Shown here in pieces: positions 1-64,000 of a stretch of 64,000 nt of DNA. The stretch lies in the NCBI GenBank assembly GCA_031213475.1, contig JARUPZ010000025.1, forward strand, positions 7,512,656 through 7,576,655, in the 5' to 3' direction. The DNA comes from Nereocystis luetkeana. Its lineage: Eukaryota; Sar; Phaeophyceae; Laminariales; Laminariaceae. A program made the translations under genes and the position numbers. Position 1 is the first letter of the stretch. Each line of letters starts with the position of its first letter. The notes beneath the pieces are model-generated. The model searched no databases, was not told the origin of the DNA, and was given only the letters and a program-made list of their open reading frames with translations.

Positions 1-440
1 TGACAGGCGGCATCTTTCGTTGGCCGAGCCGCATTCTCCCACATGCTCGCCTTCTACGTATTCGGGAACTCCCCTGTGGCGGTGGGGGAGGTGGGGTGCT
101 GCTTGGTGTTGACAGGGCTCGGGCTTTACGCCTCATTCAGGTATGTATCGCATGTTGTCGGGTTCATGCTTGACCCATCCTAAGGTAGGTTTTGACTATG
201 GGCTATTTTTGTTAAGGGAACTGAGCTACTGCGTGGGGCCGTCTGTAGCGGTCAGAATCCGCGATGAACCTGAAGCCATGCCCCCCCCCCCCCACACTCA
301 ACGGTTGCATCCCGTGGTTAGTCCTGATTAATATGCTCCCCGGTGATCGTGTTGCCTTCTGTCTTGCGGTACATGGACTGCTCTATTTGGTGGCGTGTGT
401 TGCGAAGGTTCCATTTCAAGGTGAAAAGTGGATGAACACC
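1..440. other. No gene recognised; poly-C tract
   Basis: I see no convincing coding region here. A run of about 13 C lies at 281-293. The short open frames crossing it are low-complexity and have no family resemblance. Confidence 0.5.
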
Positions 441-441
441 T

Positions 442-549
442 GGGGACCATACCTGGTAGTTAATAGGACCAAATATCGTTAGTAAAAATGGTTCAATATA
501 TAGGTTTTTATGTTTTCCATAGGTCCTGTTAACTATGGTCCCCCGTAAT
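442..549. mobile_element. MITE family M, copy 1, carrying a TACCTGGTA insertion
   Basis: A non-autonomous terminal-inverted-repeat element of about 108 bp. The left end reads GGGGACCAT...GTTAATAGGACC and the right end is its inverse, ending CCCCCGTAATA. The outer TATTACG of the left end is missing. ACC flanks both sides (437-440 area and 550-552), a possible 3-bp target duplication. The left arm is interrupted at 450-458 by TACCTGGTA, which other family copies lack. The length of the target duplication would fit PIF/Harbinger- or CACTA-type elements, but the superfamily is unproven. Confidence 0.85.
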
Positions 550-862
550 AACCTGCCGTTATGAGATGTTGTGCAGGGCTTGTCGAACTAACTGTACTAT
601 CTAGCCAACTAATACGTAGTTGAGGACTTATAGTCGGCCAGCTCACTGCCCTAGTGGCCACGGTAGTACGTATGTGTAAGTTGCCAGGTCCATGGTTTTT
701 GCCTGATCGCGGTGTTTTTTGCTTGGTCGGGGGTCAGGGCTCCGTGTTTCCCACAGCTCCAACACTTCGTCGGTTCCCACGTGACAGTCTAGGTATTTTT
801 GAGCCGAGATATCCCTGACGTCTTATGGGTCTCTCCAATTTTGACGTTGCCGAGTGAGAGCC
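550..862. other. No gene recognised
   Basis: Unique-looking sequence between a MITE and a dispersed repeat. I see no coding frame, RNA gene or repeat that I can support. Confidence 0.4.
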
Positions 863-976
863 ATGTGATCGGTATGATGTAAGGCATGTTTCCTGCGTTG
901 GATCTGCACTAATCGTGTCCTGCGCAGCACCTCCAGAGGATCTGGATGATCTATCTGTCGATGGTGATCTGTTTTG
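863..976 (+). repeat. Dispersed GATCT-rich repeat, copy 1
   Basis: A roughly 115-bp block built around 'TTTCCTGCGTTGGATCTGC', a CAGCACCTC-like segment and GATCTGGATGATCTATCTG. Diverged copies occur at 1,545-1,660, 4,415-4,680 and 4,782-5,060. It has no coding character and its element class is unknown. Confidence 0.6.
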
Positions 977-1417
977 AGGTGTGGCTTTTTTCACGGCAGT
1001 GGAGGCTAGTTCAGTTTGGCCCATTTTGGCCCGCGCTTGTGTGTGATCACGGAAAGTGACGGGCGTGATTGCGCGACAGAGGTGGCGGGGCTTCGGGTAC
1101 ATGATTTGCGTCATCACAGCAACCGGCGGTGTGGTGTCGACCTGAGGGCCGAGTGCACCCACAGCAGCAGAGATGGCGAGCTTAGTATACAGTGGTGCTT
1201 ACAGTATGTCTGGTTCATGCTTGGTTCCGTATGGGTGCAAGGTATCTGCCGCCTCCTCGCCCCCCCCACCGCCCCCCCCCCCCCCCCCCTCCCTCCCTCC
1301 CTAAAAACCTCCCACACCTCAGGCAGATCATCAACTAGCGTTTCGTGATCTACGAAGTAGACATTCCGAGACAGAGAATATCCCGGGCTTGTATGATCTA
1401 CCGGAGCTCCTGTTGCC
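977..1417. other. No gene recognised; C-rich tract
   Basis: Contains a C-rich run (about 1,261-1,292) of the type scattered through the window. Open frames on both strands here are short and of low complexity. Confidence 0.4.
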
Positions 1418-1528
1418 CATCACGGGGGACCATAGTTAATAGGACCAAATATTGTCAGTGGAAAGAGCGAAAGATATAGGTTTTTGTGTGTACCGTAGGT
1501 CCTATTTAATATGCCCCCCCCGGAATAG
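1418..1528. mobile_element. MITE family M, copy 2
   Basis: About 110 bp, starting CACGGGGGACCATAG and ending in a diverged inverse with an expanded C run. Interior sequence (ACCAAATATTGTCAGT... ATATAGGTTTTTGTGTG) matches the other family-M copies. No clear target duplication is visible. Confidence 0.85.
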
Positions 1529-1544
1529 TGGGGCCCGTACAACC

Positions 1545-1660
1545 TGCATGATCTACAGCAGTAGCTCGTGTCTCCTGTGTTGGATCTGCCGTACAAGGCA
1601 GATCCTGCACAGCCTCTGGCAGCGGCGGGTATAGATGATCTAGATCATGATCTGCCTGTC
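1545..1660 (+). repeat. Dispersed GATCT-rich repeat, copy 2
   Basis: Diverged copy of the 863-976 repeat: TGTGTTGGATCTGCCGTA, a CACAGCCTC block and several GATCTAGATC motifs. Confidence 0.5.
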
Positions 1661-3680
1661 CGAGGGGGGAAACTAAATATTTCGCCCCTCAGCCCCCCCC
1701 CACCATCCATCCCTGCTCTACCCCATCCCGCCCCTTTGTGTACCCCCTGTCCGTCCCCTGCCCTGCAAAACCTCCCATCCCTAACCCCCTTCCCGTTTCG
1801 GCCACGCGCCCTGGATCGCGAGAAAGGCTCCGGCTGCGAGAACGCCGATGCTCGAAAGCACAAGCCACCTGTGCCGTCCATGCACGATGGCCTGCTTTTT
1901 TCCCGTGAATAAACCTAGTCATTGTCCACGTTTCCCTGTAGTACGCGCCTCCACCGGAAACCCCACTTGCTACGACCACTTCACTGCAGATGGGGGAAAA
2001 CACCAACATATATCTCTCGCCCCCCTTATCCCGCCCACTCTCCGCCTCTTTTTGCTCGGTTGCGTTTGTTTTTTCAGGGGGGGGACTGCGGTTGCGCAAG
2101 CCGGTAACGTCGCTGTGCCCGGCGCGGCGCGCGAACACTTTCCCTCCTCGGGTCCGACAAGCTCTTCTGCTTCTGCCGCAGCAGCTGCGGCGGCGGGGGG
2201 GGGGCGGGGGGGGCTCTCCCCGACAGGCCCGACCGTCCGACTTGGGAAAGAGAAAAACGTCGGATCTTGGACGGGGTTATTGCGCCCTAGACGACGGCGA
2301 TGACGGCGACGGCGTTGGGCGGTCCGGTGGCAACTTCGAAAACGACCGACCTACTATCGGCACCGCAGGAGGCGGCGGAACGGTGACCAATAGGAACGCC
2401 CCCCGCTCGCCGGCGTTCGCGACGAGGCGGGTTTCCGAAGGTGTTGCCTTTGGCGGCACGGGGGCCGCCGGTGGATGCGGCGGCGGCGGCGGCGGCGGCG
2501 GGCGTTAGCGCCACCGTGCAATACGTGCGATAAGACGATAAAGCACCTGGGATAATTTTCCGAGTCGATGTCGCCCAAACCAGGGGGGGGGGGGGGGGCA
2601 TTCGACGAAAATGGGGGGCTTCCCATATAGGTGCATATCTCGGCGTCTGCCCTGTCCCCACGGTCGAAAAAAACAGCTAGGAAATGCGTGCGAGGCCTTA
2701 TCTTGCGTGTTATACGGTATGCGGCGTAGAACAAGTTTTTTTGTTTTGTTGTGGTTTACGGCGTTTGGTTGTACTCTTCCCCATTTTTGAGTGACGAGTT
2801 TGGATGAGGGTCTATGGGCCGTGGAGGTGGCGATGGGGGGGGGGAGCCGGAGGAGGTGTGTGGAAGGGAGGCGCTAGCGCTATTCGGCGTAGCACTAGGT
2901 GCTTGTTTTTGTCGTATATATACCAGGTGGCATGTAGCGGAGGGGGGGGGGGGGTTCGGTCTTGATTTGGCGATTTTTGGATGAGAGTTTGGCGGCATTG
3001 TTGTACCGAGGAGAATTTGCGAAGGCGGTGTAGGCCGGCGTTAAAATACACGTTTCAGAACTGCAAAAAAAACAGATATCCTACACTTTTTTTCCGAGTT
3101 TTTTTTCGTTCTTGAAAACGAGGGTGCATTTAACGGGTTGTGTGTGTGTTTTGCCTTCGCCCTCGTTTGGAGGTCTGCTGACATGGCAGCGTGGCGCTCT
3201 GGCAGGGACAGCAGCTCTCCTAGCACGCGGCGGGCCTGAAAGGGGTAACACACACTGAGTTTCTAGAGTAGTGGTCCCTCTAGAGTGACTGTAGAGTAGT
3301 GCCTGCTGCCCTCTATAGCGCCTGCGAAAATCGCTTGGCACGCACGGAACACTCCATCTGGCCTTTAGTCGGAGTAGCGCGGGGTTGCCGCTACATTTGC
3401 TGAAACGTGTTTTTGGCTGGCGCACACGGGCGCTATGATATGGAGGCCCCACTGCTGTACAGAGGAAGGGGCGTTGGTGTTGAGGCAACGCCTTTTGTTT
3501 TTGTTTTGGGACACGTGCGAGCGACGGTGCGATATTGCCACCATATCTTGAAACACGAGTTTTTTTATTGTGTACTATTGTAAAATATACCTGGTAGTTC
3601 GTTATAGTCTGGGACCGAGTGGTATAACTTGACCGGCGAGAAGGATATAATCGAGAAGGCGGGCTTGGTGACTGGTAAGG
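1661..3680. other. GC-rich low-complexity region, no gene recognised
   Basis: CpG-rich sequence with long C or G tracts (for example about 18 G at 2,581-2,598 and 14 G at 2,941-2,954), GCGGCGGCGG runs and a GCCGCAGCAGC stretch. Overlapping frames are open on both strands because of composition. None has the spacing, motifs or splice context of a gene. TACCTGGTA occurs at 3,588-3,596. Confidence 0.45.
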
Positions 3681-3683
3681 GGG

Positions 3684-3908
3684 GTGACCGCCGCCGCAAC
3701 TGCTGTTGCTGTTTGCCGCTGCTGTTTCTGCTTCTACAGATGTTTCTACTGCTTATTCTGTTGCTGGTTGTTCTTCTGCCTCTGCTCCGCTTCGATTGCT
3801 GCTTTTGCTGCTGATTCTTTCTTCTTCTGCTTGTGCTTCTACTTGTGGTTTACTGCTAGTTCTGCTTGTGCTTCTACCTGTGCTTTACTGCTACTGTAGT
3901 TCTTCTGC

Positions 3909-3970
<62 letters not shown>

Positions 3971-4022
3971 TTGCTGTTGCTGCTGCTGCTGCTGCTGCTT
4001 CTGCTGCTGCCGCCGCCGCTGG
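3684..4022. repeat. CTG/GCT trinucleotide repeat tract
   Basis: About 340 bp of imperfect triplet repeat, cleanest from 3,905 to 4,010. It reads as poly-Leu or poly-Ala on the plus strand and poly-Gln on the minus strand. No frame has a credible non-repetitive protein attached, so I treat it as a microsatellite rather than a poly-Q gene. Confidence 0.8.
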
Positions 4023-4414
4023 CTCCGACAACCCGTGCTGAGCGAAACATTGACAGAACGGCCCACCGGCGATAGGTGTCCCAAGACTACTTTCCCGGCA
4101 GAAATCGAGCTTTTTGTTTTTTGGGGGCTTTATGGGCAGGCGTCTAGGCGCGTTGGGCTTTTTGCTATATGTCCTTCTGGTAAGGGGTTCCAATGAAGGG
4201 TTTTGTCGTAGGGGCGTGCTTGTTTCTCTGAGGGGATTGATTCGTGAGACCGCTGAAGGAATTGTTCGTTGTATTTTGTTTTGCTAGGGGGCGTTTTTGC
4301 CCGGCCGAGAGGGTGGCACGTACTTGTAGTATCATAGTAGTTGTAGTATCATAGTAGCCCGTGTACGGGTTGCGTTGTTGGACAAGACATTCCACAACTT
4401 AGGCACATACACCA
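4023..4414. other. No gene recognised
   Basis: Between the triplet repeat and a repeat pair. Contains a small direct repeat (TAGTATCATAGTAGTTG-like, about 4,325-4,360). No coding evidence. Confidence 0.4.
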
Positions 4415-5060
4415 GGTATGTATGTGCGTGATCTGAATGGCGCGTGTTTCCTGAGTTGCATCTGCACTACGCATATCTTGCACGGCATCCCAGAATGGCA
4501 GGTTTTGGGATCTAGACGATATGCTGTACGAGTAGATGGTTATCTGTTCTGCCTGTGCAAAACTTTATCCCGATGTGGGCGAAGGGGCGCGGTGTGTGTC
4601 CTTTGGGGACTGGTACGTGGTATTGTAGTGGCGCATGTTCGGTTTGAGTTGTTGGATGAAGCCCTCCACAGTCAGGGACAGACCATCAACCCGGGATTTC
4701 ATGATCCAGATCTTCGGGGGCTGATGACTCCCTGATCTCTATCTGTAGTAGCTCATGTTTACGGTTGTGGGAGCCTAGTTTGTTATCTGTACGATCTGAA
4801 CGGCACGTGGTTCCTGACTTGCATCATCTGTACGACAACTCGTCTTGCGCAGCATCTCAAAGGCGTTGGAATCTATCTGCTCGTGGAGTAGCTACCGTAG
4901 ATGATCGTTGTATATGTGTGATGTCCTCTGCTGTGTGTCCGAAACTTTCTCCCAATGTGGGAGAAGGGACGTGGTGTACCAGGTATGTCCTTTTGGGTGC
5001 TGGTCTGTACCTGGTATTGAATTGGCGTGTGTTTGCGCATTGTGCGTTGTCGGTTACACG
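4415..5060 (+). repeat. Tandem pair of the GATCT-rich dispersed repeat
   Basis: Two units, 4,415-4,680 and 4,782-5,060, align through GATCTGAAYGGCRCGTG, a TTGCATC block, the CAGCATC/CGGCATC block and a CAATGTGGGAGAAGGGACG-like stretch. The second unit contains TACCAGGTA at 4,977-4,985, where the first has only GTGTGTGTCC, and TACCTGGTA at 5,008-5,016. No protein is recognisable. Confidence 0.6.
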
Positions 5061-5159
5061 GTCTTCTGGGAGTGGATGGGGGGGGGGTGACTTTCTGCTG
5101 AGGGGTATTTGATGTTTAAACAGCAGGACTCTTCACGGGCCAGGAACTTTCCAAAACCT

Positions 5160-5345
5160 CACGGGTCGGATCGGGTCTCGGGTCGGGTTGGGTCGGGTCG
5201 GGTCGGGTCCGGTCGGATCTCGTGTCTCGTCGGGTGGGGTCGAGTCCCGTCAGGAGGTTGTCAAACTTTCACGAATCGGGTCGCGTCACTCTTACCGGAC
5301 CCGACCCGACCCGCCTGATGACCTGCGAGGTTTGACCCGTCCCGC
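5160..5345. repeat. Degenerate GGGTC array followed by an inverse CCCGA block
   Basis: Pentamers (GGGTC)n run from about 5,163 to 5,245. An ACCCGACCCG block at about 5,300-5,312 makes a small inverted repeat. The locus resembles the larger array at 6,845-7,130, which has the same AAACCTC-type flank. Confidence 0.65.
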
Positions 5346-5524
5346 GAACAGGCCTGAAAAAGTGTCCCACACGATTTCCTAATGGTACCCCCCCCTCCCC
5401 CCCCCATGAAAAAACGGTTGTTGCAGTTTTTTTCAATTGATTCAGAGTGCACGTGTGTCCTATGTGTGGGTTGTCTGGGTGTGGGGTTTATGTAGTGGGG
5501 TAATACAAAAGAACATGAGTTCTT

Positions 5525-5776
5525 GCGTAAAAACAGGAGACCTGTCCTTCAGGGGATATTCTAATAATATTTGACCGGTACTCGTACCTCAAATGACTTC
5601 CGAGAGTTCACGAGACCTCTCTTTCAGGAGGTACTCGTACCATTTTTTTTACATCGAATGAGTTCATTGCGGACGAAAAACGAGACGCCTCTTTCAGGAG
5701 ATACTCGTACAACAGATGTACCTCGAGAGAGTGGCGAACGTAAAACGAGACCTCTCGGTTTAGGGGACACTCGTAC
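5525..5776 (+). repeat. Tandem repeat of about 65-75 bp, four units
   Basis: Units carry CGAGACCTCTCTTTCAGGAG followed by TACTCGTAC. The CGAGAC-like starts fall at about 5,535, 5,610, 5,680 and 5,746. The array ends in a C-rich run at about 5,777-5,803. Confidence 0.65.
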
Positions 5777-6027
5777 CCCCCCCGCCCCCCCCCCCCCCCC
5801 CCCGACTCTATGGCCGTATGGTCGGTCGTACACACGACTACAGCCATGCATGCCACGAGTACACCCCCCACCCGTCCACCCCAGAAAACTGGTCATACGT
5901 ACGCACTGCTAAAAGTCATCGCCCTGCCTGACGCTTTGGCTGTAGAGGGCTGGGAAGAAAAAGCCACCGCCACCACTGCCGCCTTAATCCCATAGCCTTC
6001 ACCTTGAGACGCGTGCTGCGATTAGGG

Positions 6028-6058
<31 letters not shown>

Positions 6059-6844
6059 ATATAGCGGTGTATCCCTGTTATCCCATGAGGGAGTGAATGT
6101 GGATTGATCGTCGACTCAAGCTTCCACAAGATATTTCTCATTAAAGGGTATATTTTGGGTAGCGTAACGAGCTCTCTGAGCGAGGAGCGCAACTAAAACG
6201 TCGAAGGTGCTACACGGTAGAAGGTGTGTAAACGTTTGACCTTCCTTGGTAACCTCCTTCAGACGCGCACAACGGCGGCTTCCGCTCCTACAATTAGCCT
6301 ATTTCCGCCCAATTCTTAGTCGTTGCCCCCAAAAATCCTACCCCTCCCCGGCCTGTACAGAGTCTGCCCCCTCCACCCCCGCTCGCATGGTCATGTGACT
6401 TCGGCCATGTATGGACATGCGTACACTTTCCCTGCTCCCCCGTACTCTCCCGAAAAACCGCGTTGTCCACGGTCAAGTGACTATGGCAAGCATCAAACGA
6501 GTACGCCTCCCGCCCCCCCCCCCTTCCCCGCCTCCAACAGCAAAAAAATATGGTCGTGTGTGCGGCTAAACCTCAGGTCCCTGGGCGACTGACTCTCTGA
6601 GCACCGGACTCCAAACAAAAGACCACCACCGCTGCCGCCGCCGCCACCGCCACCACCACCACCACCACCGCACCCACAAGACTCTCTCCTCAAAGTCAAG
6701 CTTATTGGTGGTGTGTTTCAAGCGCCCGACGTGGCTGCCGCGCACACGTTTATCGTACTGTAGTGGTTCTCCAATGTTTGGCCATTCCTCCCGACATTTC
6801 TGCGGTACTGACCCCCCGCCCCCCGAAAACAAAAACTATATACG

Positions 6845-7130
6845 CCTGTTCACGGGTCGGGTCAAACCTCAAGGGTCAAGTCGGGTCGGGTCGAGTTCTA
6901 GCGGCCCGAAGCGCTGCGTGAGAGTTTGAAAACCTCCCGATCAGACCCGACCCGACTCGACTCGACCCGACCCGACCCGTCCCGACCCGACCCGACCCGA
7001 CCCGACCCGACCCGACCCGACCCGACCCGACCCGACCCGACCCGACCCGACCCGACCCGACCCGACCCGACCCGACCCGACCCGACCCGACCCGACCCGA
7101 CCCGACCCGACCCGGCCCGACCCGACCCGA
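6845..7130. repeat. CCCGA pentanucleotide microsatellite
   Basis: Near-perfect (CCCGA)n runs from about 6,946 to 7,128. A GGGTC-rich block at about 6,852-6,895 sits just before it in inverse orientation. Arginine/proline- or glycine-rich frames across it are artefacts of a pentamer without stops. Confidence 0.9.
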
Positions 7131-7861
7131 GCCCCCGCGAGATTTAAAAAAACTTCTTGATCCAACCCGCGGGGTCGCGTCTTGACCCGCGCTGAGTCCC
7201 AGGACAGAAAACAAATCGAACACCCGGCTGGCTACAAGTCAAGCCCCTAGTTGACCGTCTGGCTATACAGGGCTCCGAAGGAAATGGCACCGCCACCGCT
7301 ACCGGCGCCGCAGCCCTTAGCCCTGAAGTTAACCTTCCTCGTAGCCTCCCTCGCGGTTGTCGCCTCAACGTTTAGCCCTGTTTGCTCCCAATTTGAGCCA
7401 TTCAATACGAACCCCCTCCCCCGCTCCAGCCCAATTTATAGTCCCCCGCCCCCCTCCCCGCGCCCGTTTCGATAGACATTTCCTCGCCCCGAAATTATTC
7501 TTCCCCCCCCGCTCCCGCCCAAATTGTAGTCTCCCAACGCCCCTCCCCTCCTCCCCGTTTCAATAGCCCCCTCCCCACCCCGACAAAGTAAAGACCGGTC
7601 TAACGCACGGCAAAAGGTCGGACTCCGAAAAAAATGTCATCATCATCACCGCCGCCGCCGCCTTACCCTGAAGGTCACGCGGGCACCGCGGCTACTTACG
7701 CCCCCCCCCCCCCCCCAACGCTTTAGTGGCCTATTATTGCCACCCTTTTTCTGGTACAGTGCGTGCAGTGGTACCTCTTTGGTGACGGTACACGCCAGAC
7801 AACAATACCGGCACTGTAGCGGCAACCGGAACTATTGGTAGCACACTTCCACACAGGATGC

Positions 7862-7970
7862 TATGACGGGGGACCACAGTTAATAGGACCTATGGTATAC
7901 ATAAAGACCTATATATTTAACCATTTCTACCAACAATATTCGGTCCTATTAACTATGGTCCCCCGTAGTA
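7862..7970. mobile_element. MITE family M, copy 3 (reverse orientation)
   Basis: Starts TATGACGGGGGACC and ends GGTCCCCCGTAGTA, with the interior reversed relative to copy 1 (ACATAAAGACCTATATATTT ... CAATATTCGGTCC). About 109 bp, with both ends present. Confidence 0.9.
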
Positions 7971-8413
7971 TCATCTGAGCCAAGCGATTGCACAGCCACG
8001 ATAGGGGACAACAGGCACAGGCACTACTCAACCGGTCCTACAGAGGGACCACCACCACTGTAAATCCTCACCAAACAATTTAGCCCCCCCCCCCCCCCCC
8101 CCGGCCAATATATAGCCTTTCACACACACCCCTCCCCCATTTTCAACCATGCAGGCCCGGCTCACAAGCGCCTCTTGGTGGGATGCAGCTCGCCTATCAT
8201 GCGACTCGCCGAACACCTCACGGCGGCTTCGCGCTAAGTGAAAGCAATGTCTGCCTGGTCGGTGCAAACCCGACGTGCTGCGTCGCGGTATTGTCAGAAT
8301 GCAAGGGCCTGTGGGTCATACTACTGCAGCCATGCACGACATGAGTACCCCTTCCCCCCCGGGCACCCCCCCCCCAGACCCCCCCTCCCGCGCTAAGCTG
8401 GTCACACGCACGG

Positions 8414-8818
8414 CTACAGCTCAGTTCCCTGGTCGACGCTTGATCTGCAAGGCTCGCAAGAAAAAGCCGCCGCAGCCGTGGCGGCCGCCGCCGCAGCTCT
8501 AGCCTTGACGTCGCCTTTCCTCTCAGACTGTATCAAGCGGGCGACGATAACCTCCCGCGGGGCGGACGCCTGGTCGCTCGGCACGTTAAGCCTTCTCGGG
8601 AGAATCTCGCAGTCGAAGAAGTCCCTATCCACCCTTCCCCCAGGGGTGAACCGTAGCTTCTCGGGCAGGGGAACGTTCAGGGGGAGCGAGCGCACGTCAA
8701 GCTCCCGGCGTCGGCAAAAATTGTGCAGCCGGAAGATGGCATTGAGCGTGTGCGAGACTCGCCGGAGGGGCTGCTCCATGCCGTACCAAAGTATCCCCCA
8801 AGTACGTAGCTGCCGCAT
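8414..8818 (-). mobile_element. Harbinger-like (DDE_Tnp_4) transposase C-terminal remnant
   Basis: A minus-strand frame of 134 codons. Residues 6-16 read TWGILWYGMEQ and residues 20-36 read RVSHTLNAIFRLHNFCR. This resembles the region around the last catalytic acid of PIF/Harbinger (DDE_Tnp_4) transposases, which usually shows a W-G-[IVF]-[LF]-[WR] stretch and then a [RK]-LHN-[FI]-C motif. The rest is unremarkable apart from an Ala-rich tail over a GCC/GCG triplet run. The first two Asp residues and the helix-turn-helix part are not seen. Upstream (8,820-9,235) is low-complexity DNA, so this is a truncated fragment. The assignment rests on motif memory only. Confidence 0.5.
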
Positions 8819-8819
8819 C

Positions 8820-9235
8820 CGGTTTCCCGTTTTTTTTTGTTTTTTCGTTTTCGTTTTTTTCGTTTTCGTTTTTTTTTTTCGTATTTATTTCTCGTTTTTT
8901 TTCGTTTACGTTTACGTTTTTCGATTCAAAGTTGATCGGTTTTCCGGTTTGTTTGAGGTTTCGAATGGGGGTTCCGCGTTTGTTTTAGGTTTGATTTCGG
9001 TTACCGTTTCGGTTATGGTTATGATTTCAGTTTCGGTTTCGGTTATGAATTCGGTTTCGACTTCGGTTGTCGTTTTTTGTTTTGTTTTTCAGTTATCGGT
9101 TTTTCGTTTTCGGTCTTCGGTTTCGTTGCCGGTTTCCGGTTTCGTTTTCGTTGCCGGTTTGGTTTCCGGTTTCGTTTTCGATTCGTTTTCGGTTCGGTTT
9201 CAGCTTCGATTTCAGTTCGGTTTGGGTGGCAGAGG
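8820..9235. repeat. TTTTCG / TTCGGT low-complexity tract
   Basis: About 415 bp of degenerate hexamers, pyrimidine- and G-rich on the plus strand (TTTTTTCGTTTTCG, later TTTCGGTTTCGG). It keeps long frames open on both strands, including a 205-codon minus frame whose first part is Asn/Arg/Lys repeats. I do not regard any as a gene. Confidence 0.75.
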
Positions 9236-9716
9236 CGTGCAGCAGAAGTGCATCGAAGAAGGGGAGCGGTGGGGGGGGCAAGGGGGAGGTGAAGGGAGGC
9301 GAGAAAGGGGAGCGGTGGGGAGGGGGCGGGGTCAGACGGATTCGGGAATGAGGGCTTTCGAGACGGAGCACCCTTCCTACCACTGATCGAGACACCTGCG
9401 ACATTAGGACATCCATTAACGTCGATTCCATACAATACATCAGATAACCTGCTACCGTTTTTTCTCCAAGTCAAGATACCTCCAAGCGTGTCGGCGATGA
9501 CCCTGCCACAATAAACAGTGCACATGCAGGCCCGAGACAAAAAAAACGAGAAGAGAACCACCCTGGTTCTATATCGCCGAGACACCAAAGGAAACTTCAA
9601 AATACCATTGCTCGGCGGCCGTACGGCATACAATCCGTACTCGTATACTGGCACATACATATGTCATGACAGCTTCAAAAATCGTCGTTCCCGACCGAGG
9701 TGAAGTTTGGGGTTAT
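9236..9716. other. No gene recognised; G-rich start
   Basis: GGGGAGCGGTGGGG-like G-rich repeats to about 9,330, then unique sequence. No supported coding region. Confidence 0.4.
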
Positions 9717-9809
9717 CCCCCGTAGAACCGCAGTCAGCCCCGTTTTGGGGACAAACTACTTGAAATTTGACTGGTTTGTCCCCATTGTGAGACTGCGGTT
9801 CTAAAAGGG
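9717..9809. mobile_element. TTAA-flanked MITE family P, copy 1
   Basis: A 93-bp palindromic element. The left end is CCCCCGTAGAACCGCAGTC, the right end GACTGCGGTTCTAAAAGGG, and the centre contains the inverse pair CCCCGTTTTGGGGACAAA / TTTGTCCCC. The right flank is TTAA (9,810-9,813) and the left flank TTAT, a decayed TTAA. CCC ends with TTAA duplications are typical of piggyBac-type elements. No transposase is present. Confidence 0.8.
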
Positions 9810-9813
9810 TTAA

Positions 9814-11704
9814 TTAACATCAATCAGTACCAGGTAGACTACTAGTCCGGAAGACACAAGGGAGGGATCGATGCCAGGTAGGTGCACTGCCCATCAGGAG
9901 ACATGACCAACAGACGGCCCCTATGCATTAAACAAGCAGCGATCGAGAGAAGACTGCCTCCTTTTGTAGGACATGCCCCGCTTCGCTCATTTATTTCTGC
10001 GAAATTTCTGCGAATTTCGATACGAAATTTAAACCTCGTATTTTAACCGCATGACATGTATGTGCACCAGGACATAAGAGTCTGATTTTCCGTTTCGTTT
10101 CCTTCGGTTTGGTTTGGTTTTCATTTCAAGTTGTGATCGCTCTTCTTGTATATATTTATACTGGTATATATATATATAAACCAGATCGCTGTGTATGTCA
10201 CATCTCTCGGACAAAAAAACATACTGGTGCGTCGGAAGGCAAAGCTTCCTATCTGTCGGTCGGGGCGCATGATAGCAACAACACCGCACAAATATATATA
10301 TACCTGGTATATATATATATATATATATATATATTCACAGACACGTCAAAATATTGAGCGGGGCATGGCCAATAACTCTACCCCACTGGCGTCGTCTTGG
10401 CTGACCCAGCTCGAAATACCAAAAAAAAGGAAAAGTGTAACGTGACGTGGTGACACTGCACAGATTTTCGTTCGATCGGCGGTTTTGCAGCAATTTGGAA
10501 ATATTTTGACTCCAAGCTTGACAACCGCGTCCCTGAGCGTACAGCACACTTGCAGACACCCGAACTTTTGGAATTCGAGTTGATGTCGAGAAAAGCCATG
10601 TCGGATCAATTTCGTTACACAGGTAGATGTTTCTGAACTAAAGCCTATACGAAACCGCCAAAAATCTGTACACTGGGTAACGCCAATTAATTCTCGGTGT
10701 GAACCCTCCTTGAGGCATGGCGAAACGATTGATATCCTCACTATCGCCTCATTCGTTATATGTCAAGACTCACACAGTGTGTTTGTGATTCGCAATACAA
10801 AGTCAACATGTTACGATTAGGGACACGAATTCCCGATTTCCCAGCACATTTTTTCGTTTTTGTATCAGAATTTTTGACACACGTGATTTTTGGAAAAAAA
10901 ATAGTATAGCGATGATGGTGCGTTTTTATAGTTTCATTTTTTTTTATCACTTCGTCTCACAACAACAGCAAAAACATTTATAATAATATCGGGCTAGCTC
11001 ACACAAAAAAAAAAAAAAAAAACGTACTCCCGTAAATATGTTATACCTGGTACGTACTAATCGAATGCACGTGTCAGAAGTTCAGGTTTTGATTCGGAGA
11101 AACCGTCTCGGAAATCCAGTCCAGCCACTATGTTTGCGCCATGCCCGGCCCAGCTTGTATACGGTCCCGCTATATATTGCGATCCTTCGTACCAGTTACC
11201 GGCATGTTGTAAAGATAATATGTACGCCTTACCGTTTTATGGTGACACGTCAAGCCAAATCGGCGAGCACTATAATACTGGAGGTAATGGAGGGTTCGAG
11301 GCTGCTTGCTCCCACTCACTGCGAGTACTCCCAGTATGTCGGGGTTCTGTGCTGTGCTGTGGATATTGTGCTGCGTGTGCTTGACGTCTATCCAACCTGG
11401 ATATATTTCGAGGTCCATACTGAGAATTCTGCATGGCATACTACTAGCAATGCACTTTCTTTGCGGCTGTCAGCTTGTTGTTGTTCTGTATTAAATACAG
11501 AGTAATTGCCAATCGATGTCAGGTACCAGGTACCAGGTATCAGGTGTTCGATACAGCTCATATTCACACCATCTCGGGTTACAGTAAATACTACGCTAGA
11601 GTGTGGAGCGTTCAGGGCACATCACCACAACGATATCCTACTTACACTCATACTTGGTACCAGGTATAATTCTACTGTTAAGTTGTTGTAGTGAAGCATA
11701 CTAA
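9814..11704. other. No gene recognised; AT microsatellites and TACCWGGTA sites
   Basis: TACCAGGTA or TACCTGGTA occurs at 9,828, 10,301, 11,044, 11,524, 11,531 and 11,658. An (AT)n tract lies around 10,300-10,336. TTATACCTGGTAC at 11,041 and its inverse GTACCAGGTATAA at about 11,657 bracket about 630 bp, probably by chance given the motif's palindromy. No coding frame is convincing. Confidence 0.45.
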
Positions 11705-12144
11705 GCCGGTCGCCCCGGTGGTTCAAGTGGTTAACCTCGAATTATACTTGTTGTTTGAGTCCTGGGTTCGAGCCCCAGGTTGGTCGGACATTTGACTTTA
11801 TTTCCAAAAATAAAAATAAAGAGGATTCAATTGTTGAGAGCGCCTTGCAGCGTGGGTAGGCACAATTCGATGCGAGTCGACGAGGGAAGAAAAGGCTGAA
11901 ATCTTCACGCGATAAAAATAAAGGCACGTACCGTAGCGGGAAGGGGGGAGAAGAGCCTGCTATGTGACCCCGGATCTGAGTTACGAGTTGGAAGGAGAGA
12001 GAGAAGAAGATGTGCGAAGATAATGAATGAGCTGAGAAGAAAAAAAAGAAGAAGCTCTGCAGGATTGAAGAATCGGCGAGGACACTGGTTGTGCTTGGAC
12101 GTCGACGGATAAAAAGAACGCGAAGAACACGCACGCACACACAC
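11705..12144 (+). mobile_element. tRNA-derived SINE with LINE-like 3' tail
   Basis: The head carries RNA polymerase III promoter boxes: A box TGGTTCAAGTGG at 11,719-11,730 and B box GGTTCGAGCC at 11,765-11,774, with tRNA-like spacing. The body follows (GCACAATTCGATGCGAGTCG, CGTACCGTAGCGGGAAGG, TGTGACCCCGGATCTGAG). The last ~85 bp (from about 12,058, GGATTGAAGAATCGGCGAGG to an ACACAC tail) matches the 3' end of the LINE found elsewhere in this window. Head plus body recur at 50,107. It ends about 155 bp before the start codon of gene A. Confidence 0.85.
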
Positions 12145-12298
12145 GTCACTACCCTGTTCGCTTATTTTGTTTGTACGCCTCACCAATCCTCTGACCTGTC
12201 CTATTCTTACAACGCCATTCTTGCTTCAGCACACCGTCAATAGCAACGCCAAAGAAGAGTCCAAGCTAACCGACCAGGACCTATTCTACGCAGCCACC

Positions 12299-12359
12299 AT
12301 GTGGGCCGGCCTCTCTCTTGCCGTTCTGGTTTCCAGCAGCATTCTCATCGCTACATCCG
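12299..12359 (+). CDS. Gene A, exon 1: signal peptide of a putative secreted protein
   Basis: Sixty-one coding nucleotides: ATG, then 19 more codons (MWAGLSLAVLVSSSILIATS) and the first base of a Gly codon, followed by the donor GTGAGT at 12,360. The peptide has a typical hydrophobic signal core. The start is chosen because this Met is conserved in gene B (48,300) with the same CCACC before it; the frame is open further upstream, but similarity there is weaker. The intron is phase 1. The next exon with the right phase and family match is at 29,351, so intron 1 would be about 17 kb and full of transposons. That the exons form one transcript is inferred from gene B. Function unknown. Confidence 0.7.
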
Positions 12360-13234
12360 GTGAGTTTATGTTCATTCTGCTACTCGCTGCTTGCGAACAG
12401 TTTGTGACACGAAGATCAGCACCCATTATGCACTCTAGATGTAACACATATACTGGTTCCTGGTACCTGGTACCAATCAATCGCTGTTCAGGCCTCTGTG
12501 TGTCGTAGCTGTCCACGTTGCAACCCGCGTGTCGTGCAATGACGCAATTACGCCTTTGCGTTGACGTTCGGCAGCTGCCGGCAGCAGCAACACGACCGGT
12601 ACAATATACGGCAGTTAACAGTAGTGTCGTGATCTAACGATGAAACACTTGACGTACTCGAGTTGGCCAGGTTGCCTCGTACGGGCGACGCTGGGCTGGC
12701 TATTTATTCTGTATCGATACCATTGCCTCTCAAGTCCCCTGTGAAAATGTTATTCTTGAGACCCCTGTGGCATCCGAATTAGTACGTACGTAAAACAATC
12801 TACAAGCGTGATATATCAGCAGTATACAGCTGGTCCAGTAACGAGGGGAGGGCCGCATGAAAATGGATGCACTTTGAGCGTTCAGTTTTTTTTTGTAGAT
12901 TTCGACATGATATAGTCGGTGTGTGTACACCTCATTGCATACAACAACCAACGCAATTCCAGGGTGCCCCTTAGAAAAACCCTTGTGGCTGATGGGTTAA
13001 GGCGGCTTGGTCAAATATCCAGCAGTGTTTTGGCCGAAATACTGACAACATAGGAAACCTTGTATGTAAAGGTGCAAACAAAAAGGTGCTTCAGATCACT
13101 TCTTGAAATAAAAAATCCACCCGACATAATTTCGGGCTTCCCGATGCCTGATTTTTTAGGTGCCACCTCGAGCCATATCATATAGTATCAGTGCACAGAA
13201 TGGTTATGTGTATTGTCCTGTTGGCCCGGGCAGC
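12360..13234. other. Start of the long intron 1 of gene A
   Basis: Inferred intron sequence with the donor GTGAGT at 12,360. TACCTGGTA occurs at 12,464-12,472. I see no other exon or RNA gene. Confidence 0.45.
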
Positions 13235-13770
13235 ATCCAGGGGAGTCACTCTGTTATTTCCCCTTTGTTATTTTTCCTTGTTACTTTCTCCTTGGTTCTT
13301 TGTCTTACTCTGTTCACAAGCAGTGGTGTTTTTTGTTATTTCTTCTTTTTTCCAGCTCGTTCTTTTTCAAGTGTTGGCCACCTCGCCTGCGGGGGGGGGG
13401 GCACGGCAGATTGTTTCTCTTAGATTTTGCTTTCATTTTTCTTCTTTTTCTTTTTCGATTTGTCTACAAGGTACCTTGTTTTTGTTTTCTCTTTTATTGT
13501 TTCTTTTCGTTTCACTATTTCATAGATTGCGTATGTCGTGCCTGTCGTATCTATTAATAGTATTATGACATGGCTTTGCATTGCCCACTGCAGTGCACAC
13601 TGCACACGTACGTGGCAACGTAGTATCTCTGTGGCGTAGCTTTGTGACCACAGAACTTGTATCTCTTCTAGGATTGAAGAATCGGCACGGACACTGGTTG
13701 TGCTGGATGTCGACGGGTAGAAAGAACGGTTTAATGTGAAGAACACACACACACACACACACACACACAC
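13235..13770 (+). mobile_element. 5'-truncated LINE, 3'-UTR fragment 1
   Basis: Begins in the LINE 3' UTR (CTGTTATTTCCCCTTTG) and runs through the conserved TTGGCCACCTCGCCTGCG plus G-tract and GATTGTTTCTC, to the terminal block GATTGAAGAATCGGCACGG ... TAGAAAGAACGGTTTAATG and an (AC)n tail at about 13,742-13,770. The same tail occurs at 15,481, 21,653 and, on the minus strand, 35,577. No ORF is retained. Confidence 0.85.
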
Positions 13771-13867
13771 TGGCCTATATCCTTGAAAAGGGAATACATG
13801 TGGTATACGCGCGAACGCATTATCATAATTTTTGGAAATTTAGTAAAAAAAGTGGGATATAGACTAG

Positions 13868-13950
13868 ACACATTACGCAGCTTGCAAAGTCGAGTATCAA
13901 CAAACTGTATATTCAGTCGAACTCACAGCTGGCGTATTTCGTAATTTTAT
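13868..13950 (+). repeat. Short dispersed repeat flanking LINE tails
   Basis: CACATTACGCAGCTTGCAAA...CAGTCGAACTCACAG recurs at about 21,652-21,735, in both places downstream of a LINE 3' end. TACCAGGTA lies close by at 13,959 here and at 21,693 in the second copy. Confidence 0.6.
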
Positions 13951-14736
13951 AAAATATATACCAGGTACCTTGTATATATAAAAGTATGCCAACAAAACAA
14001 ATGGATGCCAAAACCAGATTTCTGGGTCTCTCTCATCGTTTTAGGCGCCTCATATATACCTGGGTGGTATAGCGTATCTCAGCGTTTTGTCGATTTTTTT
14101 GTGCGCGCCATACCTCTTGATATAAACAACATACTATATAGGCTATCATATATGGCGGTGGAGATGTCGATCGTTTCGACACTCGTACTTCGTCGAGGCG
14201 TGTTCACCTTTTACAAGTGCGAGCCTGAGCGTCGTCCGCACCACGAAGGTTTCGGACTTTCGTACAACTACAGTATCTCGACTTTAAGATCGATACTTTC
14301 AGTAAGTGACAGGATAAATTCGGCATGAACTTTCTCGACGAAAAACGAATATTATTCCACAACATCGAACGTCTCTGTAAGCTGTTGACGGGCTATTGAA
14401 TAGAACACTTCAAAACAAAAGTGTGCTTGTTGTGCTGTAACTCCCCAAAAATATTAACCATATGTTCGTTTTCGAGACCTCGAAGTATTTGTGATGACGT
14501 TTAAACTTTACATCTCTCGGGGGCGGTTTGTAATCTTAGTGACAACTAACTCTGAACGACCCCATATTATGACCGATAGTTCTGGGAGAGGTACGAGCCG
14601 CAATTACTGTGGGGACGAACACAGCTGGGGGGGATGATCCTCGGGCATCAATACGGCGCCAAAAGGAAGGGCTTTGGCATAGAATCAACCAAGTCAGTCC
14701 GAGATAAGCGTAAAACGAGAGATTTGTCAGGCTTGC

Positions 14737-14965
14737 TATTACGGGGGACCATATACCAGGTAGTAAATAGGACCTGTGGTACGGACAAAAACCTAGATAT
14801 TCGCCTATTCCTACTAACTATTACGGGGGACCATATTAAATAGGACCAAATATTATTAGTAAAAATAGCGAAATATATAGGTGTTTCTTTGCACCGTAGG
14901 TCCTATTTACTATGGTGCCCCGTAATAACAATATTTGGTCCTACTTACTCTGGTCCCCCGTAATA
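14737..14965. mobile_element. MITE family M, outer copy, split by a second M copy
   Basis: The left arm begins TATTACGGGGGACC at 14,737 and the right arm ends GGTCCCCCGTAATA at 14,965. The interior is in reverse orientation and is split by a complete second copy at 14,819-14,927. The left arm also has TACCAGGTA at 14,754-14,762, with sequence otherwise equal to ACCATAGTAAATAGGACC. Confidence 0.85.
14819..14927. mobile_element. MITE family M, inner (nested) copy
   Basis: Starts TATTACGGGGGACC and ends GGTGCCCCGTAATA. The interrupted outer copy would read CTACTAACAATATTT; here CTACTAAC lies left and TAACAATATTT right. This gives a target duplication of 3-4 bp (TAAC or AAC). Confidence 0.85.
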
Positions 14966-15009
14966 GTGCGTCGGTTGTTTTCCAGCGCCCCACATGCCCA
15001 CAAGATTTT

Positions 15010-15484
15010 TGTTTTTTTCCTTGGTTCTTTGTCTTACTCTGTTTACAAGCAGTGGTGGTGTTTCTGTTATTTTTTTTCTTTTTTCCAGCTCCTTCTTTTT
15101 CAAGTGTTGGCCACCTCGCCTGCGGGGGGGGGGGGCACGACAGATTGTTTCTCCTAGTTTTTGCTTTCATTTTGTCTTCTCTTTATCCTTCTTTCTTTCG
15201 ATTTGTCTACGAGTACTTTGTTTCCGTTTTCTCTTTGATTGTTTCTTTTCGTTTCCCTATTTCATAGATTGTGTATGTCGTGCCTGTCGTATCTAGTACG
15301 ATGACATGGCATTGCATTGCCCACTGCAGTGCTTACTGCATACGTGGCAACGTAGGATCTCTGTGGCGTAGCTTTGTGACCACATAACTTGTATGTCTTC
15401 TAGGATTGAAGAATCGGCACGGACACTGGTTGTGCTGGATGTCGACGGGTAGAAAGAACGGTTTAATGTGAACAACACACACAA
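15010..15484 (+). mobile_element. 5'-truncated LINE, 3'-UTR fragment 2
   Basis: Starts within the 3' UTR (TTTTTCCTTGGTTCTTTG) and carries the same G-tract, GATTGTTTCTC and terminal GATTGAAGAATCGGCACGG block, ending in a short ACACACAC tail at about 15,483. In place of the minus-strand copy's TACCAGGTA (35,723) it has the empty site GCATACGTGGCAACG. Confidence 0.85.
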
Positions 15485-15714
15485 CCAATTCCGCCGTGCC
15501 GTGCTGCCTCACGAAAAACTGGCAGTCCCACACGAGCTCCACGGCCCCAGCAAGACATCTCACCGATGTCACCACGGGAGAGACCGATTGTGATCCGAGC
15601 GTCGTGGCCGGAGTTGTCACTTAATAATTGTCGATTTTGTTTTTCTTCCCTCCTCAAACCTCACGAGTACAGCCTCGGGTTTTCTACCTATGTTATGACA
15701 CCTTGTTACAGTTA

Positions 15715-15880
15715 AATCCACAGCGATGCGAGTCGCGACGAGGGAGGAACGGGTTGACGTCGTCTCCGGAAATCAACTGCAAGGCAAGAAAAAATGCGGG
15801 GAGAAGGAAGAAGAGCCTGTTTTGTGCCCCCGGTTTTGAGTCACGATAATAAGGAAAGAGGGAGAAAAAGGAGGGCGCAG
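15715..15880 (+). mobile_element. Decayed SINE body fragment
   Basis: Diverged match to the SINE body: CGATGCGAGTCGCGACGAGG, GGAGAAGGAAGAAGAGCCTG and CCCCCGGTTTTGAGTCACGA. The tRNA-like head is not recognisable. Confidence 0.6.
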
Positions 15881-15881
15881 A

Positions 15882-16525
15882 TAAGGCTCATTCTTATCGG
15901 GGAGCGTTTTTTCCGTAATTAACAGACAAATCGGAAAAATGGGAACGAAACAAAGAGTGAGAACGGACGTTTTTTTTTAGAAAGCAAACCAATTGTGTAC
16001 AACTCCAAGAAAAAATGTTGACAGTCCTGTGGGGCTGTACAGCAGCCTTCGAATGAGCTGTCGCTCAGGCTGGAAGTCCTCGGCATCGCCGCGGTAGCCA
16101 GCATCTAGAGAAATCACAATAGAGCCAGCGTATATCGCTTTTTGCGCCCACCCGAAGGCACGAGATGGAGCATGACCGTTCTGACGAGCTCCTCTCACAG
16201 GGCTGGCCAAGGGGTTTCGCAGGATCGTTTTGGTTATCTGATACACCACATGGTTCTGGAGATAGATACGGCTTGGTTCTCATTTTAGGCTTCGTTCCCA
16301 TTTTCCCGATTTGTCTGTTAAATTTGGAAATAATTGGAGATACGTATCAGTATACGGAGGCGTTGTGTCACTATTCGTGAAATTTTCCAGAAGCGAAAAA
16401 AAAAGGTTACTAATTGTTGACTTTGACACAGTTGGAAAAAAAAGTCAGGAAAAAATGTAAGATTGAAAAAATTGCGCGAAAAAAATGTTTTTTTTTTTGT
16501 AAAAAAGCTCTCCTGTAAGAATTAT
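15882..16525. mobile_element. TIR element family F, copy 1, split by a TTAA insertion
   Basis: The left end has CATTCTTATCGGGGAGCGTT and the right end (about 16,505-16,525) its inverse AAGCTCTCCTGTAAGAAT. The interior (TTTGGAAATAATTGGAGATA, CACTATTCGTGAAATTTTCC) matches the uninterrupted copy at 47,363-47,613 in opposite orientation. A 395-bp element sits inside it at 15,923-16,317. Confidence 0.75.
15923..16317. mobile_element. 395-bp TTAA-flanked element inside the family F copy
   Basis: Exact TTAA on both sides (15,919-15,922 and 16,318-16,321). Terminal inverted repeats of about 27 bp with one mismatch begin CAGACAAATCGG. Removing one TTAA restores the host element as GTAATTAAATTTGGAAATAA, matching the 47.4-kb copy. 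TTAA targets point to a piggyBac-type transposase, though TIRs starting CAG are not the usual CCC. No recognisable protein domain inside. Confidence 0.85.
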
Positions 16526-16590
16526 CGGAGAGCGTTTTTTCAACAATTTCCAAAGTTTGGAAATAATTGGAGATTGTTTTTCTAGATTAC
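16521..16590. mobile_element. Partial family F end
   Basis: TTATCGGAGAGCGTTTTTTC followed by CAATTTCCAAAGTTTGG, the outer ~70 bp of a family F element, abutting the right end of the preceding copy. Confidence 0.6.
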
Positions 16591-16649
16591 ATACCATGGT
16601 ATACGATAATATTTTGTATTTTTCGGAGCTATATACACACACATATATC

Positions 16650-17460
16650 TACAATGTGCGCACCCTGGCTGTGAAGGGGAAGAACGGGTACGGACATGAC
16701 GAGCGTGTACTGGCGAAGGGACGGCAACTCGGCTGTGACTTCATTGGCCTGCGATAAACTCGTGCGGCAGCACGACGTTCCGTGCGGCAGGGTATCGTGT
16801 TTTCTGTTCAGGACAGGAAACAACAGCCACCAGGCAAGGGCTGTACGGAGTAGGCCTAGCTGTCAAGGAATCGTTGTGCAATAAGTCTGTGTATACTCAT
16901 CAGTTCGTTGACGAGCGGCTAATGTCTACCTGGTATGCGCTTTGAGCTGGCTGGCAAATGCGAGGCAGTCAATTTCGTCGTTGCGTATGCTCCAACTGAT
17001 TGTACCAACGAACTGAAACGTATTTTCTGGCAGAAGCTGGAGTACTTGGTGGAAAAAATCCCGACGAAAGAGTGTCTGTTTGTACTGATGCATGCCAACG
17101 CGCGAACTGGACAGAGGAAAGAAGGGTGCGGTGATGAAAGCAGAGTGTTTTGAGCGTATGGACGTGATGTTCGTAACGATATTGGCAGACGGCTCCTTCC
17201 TGTCGTTCGCCACCAATGGCAAGTTAGCTCTCACCAACACGTTTTTCAGCACGCGCAAGGCTTGGATATCGCATACTCACAACGGCACCAGCCCGAATGA
17301 CCGTAAGCGGATCGACTACATCCTAACCCGTCAAGTCCATCGACCTAGAGTACTAGATGCGAAAGTCGTCCCACAGCCTCCTGCTCCAGTTAAGGCTGAC
17401 TCAGACCACAACATCTTGGATATCGAAGTCCGACTCGGTGGTGATTTTGCGCCCAACAGA
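16650..17460 (+). pseudogene. LINE AP-endonuclease (EEP) domain, inactivated
   Basis: Readable blocks: IYNVRTL (motif I Asn), LGCDFIGLR where the family has GLQET (here a TAA replaces the catalytic Glu, about 16,755), VNFVVAYAPTD, LFVLMHANARTGQ where D-x-N is expected and His replaces Asp, RKRIDYIL, and ADSDHNILDIEV with the C-terminal SDH motif. These are the signatures of AP-endonuclease domains that nick target DNA in LINEs. Several frame changes lie between blocks. With motif II Glu and the DxN Asp both lost, it cannot work as written. Confidence 0.85.
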
Positions 17461-18321
17461 CAAACACGTAGACCGACAAAGCGCCGAGAGTTCGACAGGC
17501 AGCTTTGCATGTCCGACGGAAGGTGTCGTGAACGAGTAGTCGCCAGGGTCATCTCCACTCTCAACCAGCCCATCCAGCCCCGTAATACGTCTGGTATGGT
17601 TGAGGTTTTAACTACGGCTGTTATTGATGCGGTCGAAAAAGAGGTACCCCCCCCTGCATGTCGCCACCGCAGACATGGATGGTGTCAGTCTGCCGAAACC
17701 TTGGCCGCATTCATACCAGCATGGACAGCGAGGGAGGATGCACGACAATTCTTGCGTGCCCACCCCCGGGACAGAACCGCGTGGAAGACCCTGAGATCTG
17801 CGTGTGCGAACCTGCAGAAGGTGATTGTCGCAGGACTGCATGCGTACTTCGAAGCGTACCTCGCCGAAGCCGAACGGCTCCTCCTAGCGAACAACGACCA
17901 AAGAGGCTTTTACAAGCACCTTAAGAGTACGGTAGGATTGGAAGGGACTAAAGCGAGGAGCGAACAGTTCATTAGGGACGAGGATGGCACGATCCTACGG
18001 GATAAGGTGCGAATTCGTGAACGTTGGGCGGGGTTTTACCACAAACGCTTGAACACGAAGTCGTTGAAACTCGATCCCACGATCATCGACCTCTCGCCAC
18101 CGCGACCGCCTATACTGTCGCTTGAAGATGAACCATCCATAGACGAGATGACAGAAGCACTTAAGGGGAGGTCGAATTGGAAAGCTTTCAAGCCAGATGG
18201 TCTCCCGGTCGAACTCCTAAACATCGACCACCCGGCATTCGCCCAGTGCATCCACAACATCCTTGTCAATGTGGAAAGATACGATCATCAAGGTCCTTCA
18301 CAAAATGAAGGATCGAACTGA
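17092..18321 (+). pseudogene. LINE ORF: endonuclease C-terminus to start of reverse transcriptase
   Basis: The longest uninterrupted frame of the 5' half, about 409 codons. It contains the endonuclease end (RKRIDYIL, SDHNILDIEV), a basic linker with NDQRGFYKHLKSTVG, and the start of the RT at FKPDGLPVELL (the PDG motif). It ends soon after a frame change near 18,275, beyond which the RT continues in the next frame. The first ~20 codons are out of register with the endonuclease, so the apparent start is not a real one. Confidence 0.85.
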
Positions 18322-19603
18322 CTGCAACAACTACAGAGGGATTTCGCTTGTTGCCCACGCAGGCAAAGTGTTGTTGAAAATCGTCGCGTCCCGCCTCAGC
18401 AACTACTGCGAGACCGATGAACTACTCCCCGAGGAACAGTGCGGCTTCCGCCCCGCACGATCAACGATTGATATGTTGCTCGTCGTGCGCCGGCTGCAAG
18501 AGCTCGGACCACAGAGGAGAATTCCCTTATACGTGTGCTTCATCGATCTGCAGAAAGCGTACGACTCTGTCGACCGAAAGCTGTTATGGAAGGTACTCAC
18601 ACGCTTTGGCGTACCAACCAAGATGCTGAGGATTATCCGTAATTTCCACGATGGCATGCGGGCTCGCGTGCGTACTGATGACGGCGATCTCTCGGAATGG
18701 TTTGATGTCACGCAGGGGCTGCGGCGAGGCTGTGTACTATCACCGTTACTGTTCAACGTGTTCTTCGCTGCTGCGTTACACGTCGTATTAGTACGCTTCA
18801 GCCAAGACGAAGCCATTGTAAGGGATTTGGCCCAACTCAGTGAAGCTGGAGTAGTTCCAACAGGGAAGGAGGAGCCATTGTCGTGCGTGCGGAGGTCTGT
18901 GGGCAAGTTGTACGCCGATGATGCAGGAATTGTCTCGAAGTGGGCTGAAGGGCTCGCGAAAATGATGACAGTCATCGTGACTGTCTTTGAAGCAGCAGGC
19001 CTCACGGTGTCGGAAAGGAAGTCAGAGACAAAGGTCCTACAAACACCAGACCAGACAACCCTCGCACCACCGCTCGTCATCGAAGCGGCAGGCCAGAGGT
19101 ATAGGCAGACGACCCAGTTCTTATACCTAGGCGGCGTTATCCACGAAAACGCTTCGCTCTCGCTCAAAATCGACCGACGGATCCGCCTCATGCGAGCATG
19201 CCTCAAACGGTTCGGCCCGGAGTTGTATCATAGGACGACCGCCCCCCTTAGCCTTAAAGTCCGAATGCTGAAGGCCGAGGTGATTAAGACCCTGCTGTAC
19301 GGGTGTGTGACGTGGACCCTCAGAGCGGAACACTTTGCCAAGCTTCGAACGGCTCACCACCAAGTCCTGTTGCGAGTCATTGGCTTCCAGCGCCGACTTC
19401 GTACTGACCATGCCACCCTTTCGTACGCGAAGGCCCTCAAGATGACACGTTGCGAGAGCATCGAAACGACCATTCGTGAACGGCGGCTCCTCTTTGCGGG
19501 GGGCGTGGCACGGCAAAGCAAGGAGCGATTACCCAGTCGGGTAATGTGCGGGACGATAGCTGGTGGGGAGAACCCGAGACCAGGCGGATGGTGTAAGACT
19601 TGA
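18263..19603 (+). pseudogene. LINE reverse transcriptase and C-terminal region
   Basis: RT motifs appear in order: [52 protein letters not shown] (catalytic Asp of motif A), [16 protein letters not shown] (motif B), LYADDAGIV (motif C, YADD) and FLYLGGVI. The C-terminal part has [15 protein letters not shown] and GGENPRPGG. This block alone retains an intact RT active site. It ends at a stop at 19,601; the minus-strand copy at 36.5 kb reads on with NTWHKCIVENLREFRATEG, so the stop follows a frame change. Confidence 0.9.
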
Positions 19604-19990
19604 CATAGACGCATAGTCGAAGACCTTAGGGAGTTCCGAGCCACCGAAGGATCAACGGAAGTTGCCCCCTTGGTGTTTGGAGTTGAGACCGCGTTGTGGT
19701 CCACTGCAGCCAAAAAGGGGGGGAAGTGGTACCGGGGGATCCTTGAAGCAGCCGAACGGTTCGTGATGAGGTGGCACGAGGCTGAGGCTGAGATGATTAG
19801 GCAGCGCCGCGCATCCGCCGTGGATGGTGTCCAAGGGAACGGGGGGGGAGGGGGCAACAGGAGAAGTGGCAGAAAGCTCGACCAAGGGAATTCGGAGAGG
19901 GGGGGGAACAGGAGGGGTAGACGGGAAACGGCGGTGGACGAAAGTAGGAAGGAGATGGCAGACAGGGTAGCATGGCACCAGGCCGACTAG
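19604..19990 (+). pseudogene. LINE C-terminal tail
   Basis: Continues the LINE protein in another frame: LREFRATEGSTEVAPLVFGV, KWYRGILEAAERFVMRWHEA, SAVDGVQGNGGGGG and a Gly/Arg-rich end to a TAG at about 19,988. It matches the minus-strand copy (36,538-36,790 region) and the inverted copy at 20,960-21,290. Confidence 0.8.
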
Positions 19991-20560
19991 GAAGTAAAAC
20001 ACGATTATATAACTAGTGCTACTAACTGGTGCCGCTGGTTCGAACGTGGTCTTCCCTTGTCTTCTCTTTTTGTTTCGTCTTTTTCTTTCTTGCGCTGACT
20101 CTCCGTGATTTTCATTCCATTGGTTTTCTCTTCCTTTTCTGATTGATAAGCCGTACTGAAGGAGCCGTGTGGCGTGGTTGGATGACGTCTGACGCCATGG
20201 GGCTGGGCATAGTTGATGAACGCAGGGCGGAGACGGCAGCCTGGGTAGCAAGGTACCAGGCGGATTAGCAGGGAGAACCTGGGTATACTGCTCGTACCAC
20301 AAACTGCTGCCGCCACCTGGAAGGTGCTTTGGGCTTTGGTCTGCCTGTTATTTCCCCTTTGTTACTTTTCCATAATGATTTTCTCCTTGGTTCTTTTCTT
20401 ACTCTGTTTACAAGCAGTGGCGGTTTTTGTCTTTTTTCTTTTTTCCAGCTCGTTCTTTTTCAAGCGTTGGCCACCTCGCCTGCGGGGGGGGGGGCACGAC
20501 AGATTGTTTCTCCTAGTTTTTGTCTTCATTGTTTTTCTTTTGCTCTTCCGAGATATCTAA

Positions 20561-21653
20561 GAAAAATAACAAAGGGGAAATAACAGGCAGACCAAAGCCC
20601 AAAGCACCTTCCAGGTGGCGGCAGCAGCTTGTGGTACGAGTAGTATAGCCAGGTTCTCACTGCTAATCCGCCTGGTACCCTGCTACCCAGGCTGTCGTCT
20701 CCGCCCTGCGTTCGTCAACTATGCCCAGCCCCTTGGCATCAGACAATACGAAACGAGCAGAGCAGGTTCGTCATCCAACCACGCCACACGGCTCCTTCAG
20801 TACGTGTTATCAATCAGGAAAAGAAGAGAAAACAATATAATGAAAATCACGGAGAGTCAGCGCAAGAAAGAAAAACAAATAACAAAAAGAGAAGACAAGG
20901 GAAGACCACGTTCGAACCAGCTGCACCACTTGGTGACACTAGTAGTATGGTCATGTTCTACTTCCTAGTCGGCCTGGTGCCTTTCTACCCTGTCTGCCAT
21001 CTCCTTCCTACTTTCGTCCACCGCCGTTTCCCGTCTACCCCTCCTGTCCCCCCCCCTCTCCGCATTCCCTTGGTTAGGCTTTCTGCCAATTCTCCCGTTG
21101 CCCCTTCCACCCCCATTCCCTTGGACACCATCCACGGCGGATGCGCGGCGCTGCCTAATCATCTCAGCCTCAGCCTCGTGCCTCCTCATCATGAACCGTT
21201 CGGCTGCTTCAAGGATCCCCCGGTACCACTTCCCCGCCTTTTTAGCTGCAATGGGCCACAACGCGGTCTCAACTCCAAACTCCAAGGGGGCAACTTCCGT
21301 TGACCCTTCGGCGGCTCTGAACTCCCTAAGGTTTTCGACTATGCGTCTATGCCAAGTCCTACACTATCCACCTGGTCTCGGGTTCTCCCCACCAGCTATC
21401 GTCCGGACATTACCCGACTGGGTAATCGCTCCTTGCTTTGCCGTGCCACGCCCCCCGCACAGAAGAGCCGCCCTTTACGAATGGCCGTTTCGATGCTCTC
21501 GCAACGTGTCATCTTGAGGGCCTTCGCGTACGTGGCGTAGCTTTGTGACCACACAACTTCTACATCTTTTAGGATTGGGGAATCGGCACGGACACTGGTG
21601 GTGCTGGATGTCGACGGGTAGAAAGAACGGTTTAATGTCAAGAACACACACAC
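20561..21653. mobile_element. Inverted LINE fragment plus forward LINE 3' end
   Basis: From about 20,563 to 21,531 the sequence is the reverse complement of 19,425-20,372 (C-terminal region and 3' UTR), giving a palindrome with ~950-bp arms and a ~190-bp spacer. At about 21,532 it switches to the forward terminal block (GTGGCGTAGCTTTGTGACC ... GATTGGGGAATCGGCACGG) and ends in an ACACAC tail. An inverted 5' part joined to a forward 3' part is what twin priming produces during LINE insertion. Confidence 0.85.
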
Positions 21654-21739
21654 ATTACGCAGCTTGCAAAATTGAAAATTGAGTGTATCAACTACCAGGT
21701 ATAGGATTAATAACCAGTCGAACTCACAGACTGAAGACA

Positions 21740-23745
21740 TATTTTCGAATTTTCATCACTTTAATCTTGGAAAAATATTCATTTGCTCCGCACCACCTTT
21801 GTTAATAGTTCTTTTTTTAGCACAAAAGGTGCTGCCGTTGATGATCCAGCAGCTATTAATAGCTGCTGTATGGCTGGACTTTATTTCTATATGTTAAGTA
21901 CTGCCACAGCCACAGCAAGCATTAGTAGCCGCAAGCTCGCCACTACACACGAATAGAACTGACACCCCTAAAGTCACGGGCACACCACCAGTATATATAT
22001 ATATACTGGTGTGGCCCAAACAGATGTCAGATGACGTGTCATCAAGCGAGATGCAAACCGTGCGCTGCCCACGATGTAGGGCCGAGTGCTCCAGACTAAA
22101 CCTACTAGTAGTTTGGTGTCAGTCAAAGCATGTATGTACCACAAGGCGAACTTGCTGTCTCATTTATGGTCTGCCAAGGAAGGGGTAAAAAAGCTGTCTC
22201 CTAGCATCTATGGTATGACCGGTACGGACGCCATGGATGCCTATCTTACGGGCGGGGGGTCAATCGATCAGCAGCGAGCGGCACTAGACTCACCGCCGCC
22301 GCCGCCGCCACCACCTCCACCACCACACCGCCTACCTCCACCTACCCCCACAACCACCAGTAACAGAGCGCAAGCACAATAATCATCAGAACAGCCACCA
22401 TGAATGAGCTGGCACCGCAACAAGAGTATATACTTGGGACAGGGGTGGGAAGAAATCAGAAAGAAAAAACGTCGCCCGTGCAGTGGTACCAATTCTCGGA
22501 GCTTGTGGGCCGCGGGTCGAAAAGAACAACGTCCGCGTCGGGCCGGCTCCCTTCGCGCAATCAGCAGTTCGTGAAAGTATTCACATACAACCGCGCCGAG
22601 ACCTTGCAGCATTAAAAAGAAATGTAAACTTACCGTCCCGTTCAGCCGAGGAAAAAACAAATGACCGTCCCGCCCCGTCGAAGAAGAATGGAAATCACCA
22701 CTACTGTACTGCTAGGTTCCGTGTGTCACGCTTGTTTGTGTGTGCGGTGTGTTCCGTGTGTCACGCGTGGGGTGCTCTGAAATGTTTTTGTATCGGCAGT
22801 CCTCGGTTTTTGTGCGGCAGAAGATTTCTTCGTCTCGAGTGCCACAACTAAGAGATGCATTCGCTTAGTGACGAATACGATTCGACAATGTTTACCGGAA
22901 TCATCAAGAAAACGTGTAAGATGAACCAGCCATTGCTAAACGGTTCGACGCTATTTCCATATATATTTTGTCCCCAAACTGCAGGTGGAGCCCTAGAAGG
23001 GTCTGCATGTCAATATGTCCAGTAAAGTGCAGATATTTCGCATGGTCGTATTATGGTATCACACGCGTGCTGTCTGGTTTCAAATAAAATTTTGCGCCAC
23101 TCCCCTGGATATGTCCCGGAGTGGAATGCTGTGTAGGTTACGTCAAGACCCCGACGCCACATGCTTGGAGAAGTTTCCCGACCCCCACCATGACTACTGT
23201 GGCCACGGCGCTCGGATTCGTAGACGGCCTCATCCTTGCTCAGCTGTGAGGTATCCTGCTGCGGCCGTGGAGCCCTCGTGAGGCGGCCAGCTTTCTTCAA
23301 GTAGCACGTTATGGTGGGGCTGTGGTTAAGTCACGCAGAAAAACCACCGACGCAAGACCGGGCCTGACGGAACCTGTCGTTTCAGGCTTCCTCTAGTTGA
23401 ATCATGTTGATTCATCTCCGAGGCGCTTCCGTTCGTCTTGCTATAGGTGCCCGAGTATCGCCGCCCCCAGTTGTTGGTTCGTACAGTGACTGTCGCTCGT
23501 ACCTCCAAGGGGATGTTGACAGCGGAATTGAGTCTACCTCATGCAACCCCAGCGAGATGCATAACCTTACTACTTCGATGCAAAGGACCCATTGCAAATG
23601 TGTGTACCTTATTTTTTCATGTATGTGTGCAAAGAATGGTTGATACGTCGAGAGATCCACAACCCTACCTTTTTTTGGAGGGTCATAGCGAGAGATGGGC
23701 ACCGGACATAAAAGTTCAATAAGCGACAACCGGCTGGAATGGTTT
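21740..23745. other. Inferred intron sequence; one weak coding candidate
   Basis: A self-complementary CCACCAGTATATATATATATACTGGTG-type hairpin lies near 21,987-22,015. From 22,024 a short plus frame starts MSDDVSSSEMQTVRCPRCRA and carries a CxxC pair. A nearby frame to 22,382 carries YHKANLLSHLW and ends in a Pro run over a (CCG)n repeat. They could be pieces of a zinc-finger protein, but I cannot join or name them. Nothing else is supported. Confidence 0.3.
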
Positions 23746-23749
23746 AAAC

Positions 23750-24520
23750 TCAGAAACGATAAAACCGGAATATATATGGCCTGCTCGATATAACTGTTGG
23801 AAGCCAATGACCCGCGGGAAGACTTGGTGTCTCACCAAATCGGAGCGTGGCGAAGTGTTGAGCACTGAGTGTCAACGTACCATCCCTGTACAGCAGAATC
23901 TTTGTCACATCGTCATTGACCATGTTGATTTTCACACTAAGTACGGCCGTCTTCGTATCGTGCAGTTCCGGGCCGAACCGGGAGAGGCATGCCAACAGGA
24001 TGAGAAGGATTTGTCCTTCGATCCCGAGTCAAATGTCAGCGTTTTCGTGAAACATATCGTCGAGATATTGGATCAGGGTCATCTGATGTTAGTTTGCTGT
24101 TGTTGCTATCACAATCGCTTATCGCCACAATACAATGGAGTCCGTGGTCTACACCTTTGGCCGGCTGCTTCGATCATCAGCGATACAGCAGTGGATGTCT
24201 GGTCCGTTGTTCGAAGCAGCATCGTCTCCGTAATCAATTTCGATACCGTGCGGCTTGCTGCTCAAAATACAGTCACGATGACAGTAATCGTTTCTGCAAG
24301 TCCTTCCGCCAGAGTCGGAACCATCCCTTCTACGTCGGCTTACAACAGGCCCCACACTTCTCTTCGCACACATACCGATTACACCTGTTTCCTGACACCC
24401 ACACACTCCGCGAGGTGGACCCTATCCCTAAGAATGTCAGTGTGCTCACTGAAGCGCATTGGAACGACGTGTATCGCAGCAGCGAAGAAACAAAATAGTA
24501 ACAACCTAGCCCGGTATGAT
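23750..24520 (-). mobile_element. Old LINE fragment (reverse transcriptase, C-terminal half)
   Basis: Minus-strand peptides match the same LINE at low identity: LSRFGPELHD and QHFATLRFG (compare [10 protein letters not shown] and EHFAKLRTA), then weaker matches towards the RT core up to about 24,500. More diverged than the other copies. A 255-codon plus-strand frame over it is antisense and not a gene. Confidence 0.7.
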
Positions 24521-24574
24521 CACCGGCTTCTAATGACCAGGTGCAGCCTTCCCAACCAACACCGACACTGTTGA

Positions 24575-26360
24575 CCTTCCGGTCGCGCACGCGTACTCAC
24601 GCGGTGGCCCAGCTCTCCCCTCTCCAGGCTGCACACATAGTGGCCTCTGTCGTGGTAATATTCCTGCATTATTCTTGAAATCAGGCGCCAGAGGGACCTC
24701 GACCGAGCACAGCGAAAAACATTCTCCCTACCTCCGTTCCCAAAAGTCACTGCTGTTCGCAGGAGGTTAAAACAGAAACTTCTGAGAGCGTCGTTTCCTG
24801 AGGTTATTACACTAAATATGTGTTCCTCCCCTATCGATTCGTTCGCCGTTCGTTCGTGTGTGGATTACGCTTGGATTGGTGCGCCCGAAGCACCACCGAT
24901 TTCGACACCGACGGAGGCTATGGAGACGCCTTATTTGCGGTCACTATCCTCCTGTGTTTGCATCTTCATCCGTCTGCAGTTTGTTGAGCTTAGTCGTGGT
25001 AGGTGCTCTCGGTTCCTGGCAGTGACCACACACCACATGTGGCCAGGAACACAAGCGTTACAGAGCACAACAGTCCCACAGCGCAATCACCAGAATGGTT
25101 GATGTTCACCTGTTGAGTCCAGTAGATATCGCTACGTATACGAGCACCTGCGAGCTGGTAGCATGGTACAGCATCAATGCATTGTGTCAATAGAACTGGC
25201 GGTTTGTCTATGATATATCAAGCGCAGATATAAAAATCCACCACCACACCATGGTGGTGGCGGTGGGTGAGGTGTAGTCGACAGGAGATATATACTCGAT
25301 CTCATGCATGGCCGTAATCGTAAGACCATATACCACCGCAAAATATAGTGATGGTGGTGGTGGTGGCGGTGGTATGGTAAAAGGCGTTTCTTGTGTTGTT
25401 CTTGTCGTCCATCGAGAACAAACACGCGACCGCTACCGCTGGACCATCCTCAAGTCAATGTAAATATAAGGAGTGATCTGTGTCTGTGTGATGTTCAGGA
25501 AAAACGTCTCCCAGCCATATCAAATAGAACGGACGAATCGAAGGGTAGACATTGAACGGATCTGTGTGTGATATTGATCGAACTTGGTGGTAGTCGGTGC
25601 TCGAGATGCTCGTCCGCTCGCCAGGTATGACTTGTGGCGTAGAAAAGTGCAAGCTTTCACCCAAACTCTGACACAATGTTATCAGTACACATGATAGAGA
25701 GCGTCGTCCCGTAGTTTTGTTCCCCTGCTTGGATGTGATACGTTTCATGACCCTGCTGATGACAACATCCAGATATATATATATGTTGTTTTCGGGGATG
25801 CATTTACGTACGTCACCCCAACGCGGAGCCAAACGTTTGCGGTAAAACGCGAAACTCATGCATCTTGTTTTGCTACCGCTGTTACCCCAAGAACAAAATC
25901 GCGTTACGGCTGATATCGCAAGGACAACTGTGTACATCGTACGCCCGGTTTGTTCGTTTGAGCTTGGTGTTGATGTCCATGTGTGTTGCTGCTGTTGTTC
26001 GTTCTGTTTCTAGGCGTTTCGTCAGAATATACACACGACTTGGAAAAGGAGTTAAGCGAACTTACAACCAAGATTCGTACTTCGACCTTTAACAATAATG
26101 ATGGAAACTAACAAGAACTCCCAGTTTGTTGCGCACTTTTTTGCAAATATTTTAGACCCAAGAACTTACCATTATCTTGGGTCTTCAAGGTGCCGGAGTG
26201 ATCGAAATAGGTCAAAAAGCCTCTGTGGTGCACAAAGTGAGATTAAAATCAAACCCCGACTGAACGATTCCAATTCACCTGCGGACAGCCACAGCTCCTG
26301 ACGGGAGACTACTGCCCGCGAAAGGGAGAGACGTGCCTATTAGGGCGCGGGACGGCCACG
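24575..26360. other. Inferred intron sequence, no gene recognised
   Basis: Contains CCACCACCACACCATGGTGG at about 25,239-25,258, a perfect-looking small hairpin, and a second GGTGGTGGTGG tract near 25,355-25,375. I see no supported exon. Confidence 0.4.
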
Positions 26361-26364
26361 GGGG

Positions 26365-26650
26365 CTCTAAGCAGGAGTCGCGGACAGCCGAAAATGACTC
26401 ACGAGGTGTTTTTGTGTACTCGAAGTTGCGGGCGAATGAAAAAAAAAATGCCATTCTCGCTATTACGGGGGACCATAGTTAATAGGACCAAATTTTGTTA
26501 GTATAAATGGTTAAATATATAGGTTTTTATGTGTACGACAGGTCCTATTAACTATGGTCCCCCGTAATAGATTACTTTCATGCCCGGGAGCATAGTATGA
26601 TGGCTACATCACAGATGGAGAAATGCCCTTCGGTAAAGGGTTAGTATTTT
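26365..26650 (+). repeat. Conserved block shared with 55,470-55,640
   Basis: GACTCACGAGGTGTTTTTGT, CTCGAAGTTGC and GGGAGCAT ... ACAGATGGAGA match 55.5 kb in order. Family-M copy 26,461-26,570 is inserted inside this copy. Both give a peptide like SRGVFVYSKL, but no full protein is visible. It could be an old duplicated gene piece or a dispersed repeat. Confidence 0.55.
26461..26570. mobile_element. MITE family M, complete copy 5
   Basis: The cleanest copy, 110 bp: TATTACGGGGGACCATAG at the left, its inverse CTATGGTCCCCCGTAATA at the right, with the standard interior. It has no TACCWGGTA insertion, so it serves as a reference for the empty state of copy 1. Confidence 0.95.
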
Positions 26651-28885
26651 CCAGGCGGATGATAGTTATCCTATTGGGTCGTCGTCGAGGATGCAGACGA
26701 GGTGTAGGCCTCTGTTTTAGCTCCTGCGTTCGAGCAATCTAAAGAGAAAAGCAAGATGCTATTATAAAATCCTCTTGGGTCATGGGCACGCTCCTGTGAG
26801 CACGAACCAGCCGAAGTTCCAAACTCAGCGTGTTACGATAGTTCTGTGTTTGTTTCTGTACCGACAAAGTGTCACCGGAAATCCGGGAACCAGGAGACGT
26901 TCGGGTGCTAACGTGGCGTTAAGGTGTTCAAACGAACCAATCCATCAAGACATAATCGAAGGGCGTGGAGACAGCTGTTCAGTGTATCGCGTCTATGTAC
27001 GTGACAAAAATCCGAACGACACGAAAATCTTCGACCAAACGGTATTGAGCGGCAGGACGCCATATGCACAGCATTATTTGGGCATCGTCCTTATGCTACA
27101 AGCCAGTAGATGGAGTGCCCTCCGTGGACGTGAGGGTCCCCGACACACATAAGGGGCGTTTTGAAAGGTTCATCTCCATGCTCGTACATCCCCCAAACGA
27201 CACCCGCGGTTTCAACGACAAATAGCCAAAGATGTGGTGTTTCACGTGGCTCAGTCAAGCAATACCAGACGGTCAACAACGTCAAACACAATGCTCAGCT
27301 GAGCAACGTTCGGATTTACATATGTTGTCGTAGGGACCTTGATTGGTGTTTCTTTGACGTTTCGGAAAAGCGGCTTACAAAGTCCTAATAATGACCGTTT
27401 GCGCAAGATTTGGATCCATCCACGCCGTGTAGGGACACTGCTTACGGTGTACGTTCCGGAAGGTGTCTTACAAAGTCTGCAAAAAATGATGCGGCTGCTC
27501 GAGGTTCGGATCGCTACACGTTGAAAGAACCTTGCGCGTTGTTGTTTTCTTTCAAACCGTGCCGAGAGCGTCCAATTATTTAGGGGTTCTGCAACGTGTC
27601 GACTCTTTGGACGTTCGTAGGGGCCTTGTGAGACGTTTTGCCTTTCAAAAGGTGCTTAGAATCTGACGAGCTTTCCATGCCCAACCCCGAAAAAGGAGAT
27701 TCCGTCCACCCGCGCAACTGTAGCTGGCTTTCACCTATATACCATCCTGCTGATTGTACACCTTATTCGACGGTTGTCTGAGACGAGGTCCAGTCCATAG
27801 GCTGTGGCAAAGCGACGGGATACGTACCCGCACTATTTATAATGCGGATGTATGCCGGTTTCCCCCACAAAATGTCCCTGTCAAAAAAAATCGCGAATAT
27901 TCAATCCTCAACAACACACAACCCCATCACCGAGGGGCATTGAATACAACAATATCGATGTAGCCCTACCTCCTTGAGAAAGTGTCCTGCTCGCTTCCCA
28001 AGCCCCCCTCCACCTCTACTCGAGCTCTTCGACGAAAAGAACATTCTGGTTTGTCGCTTGATCGCTTGCCATCAACTATCTGACCTTCGCTGCTTAAATC
28101 CCATGTCGTTGCTGGAAGCGTCCCGAGCAACGCAGCATTGACCTGTCAAACTGCGTGAGGAACTAACCAGTGATCGTCCAAAGTGTCGTAGGTGTGCTAA
28201 CCACGCAAGTGGCCGGAATCCTCCCCCATGCACCACGTAGGCGTGTAAATAACAATTGTGGAGACATGGACCACTTGTTTACTTCACACTATTTCATTGC
28301 ATGTATTTCATGCTTGTCATCCGTTTTTGCTTTTTAGCTAACTACCGTGGTAGGTGGAACCTTACCCTTCGCGGCATTATCGACAAGCCGTAGAGACAAG
28401 GATGTGTCGCTCCTTTGCCCCCTCGGTACGTGCCGGAGGTTGAATCGCGCACAGGGTTCGATGATTTCACTGCTTGACGATTTTCATCGAACTTAGACAC
28501 ACTACGTTTTCGCGCTTTCGCTTATCGTAAGCTAAACAATGTACCTGCGAGTACGAACTCGGTGAGACGTCAGCCCGCGAAATCGATTGTAGTGTCCACG
28601 GGGACATCCCACTACGCCACCCGGGGGCGCTGACAAATGTAGCACGCCCCTAGGCGGATACCTGGTGGCGTTTGCTCCAAGGTTCAACGTGTCCAGAAAT
28701 ACTGCGTTTACCCCCATTTGTGGAGGGGGGGTGCCCCGACCATCTGCGCACTGCCCTATTTACACAACATGACTTTCCGGTCGGGTATTACACCCGCTTC
28801 ATGTATTGCGATCTATGTTCGCTTCGAACCCAACACAGGATCCCATCAGACGTTATTCCTGTCGTACTTCCCAACGGATAAGTAT
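26651..28885. other. Inferred intron sequence, no gene recognised
   Basis: Two loosely similar segments near 27,340-27,400 and 27,440-27,500 share GGTG...GTTTCGGAAAAG/ACGTTCCGGAAGGTG and GTCTTACAAAGTC. Open frames up to about 125 codons show no family motifs. Confidence 0.35.
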
Positions 28886-29350
28886 AATTGATTTAAATAG
28901 TACGCCGTAAAAATGATTCCGAGGCACAATGTCCAGTTCGAAAAATCAAGGCATAGGTCTCACAACCGTTATTTAAATACGCCATCTCGATTGCGAGAGG
29001 GACTGGGTACACTCGAAGCCTCAAGGTTGCCCCCGCGTACAGGCGTGGCTACGGCAGCCAATTCTCTCTCCTTGACCGCTCTCTCCATCTCTCCAGTTTT
29101 CTATAAATGAGTCGAACATTTGGATGTCGACTCATCACAATTCTTCATTCCTGTTGGAGGTTTGTATAGATGATTGTCTGTCTAAGCCATTTCGTTGTTG
29201 ATGCCCTGGTTCTGATCGTTTCTCATGCGCTCCGTTTGCTCTTCTCCTCTAGTGCAGGCTGATGATTTCTTGCACGCCCCCCGTTCCCCCCCCCCCCCCC
29301 CCCCTCTTTGATTTCCTCGCCGTCCTATACACCGATTCACCGACCCCCAG
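28886..29350 (+). other. 3' part of intron 1 of gene A, homologous to gene B intron 1
   Basis: Segments match 52,200-52,748 of gene B in order: GGGACTGG(G/T)TACAC, a GGCGTGGCTACGG-like stretch, then the C-rich run (29,286-29,304) and CTCTTTGATTTCCTCGCCGT before the acceptor CCCCCAG. This supports exon 2 belonging to a duplicated gene. Confidence 0.6.
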
Positions 29351-29457
29351 GACAAGAGACCGACCCGTTCGAAGCTTCCAACGTCCAAGCCTTTATTGAC
29401 CAGCAGTTCCTGCTCATATTCACTGATTGCGACGCCTTTGTTGACACGTTTACCGCG
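29351..29457 (+). CDS. Gene A, exon 2
   Basis: A 107-nt exon between the acceptor CCCCCAG and the donor GTAAGG. Joined to the phase-1 base of exon 1 it encodes 36 residues starting GQETDPFEASNVQAF and ending DCDAFVDTFTA. Gene B exon 2 (52,749-52,855) has the same length, phases and pattern (DPF-[ED]-[AP]-SNVQAF ... DC-[DE]-AFVD-[TS]-FT). The one Cys is conserved. The mature protein would begin near this exon after signal cleavage. No known domain is recognised. Confidence 0.75.
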
Positions 29458-31640
29458 GTAAGGGAGGAGGGGGCGTGGATTTTGATCGATTGATTAGACC
29501 CAGGCTTGTTATGTCTCGGTGTTCATCTCTCTCTTACAGTAGGTGTTTGAAATGGGCGACTGCGACGTGGTTGGAAGTTGTTCATTTTATTGTCATCCCT
29601 GCCCGCAATGCTCTAACACGTGAGTCGGTTCACCTCCATCATTGGACTTCGGGTGACCTGTTCTCGCACGAAGTACTTACAGCATGTGACTGCGGCATTT
29701 CCTATTGTGAACACATCATGTCATCTTAGGAAATCTCGGCTCGGCACGCATATAAGCGGAATGTTCTGGGGAATGTCTTGTACGACGCCGTGCCGCACGC
29801 AGTCAACGCAGAGAGATAGGCGTGGCACGAGCCGAGGATGTCGATTGAGCCGGCGAGTTGGTTGTCCGTTCCTTCGTGCGTGGTCGGTGGTTAAGCCGTG
29901 GTACCAACACGACCAGGCAAATATGATTGTACTCGTCCTGCTGGGTACCATATTATTCCTAAACAAATATCGTTATTTTCCGGAATAGTTCACTTTTCTC
30001 GTTTGGCCGCGAGTTGCCTCTCGTGCTTCGTGCTGCGGGCCCCGTAGGAGGGTGAAGTGGACAGTACGGTTCAAGCCTTGGCCTCGGCTGGGCTTCGTGG
30101 CTCATGCTCTAGATGGTCAACGTCGAGTTACCCAGCAAGGAACTCAAAGGATAGGCTGCCACTCCCGAAACGCCATCCTGAGGCTAGGAAAGCTACCCGG
30201 ATCTTCGAATTTTGAGCTGCAAAGGTTTTGGTCGTCTCGTTTCGCTTCAACTACAGACATGCACAGTGCTGCTCGACCTCGTGCTGTTCGAGCTTATGCT
30301 AATGCGTTCGAGTGCTTCTCGAGCAGTACGCAGCGGTACAACAACAACAACCAACGTACGAGTGCTGCTCGAGTAGAGTGTTGCTCGAGTGCTGCTGAGT
30401 GCTGTTGCTGCTGCAACTGCTGCTGTTGAGTGCTCGTGTGCTCGCGACCGCTTGGCCACGTCGTGCTTGTGTCCGTCTAGTGCTCCTCTCGCGCTCGAGC
30501 AATCGAGTGATCGTGGTCTCGTGTTTGTTTGTTTCGGTGCAGTATGCTCGTTAGCCCAACCGGATCTTTCTATTTTTAGCTGGGAAAAAAAATGTTCTTC
30601 TCGCGTCTCGCTGTAACTGCAGGAATACGTAGTGCTCCGCAATACCGTCGTGTTCGTTTGTTTTGGTGCAAGAGTCTGCCGTTGGCAAAACATTGTCGGT
30701 GGAATAGGTGTAGTGGCAGGGTTTTGCGTATTCCGTTCATCGCAGTTGATTATTCGATGTCTTTTTTCACAACCGTCGGTGCATCTGTTTGCTGTTGCCA
30801 ACTTTGAACTCGGTGTACAACTGGTGTAGCACGCAACCTTCTCGTGTTGTTCTGGCTGAGTGCTTTGTTTTCCTTCGAGCAATACAGTAGTCTGTTTCTC
30901 CCATATGCCAAGAGACGCGAGAGCATCGATGACTAGACTGCGCTCTGAGCGATACAGTAGCCTATGACTCATTTCACTCCGAGATAATATTTTCTACGAA
31001 CAGACGTGCAAGAGTTTTACCTGCGTCTCCCATTTCAACTGACGAACCCCCCTGGATTTCACGCCACCCACACCCCAAAGGAAAACCTTGTGTACTTACA
31101 CCTAATGCAATTGAACGTTTTTTTTTTCGAATGCAAGTCTCCAAGGCAGCTGTTGGTTATGTTCCCTAACCACAGCTATGACCACGACACCACTCTGTGC
31201 CCACGCTGGCTTGCGCTGCCGTTGTTGTCGAGGGCTGCTCCCAACGCTTTGGGTTGTATTATTGTTTTTTTTGCCGCGAAAAATCCGACATACACGTGTT
31301 TCGTTCGGTTCGTTTCGTATCGTTTTATCGCTTTTTCGGGTACCCCCAACCCGCACCCCCGCCTCCTTCTCCGCCTCCATGCACGCGGCACACCACGCAA
31401 CGAAATACCAGGCGCGTCAGCCAAACACAGCCGAAACATACATTTGACGTCAATGACGCCTTGCACATCTCCGACTCAAAACATGCATAATGTCAAAAAA
31501 CAATGCCCGCACAATAAATGTATCGTTCCGAGTCGTTTACCGCTTGTTTCGATGCCCCCAACCCCCCCGCGCTTCCTCGCTTCCATGCACGCGCCTCGCC
31601 ACGCAACGCCACCCGCACAAACCAAACGAAACCATAACAG
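29458..31640 (+). other. Intron 2 of gene A
   Basis: About 2.2 kb with donor GTAAGG and acceptor AACAG. Segments at 29,620-29,830 match gene B intron 2 (about 53,045-53,230): ACGAAGTACTTACA, GTACGACGCCGTGCC, CAACGCAGAGA. A CTGCTG/CTCGAG-rich tract at 30,265-30,440 and a repeated GTTTGTTTTGGTGCA motif are the only other structure. Apparent open frames on both strands have no support. Confidence 0.65.
31435..31490 (+). pseudogene. Decayed duplicate of the start of exon 3
   Basis: Just upstream of the real exon 3, the sequence can be read FDVNDALHISDSKH, clearly like FDFHDIVRISDSKEE of gene A and FDDTVHISDSKEE of gene B. The stretch before it (CCATGCACGCGGCACACCACGC) also matches the intron end before exon 3. 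It lacks the CAG acceptor and ends within about 15 codons. The same relic is present in the inverse copy at 61,123-61,180, so it predates that duplication. Confidence 0.7.
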
Positions 31641-32003
31641 GAATTCGACTTCCACGACATCGTGCGAATCTCCGATTCCAAGGAAGAGCTGCGCGAGTTT
31701 TGCCTCCTGAATGAGGGAATCAAGTTCGAGCCCCACACCGGCCTCTCCATAACCCCCGGGTCGTTCTCCTCCCCCAGCTACAGACACCTCGTGTACACCG
31801 GTAAGCAGTCGGCGTGCCTAGACACCGGCGACGGGAACGGCATCCAGTCGGTATGCTTCGACTTCACCATCGCCCAAAAACTTAAGGGCCGCAGGACGAC
31901 ACCCTTCGGCCTCAAGACAGAACGCTGGACGGGGTACTTCAACCCCCCGCTCGGTTCGTGCCCTGGCTTCGAGCCCCTGGACTGCTCCGACGGCGCACGT
32001 TAA
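31641..32003 (+). CDS. Gene A, exon 3 (terminal): Cys-containing secreted-type protein
   Basis: Phase-0 acceptor AACAG, then 120 codons and TAA (32,001-32,003). Begins EFDFHDIVRISDSKEELREF and contains TPFGLKTERWTGYFNPP, ending CPGFEPLDCSDGAR. With exons 1 and 2 the protein is 176 residues. Cysteines in FCLLNE, SACLD, VCFDF, GSCPG and LDCSD are shared with copy C; gene B keeps the first four. GC-rich third positions and gene B's matching structure argue for real coding. I do not recognise the family. A signal peptide plus Cys pairs suggests an extracellular or vacuolar protein, by inference only. Confidence 0.8.
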   Translation, partial: EFDFHDIVRISDSKEELREFCLLNEGIKFEPHTGLSITPGSFSSPSYRHLVYTGKQSACLDTGDGNGIQSVCFDFTIAQKLKGRRTTPFGLKTERWTGYFNPPLGSCPGFEPLDCSDGAR

Positions 32004-33939
32004 TTTCAAAATCAATGTAGCTAACAGGAACAATCAGAGGGAGACGACAGGTCTTTGCGACCCTGTGGATGGGCCGTGTATGGCGCTCGTTTGCTTTTTG
32101 GTGATTCGAAGCAGTCCTTGCACGTGCTCCAGGGGGAAGGGGGTAACATATGCCAAGGCATATATGTACGTACTACCAGATAGACAGAGTCAACAGGAGA
32201 GAGCCGGCGCACGGAAACCGTTGCTGTTGTATGAAAATGCTGCACGGAGTGTACCGACACGCTCCGCCTTAGTCAACCCGGGCATTACCTGCTCTTCGCA
32301 CACCTGATGACAATGGTTTCGCCGAGAATTTGCACCGTGCGACGATGGCTGAGGTTTTGGACGTATGTTTCCCCATTGAGGAGAAAATGAAACAGCTCAT
32401 TGATGATGGATGAAAGGTCATTTCAGCTGTTGGTTTGCTTCGACTGAACGATCGTATGGATATACGGGCAACTTACGCCAAGGTCATCATCTCAAAAAAA
32501 TAGTCCGGCGTTGCGTGGTATCCCAATTCGAGCGGGAGATTTCGGGGACCTCTTTTTGTAATTGGGCTTACGTCCATACCACTCAAGTTGTATCCTAGCA
32601 CCAGAGCAACATTATTCAAGTTCAGCGGTTTGTGGCCCCTTTCAACGAACCCGGCGATAAGGGAAAAACAGTATGCCTGGTACCTGGTGTAGGGGACCTC
32701 AAATATCTGCTCATCATGGTTCGCCTCGTACAGGCTAAACCGGCCATGTACCAACTCTGATATGGGGCGTTAGAATATACAGGACCTTCACTTCCGAACG
32801 CGCTGTTATTAAAAGTGTTACTGTCTCAGTCCGTTGGGCGACTGGTGAAAGGATGCTCGGTTGCCTTCCTAATCTACAGGAAACCTTTAACACCAGGGTC
32901 TCTTTGATGGAACACCCTGCCGTAACCCGATATGGGAAGCCGTCGCTTGTATTTCGAATTCTCCATTCGGTAAGTGTGTGCTCGGCAATCAAAAGAGGTA
33001 ACCATTGTGGGATACGGAAACGCATGTGTGGGCTTTTCTTCAAAGCATTAACGTAAGAAGTGGATCCTTGGGCGATTTTAATACCTTTTGGCTGAAAACG
33101 TTCATGGCATGGGGATTTCTGACAATCCCGGCATCTTGATATTGGATGGTGTATGACTCCCGTCGTTCTTTTTGGAAGTCGTTTTCTTCAGTTCTCCTTG
33201 GTTTAGCCAGATACAAATATCTGGCGAATAAGCCATTTGTTGTTGGTGTTGTTGTTGTTCCCACATTATCACTCTCACGTCGAGGCATCCGTAGTAACAC
33301 AAAGTTGCTGGAGCCCCAAGGAGACCCCGAAAACCTATAAAACCAGACCTCGGATCGGAAGCACTACCCTTCCCACCTAAAAACACAAGAGACGAAGAAG
33401 GCGCATACATGATTCGAAATAATTGTCCGAACTAGCTGAACAAACATGGCCGCGGCTATCCACTCAACCACAGCACAAGAGATTCCCCCGTTCCCACAAC
33501 AAACCAACCCTTGACTACTGACTACAGCGGTTGCTGTCTGGAGTGTGGGCTGGTAGGCCCATCCGTGTGGACGCTGATGCGGGTGATTGGGTTGGACGAG
33601 TCATCAGGTAGCCAACATCAGAACCCTACGGTAGAGCTCGGTAAAAAAGCCTTTCATTCTTACCCCCTCCCCTCGATGTGTACGGTGAATCACGACCTAC
33701 TTCTAGCGGGAGAGGCGCATAGCGCCCCCTCCTACACAACCCTAAAACAAGCCCCAAAACGACACTCTCTCTCTGCTGTCTCTCTCGAGAAGAAGGTAAG
33801 TTTTTTGTTGGCATGACTTGCCGGGGAATCTTACCTCCGAACTCAAACAGAACAACCGACCGCCGGGAGGTCTGTGCCATCACCATCAGCCCGCCCGAGG
33901 TATTGGGAATGTTTAAAACGGCGTGGGCTATGCTCGAAC
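32004..33939 (+). other. 3' flank of gene A; no further gene recognised
   Basis: To 33,208 this is the 3' part of the duplicated segment. Frames shared with the inverse copy exist on both strands (32,065-32,307 versus 60,296-60,538) but are disrupted differently, so they look non-coding. From 33,209 to 33,939 there is unique sequence with no supported gene. Confidence 0.4.
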
Positions 33940-34050
33940 TATTACGGGGAACCATAGTCAACAGGAACAAGTATTACCACTAAAAATGAGTTTATACATA
34001 GATTGTTGGTGTGGACAGTAGGTCCTATTTATTATGGCCCCCCGGCACAG
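33940..34050. mobile_element. MITE family M, copy 6
   Basis: Left end TATTACGGGGAACCATAG; right end TCCTATTTATTATGGCCCCC, more diverged, with interior ACCACTAAAAATGAG and ATAGATTGTTGGTGTGG. About 110 bp. Confidence 0.8.
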
Positions 34051-34089
34051 TGCCGCCTTGAACTAAACATCCGCCTGAGGGTTTTGTAA

Positions 34090-34815
34090 GCCGAACGTGG
34101 CCCAACATTCGGTCCCACAATTGTCCCTTTCGGGGTTTTCCAATATCTTGAGACTCACGGTTTGAAGAATCGTACTCCTCAGGCCAGTTCTTATGCAGTC
34201 GGACTGCCCGTCAGATGGAAATAGTGCTATCAGCACGTTCGCACGAGCTTTTGTCCCGAAAATGTGCCAAACTGCTGTTTCTCGCCTCATAATGACATGG
34301 GAATTTCTCTAAGACCTATCTAGAGCTGTTTCCGCTTCTGCAGGTAGGTGCCCATTTTTTTGCAGGAAATCACCTCCGGTGCGTTTCCGATTCAACTGGT
34401 TCAAATACGATTACAACCCCCGAATCGATCCGAAAAAACATTTTTTTTTCCGATCCGATCCCTTCGGCACTTTTCCTATCCAAATACGACTACGATCGGG
34501 GATCGAAATGAGAAGAAAGGTTTCTTTTGTCCGATCCAATCGGGGATTGTAATCGTATCCAACCCAGTTAGGTCGCAAACGTACCGGAAGTGATTTCCCG
34601 CAACTGGGCACCTGGAGAAGCGGAACACACCTCTAGAAAGGTCTTGGAGAAAATTCCAAGTCATTCTGGGGCGAGAAACAGCAGTTTCGCACATGTTAAG
34701 GGCAAAATCTTGTGCAAACGTGCCAATAGCACAATTTCCAACTGATTGCAAATCTGACTGCATAAGAAAGGGCCTCACAACGTATACCTGGACACAAGTT
34801 GGGTGGGAATACTTG
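34090..34815. mobile_element. Foldback-type element with ~240-bp inverted arms
   Basis: The left arm (to about 34,395) and right arm (about 34,570-34,815) are inverse copies: TTCTTATGCAGTC, GCACGTT(C/T)GCAC, CTGCTGTTTCTCGCC, CTCTAAGACC(T)ATCTAGAG and GGAAATCACCTCCGGT. The ~175-bp middle holds two loose copies of an AATACGACTACGATCGGGGATCGA-like motif and an A/T run. No protein. The outer limits are approximate. Confidence 0.75.
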
Positions 34816-35576
34816 GCATTCACTGCCTTTTGTTTAATCCTTCGGCCGACTGGTGACGGGAAAGCTTAAGCTCACCACCTTTCTATGTTTTTGTATGGAA
34901 GCTTTGAGTTTCCATTGCCACATGTCTTACCTATTCCAAAGAATGGACCGACCGATACACTGGGTCGCGGGGTTCATCGACCTCCGAGATTGTACTCCAG
35001 ACATAAAGATTATTCAAAACAAGCCCGACCATCTTCGGTTGGACCTTATGTTGAATACAAAACCCCGGCTGACTTACGCGATCCCCAAGGCGTGTCCGTT
35101 GCCCAATGTACGACATGAATCCGACATGCTCTGCGCTCGACACACCGTATGCATACTCGTACTGCCGGTATGTGTGTATGCCACTCGCCCAACATCCAGG
35201 GGGCATATGGTACACCCCAGACCCACAGGAACAGGGGACAACACGGAACTAACGAAGCCTGATGTTGCGCGTTCGGTGGAATGGCTCGCATTTGATTCGG
35301 TCGGGACGAGTACGCAGAAACGCTCTTTACCGAAGTGTATCGCCTGGACAATTGAGAGGAAACATCAGGATGAAAGACCGTGGTAGCATCTCCCCGAAGC
35401 GCTGACTGCCCTGCTCGCATTCATGGCCTCCCGTTGCTTCGTGCACAACAACCAGCAGCAAGGAGACTGTTGAAGCGATCAACTGTTTCCCCCGAGACGT
35501 TCGTGGACTGTGAACGGCCGTTGTCGCGTGACATGATTGTGGCCGAGGAAAATACTATAGACAGGGTTCACGGCAA
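34816..35576. other. No gene recognised
   Basis: Frames up to 177 codons are open on the plus strand (34,853-35,386) but show no motif or repeat support, and the minus strand is open as well. I leave it unassigned. Confidence 0.35.
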
Positions 35577-37830
35577 GTATGTATGTGTGTTCTTCACATT
35601 AAACCGTTCCTTCTACCCGTCGAAACCCAGCACAACCAGTGTCTGTGCCGATTCTTCAATCCCAGAAGGGCTACAAGCTCGGTGCTCAAAAATCTAGGCC
35701 ACAGAGATGATACGTTGCCACGTACCTGGTATGCAGTAAGTACAGCAATAGGCAATGCAATGCCATGCCATCATACTGGATACGACAGGCACGACATACA
35801 CATTCTATGAAATTGAGAAACGAAAGGACACAAAGAAGACAAATCGAAAGAGAAATATATATATTTGGAAGAAACTAAGTGTCGTGTCCCCCCCCCCCCC
35901 CCGCAGGCGATGCGGCAAACACTTTAAAAATGAGCTGGGAAAATAGGGAAAAAGGAGGGAAACACCATTACTTCTTAACAGAGTAGGACAAAGAACCAAG
36001 GGAAAATAACAAAGGGGAAATAACAGGCAAACCAGAGCACAAAGCACCCTCCAGATAGCGGCAGCAGTTTGTCGTACGAGTTAGCAAAAGCCAGATTCTC
36101 CCTGCTAGTCCGCCTGTTACCTTCCTATCCTGACTGCCGTCTCCGCCCTGCGTTCGTCCACTGTGCCCAGCCCCTTGCGTCAGACAATATGAAACAAGCA
36201 GAGCAAGCTCGTCATCCACCCACGACACACGACTTCTTCAATACGGCTCGTCAATAGCAAAAAAAGGAGGAGATAACAAAAAATGAAAATCACGGGGAAT
36301 CAGCGTAATAAAGAAAAAAAACAAAGAGAAGAAGAGAAGACAGATGAAGGCCACGTTCGAACCTGCTGCACCAGTTGATGGCACTACTAGTAGTATAGTC
36401 ATGTTCTACTTCCTAGTCGGCCTTGTGCTTTGCTACCCTGTTTGCCATCTCCTTCCTGATTTTGTCCACCGCAGGTCCCCTTTTACTCCTCCTGTTCCCC
36501 CCCCTCTCCGCATTCTCTTGGTCAGAGTTTCTGCCACTCATTCTGTATCCCCCCCCCCCCCCCCATTCCCTTGGACACCATCCACGGCGGATAGGTGGCG
36601 CTGCCTACTCATCTCAGCCTTTACTTCGTGCAATCTCACCACGAACCGTTTGGCTGCTTCACGGATCCCCCAGAACCACTTCCCCGCCTTTTTCGCTTTA
36701 GTGGGCCACAGCGCGGCCTCAACTCCAAACAACAATGGGGCGAGTTCCGTTGACCCTTCTGTGGCTCGGAACTCCCTAAGGTTTTCGACTATGCATTTAT
36801 GCCAAGTATTTAACTGCCCACCTGGTCTCGGGTTCTCCCCACCAGCCATCGTCCCGAACATAACCCATCTGGGTAATCGCTCCTTGCTCTGCCGTGCCAC
36901 GACCCCCGCAACGAAGAGCTGCCGTTTACGAACGGTCGTTTTGATGCTCTCGCAACGTGTCATCTTGAGGGTCTTTGCGTAGGAGGGGGTGACATAGTCA
37001 GTACGAAGTCGGCGCTGGAAGCCAATGTATCGCAACAGGACTTGGTGGAGAGCCGTTCGAAGCTTGGCAAAGGGTTCCGCTCTGAGTGTCCACGTCACAC
37101 ACCCGTACAGCAGGGTGTCGATCACCTCGGCTTCGGCTTTCGGACTTCCAGGCTAAATGGGGCGGTCGTCCTATCATGCAACTCCGGGCCGAACCGTTTG
37201 AGGCATGCTCGCATGAGACCGATCCGTCGGTCGATTTCGAGCGAGAGGTCGGCGTTTTCGTGAAGAACGTCACCTAGGTATAAGAACTGGGCCGTGTGCT
37301 TATACCTCTGGCCTGCTGCTTCGATGACGAGCGGTGGTGCGAGGGTTGTCTGGTCTGGTGTTTGTAGAAGCACTGTCTCTGTTGTCTTTTCTAAAACCGT
37401 GATGTTTGTTGCTTCGAAGACAGTCACGATGACTATCATCATTTTCGCGAGCTCCTCAGCCGACTTCTAGACGATTTCTGCGTCATCGAATCGGCGTACA
37501 AGACGCCCCACACAGCCCTTCGCACGCACGCCGACAGGTCCTGCGTCTTTACTCCAGCATCACTGAGTTGGACCAAACCCCCTACGATGGCCCCGTCTTA
37601 GCAAAAATACTAGTACGATGTGTACCGCAGCTGAACATAGTACGTTGAACAGTAACGGTGATAGTACACAGCCTTGCCGCAGCCCCTGCGTGACATCAAA
37701 CCCTTTCGAGTGCTCGCTGTCATCAGTACGCACGCGAGCTCGCATGCCATCGTGGGCATTCCGGAAGTTGTTGTCAGCATCTTGGTTTGTATGCCATGTG
37801 GCTTGGACTTGCAGTGTATCCTGTGCAGAG
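35577..37830 (-). mobile_element. 5'-truncated LINE copy with complete 3' end
   Basis: Reading from the high coordinate, it starts inside the RT ([28 protein letters not shown]), continues through the C-terminal region ([34 protein letters not shown]), the 3' UTR with G-tract (about 35,889-35,902 as C) and the terminal GATTGAAGAATCGGCACAG block, and ends at a CA-rich tail near 35,577. The RT is interrupted around 37,440-37,560 and the YADD block is degraded. TACCTGGTA at 35,723-35,731 is absent from the equivalent place at 15,340. Confidence 0.9.
36538..37125 (-). pseudogene. LINE C-terminal frame of the minus-strand copy
   Basis: 195 codons without a stop: [99 protein letters not shown], ending after SAVDGVQGNGGGGG. 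It shows how the plus-strand copy should read across 19,590-19,680. The frame ends over a homopolymer. Confidence 0.85.
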
Positions 37831-38660
37831 AGCCAGAGCTGTGGGTTCACGGAAAATTATCAGCTACACACCGAGGTTTTCTCATGCACGGACGTTTCTT
37901 ACCTTCTCGCGTGGAGAAGTACAGGTTGCCTTCAAAGTCAAAACGGCCGCGAGAGCAGAGCAGGTAAGAGTGGGTGCGTCGGCGAGTGACCGAACGATAC
38001 ATCACGTGCACGTTACTCACGAAAGAGACACACGTAACTCACAAAAAGAGATACAGAAGGGTGGCGCGCAGCTGGGACCCTTCGAATTCCTCTTGGAACA
38101 GGTACGCACGGAAGTTGCGGTTGCGTGCGTGACGAGTTGGTCGGACGCGGAGACTCAACACATATTATCGAACACTTGCTCGGGCTACTGTAGCGATCAA
38201 TGGATCAGTCGTATGTCGTGCATCAAGTAATCGACAGGTACTACCATATGCCATGGGTATTTATTTCGGTTTTGTCGCAGTGCATAGGTACAGAGATCAT
38301 CTGCCTACCAGACCAGGCCACGGTAATACGTACCAGGTACAACAGTAGTGCCAGAGCGTAGGGTGATGCCCAACGAACGGACCACTCAATAGTCGCTACT
38401 ATGGTTGTTCTTCGACGAGAAAGCAGGCACGGCCCGTAAGAAACAGCCGTCATGTTTCGCTTTGACCGATAACTACACAAGACGGCGCACCAACGTGAAC
38501 TAAGTGGGTACGGTGGTTTTCGGTTGTTTCGTTGCAGGAGAGTCGAGTACGGGAGGTCATATCGATGATATCTGAGTACGCTGAGCATATTATCCTGAAA
38601 ACACAGCAAGGTCAAACGATAACACTACTGTAGGAGGCACGCCGAGAACGGGGTAAATAA
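37831..38660. other. No gene recognised
   Basis: TACCAGGTA at 38,331-38,339. No repeat or coding frame that I can support. Confidence 0.4.
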
Positions 38661-40345
38661 CAGGATATCGTCTGAATCCCGGAGCGTAAGGCTCAGGGAA
38701 CGCGATGCATAATGCATAGATTCACCCAGATTCACAAACAAACGGGATGTTAATCGTTGGGAATCTAAATATTGAAAGTTTTGTGAGAGGTCCGAGAGGC
38801 ATGACTGCTCTCAAGTCAGATGATCGCAAGAAGTGTCGGAATCCCAGAAAAGTTAGGCTAAGGGAAGGCGATACGTAATGCTTAGGTTCACCCCGATTCA
38901 CAAACGGAATGTGAATCATTCTGGATGGTAAAATGAAAAGTCCGGGGAGAGGGAATTCCACTAGGCAAGACTGGTCTTAAGCCGGGTGATAATAAATAAG
39001 TGAATAAATCCAAGAGAGTTAGGCTAAGGGCCCATCTTAATGGGGACTTTTGCATAATTTTTTAATTCGTTTTTTTTTTTTTTTTAAATTTAATTTGTAT
39101 CTGATTAGCCGAAGAGTGGACGACTAAGCAGGCGAATAAAAAAAAAACAATTAGAGTGAAAAGTCGTTTGGGACTTTTTTCGTGTGATTTTTCAAATTAA
39201 ATTTGGCATTTGGGAGTTCCTCGGTTTCGATGCAGCATGTTCATGGTGGGTCAACACTCTCGGTGGAGTCTGGGGCGATTCTTGGCCGTTTCGGTGACCA
39301 CGATCAAGGCGATAAAATGCGAACCTCAACGAGAGATGACCGGAGGAATACCCGCGCCCACGCCTACACACCATAGCGTATCGTACCCCGGCGGTGGCGC
39401 CTCAAAAGTAATCATGGCGCCGCAATCCCATTTTTCAGCCCGCTCGATCGGCCAACAATCGCGACAACCTAGCAGACGAGCGAAAAAACGGAGGATACGC
39501 CCAACATCTCGATATACCGGCATCACCACTGCTGTTCCGCACGTGGCGCTTGAGGGCTTTCTCCGCCCAACCAAGACACCCTGAGAGTGATAGCTTCCTA
39601 TCCTGCGTGACTTAAGAGAAAATATCGCTGGCGGCGGCGCGCACGCGGAAGCGAAAACCTGCGCTCTCATCTACGCGCGTCGCTCTTTGTCGGTTGGGCG
39701 TTGTGTGACACAGCGCGTTCTTACAGGTTATTCATAAATATTGTTTGAATTAATTGACAACTAGTACGCTGTTCCCCGATAGGACACAAACACGTTTTAT
39801 TTTTGAAGTCAAATTATAATCCATTGAAAGTAAAATTTTATTTCCAAATAGTGTTCCATGTTAAGATGGGGCCTGAGGGAAGGCGATGAACAATGCGTAA
39901 GATTCACCCAGATTCACAAACGGAATGTGAATCATTCGCAATGTTATCATTGAAGGTTCGGTAAGAGGTAATTCCACGAAGCATGACTGGTCTCAAGCCG
40001 GGCGATAACAATGCTATTATAAAAGTTCGGTGAGAGGTTATCCCACGAGGAATGAATGGTCACAAGCCGGGGGATCGCAAGAAGTAAGTGTGGGAATTTC
40101 AGGAGAAGCTAGGCTAAGGGAAGGCGATGCCTAATGCATAGATTCACCCAGATTCACAAAACGAAATGTGAATCATTCGGAATCTTATTATTATGGAAAC
40201 GTCGGCTAGAGGTAATTTCGCGAGGCTTGACGGGTCTCAGCCGGGCGATTACAATGATATATATCGTGAAAAGTTTAGTGAGGGGTAATTTCACGAGGCA
40301 TGGCTGGTGTCAAGTCGGGCGAAAACAACAAGAAAGACAGGTTGG
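38660..40345 (+). repeat. Tandem satellite of diverged units, interrupted by a transposon
   Basis: Units of very roughly 170-200 bp share AGATTCACCCAGATTCACAAA, GGAATGTGAATCATTC, GTGAGAGGTAATTCCACGAG, CATGACTGGTCTCAAGCCGG, and TTAGGCTAAGGGAAGGCGAT. Copies lie at 38,660-39,030 and 39,871-40,345 on either side of an 840-bp insertion. A 184-codon frame across the second part is a by-product of the repeat. Confidence 0.85.
39031..39870. mobile_element. 840-bp TIR transposon in the satellite, 9-bp target duplication
   Basis: Perfect 10-bp terminal inverted repeats CCCATCTTAA ... TTAAGATGGG. It is flanked by GGCTAAGGG (39,022-39,030) and GCCTGAGGG (39,871-39,879), a 9-bp duplication with two differences. 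Other satellite units read straight through as GGCTAAGGGAAGGCG. 8-9-bp duplications fit hAT or Mutator-like elements. Both ends are AT-rich and the middle (39,200-39,680) GC-rich. It holds minus-strand frames, one of 114 codons, but I find no transposase motif. Confidence 0.85.
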
Positions 40346-40749
40346 GTTAAAGAGCGAAAAGCATCGAGTATTTTCGGGACGCTTGTGCTTATTAACAACA
40401 ATACAAAAAATATTAAAGATAGATCCTGCTAAAAATACAAAAAAAAAACATTTCATTTTTTTAAGGGTGGTGCCGGAGGGGGGTGAGATAACAAAGACGA
40501 GATACATGCCAGGATATGGTCGGAGTTTCAGAGAGTTTGGCTCTAGAAAGATGAAGCGTCTCTCACAGATTCGCGAGTTTGACACAATTCAGAATGCTGG
40601 AAGCTGCGGCGAGATGTACGTCCATGAGGTATATGAGAGTCTGATGAGCAAAAACATACACACAGTAGTATCGGAACGGACAAATTAACGAATTCTCTCG
40701 TCCCTGAATGCCATATCTTGCCTTTGCGAACTAAGGTCGCAGAGGATCT
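40346..40749. other. No gene recognised
   Basis: Sequence between the satellite and a retroelement fossil. The boundary of the latter is uncertain here. Confidence 0.35.
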
Positions 40750-40776
40750 TGCCCTAAGGATCGGCGAGCGATACAT

Positions 40777-42045
40777 ATGCCAGGTTTTGAGGGCAGTGGT
40801 TCAAGGGGGACCAACGTCGCGGGAGTCGATTCAGGAGGAAGCGGTTCAGCGGGAGGTGCTTTTCTGGATGTCGCTTCAGGGGACATCCAATCACTGGGTA
40901 CCGGTCCAGCAACGGGCATCCTGGGCCAGCACGTGTGGTCGAGGGCATCGGAACGTCGTCGGGTGGTACTCGCGGCAACGGAAGCGCAGACCGCCGACAT
41001 CGCGCAACTGAAAGACACGGTCTCCCAGTTGGGCGCCATGATGATGGAAATGAGAGATGTCGTCGCCGAACTACAGGCCGGGGACCACGAGGAGGATGAA
41101 AACGGCGAAGACGCAGGGACGGGCGAGTCTATCTTACGGGGGCAGGAACCCAAGGTCAAGGTGAAGGAAGACATCGTGGCCTGGGAAAACCCGAGCGCTC
41201 GGAAAATTTGGCTTATTTCGGGCGTACGGCCGGTGGTTTGGGGGATGAAACGGGAGGAGCTGCAAGCCGTATTGTCTGACGTAGCACTGGTGACACCCGC
41301 GGTTACCTCCCAGGTCGCGCAGTGTTCGGCCTTCAATGTATCGGACTACCTGGTACATGCCACACGGAAACCCCGTGGATCCCTCGGCAGATCTGAACGT
41401 CTTGGAGCAGATGGAAATGCTCGTCGACGTGGTTATAAGAGTGGTCGGAAAGGGTGCCGAATCGGCGGAGAGCATGGCGCGCGTGGAGGCCCTACGCCAG
41501 GGTGTCAAGATCGGCGCTGACGCTGTGAAAAAACACAAGCAACAATGCACCAAGGTCGATTCGGATTCCGTCGAACAGGAAGCGCATCGAGAAGCTCATC
41601 AACGAAGATATTTTGGTATGGACATCCGCTCTGTTAGACGCATCCGTGTCGGCCGGCGGAAAGTGTACTTCACCACCAAGCATCGAGCAGCTTCCCTCTG
41701 TACCGGTCCCGACTTGGAAGTCGCTTCTTGGCTACATCAACGCGGGAGGGATCAAGAATGTGGAGACTCAACGTGACGGGGGTCAAGGTCGATCTCCCGC
41801 ACCATCGGCCAAGCGAGCAAAGACGCGGGCCGAGTTGCCGTGTTATGGGTGGGCGTCACCGCGGGGGTGTGACTACGGCACAGCGTGCATGTTTGCCCAC
41901 GCAGCAAGCAAAAAATGGCGCGGGGGTAGCGGCGATGGAAGAAGTTCCGCGCGCAAAACCAAGGCAGACCGCGCCAAGACGGGGAGAGGAGGAGGTTTCA
42001 TCCCGACCGCGGAGACACGGGTCGACGGATCTCCACATGCCTAAG
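40777..42045 (+). pseudogene. Gag-like region with CCCH zinc-finger (fossil)
   Basis: The early part is Gly/Ser-rich, then has a heptad-like stretch (QTADIAQLKDTVSQLGAMMM) and a globular-looking block. Near 41,850-41,905 it carries a C-x8-C-x5-C-x3-H finger (CYGWASPRGC ... CMFAH) followed by a basic tail, a possible nucleic-acid-binding module in place of the usual CCHC knuckle. Part of a broken element. Confidence 0.55.
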
Positions 42046-43099
42046 ACGGGGGGGTGAGGAAACAGGATACATATAACGATGAATAAGGACGCGGGCCTCG
42101 CCTGCCGGCGGCGACAAACCCCGGGACACAAACACGTGGAGGACTCAGCTCGAGATCCAGACCTTGTTCGGACCGGGTCGGCCCCGGGATTTGTGTCGGG
42201 TGGTGATGAGTGTCTAGCCGTAAGGAAAAATCGTTCAACGGCACGAGCGGGTAGCGGGATAGTCGAGAGTATTCTCGGGGACATGCCCCTGGGGGGAATT
42301 ACGTTTCTGCTAGGTAATGGGGGCGGTTTGAATATATAACACAAATCGAACAACTCCAGCCCCTCTCGCGGATAACTGCCGAACTTAACACACTTGGTTT
42401 GGTGCGGAAGAAGGATTTCCACAGGTAGACCAGATTGCACAGTACACGGGGTACCGGTTCGCGTTGAAGGAGGAAAGGGAGTAACAGCGGCGCTAAGATA
42501 CAACAATGATAGTGGTGTCGGAGCCCACGAACAGCGATTTAAGATCCACAAACACGTTGTCTATATACGCGCGTGGGTCTTCCCACGCGACTCGGAGGAA
42601 CAGATCCCTGGGTTGAGAATGCTGCCATCGGGGGTAGTCGTTACGTCAAACCTCCTCGTAACGCCTCCCTTCCAGTGTAACCTAGGGCGTGTGCTGCGCA
42701 ATTTAATTTGGCGCGTGGTGTAATTGCGACGACGGTTCGGCGACGCAGCGCGCATAGTTCTGAAACAAATGTACCCCTGGTATGTAAAGAATGCGGTTCG
42801 GCTGGTGGCGGTAGATGCGGCGCCCCGTTCGGTTGCACCCTAGGACAGTGACACCACTAGGCAGCGACGGGGGAGTGAACGATGTTTGTTTCGTGGAGTA
42901 CTACGTGGACCACGGCATCCTTGTGGAACGACAGTATTTCGGGAACGGAGCTCGACGACTGATTGCGTTGGCCCCCTTGGCATAAGATAATTATCGACTG
43001 TTCGGTGAGCGAATCGCTGGTGACCCCTCCCGCTGCTGTCGTCCAGTACGATTTCGTCGTGGAGCGCGCGGTTGGTCGTTTTGAGTTGGGAGTTAGACA

Positions 43100-43935
43100 C
43101 GGTAGCAATGAGTATTTCCTTACCGTCGCTAAAACTCACACAGTTCCACAGCCTGCTCCCCGCGTGTCCGGCAGAGCGCACCGTCGCAACCGAGTCCGAA
43201 CGTCGGACGCACATTGGAAAATTGCTGCACGTGTGCGGAGTAGTGCGGCCGGGGAAGTATTTCGTGCGTCGAATACTGCTAGCCGTGGGATTGATCCAAT
43301 TCAACCCGCGACAAGAAAACTGCGAAGCGTCGGGGAGCTCTCAGACGTGTTGCCCTTACTGCGGAGTTTCATGCGGATGTCGCGTTTTGGGCGTTGGTTG
43401 TAGCCCGCGATCGCGGCTTTACAGGGGGAAGGCTCGGTGCTTCCTTACATTGTTTTTATCTCCGGCCGCACACTCACACACACACACACTGGCACCCGAT
43501 GCCTCCGGCACCATCACGGGCGGTACTGCTTGGAATCGGGCCTGAGCTGGCGAATGAATTTGGCAGACGAGTTACAAAAACGCCTGAGAGTGCACAAGAA
43601 GGATCAGGATGACTTGTCCATTACCGCGTTGGAACTATTGGGTATGGTAGTCACGGCGTGGGCATTTGTCGGGCGCGCCGGTACGCGGCTGCATTATGGG
43701 GGGTAAAGTACGATACTACAGGGGGACACCATGTCGGCAATTCACTGGGCGAATCGGTGTAAGGCAGCCACGGAGCCTAGAGTGGGGGCGTTGATGAGTA
43801 TATTAGGGTATCTAGAAAGGGATTCAGACTGGTCGTTTCGCGCCAAGCATGTCGCCGGAATAGCCAACACCTTAGCCGACGGTATATCGCGATGGCAGCG
43901 CGTCTATCAACGTTTCCCTCCCCGAATATAGACCC
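43100..43935 (+). pseudogene. RT C-terminus and RNase H-like region (fossil)
   Basis: Around 43,140-43,290 a stretch reads GKLLHVCGVVRPGKYFVRR, typical of the RT-RNase H junction in DIRS-like elements. At 43,620-43,660 ITALELLGMVVTAWAF and at 43,730-43,900 an AIHWANRCKA ... AGIANTLADGISRW block give the RNase H part. Family assignment is from remembered motifs. Broken. Confidence 0.65.
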
Positions 43936-43943
43936 GATTTTGA

Positions 43944-45068
43944 ATGGCAGAAACAGAGGCTGGGATTCGCCGGAGACGCGTTTCGCTCCGGGGTATTGGC
44001 CTCCAGTACCTCCGAAACGTAGTTTCGGGCTCGTCTGAACAGACCCACGCGTCAGGTATTGCATCTTGGTCCAGGTTTCGCAGGCTACTGGGGAGGGACC
44101 AATACCTGAGGGCAGACGCGACAAGCCGAGGAGAGCGAGTTGGAAATCGTTGACTTAGCCGCCTGGTATAGCGCGTCGCACCGGTTGGAGTACAGGTTGG
44201 AACCTCCCTCGCAGTCAATCACAGTCAAAACTGCATAAAAAAGAAAAACTTGGAGACACGCCGACGCGGGTACCGCCCGTCGGTTGCGGCATCCAGTGTC
44301 ATGGGGCGTGCTGCTGAAGGGAGAGCAGCGCATAACCTCGGGGGCGGGGACGGGGGTCGGGTGTTGTGGCTTTGTTTGGCTACGAGTTTTTTTTGTAGCC
44401 CGTTCTGACGAGGTGCGGGTCAAGGACGGGGGCGCGGGGTGCATCCGACCCACTGTCTAACACGGGCCGACGTTGCGTTTTAGAGCGGTGATAGCAAGCT
44501 GTCGTATCTACACTGGCGACAGGCCGATAGGGTAGAAGTCCGATTCCGAGGACAAAAGGAGGCCAAGGAGGGGAGGGTAGCATGGTAATGAAAACACGGG
44601 GCACGGTGCAGGGGTACGCGGTCCGGGCTGCAGTCGGACGAGGCTGCCATCCCCTCTTATGGTGAAACTGATGATGTCGTCTCATGCCATGCTGCCCCAG
44701 CACGCACCTCTTTCCACGTAGAGTAGCAAGGGTACATTCGTAATATGGCGACACGACGAAGCAGCACGGGCGCTTAAATAGATCGTCACGGAGTCGGGGG
44801 CGAACCCCGACGAGTTCACTTTACATTTTGTCCGTATCGGGGGGGGGGGGGGGGGGGTCGATGTTCGCAGCGGAAGAAACCGTGTCGGCGCCAGACATTC
44901 AGAGGGAAGGGAGGTGGAAATACGGGGCGTATATTTCATACACGCGCAAAAATGGACATCCGTCAAGTGTCGCGAAAATTGGCGGACACAAGAGGGGTCT
45001 CAAAGACAACCTGGCCAGGATAGGGTTTGGGGAAAGCGGTAAAGTATTGGAAGGACCTCGGATTTGAG
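43944..45068 (+). pseudogene. Tyrosine recombinase-like remains (fossil)
   Basis: An N-terminal core-binding-like piece (SSEQTHASGIASWSRFRRLL) lies at about 44,030-44,090, and a C-terminal piece with EGRWKYGAYISYTRKNG at about 44,890-44,950, resembling the G-R-W ... A-Y ... Y end of tyrosine recombinases. A run of about 20 G sits at 44,839-44,858. Broken. Confidence 0.55.
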
Positions 45069-45072
45069 GGAG

Positions 45073-45345
45073 ATTGAATGGTCGAAGACAATTGGGGGTG
45101 CTCGGTCGTCCGAGACCGCACAGTAGGCACCAGCCGATGGGGGCCAAGGGAGGGAGTATAGGACTATTACATGGAGTAATGGTGCCTGTTAAACGGAGTA
45201 ATAGAGCTGTCTCACGGAGTGGCAGGATGTCGGTATAAGCATTGAAAACCATCAGTGACGTCGGTTGCATGCCGAACAATGGAAAACTCCCTCCCACGTC
45301 TCAGAGGATTAAAAAACAATAACCCAATTCGAAACCTATAACAAA
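45073..45345 (+). repeat. Direct repeat R1 after the retroelement
   Basis: About 230-270 bp, matching 45,866-46,110: GAATGGTCGAAGAC, GTCCGAGACCGCACAGTAGG, GGAGGGAGTA, several GGAGTAATAG motifs and CATGCCGAACAATGGAAAAC. May be the terminal repeat of the DIRS-like fossil. Confidence 0.75.
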
Positions 45346-45578
45346 AAGGGAAAGCTTGTGAGGAGCTTCTGGAACAGATCGAGAAGTAATCCGTGTTTCA
45401 TTGTGAACAGTAGAATTGCGATTTTCGAGGTTCAAGCACTCTAGGATGGATGAGCCCAAAATAACATATACCTGAGCAGGTCAGTGTCTAGCCGAAATTA
45501 AACAGCCGGAGCAGGTCAAGCGGGCGTCGAAATTTTACTATTTATTTGACATGCGTTCAATATTTATATACCCGGTTA

Positions 45579-45743
45579 ACAAAGAAGAAAGCTCGCACAC
45601 GAGATCATTCTCACACAGTTCGCCAAGCACAGCAATCTCCAACGGGAAGCAGCGCGCGACGTCAGCTGACCAGTGAACTACGTGATCAAGAGCAAAACTT
45701 CCTGGAAAATAGAAGATCAATCTACTCGAATTTCCGTAGTTTC
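45579..45743 (+). repeat. Inverted repeat, left arm
   Basis: About 165 bp, inverse of 46,398-46,563: GCTCGCACACGAGAT, CGCGCGACGTCAGCTGACCA, AGAAGATCAATCTAC. Roughly 80% identical by eye. Bracketed region 45,744-46,397 includes direct repeat R2 and a P-family MITE. A (CCCA)n tract lies at about 45,746-45,779. Confidence 0.8.
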
Positions 45744-45865
45744 TCCCACCCACCCACCCACCCACCCACCCTCCCACCCCTATTTTTTTCGAAGGAGGTG
45801 GAGGAACCCAATTCCTACGAAGTAACCACATTCTGGGAATAATCTGTGTACTGTCAGGAGTTTGA

Positions 45866-46110
45866 ACGAATGGTCGAAGACCATACTACTGGGGTACTCG
45901 GTAGTCCGAGACCGCACAGTAGGCCTCGGTCGAGGGGACCCTAGGGAGGGAGTAACAGGACTCATACATTGAGAAATGGGCTGTGACACGGAGTAATAGG
46001 GCTATTGCGCGGAGTGTAAGGGTGTCGGTTGGCGACGGCGGTTGCATGCCGAACAATGGAAAACTCCCTTCCACGTCTCAGAGAACCAATATACCAACAA
46101 CCCAATAATT
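45866..46110 (+). repeat. Direct repeat R2
   Basis: Second copy of R1, in the same orientation, lying between the inverted arms. Minus-strand frames over both copies (EGSFPLFGMQP) are shared because the DNA is duplicated, not because a gene is evident. Confidence 0.75.
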
Positions 46111-46219
46111 CGAAAGATAAAAAAAATCACAAACCAAGTTTCAACATTTCGACGGCAAAAACTGAAGGAGACGTTTCCGATTGACTGCAAATCCAAGAGC
46201 ATATAATAATTGGTCTTAA

Positions 46220-46318
46220 CCCCTTTAGAACTCCAGCCCCGTTTTGGGGACAAGGCACTCAAATTCCAAGTAATTTGTCCCCAATTGTCCCCAAAACGAG
46301 ACTGCAGTTCTAAACGGT
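46220..46318. mobile_element. TTAA-flanked MITE family P, copy 2
   Basis: Left TTAA at 46,216-46,219, then CCCCTTTAGAACTCCAGCCC. The right end is GAGACTGCAGTTCTAAACGG. Interior CCGTTTTGGGGACAA and TTGTCCCCAAAACG. The right TTAA is lost. Confidence 0.8.
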
Positions 46319-46397
46319 GGTTGTCCCTCCTGTGAATGGCATCAGGGAGGGTGGTGGGCCTCCAGCAATACTTGAGGGAGACAGGAACTACAAACTA

Positions 46398-46563
46398 AAC
46401 TGCGGAAATTCCGGTAGATTGATCTTCAACTTTCCGGGAAGGTTTCGCTCCTTGTCACGTACTTCACTGGTCAGCTGACGTCGCGCGCTTTACGTTTGAA
46501 ATTGCTGGTCTTAGCGAAGCCTGTGAGAATTATCTCGTGTGCGAGCTCTCTTATTTGTTTGAC
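46398..46563 (-). repeat. Inverted repeat, right arm
   Basis: Reverse complement of 45,579-45,743, including TGGTCAGCTGACGTCGCGCG and ATCTCGTGTGCGAGC. Confidence 0.8.
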
Positions 46564-46596
46564 CTGGCATTTTAATCTTGGACTCTTATCATTTAC

Positions 46597-46693
46597 ACCC
46601 TAAATTTTGGACGTCCCGACAGCCCCGTTTTGGGGGCAACTCACTTGGAATTTGAATGGTTTGTCCCCAAATTGGGACTACGGTACGAAAGGG
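46597..46693. mobile_element. MITE family P, copy 3
   Basis: Diverged copy: ACCCTAAATTTTGGACGTCC at the left, CCCCGTTTTGGGGGCAA and TTTGTCCCCAAATTGGGAC inside, GGTACGAAAGGG at the right. No clear TTAA remains. Confidence 0.7.
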
Positions 46694-47362
46694 CTCACGC
46701 TTAGTTTCGTTTGGGCTAGTCCCGGACCTCCCCAGGGCTACACATGCGGTGTGTGTTGTTTCTACTCATCAATCATAGAATATTCCAACCTCTAAAATCG
46801 CAATTTGCCCGTTCACAACAAATCACGGATCGATTCTCGATCTGTTACAGAGTCTCCTGACAAGCCTTCTCCCCATTTTCTGCACACCAGATGGTGAGGC
46901 TCAGATGGGCAGGGCGGTGGTACCAAACGGGATCAGGTGAGATGATTGGGCAGCTGGAATCGGGATAGAAAGGCCCAAGATCTTCACCACCTATGAATAA
47001 TGTGGATCGAAATATCATTTTCCTCGAATTTCTGAAACTCGCACGTATGAACGAGTACTTTATGGCTGTCTCACCGTATCACCTCATTACAGATTATTTC
47101 TTCAGAAAAAAGAGAAAAAAGAGTGACCCAAAGTAAAAAAACAAAGAACTCGTGATCATGCCGGCGTTGGTACACGTCCTCAGATTCGTAACTTCACTGC
47201 CGGTATATAGTGATTTCTATAATAGTTGTACGAGCGTTGAAAGTGTTCGACCCCGGAATGTCAGATTGCACGCTTCAACGGCCCGCTCTTCGTAGCACAC
47301 TGCATTTAAATTTTCTCGTCTCTTCTCGTTTCTACACGCCGACGAGAGCTTGACCTACTATT
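46694..47362. other. No gene recognised
   Basis: Unique-looking sequence without coding, RNA or repeat signals that I can support. Confidence 0.4.
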
Positions 47363-47613
47363 ATAAGGGTCATTCTTATCGGAGAGTTTTCTTTCCAAAT
47401 TTTCGACATTTTTTCGCGTAATTTTTCAATCTTCCATATTTTCCGTTTTTTTTTTTCCAAATATTAGAATGCTAACGAACTTGATATTTTTGCTTCTGGA
47501 GAATTTCACGAATAGTGACAGAACGCCTCCGTATTTTGATACATATCTCCAACTATTTCCAAACTTTGGAAATTAATTATGAAAAAAACGCTCTCCGATT
47601 AGAATGAACCTAA
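47363..47613. mobile_element. TIR element family F, uninterrupted copy
   Basis: About 250 bp. Left end AAGGGTCATTCTTATCGGAG, right end CTCTCCGATTAGAATGAACC. AT-rich interior with CACGAATAGTGACAGAACGCC and TTTCCAAACTTTGGAAATTA. Shows the intact form of the copy split at 15,923-16,317. Confidence 0.85.
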
Positions 47614-48299
47614 AACCCAGCAGCGTCCACCAAATAACTTATGATAGTATTAATAGTGGCCAACACCTGTGGCCCGCCTCTCTCACGCCGTCCTCTTGTC
47701 GAACTGCAATAATACCGGGATCCCGTAAGGCGATGTAGTAGGTTCATTCCGCTATACACCTCGCTTACTACGAAACAGTTTCGGAAGGTGGGCGTGAGGG
47801 AGTATTCCCATCGCCATGCTGTGCTTGAGAAAAACACAAAAGTCTGTTACCGGTAATACTACTGCTGTTTTCGCGCATGATTTCACTTCGTGTGTTCGCC
47901 TTCGCGATTGGCCTATTTTCAGGCGGGAATAATCACGTTTGTTCTTAACCGAACTTTGTTCTATACCAGGTACCAGGTATTTTTCAAGGGGTTCGGGGTC
48001 TTCTGAGGTCTCCACAGCACCTTTGTTTGAGCAAGAACCTCCTTGACTTGAAAGTTGTTGCGAGAACAACCACACTTCGTCGAATACGTCGTCTATTATT
48101 GTTCAATAAGAAGGTTGGCGAGAGTTGACAGCAGTAGTCACACCCAGGCTGTCGAGCTGCACGCCCCGCTGCAACAGCAGTAGGAACTCTCTTCACTAAG
48201 TTAACTTCGTCGCGTTTGTTGTTTCGACAAGTCGACAAGGGAAAGGACAAGAAAAAGTCTACGAGGCTCGTTCATCATATCCTATTCTACGCGTCCACC
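47614..48299 (+). other. Upstream region of gene B
   Basis: Probable promoter and 5' UTR of gene B. Two overlapping TACCAGGTA units lie at 47,964-47,979. The last ~20 bases (CCTATTCTACGC) match those before the gene A start codon. No TATA box or other signal is clear. Confidence 0.4.
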
Positions 48300-48360
48300 A
48301 TGTGGGCCGGCCTTCCTCTCGCCGTCCTGGTCTCCAGCTGCATTACCCGTACTTCGTCCG
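48300..48360 (+). CDS. Gene B, exon 1: signal peptide
   Basis: ATG at 48,300, in CCACCATG context. Twenty codons (MWAGLPLAVLVSSCITRTSS) and one base of a Gly codon, then the donor GTGAGT at 48,361. Length, phase and donor are identical to gene A exon 1, and 15 of 20 residues match. Intron 1 is about 4.4 kb here against ~17 kb in gene A. Probable secreted protein of unknown function. Confidence 0.75.
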
Positions 48361-49356
48361 GTGAGTGTAGGTTGATTAGTTTTTTTTTTCGCTTGTCAAC
48401 AGGTTGGGACGCGACAATGAAATACGTACGTTCTTCTTTTTCGTTCTCGCACTTTTGTTTTCCGTGTTTTTCGCCCTTTTTTTCTCTCCATCCTGTTACG
48501 TCGCACCAGGTACCACGTACTGGTAACTTTTTTTAATACTATTAGTAGTAGAGGGTCAGATCGGGGTGACAAAGTGGGCTCTTACCCCCCTCCCTAAGTC
48601 GGTTCATACCTTCAACTCTTACCAAGGGGAGACCACATCCCTTTTCCCCCTCGCCCACTCGTGTAAAATTGCGCCTATACCCACGCCATCAAGGCGCTAT
48701 CGGCTGTTTTGTTATTTCACCTACTACTGCAATATCGCAAATAATGTAAAATTAAAGTCTGACCACGGTTGGATTTCGAACTCAGATATCCGTGCTTCGC
48801 TTCGGGGCTACGCGTGAAAGCACCGAAGCGATGGACTGCTACTGTACTGAGACAACTAGAGTTTTTGCCACTTGAAAAAATATCCCCGCGCTGATATTCG
48901 ACATTCATTCGTGTGTGTCCGCTTGCAGACAGGAACCCGGAACCTTCAATCTTCTTTTGCCAACCTAATATGCCTGCGAACAACTCCCCCAAAGCTAGCA
49001 AAACGGTTTCTGGCAGCCGTCATCGGAGTTTTTTTTTTCACCCGTCAAAAGTGTGAATGCTCAAAGGGCGACATGCATATCATCCATCGTTGATTCCTTT
49101 GCCTTGCCTCCGCTGGAAAGCAGTCCCCGTCTGGTACAGAAGAGGACGCGTGTATGCCTTCCGCGCGGGGAGATCACGCTCCGACCCATGCCCCCAACGT
49201 TTTGGCCAGAAGACAAGATTCGAAGAACATGCTGCACCCGCCCCCCCCCCTCCCCCCCCAACCCTCCCCTTCCTCCCTCTCAATGTGTGGAGTTGAAGCG
49301 GCGAATTCTACCAATATTAGCCTTCTGGTCCCTCCTGCGTGTATATCCGCTCGTAC

Positions 49357-49466
49357 CATTACGGGTACCATAGTAAATAGGACCCAATATTGTCAGTAAT
49401 AATAGAGGTAATGTATGTATTTTTGACTTTTCCGTAGGTCCTATTTACTATGTTCCCCCGTAATAG
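49357..49466. mobile_element. MITE family M, copy 7
   Basis: Left end CATTACGGGTACCATAG; right end CTATTTACTATGTTCCCCCG and TAATA. Interior ACCCAATATTGTCAGTAATA matches the family. Confidence 0.9.
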
Positions 49467-50106
49467 CCAAGCTAGAGTCCTCCTTTTAGGGCCTCAGTGC
49501 AGTTTAGGGTCCAAACTACATACCATACCTGGTATATTTTTGGAGAGTTTTATCTCTATAGGATTGTTTGGATCGCAGTCGTCCCGCCAGGGACAAAGTA
49601 CTCCCTATCGGGTACTGCCTACGGGGTCAGGCAACCATCATGTATGTGGGAACTGATGTGGTTCACCTTACTGCTGGATTGAAAGTACGAGTGTGTATGG
49701 ATGTATTGTACGCAGACGAGATGCGAGACACAACATGAACTCCGTCCCAAATACAAACCAAGTGTCCCATGAAGAGTCCATTCCAAACGAGTGTTAATTG
49801 TTTTAATTTTTGGTGTAAAGAGAGGTACAGCAGCAGCAGTGCAAGCTTTTGTGGTAAAAAAATAATGTTTGTATTCTGGTGCGGCCAAATGGCTACTGCT
49901 GTAAAAGGCGGCGGGTTGTCTTTATTTCTTTCATTTTATTTCCATTATTTTGATATTGTACTGATTACTTCGCCGTCACAGCAAGCAGTGAGTGGCCGGA
50001 CCTTGCTTACATCGTCTCTCTTTTTTCCTCCTACCTGGTACTATTTTCTCTCCTCCTATCGCTATGAATATTGTGCCAAGTAGCCCGCGCGCTTCCGTCC
50101 CCCCAA

Positions 50107-50375
50107 CCGGTCGCCCCGGTGGTTCAAGTGGTTAACCTCGAATTCTACTTGTTTGAGTCCTGGGTTCGAGCCCCAGGAGGGTCGGACTTTGACTTTATTT
50201 GCAAAAATAAAAAAAGGGATTCAGTTGTTGAGAGCGCCTTGCAGCGTGGGTAGGCACAATTCGATGCGAGTCGACGAGGGAAGAAAAGGCTGAAATCTTC
50301 TCGCGATAAAAAATGAAGGCACGTACCGTAGCGGGAAGGGGGGAGAAGAGCCTGCTATGTGACCCCGGATGTTTT
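50107..50375 (+). mobile_element. tRNA-derived SINE, copy 2
   Basis: A box TGGTTCAAGTGG at 50,120-50,131 and B box GGTTCGAGCC at 50,163-50,172, then the same body as the 11,705 copy up to TGTGACCCCGGAT. It breaks off at a T-rich run (50,372-50,394). The head could be mistaken for a tRNA gene, but its stems do not close into a cloverleaf. Confidence 0.85.
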
Positions 50376-50393
50376 TTTTTTTTTTTTTTTTTT

Positions 50394-50500
50394 TCATCCC
50401 ATTCCTTATCTTCGCACATCTTCTTCTCTCTCTCCTTCCAACTCGTAACTCAGATCCGGGGTCACATAGCAGGCTCTTCTCCCCCCTTCCCGCTACGGTT
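50394..50500 (-). mobile_element. Inverted SINE body fragment
   Basis: Reverse complement of the SINE body (CTTCGCACATCTTCTTCTCT, CAGATCCGGGGTCACATAGC, CCCTTCCCGCTACGG). With 50,310-50,370 it forms a short palindrome around the poly-T run. Confidence 0.8.
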
Positions 50501-50602
50501 AGGCAGCCGTGAATGTATCGAAGTTTCACTTTATGTGAACAAGAATTTCTCCGAAGTTTCGAGTTGAACGCTTTAAACAGCGAGCCAATGGACACTCCGC
50601 AC

Positions 50603-50800
50603 AATTCGATGCGAGTCGACGAGGGAAGAGAATGCTGAAATCTTCTCGCGATAAAAAGGAAGGCACGTACCGTAGCGGGAAGGGAGTAGAAGAGCCTGCT
50701 ATGGGACCCCGGATCTGAGTTACGAGTTGGAAGGAGACAGAGAATAAGATGTGCGAAGATAATAAATGGGATGAGCAACAAAAATAAAAAATAAAAATAA
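50603..50800 (+). mobile_element. SINE body fragment, third piece
   Basis: Forward body sequence from ACAATTCGATGCGAGTCGAC to an A-rich end (AAAAATAAAAATAAAA). Lacks the tRNA-like head. Three SINE pieces within 700 bp imply repeated insertion or rearrangement here. Confidence 0.75.
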
Positions 50801-51239
50801 AATAGTACCTGTACAGCAGTACAAACATCAATGTTAAGAATTGCATTGTCCAAAGTGATATCGTGTGTCTTCGTTGCGTCCGGAAAATCGCCAATGGCCA
50901 CTTACTTGCTATAATACGAGACGAACAAACTTTTACCGGTAACCGGCATCTCTAGAATCGGCACGGCCAGCAGTGCGTGTGCGTTGGGTATCCATCCATT
51001 GGTACTCGCATATATAAATGACTTCCTATTTCATACCGGTATTTTTTAAAGTTTTATCGTGTGCTCCACACACACTGCTGTAATGTGTGTACAAGTCGCG
51101 AAAAAACGAGCGAGTCACAAGAGAAAACAAAGAAGTCGACGAAAGCAAACACTTGGTGGAAAACAAATACTAGTAGTTTCTCCTTCGGCGACTACAGGCT
51201 GATTAAGTCTGTAGAGTTGCACCCCGTCTGACTGAGAAC

Positions 51240-51800
51240 CGAGTACCTGGTGGCGGGTACCCGTAACCGTCGGAATCGGAGCCGTCCCGGCCCAACTGAC
51301 GGAACCGCGGGTATTTGTATCCCGGGTACCCGTTAATTGTTCTATACGGAGGCCCCAAGACGGGGGTATACGTTGATTTACACCCCAGCGGCTGTGCCTC
51401 TAGACTCTCGCCTCTCACCCCTGCAGACAATAGACCGAGAATGGAGAATACCCCTATTATTACCTGTGCCTTGCCTAGCACGCCGCCGCTCCAAAGCTGC
51501 AAGGGGAGCAAATAGGGTATGGTAACCTGGGTACCCGTGTCCGACTTACCAAGCCGCCGCTCAAACGCAAAAAAAGGAGCAAATAGCGTATATGGTAACC
51601 CGGGTACTCGGGTACCCCGGGTACCCAGATACCCGTGTCCGCCTCATCCGTCGGCGTTCAAACGATGAAAGGGAGGAAAATAGGGTATATGGTAATGCGG
51701 GTACCCGGGTACCCGCGTCTGCCGGGACCCAGGTACTCGGTTCCGGTTCCGCCTTAACCGCCCCCCACCCGGTCGGGTACCCGGTTCCAAGTTTTGAGGC
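51240..51800. repeat. GGGTACCC-rich diverged tandem repeat
   Basis: Units of about 100 bp carry TATGGTAACCCGGGTACYCG, GATACCCGTGTCCG, CCGCCGCTCAAACG and AGGAGCAAATAGSGTATATG. Clearest between 51,480 and 51,720, with an inverse-like first part near 51,245-51,330. Dense KpnI/SmaI-type palindromes. No gene. Confidence 0.65.
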
Positions 51801-52612
51801 CGGGATGCACCTCTAGAAGGCTGCGAGCTGCCAAAGTCAGTGTTGGATACCGGCTTCAAAAATCGTCCGGTCGGTATTTTTCAAAATACCGTTGATTCTA
51901 AAGTCGTAGACAAATGCCGTACTCTATTTCTAAGGCTCCCAGTGAACAGCAAATTCCTTTGAGATTCTGCCGATCCATGAAATGAAGAAACTACTGTACC
52001 AGAAAGTAGACAAACAATACAACATTACCTATTGAGATTCTCGTCGACGCCATTGTGGAAGTCGCTTCCTCAGATGATGCCGGCCTTGTTCTACATGTCC
52101 GCCTAAATTATTGCCGTGTTCGTTTCTTTCGAGCTCATCGCAGAATCCTACCAGGTATTTGGTATTGGTCATATTTTGTTTCCCATCGAATCGGTCAGTC
52201 ATTTAGTTGAGGAATCTATTTCAAGGATTCCAACATAAAATGCCCGTTTAGAAAACCAAGGGATACGTCCTACAGCCGTTAACACTTTGGGTCACCTTGA
52301 TTTTAAATGGGACTGGTTACACCTACAACCCAAAGCCTGGCCACTGCGCACGCACGGCGGGCGTAGTTACGGCGGTTATTCACCCATCCACAACTTCACT
52401 CCCGTTCTCGATACGTTAAGTACATACATATGATCGTCGACTGTGCACGTCTCCTCGATTAAGTCTGTGTTCTTCTCGATCACGGACTGCCCCGGAAGTA
52501 TCCTAACTGAAACACTTCCCTGGGTCTAATCGTTCGTAATGTAACCTTGTTTCGCTCCCCCCCCCCCATTATCCCCTGTTACGTTTCACATACGCACTCC
52601 GTTTGCCCCCCC

Positions 52613-52777
52613 TTCCCCCCCCTCTTTGCTATTCTTGCCGTCTTATCCACCGAACCACCGACACCCAGGTCAAGCGATCGACCCCTTCGACCCATCCCCC
52701 CCTCTATGCTATTGTTGCCGTCGTATCCACCGACCCACCGACACCCAGGTCAAGCGGTCGACCCGTTCGACCCATCC
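52613..52777 (+). repeat. 80-bp tandem duplication over the exon 2 acceptor of gene B
   Basis: Two units: CCCCCCTCTTTGCTATTCTTG ends aside, each runs through GCCGTC(T/G)TATCCACCGA, ACACCCAG and GTCAAGCG(A/G)TCGACCC to CGACCCATCC. The acceptor AG is thus present twice (before 52,669 and before 52,749), offset by 80 bp. Use of the first would shift the frame. Confidence 0.85.
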
Positions 52778-52855
52778 AACGTTCAAGCCTTTGTTGAGAA
52801 GCAGATCCTGGACTTCTCCTCCGATTGCGAAGCATTTGTCGACAGTTTTACCCCG
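52749..52855 (+). CDS. Gene B, exon 2
   Basis: 107 nt between ACACCCAG and GTAAGG, encoding 36 residues with the split Gly: GQAVDPFDPSNVQAFVEKQ to DCEAFVDSFTP. Same length and phases as gene A exon 2. The downstream of two acceptor copies is chosen because it keeps the family frame. Confidence 0.75.
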
Positions 52856-53763
52856 GTAAGGAAGGAACTGTCGACTTCGAGTGATTGACCCAAGGGTATG
52901 TGACTAAGTATTGATGCCTCTCGTATTTCTCGTTCTGCTAGGTTAGCGAAGTAAGGGAACAATTTGGCTAAACGTTGCCGAATATTATTGTCAATTCCGC
53001 CACGCATGGCCCCCTTCAGTGAGTACTTCCACCCACTATTGTGTATCACAGGTGGTCCTTCCTTTTACGAAGTACTTACATAATATGACTGCCTTATATT
53101 CCCGAGGGAGATAGCGTGGCATTTGGGGTAATCCCGGTCTGGTATGCATATACGCTACAAGTACACGTTCTGATAAAAACTCGTACGACGGCGTGCCACA
53201 CTCAACCAACACAGAAATATATGCCGAGGAAAAGGGTTCCACGTGTCTCATGCGTGGTCGATCGTGTAGGCGTAACTGCAAATCGACAAGAAAAATATTG
53301 TCGTACTCTCCTAGCTGCGTACCGGTACAAGGTAGCATTTACCTTTCGTTTGTGTGAAGACATCTACGTCTCCATAACAGCTGGTATAGTCGCCCACACG
53401 TAGCCGTCACCGGTATGCGTCAGCTCAGAAAACCGGCAGTATTGTGGCGCAACTGGCACTACTCCGGCCACTGCGACACTGGTGAATCCTATCTGTGCCA
53501 AGCGATTTGACAGGCACTGTAAAAATGCGGGAAGCCGTCACTACGCAACTTGCACTATAGAGGGGCTACTCATGTACATAAATGATACCGTATGTACATC
53601 GAAACAGGGTTAAAACAGGCGAGGCACATGTTTCATTGTTCCGCATCGATTTATCGGTAACCCTGATACCCTTCATCACATTCTCCTCCTCCGTTCCCCT
53701 AAACTCTCCACGCCACGCCACGCCACGCAACACCACGCGCGCAACTCGACAAAATCGAAACAG
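52856..53763 (+). other. Intron 2 of gene B
   Basis: 908 bp, donor GTAAGG, acceptor AAACAG. Homologous in part to intron 2 of gene A (ACGAAGTACTTACA, CGTACGACGGCGTGCCACAC, CAACACAGA). Confidence 0.7.
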
Positions 53764-54135
53764 GAATTTGACTTCGACGACACCGTGCACATTTCTGACT
53801 CCAAGGAGGAGCTGCTCGCAATGTGCCGCGAGAACGAGGGAAGCGTGAACGAGTTCCGCACCACCCCCTCTATAAAAGCCGGGTCCGTCCCCTCGCCCAG
53901 CTACAACAACATCGCGGTCACCGGTATGCAGTCGATATGCCTTGACCTCGGCGACGGGAAAGGCCTCCGGCCGGTCTGCTTCGACTTCGTCCTTACCGAG
54001 ATACTCAAGGCCCGGGAGGGGGCGCCCTTCGGCCTCCAGTCCGAGAACTGGACGGGGTACTACAACATACTGCCCGAGACGTGCCCGGGTATCGAGCCCC
54101 TGGTCTGCCCTGTCTGCACTGACGAGGCGCAGTAG
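53764..54135 (+). CDS. Gene B, exon 3 (terminal)
   Basis: 123 codons and TAG at 54,133-54,135. Starts EFDFDDTVHISDSKEELLA and contains PFGLQSENWTGYYN and TCPGIEPLVCPVCTDEAQ. About half of the residues match gene A exon 3. The Cys positions of the core are kept, and an extra CPVC pair appears at the C-terminus. Whole protein: 179 residues. Conserved frame despite this divergence argues for a functional gene. Family unknown. Confidence 0.8.
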   Translation, partial: EFDFDDTVHISDSKEELLAMCRENEGSVNEFRTTPSIKAGSVPSPSYNNIAVTGMQSICLDLGDGKGLRPVCFDFVLTEILKAREGAPFGLQSENWTGYYNILPETCPGIEPLVCPVCTDEAQ

Positions 54136-55469
54136 TTGTAATGACGAACGATAATATCAAGAACCACAACCATAACGAGGCGAAGAACCGTCTTGAAGCC
54201 CCGGGGTGGACTGTGATAGAACGCGTTAATTTTGAACGTGTATACGTTTGCGTAAAGTTTAAAAGAAATATAGAACTGAAGTATACGGGGTATGGTGCTA
54301 GGTGCAACATGGATTGGTCGTGTAGTGTGTGCCTGGGGGCTGGCGAGCTTTTCTGGCACGCACTCGAAAAAGGAAGGGGTGAGACGGCTACTGTACATCT
54401 TGGTACCTGATACGTACTACCAGAGCAGAGAGAAAGAGGGACAGACAGCGGGCGGATTACTCTTGTAGCTATTGCTGTGGGGAGTTTGGTCGGACTTTAA
54501 TGGTCTTACCTCCTTTGCGCAAATAAACTCGTTTCTCGCGAAGCGCCAAAAACAATGTGTGCAACGTCGAGGAACGAAGCGCCATAAAGAAGCGTATAGC
54601 GGTGCGTACATACTCTCAGTATGTTGCGATCGTGGCTGCCTGTACTGGTCGTGTTTTGACCATATTACTGGTTGCGAGGGCTACACGAGTGTACGCTACC
54701 GATTTGCCAATCCTCGGCATCAGCACAAGCGGGCGATCTTGACAAAACGCGCGGGACTTGTTTTGTCGGAAGCCACCTCGAGTTGGTCGCCTTTACCGTG
54801 CTGCTGGTATGTTGTTTTTTTTCGCGAGATTTTGTTTTTTTCGTTTATTTTCTTGCGAGCGCACAAATTGTCTACATGCGCCATGTGGCAGGCAGCCTTG
54901 CCTCATGTACCTTTAATCTACTGCTTCCGCACTTTCCTATAATAGAGCTTTGGAGTCCATATATACGTGGACACAACAAATACACTGTGCATTCTCTCCT
55001 TGCTGTTTTATTCCAACTGTAATGATAAGGCTTCTTCCCCGTCTTCTTGGAAGCTTTAAGGGCACGCTGGCACTCAACGTCCCCGGGTTCCCGGTCAGTC
55101 AAACCTGTAGAGGTGTACAATCGGAACATGAAAAACATCGCTATGTTAACCCACTGCGTTTAGAACTTTGGCTGGTTCGCGCAGACCAGAGAGCGATGGT
55201 GACTTGTAAGAGTTTCACCCGAGCAGCTTGGGTTAATCTCGAAATTGATCCAGCGCAGATTGTTAACCTAAGAAGCCTAAACTTTGACTAAGAGGTGGTC
55301 CGGTGGTCAAACTTGCTCGAAATTTGGGGTGCACAAAATGAGCCAGAAGATCAACTGAGCATTTGCACTTCATTCGCGGACAACTACAGCTCTTCACAGG
55401 AGTGTACAGCCGGCGAAAATGAGGGATGCTTATTATACGATCTGTCAGGCCGTCGGGTGCACCAAACGG
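54136..55469. other. No gene recognised
   Basis: Short open frames on both strands (for example 54,472-54,942 plus) lack motifs or homologous copies in the window. Confidence 0.35.
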
Positions 55470-55640
55470 CAGTCGCGGGAAGCGACAATCGACTCACGAG
55501 GTGTATTCGTGTATTCGAAGTTGCAAATGAGCAGCACAAACAGCTCGCAAAAAGGCAAAAACTTTTCATTCCACGCAAGGGAGCATCCCACATTGGCTGC
55601 ATTACAGATGAAGAGATGGCGTTCACTAGAGGGTTGCTGT
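55470..55640 (+). repeat. Conserved block shared with 26,365-26,650
   Basis: GACTCACGAGGTGTATTCGT, TTCGAAGTTGC, GGGAGCATCC and ATTACAGATGAAGAGATGGC correspond to the 26.4-kb block without its MITE. In one frame it reads RGVFVYSKL ... FHAREHPTLAALQM, but the frame does not extend convincingly. Confidence 0.55.
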
Positions 55641-56782
55641 TCTCCAGGTGGGTGTTAAGCATGTGTCAGGAAGTCGTCGTCGAAGATACTGCTGGGTGCA
55701 AAACTACGTTGCCATGATAGGTAGTAAGCTAGCAAGGCCCTAAAAAGTGCAAATATAGGCAAACAAACTCAGGATTCTCGTGTGGTTGCGTCAGCCATTC
55801 CACAAGCGCTGAATACGGATCTTGGTTGCGAATCCACTACTCAAGTTCCAAGTCGTAAGTATATGTTCCCGAAAGGCCTACGCGCGGGTATTGGACGCAT
55901 TCCTGAGCGTGCCAGCTTCCTCTCGCTAGGTCGATTTTCGTCTGCAGCACCCGGTGATGTCTGCCTATGACAACATCACGACCACGCATCGTGAGTGGGC
56001 AGCTTGGCCGACCGAGTGAAATAAAAAAAATACGAGCACGTAGTACAGGTGGAATAATACAAATGAATGGTAGAAACACACAGATGTGCCAATTATAGCA
56101 TCATGTTTGCATGTGCGTTGTAGATATTATCGTCTAGAGACTTTGTCCTCGGAAATATCTGACTCCCCTATGATAGGTAGCTGAAAATATATCGCTCCAT
56201 GAATGTATGCGTTTTTAAGAGCACAAAGTCCGTGCCATACCTTACCACCAGTCAAGTTATGAATGCCAACAACTTGCAACACGTGAAGATATTGAAAAGC
56301 TATTAATATAATAACCATGAAACTGTAAATATATAAGGGAGCCGCTTGTTGTGCTGGAGTAGTGACCATCGGAGCCATTGCGCTCATGTACCGACATTCT
56401 GTTGGTGAAGCGCACCACAGTATGCGACACTCCCCTAGACAAACATGAGTGCGTCGTGCCAAACATAAGTGCTTCGTAGGTACTCGCACTACGTCCATTT
56501 CACTTTCTATCAACAAACGGTCTACAGTACAGTGCTTCTACCTGCTGTTGCTCCCGGCTGCATTACACATACAGCAGGCAGATAACATTGATCGGCGATA
56601 TAGGTGTCAATGCCCTAGTAACTGTTTCAAGAATAACCAGACGAAGCAAGTACATCGAATCTACCAGCGGCAAGACCCCCAATATGTACTTGTAGATGTC
56701 TGATACGTTACGGCACACGATGATATGTGCGGCGTAACCTGAGCCCACGAGCTTCAACTAATCATGTAGATAATATGTGTTA
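55641..56782. other. No gene recognised
   Basis: No coding, RNA or repeat feature that I can support. Confidence 0.4.
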
Positions 56783-56872
56783 CCCCTTTAGAACCGCACT
56801 CCCATATGTGGGGACGAAACACTGTAAAGATAAGTAGTTTGCCCCCAAACCGGGACTGAGGTCCTAAAAGGG
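56783..56872. mobile_element. TTAA-type MITE family P, copy 4
   Basis: CCCCTTTAGAACCGCACTCC at the left, GGGACTGAGGTCCTAAAAGGG at the right. Flanks TTAC and TCAA look like decayed TTAA. Confidence 0.8.
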
Positions 56873-57957
56873 TCAAGTGGAAAAAAATACTCCCCCTCAG
56901 CTCGACATACTCGCCTCATCATGGGTAGACTAATCGCAACACGTATGCAGCATAAAAGTCTGAACAGCAGTAGACTTGAAAAAACAAAACAAAATATAAC
57001 GAACAAAAGCAACCAACACCACGAAAAGTTTCAGCTACCATAGCGATAACGCCAGAACTTACCAGTCATTGCTACACCCTCATGATAACCACCAAACGCG
57101 TTACATGAATGGCTTGAAGCATTCAGAACACCTGTTACAACTTCAGAAACTCAAATTCTACTGTCTGTACGCAACCTAGACATATATACTAGGTTCTCCA
57201 GCAGTGCGCTTCGGATGCTTAAGGGCCAGCAGATACGTCGGGAGCCATTCTTCCCTTCCAACGTCAACCTCACGTCTGTCTCGTGTAATTGCAATTTTGA
57301 CCGCAATCCATCAAAATCGAAACAAAAAATCCTAAACAATTCAACGTGCCGGGTTCAACAGAAATATTTTGCTCGCAATATAGCTAAAATCTAGAATCAA
57401 AATCGAGCGGACAGCTTCGCTTGATTGCTGTTTCTGCTGACGACCCTCACGATTTCTTGAGGGCTGCTCTTTTTTTTTCCGTTGCCTGCTCGCTTCATGT
57501 GTGCCATGCGCGGGGGTTGTCCATTTTGTTCAATTATCGCTGATATGCGATGGATGGAAAAGCTCCCAACAACCACACTAGGCTGTGGAGCGAGGCACTG
57601 CAACACGCAGTGTGTAGAAGATCGTTTAAGATGTCTTTATTATGTCGGCCGGGAAAGGAGTAGACGAATACAGGGGGAAAGGTGGAGTGGGTCATATGGG
57701 TCAACTCTCCCCAGCCCAGTAACAACCGCTCGTAGTCGAATACCTAAACCTCCTCGCATAGTGCCTACTCTTACATACCCGTGGGACTGCTCGTGAGTGA
57801 TACCACGAGACGATCCCAGTAACTTTACCTCCGTGACACAACGTATGTAACTGTAATTTATTGCTAGGTTGTTCGTTGAGACAAGCTATATCGAACACAA
57901 TTAATAGTTATTCTTCTCCCGTAGCTGGCGTTGCTTATCCTCTCGTTCGTACAAACA
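56873..57957. other. No gene recognised
   Basis: Unique-looking sequence. Frames under 105 codons without motifs. Confidence 0.4.
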
Positions 57958-58143
57958 TCATCCACCGGGATCGAAAAAAATATATAATGTGTAGTCGTCC
58001 GGATCCTGGCTGGGCTCCATCTTCTTGTTGACCAGATTTTCATAGCGTACCCGTCTAGCTTCTTTCGGTGTAAGAAAGAAAGGTGTATTCATAGTATACA
58101 AACTCGAGTCTGTTTCGGGCGACTGAAACATTACACCCCCCAA
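57958..58143 (-). pseudogene. Possible Copia-type gag fragment (fossil)
   Basis: About 61 minus-strand codons with RRVRYENLVNKKM and SQDPDDYTLYIFF. The QDPDD-Y/F signature recalls Copia-type gag proteins. Too short for a firm call. If correct, it is a small broken fragment. Confidence 0.3.
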
Positions 58144-58149
58144 TTGGAG

Positions 58150-58640
58150 TCGGGCTGCTGCAATTACGGAACCGAGCTGCGTTGGGCCGCTGAGAAGATC
58201 GCGTTGAACTGCTGGGTGTGTACCAGTGCAAGCGCTACAATCACGCGCCTGAGTCGGAGTCGAGCGGCTATGATCACGGCACCGAGCTGTATTGTCGGGC
58301 CGCTGGAAAATTCACGCTGTTCAGCGGTGTGTAGCAGTGCCAAACTCACGCGCTTGAGTCGGAGTCGAGCGGTTGTGATCACGGCGCCGAGCTGTATCGC
58401 CGGACCGCTGGAACAGTCACGCTGTTCTGCGGTGTGTTGCGGGGCCAACGCTACAATAATTAATTGCGTGTCTGGGTCGGAGTCGAGCGGATATGATCAC
58501 GGCACCTAGCTGTATCATCGGGCCGCTGGAAAGATCGCGTTGAACTGCTGTGAATACCAGTGCCAGCGCTGAAATAAAGCACCCGAGTCGGAGTAGAACC
58601 GCTGGATTCACGGCACCGAACTGTGAGGTCGGAACTCTGG
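58150..58640. repeat. Tandem repeat of about 105-118 bp, 4-5 units
   Basis: Each unit has GAGTCGGAGTCGAGCGG, TATGATCACGGCACCGAGC, CGGGCCGCTGGAAA and GTTGAACTGCTG/CTGTTCTGCGGTGTG. GAGTCGG starts near 58,251, 58,356, 58,474 and 58,585. Both strands stay open over much of it, so the ~95-120-codon frames are not evidence of a gene. Confidence 0.8.
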
Positions 58641-58671
58641 AAGGCATGTTGAAGTGTTGTGGGTGTACTCC

Positions 58672-59010
58672 TCAGCCGCTGCTCCCGCTCCAGGCCGACC
58701 AAAGGTCGTGCTTGTTAGTTGAGACGGCGAAGATGAAGCGACTACTCGAAGCGTTGACAAGTAGAATAGGGAGTTCAAAGCGGTAGTTCCTGGACATGTA
58801 GTCGCTGAATCCAGCAGACGCCGCCAGAGATGGCTCGTTATAGAGCACATAAGAATATTCCATTTTGCGATGTAATCCTGTAGCTCCCCCAGAGCAGTGC
58901 TCTAGAGCGAAACGAGTCTCATAACCCGTTGAGAATGTTATGAATACGCACTCAGAGGGGGGTGACCGAAGGTGGTCTTCAGAGGCTAGCGCAGAGCTTT
59001 TGCTGGACAA
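58672..59010 (-). CDS. Hypothetical protein, weak candidate
   Basis: A 112-codon minus-strand frame with balanced composition (ECVFITFSTGYETRFALEHC, MEYSYVLYNEPSLAAS, YRFELPILLVNASSSRFIFA). No known motif. It could be an exon or chance. There is no second copy in the window to test it. Confidence 0.25.
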   Translation of the reverse strand: MSSKSSALASEDHLRSPPSECVFITFSTGYETRFALEHCSGGATGLHRKMEYSYVLYNEPSLAASAGFSDYMSRNYRFELPILLVNASSSRFIFAVSTNKHDLWSAWSGSSG

Positions 59011-59371
59011 GCTCCGGCATCACTGATGATGTAACAGATAGATGCATGTTGAGTAAAACGTGGCGCTCGATGGGCTGACAGTTTAAGGAAGGGTGATCTA
59101 TAACATGTTCAGATGCGGTTGACAAGAGAGGAGGTGGGGGTGTTGTTGCAAACACGCCACTACCTCATTCTCACTGTCCTCGTACAGCAACGTCTATCGA
59201 CGGCTTGTCGCTCGAACTCGTCGACCACAAGAACTGCTGATAGGTCTTCTTAGTGTCCCGTTTCTTAGAGTAAAGGGTCAAACATTTGAACCGCACCTTT
59301 TATGAACATCAACTAACTTACGAGGGATCGACACAATAAGCTACCAGGGTATGTATTTACTGCCTGTTTCT
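59011..59371. other. No gene recognised
   Basis: Left flank of the inverted duplication. No feature that I can support. Confidence 0.35.
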
Positions 59372-60599
59372 CAACAGAACCAAGGAGAACAAAAAACGCA
59401 ACTTCCAAAGAGGACAACACCCATTTCCCCGGGAAGGGAGTCATACACCATCCAATATCAAGAAAGTTGGGATTTGTCAATCATCCCCACAATGTCATGA
59501 ACGTTTTCAGCCAATAGGAATTGAATCGCTCAATCCACTTCTTACCCCTTTGCTTCAAGGAAACGTCCACACATGCATTTCCGTATACCACGATGGTTAC
59601 CTCTCGATTGCCGAAGACACACTTATCGAATGGAGAATACGAAATGCAAGCGACTGCTTCCCATATCGGGTTACGACTGGCTGCTCCATCGAAGAGACCC
59701 TGGTGTTAGAGGTGTCCTATAGATTGGGTAGGCAACCGAGCATCCTTTCATCAGTCGCCAAACAGACTGAGACATGAAGACTTTTAGTAACAATGCGTTC
59801 GGGAGTGGAGGTCCTGTATACTCGAGTGCCACATATCAGAGTTGGTACAGGCCCGTTACAGCCTGTACGGGACAAACCATGAATGACAGATATTTGAGGT
59901 ACCCTACACCAGGTACCAGGTATTGTAATGTTTTCCCCTTATCGCCGGGTTCCTTGAAAGGTTCCACAAACTGCAGAACATGAAATAATACTATTGTTGT
60001 TCTTGTGCTAGGATACAACTTGCGTGGTATGAACTTAAGCCCACTTACAAAAATGGGTCCGCGAAATCTCCCGCTCGAAGTATGATATCACGCAACGCCG
60101 GACTATTATTATGAGGTAACGTATCGATGACCTTGGCGCAAGTTACCTTTAGACCCAAACAAACCAACAGGTGAAATGACCTTTCATCCATCATCAGTGA
60201 GAAGTTTCAATTTCTCCTCAAATTGAATGGGGAAATATACGCCCAAAACCTCAGCCATCGTCACAAGGTTCAAATTCTGGGCGAACCCATTGTCATCAGG
60301 TGTGCGAAGAGCAGGTAATGCCCGGGTTGACTGAGCCGGAGCGTGTCGGTACACTCCGTGCAGCATTTTCATACAACAGCAACGGTTTCCGTGTGCCGGC
60401 TCTCTCCTGTTGACTCTGTCTATCTGGTAGTACGTACATATATGCCTTGGCATATGTTACCCCCTTCCCCCTGGAGCACGTGCAAGGACTGCTTCGATTC
60501 ACCAAAACGAAGACGAGCGCCATACACGGACCATCCACAGGGTCGCAAAGACCTGTCGTCTCCCTCTGATTGTTCCTGTTAGCTACATTGATTTCGAAA

Positions 60600-60962
60600 T
60601 TAACGTGCGCCGTCAGAGCAGTCCAGGGGCTCGAAGCCAGGGCACGAACCGAGCGGGGGGTTGAAGTACCCCGTCCAGCGTTCTGTCTTGAGGCCGAAGG
60701 GTGCCGTCTTGCGGCCCTTAAGTTTTTGGGCGACGAAGAACTTGAAACAAAAAGATTGAAGGCCGTTCCCGTCGCCGATGTCTAGGCACGCCGACTGCTG
60801 AGCGGTGTACGCGAGGTGTCGGTAGGTGGGGGAGGAGAACGATCCGGGAGTTATGGAGAGGCCGGTGTGGGGCTGGACCTTGACTCCCTCATTCAGGAGG
60901 CAAAACTCGCGCAGCTCTTCCTTGGAATCGGAGATTCGCACGATGTCGTGGAAGTCGAATTC
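60600..60962 (-). CDS. Gene C: orphan copy of exon 3
   Basis: Minus-strand acceptor AAACAG, then 120 codons from EFDFHDIVRISDSKEELREF to CSDGAR and TAA. About 87% identical to gene A exon 3 in protein, with no stop or frame change and all Cys kept. No matching exon 1 or 2 is found between 60,963 and 64,000. They may lie beyond the window, or the copy may be an exon carried along by the duplication. Confidence 0.6.
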   Translation of the reverse strand, partial: EFDFHDIVRISDSKEELREFCLLNEGVKVQPHTGLSITPGSFSSPTYRHLAYTAQQSACLDIGDGNGLQSFCFKFFVAQKLKGRKTAPFGLKTERWTGYFNPPLGSCPGFEPLDCSDGAR

Positions 60963-61122
60963 CTGTTTGGTTTCGTTTGGGTTGCGTGCGAGGCGTTGCG
61001 TTGCGTGGCGGGGTGCGTGGACAAAAGCGGGGAAGTGAGTGGGTGTGTTGGTGTGCGGTTTCGGAACAAGCGGCAAACGGTTCGCCACGATATAATTATG
61101 TGCGGGTATTGTTTCTGGCGTA

Positions 61123-61180
61123 ATTATGTATGTTTGGAGTCGGAAACGTGCAAGGCGTCATTGACGTCAAATATATGTTT
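61123..61180 (-). pseudogene. Decayed duplicate exon 3 start, inverse copy
   Basis: Counterpart of 31,435-31,490: FDVNDALHVSDSKH on the minus strand, upstream of exon 3 of gene C. Confidence 0.65.
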
Positions 61181-61293
61181 CGTCTGTGTTTTGCTGACGT
61201 GCGTGGTATTTCGTTGCGAGGCGTGCCTCGCGCATGGAGGTGGAAAAGTGGGCGGGGGTGCGGGTTGGGGGTACCCGAAAAAACGATAAAACG

Positions 61294-61783
61294 ATGTTTG
61301 TGGTATGCGGTAGCTTGATACGGGTCTGCGGATATTGGGGGTTTCATATATTGTGGGGTTTCGTATTATGTATCGGGGCATTATTTAGTATGCCTCGTGG
61401 ATGGAGGGGTGGAGCTGCTCCTCCGGGAACAGTCGATGACGTTAATGATACGCCCCATGTTTTGATGGTAATGATACTGCCTGTCTATATGTGCAGCCGG
61501 TGACAATCTTGGTGCGGCTTACCTCCTGTGTGTGGTTTTGTGGTGGGGTCTCTGACAGAAAGGTATTATTCCACCTGGTGTGTATTGTGTTTGACTTATT
61601 GTAACTAGTATTTTTTTTGCTCTTCCTCAACGATCATGGTGTAGACCACGCGTGTATCACGTGCACGCGTCCGACAGCACCTCTGATCAAACACGATATC
61701 GTATGACTCGGGCCCGGAGGACGCTGAAGGGTTAGACCGTGTTAGAGGAGAGCACCTACTGGTGGAAGGGCGACTGTGGTGGT
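61294..61783. other. No gene recognised
   Basis: Between the duplication and the Gln-rich frame. No supported feature. Confidence 0.35.
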
Positions 61784-62278
61784 ATGGCGCAAATGGAGGA
61801 GCTGCTTGATATGGAGGCGCAGCAGGAACGACGGTATGGAGGTGACGCGCGGTTGCAGCCTCAGCAGCAGCACCTTGGCGGGCAACAGCAGCAACGCTGG
61901 AGTTATCAGCAGTAGCATTATCGGCGGCAGTATGGAGGCCGAGGGCAGCAACAGCCTCAGCCTCAACAGCAGCGACGCTGGGGTGGAGGCCAGAGCTATT
62001 ATCATCATCAGCAGCAGCAGCAGCAGCAACGGCGGCAGCCACATGCTGCTTCGGAGTGGTGCACTGGGGCGGCTGGTAACACCGATCGCGTGTGGTATCA
62101 GCCTGAGTCCCCTCCGCCTGCAGCAGCGTCGATGTACGGATCCTTCATGAGCGCACGGTGTGGCGCCCGACGGCATAGGGATGTGATTTCCCGTGCACCC
62201 AACAGTGTGTGCCACGACTTCATCTTTCATGGTCGCATGGCCAGGCAGTGTATCACTACCCAGCCTGCTGTCGCCTAA
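61784..62278 (+). pseudogene. Gln/Tyr/Gly-rich coding-like frame with one stop
   Basis: ATG at 61,784 opens MAQMEELLDMEAQQERRYGG, followed by poly-Gln stretches. A TAG at 61,913-61,915 interrupts it. The same frame then continues HYRRQYGGRGQQQPQPQQQ, SYYHHQQQ, VWYQPESPPPAAA to a TAA at 62,276-62,278. The biased composition in one frame on both sides of the stop suggests a low-complexity protein (prion-like or scaffold) that is broken, has an intron, or is only a CAG repeat. The minus strand is also open in places, so this is uncertain. Confidence 0.35.
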
Positions 62279-62476
62279 GCGCCGAACTACTACAGTATAA
62301 CGCAGGCTGGAACGCCGGCGCCCCAGCAGCCACGGGTGGAGCCGACAGCGACGAGCTCGGCAACGAGCTACTCAACCGATGTGGTGTGGAGTTGCCGACG
62401 CGAGCCCCCACCGCACGAACTCTGTGATGCTGAAGAGCCGCGTGTAACGTCTGTGCTGCAGCAGGATTACCCCTAG

Positions 62477-63735
62477 GTGGTGGACCTTGGTGTTGCTTTG
62501 TCCGACATGGCGGAGCTCGATGATGCTAAGCCCGAGGTGGAGCTTGGTGTTGCCGTGTCCGAGGTGGTGGAGCTTGGTCTTGCTATGTCCGAGGTGGAGC
62601 TTGGTGTTGCTTTGTCCGACATGGTGGAGCTCGGTGCTGCTAAGCCCGAGGTGGATCTTGGTGTTGCCGTGTCCGAAGTGGTGGAGCTTGGTGTTGCCGT
62701 GTCCGAGATGGTGGAGCTTGGGCTTGCTGTCTCCGAGGTGGAGCTTGGTGTTGCTTTGTCCGACATGGTGGAGCTCGGTGATGCTAAGCCCGAGGTGGAG
62801 CTTTGTGTTGCCGTGTCCGAGGTGGTGGAGCTTGGTCTTGCTTTGTCCGACATGGTGGACCTCGGTGATGCTAAGCCCGAGGTGGAGCTTGGTGTCGCCG
62901 TGTCCGAGGTGGTGGAGCTTGGTCTGGCTGTGTCCGAGGTGGAGCTTGGTGTTGCTTTGTCCGACATGGTGGAGCTCGTTGATGCTATACACGAGGTGGA
63001 GCTTGGTGTTGCCGTGTCCGAGGTGGTGGAGCTTGGTCTTGCCGTGTCCGAGGTGCAGGAGCTTGGTCTTGCTTTGTCCGACATGGTGGACCTCGGTGAT
63101 GCTAAGCCCGAGGTGGAGCTTGGTGTTACCTATCCGAGGTGGTGGAGCTTGGTCTGGCTGTGTCCGAGGTGGAGCTTGGTGTTGCTTTGTCCGACACGGT
63201 GGAGCTCGGTGATGCTAGGCCCGAGGTGGAGCTTGGTGTTGCCGTGTCCGAGGTGGTGGAGCTTGGGCTTGCTGTGTCCGAGATGGAGCTTGGTCTTGCT
63301 TTGTCAGACATGGTGGAGCTCGGTGATGCTAAGCCCGAGGTGGAGCTTGGTGTTGCCGTTTCCGAGGTGGTGGAGCTTTGTCTTGCTGTGTCCGAGGTGG
63401 AGCTTGGTGGTGCTTTGTCCGACGTGTTGGATCTCGGTTATGCTAAGCCTGAGGACGTGGAGCTTGTTGCTGCTTTATCCAACGTGGTGGACCTCGGTGA
63501 TGCTAAGCCTGAGGAGGTGGAGCTTGTTGCTGCTTTGTTCAACGTGGTGGATCTCGGTGATGCTAAGCCTGAGGAGGTCGAGCTTGGTGTTGCTGTGTCC
63601 GAGGTGGTGGGCTTTGGTGATGCTGACCCTGAGGTCGTGAAGCTTGGTGTTACTGTGTCCGAGGTGGTGGGCGTTGGTTATGCTGTGCTTGAGGTGGTGG
63701 AGCCTGGTGTTGGTGTGTCCGAGGTGCGCAACTCC
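62477..63735 (+). repeat. Minisatellite of 27-30-bp units with long open frames
   Basis: About 42-45 units of a GTGGAGCTTGGTGTTGC-[TC]-[TG]TGTCCGA type, in a higher-order order of roughly four units. On the plus strand it encodes repeats like VELGVALSDM, VELGDAKPE and VELGVAVSEV (387 codons from 62,477). A one-base deletion near 63,127 shifts the frame and the repeat continues as a frame open to 63,879. Minus frames are also open and give Ser/Thr/Pro-rich (SSTMSDKATP) or His-rich repeats. Which strand, if any, is translated cannot be told here. Confidence 0.85.
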
Positions 63736-64000
63736 GGTCAGAAGGGCGTACCCCTTCGATCAGGGGAAACTCATATGGGCGAGGCTGTCACCGAGTGGCT
63801 GGGAATACGGATCTGGCTCGGTTTGGGGGGGGTATGGTGGCAGATGGGGAGACGGGGATTACGAGGGGGCGGGGACTAGCAGCGGCAGCACCAGCGGCAA
63901 GCGAGAGTTCCCGTTTGACCCTGGGAAACAGGCATGTAATATTTTTCCCAGTGTCGCCCACTTTAGTTTTGGTGGACTGGATCCTTTTTGTTTGTTCATT
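63736..64000. other. Right edge; no complete feature
   Basis: The plus frame from the minisatellite runs on to a TAG at 63,877-63,879 through a Trp/Gly-rich tail. The rest is unassigned. Confidence 0.35.

Follow-up and report, generated by a model that had tools for sequence, protein, structure and literature searches.

The 64-kb window (the whole stretch of kelp DNA analysed here) carries a large excess of the palindromic unit TACCWGGTA, and the units are probably footprints left on excision by a cut-and-paste DNA transposon with TA as its target and with ends reading CCAGG or CCTGG.

Abundance and specificity of the TACCWGGTA unit

A scan of the window returned 24 exact matches. The sequence-only reading from which this work started had listed at least 24 sites, and every one of its coordinates is correct (24/24), with no extra sites (Table 1). 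That reading had also put the excess at ~50-fold over an expectation of 0.5; the excess is indeed large, but 100 dinucleotide shuffles give an expected count of 0.31 (sd 0.56, largest 2), so that the enrichment is ~77-fold. The shorter TACCWGG occurs 33 times in the window and extends to TACCWGGTA in 24 of these cases, and when the spacer in TACC-N(k)-GGTA was varied from 0 to 60, k=1 gave 24 occurrences against ~1 expected, and the next highest count was six, at both k=2 and k=8; the excess is therefore specific to the full 9-mer. The central base is A in 13 units and T in 11, and TACCSGGTA is absent from the whole window. In the window and the kelp-like pieces described below, TACCWGGTA has 30 exact copies, against zero to four for each of the 11 other palindromes obtained by permuting the half TACC.

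At two places, 11,524-11,539 and 47,964-47,979, two units had been described as having one TA in common, which is what the sequence reads, and the 24 sites thus correspond to 22 loci. Clustering of the sites along the window is not significant (p 0.37). One-mismatch copies of the unit number 20 against ~9.2 expected, with five of the 20 in the repeat pair of site 59914, and unit-like sequence is commoner than expected next to the units.

Table 1. TACCWGGTA units of the window and the plain TA dinucleotides found at the same positions in sister repeat copies.
Feature	Position	Strand	Remark
TACCTGGTA unit in MITE	450..458	.	clean +7 against sister copy with plain TA at 7954-7955
Plain TA (empty site), sister MITE copy of site 450	7954..7955	-
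TACCTGGTA unit	3588..3596	.
TACCAGGTA unit	4977..4985	.	diverged paralogue near 4590 lacks the unit and has TG instead of TA
TACCTGGTA unit	5008..5016	.	paralogue near 4614 reads TACGTGGTA
TACCAGGTA unit	9828..9836	.
TACCTGGTA unit within TA tract	10301..10309	.
TACCTGGTA unit	11044..11052	.
Double unit TACCAGGTACCAGGTA, one common TA (11524 and 11531)	11524..11539	.	TCAGG on either flank
TACCAGGTA unit	11658..11666	.	one-mismatch unit TACTTGGTA just before, at 11651
TACCTGGTA unit	12464..12472	.	one-mismatch unit TTCCTGGTA just before, at 12457
TACCAGGTA unit	13959..13967	.	followed by one-mismatch unit TACCTTGTA at 13966
TACCAGGTA unit, same MITE TA as site 450	14754..14762	.	+9 (one TA extra) against copy with plain TA at 26553-26554
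Plain TA (empty site), sister MITE copy of site 14754	26553..26554	-
TACCTGGTA unit	16927..16935	.
TACCAGGTA unit	21693..21701	.
TACCTGGTA unit in dispersed repeat	35723..35731	.	clean +7 against copy with plain TA at 15341-15342
Plain TA (empty site), sister repeat copy of site 35723	15341..15342	-
TACCAGGTA unit	38331..38339	.
TACCTGGTA unit	41347..41355	.
Double unit TACCAGGTACCAGGTA, one common TA (47964 and 47971)	47964..47979	.
TACCTGGTA unit	49526..49534	.
TACCTGGTA unit	50032..50040	.
TACCAGGTA unit, then TTTGGTA	52149..52157	.	60%-identical paralogue near 28.8 kb has neither unit nor clean gap
TACCAGGTA unit in 1.9-kb repeat	59914..59922	.	85%-identical partner at 31319-33203 has TACCAGGCA at that position

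Empty sites and sequence context

Where an occupied site reads TA-CCWGG-TA, sister copies of the repeat have a plain TA, so that the unit adds a net 7 bp and duplicates the TA. The alignment is clean at sites 450 and 35723 and likewise at position 2762 of a kelp-like locus (L028), and a second unit of that locus, at 2824, gives no clean alignment; a third copy of the 35723 repeat, near 13611, has TACGTG at the position of the unit. Because the sister copies have the plain TA, the units are inserts and not a conserved motif. Between paralogous copies within the window we counted 54 distinct indels of at least 3 bp, of which seven are 7-9 bp long, and three of these seven are the unit itself. 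Selection to keep a functional palindrome, such as one recognised by a DNA-binding protein, would explain why so short an exact palindrome lies far above chance, but this reading has very little probability given these exact +7 differences at TA, the occurrence of units at more than one TA within a single MITE family, and an enrichment that takes in the TA on either side and comes with a TA-centred target bias.

The sites had been said to lie in unrelated contexts, and this holds for most of them; the exceptions are 450 and 14754, both at one and the same TA within a single MITE family, as well as 59914, which lies in the duplicated 1.9-kb repeat. The scar at 59914 is common to the 85%-identical partner and is therefore inherited DNA. 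These three sites are what speaks for a single longer repeat family that simply contains the motif, which the sequence-only reading had named as a refutation if it held for all sites; it does not hold for all of them. Such a family, or an assembly artefact, is scarcely credible as the source of the units: within the window no paralogous match spans the unit at 16 of the 24 sites, the flanks have just a weak target bias in common, and the same units are present in a separate metagenome assembly.

Target preference

Empty targets were reconstructed, and their bases on either side of the TA follow a palindromic preference. Over 28 loci (56 ends), the base just outside the TA is never A (0 against 11.3 expected), and the base composition is biased at +6 (p 2.9e-6) and +7 (p 1.6e-5). 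The biases persist in 19 pruned loci, where the target score was picked from the same data on which it was tested. Two further words, TACCGGTA (four copies) and TACCNNGGTA (six copies), were considered as variant footprints and set aside: both are few, and at least two of the four TACCGGTA have beside the TA the A that the units avoid.

Excision footprints as the most probable explanation

The suggestion that the units are footprints of a TA-targeting element is supported by the clean +7 against a plain TA, the duplicated TA and the A/T-only centre, and it also fits the palindromic target preference and the surplus of unit-like sequence beside the units. On the best reading, the putative source is a Tc1/mariner-like element ending in CCWGG. 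We infer the full-size element, the enzyme family, a 5-nt overhang and the repair route in the following form. Insertion would duplicate the TA target, and on excision the final five bases of the element ends would remain in the donor DNA as overhangs of single-stranded form. Since CCWGG is self-complementary apart from its central base, such overhangs would form four G-C pairs, with an A·A or T·T mismatch in the middle; mismatch repair to A-T or T-A would then give TA-CC-W-GG-TA with a net gain of 7 bp. The core has the self-complementary form predicted for such terminal bases, with an A/T centre in 24 of 24 units.

Several observations stand against footprints: the +9 at site 14754, the TG in the paralogue of 4977, the TACGTGGTA in that of 5008, the paralogue of 52149 without a clean gap, and the unclean alignment at 2824 of L028. 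In the same direction point the negative searches for an element and a transposase described below and the 16 of 24 sites at which no paralogue spans the unit. Real excision footprints usually vary, and the near-variants of the unit here are few, which also counts against this explanation, as does a core of five bases, longer than the usual Tc1/mariner footprint of two or three. Both this 5-nt length and the presence of many scars with no visible element are unusual.

Search for the source element and transposase

The sequence-only reading had predicted a TA-flanked element with terminal inverted repeats starting CCA or CCT. An inverted-repeat scan of the 64-kb window (first 5 bases exact, at least 15 of 20 matching, length 60-8000 bp) found no TA-flanked element with CCW ends; it yielded MITEs and an inverted LINE duplication. 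Five inverted-repeat pairs starting with CC were rejected, since one consists of a pair of TACCWGGTA units and the other four fall within the inverted LINE duplication. No transposase was found in the 26 of 180 listed ORFs that were scanned with Pfam, where reverse transcriptase alone passed the cut-off, and 20 TACCWGG-bearing stretches of two bacterial metagenome-assembled genomes (MAGs) held no source element. As neither element nor transposase was found, membership of the Tc1/mariner family is unproven.

A tiny CCWGGTA insertion at TA, spreading by itself (the alternative given in the sequence-only reading) or copied by some enzyme without a full-size element ever being at the sites, would agree with the lack of such an element in the window, with the very uniform product and with the tandem units. 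It is nevertheless improbable: we know of no mechanism by which five to seven bases could encode a mobile unit or act as one; moreover, the TA duplication and the palindromic target preference are the trace of integration by a larger element.

Kelp-like DNA and other sequence sets

A MITE of the window matched eukaryotic-looking ends of bacterial contigs in the two MAGs. About 13.7 kb of this kelp-like DNA contains six further units, one of them with the clean +7, and the remaining ~5.4 Mb of the two MAGs contains one; kelp-like DNA outside the window thus has the same excess. No further genome with the MITE turned up in even samples, of 398 and 392 genomes, from the phyla to which the two MAGs belong. 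Neither the triple unit nor the MITE core had a match in viral contigs, and the double unit was found there in nine stretches, each with two or three units including the double itself; therefore, there is no general excess in these contigs. The two MAGs gave no match to the LINE protein of the window, and the LINE reverse transcriptase had no relatives in viral contigs or phages and one distant plasmid match (28%). Searches of the window for tRNAs (bacterial code) and Rfam families gave no match, and the window also lacks three telomere repeats and TTGGCTCAAG, a relic word of the dinoflagellate spliced leader. Another 10-base spliced-leader word occurs once.

Implications

Tentatively, the units could form a genome-wide archive of scars in kelp, with about one per 2-3 kb, left by a transposase whose stagger would be unusual in being self-complementary and 5 nt long, and whose elements depart so efficiently, through constant hopping or a germline programme of developmental excision, that scars far outnumber elements. 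If the pattern is genome-wide, each 9-bp unit would record one past jump, and the history of the transposon could hence be counted even after its loss. The uniform product would indicate a stagger of five nucleotides against the usual two or three. An insertion of 7 bp causes a frameshift, and the process, if genome-wide, could therefore matter for brown algal gene evolution.

Comparison with known systems

In our literature search, the 9-mers were not found as whole words, and none of the titles listed describes such a carpet of scars. Tc1/mariner elements, a TA-targeting superfamily, are common in brown algae; according to the available part of one study, Ectocarpus has 17 TcMar families with almost 12,000 copies (PMC12477816), and the likeness to our units is drawn at the level of the superfamily. 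In the main text of that study, the words "footprint" and "excision" occur 0 times.

In the case of ciliate internal eliminated sequences, TA-bounded excision also takes place at very many sites; as far as the accessible sections of the source go, Paramecium removes tens of thousands of TA-bounded elements with Tc1/mariner-like ends (PMC3464196). A comparable developmental removal in kelp, after which the sequenced DNA would show scars alone, would agree with a window full of scars with no visible element. It is quite improbable, however: Paramecium excises its elements precisely, with one TA left behind (PMC3464196, same sections), whereas CCWGG and a second TA stay here; the scar at 59914 is inherited; and one-mismatch copies are in surplus, albeit with a quarter of them in one repeat pair.

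For excision footprints, which we prefer, the closest parallel is Sleeping Beauty, a Tc1/mariner transposon whose footprint TACAGTA or TACTGTA is ascribed to excision overhangs in the parts available of PMC4378557, PMC7827188 and PMC8151067. Compared with Sleeping Beauty, where the transposon is known and the core has three bases, the core here has five, and the usual length is given as two or three in the sections available of PMC3464196; both systems have TA on either side, a self-complementary core and an A/T centre. Stowaway MITEs of Triticeae, in the accessible part of PMC1925063, leave TA-flanked scars of terminal bases, but these footprints are heterogeneous, with fragments of 1-4 bp, and lie in one gene intron, in contrast to the single uniform product seen here at 22 loci over 64 kb. 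In Stowaway, later insertion took place at the same TA, which provides a precedent for re-use of a scarred TA.

Abundance and Specificity of the Unit

The 24 exact TACCWGGTA matches listed in the sequence-only reading were all present, and a scan of the whole window returned no further ones; dinucleotide shuffles gave a mean of 0.31 and a maximum of 2. Neither TACCCGGTA nor TACCGGGTA occurs within the window. The excess is a property of the complete 9-mer, since 24 of the 33 TACCWGG occurrences in the window are extended to TACCWGGTA and the one-base gap alone stands out among the TACC-gap-GGTA spacings (24 versus ~1 expected). Among the TA-N5-TA words of the window, CCAGG/CCTGG (24) is followed by CGTAC/GTACG with only 6. 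The center of the unit is A in 13 sites and T in 11. Two pairs of units have a common TA, confirming the double units noticed earlier; hence, the 24 sites represent 22 loci.

Table. Coordinates of repeats, candidate scars, and site comparisons (window positions unless a MAG contig is named)
Position	Feature	Details
about 1419, 7861, 14736, 14818, 26460, 33937, 49354 and 450	MITE family	~110 bp; termini TTACGGGGGACC; TA probably on either side; family shared with kelp-like ends of MAG contigs
4977	Unit	Less clean case; no unit in the diverged paralogue, which reads TG
5008	Unit	Less clean case; paralogue carries TACGTGGTA
14754	Unit	Less clean case; +9 at the MITE TA also occupied by site 450
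52149	Unit	Neither unit nor clean gap in paralogue (60% identical)
L028: 2762, 2824, 3589; L029: 6980, 7807; L030: 9810	Units in kelp-like ends	Six
3892, 22702, 38186, 54389	TACWGTA	Four of 16 places in the window
6936-7130	CCCGA pentamer array	39 copies
19424-21530	LINE sequence duplicated in inverted orientation	Arms ~95% identical; beside LINE reverse transcriptase (RVT_1)
51255-51775	GGGTACCC palindromes	8 of the window's 10; local repeat, unlike dispersed TACCWGGTA
62475-63726	Tandem array, 30/57/114 bp	Open frames of 218 to 387 aa on both strands

Units as Inserts at TA

Copies with and without the unit were compared by self-alignment of the window repeats, with coordinates re-checked. 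Site 450, in a MITE, reads CCATACCTGGTAGTTAA, whereas its sister copy reads CCATAGTTAA with a plain TA at 7954-7955. Site 35723, in a dispersed repeat, reads CACGTACCTGGTATGC; one other copy reads CACGTATGC, with a plain TA at 15341-15342, and a third reads CACGTACGTGTGC. Both sites differ from their empty sisters by exactly +7, with the TA duplicated. An indel census compared paralogous window copies that share at least 70% identity and left tandem arrays aside; it kept 54 distinct indels of at least 3 bp. Seven of these indels are 7-9 bp long, and three of the seven are the unit. For 16 of the 24 sites, no paralogue within the window spans the unit, so these sites offer no comparison. The sequence comparisons show that the units are inserts.

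Empty sites were rebuilt at 28 loci (56 ends), with TAs of the same DNA as the control and 12 positions tested. The base outside the TA is A at 0 of the 56 ends versus 11.3 expected (chi-square p 9.4e-4), the sixth position favors T and avoids G (p 2.9e-6), and the seventh favors A and avoids C (p 1.6e-5). These biases persist (p 0.0081, 2.1e-4, and 8.1e-4) in the 19 loci left after dropping nine that abut unit-like sequence, lie in a TA tract, or rest on a doubtful comparison. The target score of the pruned loci is 100 versus 67.9 (sd 5.0; maximum 87 in 100,000 draws), an effect that is overstated because the score was picked from the same data. Such a symmetrical preference around TA would be the mark expected of an integrating enzyme.

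Possible Repeat Hits and Age of the Presumed Scars

At 7 of the 44 free unit ends, the adjoining 5-mer differs from CCWGG by no more than one base, versus 3.1% of TA-adjacent 5-mers elsewhere; six candidates remain, since the CCACG adjoining site 35723 is also present in its empty sister. Old scars may get hit again or expand. One-mismatch copies of the unit number 20 versus ~9.2 expected, five of them in one repeat pair (~32 and 60 kb). This excess suggests decayed scars and, at face value, corresponds very roughly to a divergence of ~5% per site. The scar at 59914 probably predates the duplication of its repeat, as the 85%-identical partner has TACCAGGCA at the matching place. The inheritance of at least one scar speaks against somatic programmed excision as their origin, but a germline excision programme may have made them.

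Kelp-like DNA on Bacterial MAG Contigs

A MITE core search of the prokaryote collection matched two contigs, both bacterial MAG contigs named g3_MAG_.... This naming fits that of a study on the microbiome of bull kelp (Nereocystis luetkeana), in which a g4_MAG_00004 is named and both Flavimaricola and Phycisphaera are mentioned; kelp host DNA made up 39.0-49.8% of the whole-tissue assemblies reported there (PMC9238374). Judging by their G+C and open-frame profiles, the matched contigs and others related to them are chimeric, with ends of non-bacterial origin. Public MAG contigs (JALZVY, JALZWD) with one apparently eukaryotic, probably kelp, end are L028, L029, L030, L032, L033, L042, and L056, which means chimeric assembly in reference genomes.

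The MITE copies on these ends are 81-85% identical to one window copy in full-length matches, from which we tentatively infer that the ends are kelp and that the window comes from a kelp or a related brown alga. Across ~5.4 Mb, the two MAGs carry seven separate TACCWGGTA sites (the count tool scores the palindrome on both strands), six of them in the kelp-like ends and the seventh on contig L031, of which 97% is open frame. The seven kelp-like pieces, cut by eye from the G+C and open-frame profiles, total 13.7 kb, and four of them (L032, L033, L042, and L056) contain no exact unit; the unit density there is a biased estimate, as the pieces were reached via repeats or motif matches. The unit at L028:2762 is a clean +7 in the window's MITE family at another TA (TTAATACCAGGTAGGACC versus TTAATAGGACC in sisters), and L028:2824 occupies a third MITE position, where the alignment is not clean.

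Comparison with Known Excision Footprints

In Tc1/mariner-type cut-and-paste transposition, the cut on one strand falls within the transposon, so terminal bases remain at the donor site (PMC8151067, PMC7827188). The Sleeping Beauty consensus footprints are TACAGTA and TACTGTA (PMC4378557), which we infer to come from CAG overhangs paired around an A·A center. CCAGG overhangs would pair through four G-C pairs around A·A, yielding TACCAGGTA or TACCTGGTA; such pairing would account for the palindrome, the A/T-only center, the presence of both centers, and the uniform product. A 3-nt CCA overhang with a one-base overlap is possible, but more variants would then be expected. The proposal that the units are excision footprints of a TA-targeting element is supported: there is good evidence that they behave as Tc1/mariner footprints do, but that they are such footprints is not established. 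An inverted-repeat scan of the window found no TA-flanked source element ending in CCWGG, and a scan of 26 of the 180 listed ORFs found no transposase.

The word TACWGTA is raised about threefold in the window (16 versus 4.85), and G lies outside the TA (+1) at 20 of 38 ends in the window and kelp-like pieces, a flank bias unlike that of TACCWGGTA. Having the form of the Sleeping Beauty footprints, TACWGTA may be a second, 3-nt scar family.

The TACCWGGTA 9-mers do not occur as whole words in the open-access texts searched, and the words "footprint" and "excision" are absent from the main text of an Ectocarpus transposon survey. Excision footprints are of a known kind; the new part is the five-base form, together with a density of one scar per 2.7 kb where no element is visible. 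The five-base core of the unit departs from the two or three bases usual in Tc1/mariner footprints (PMC3464196).
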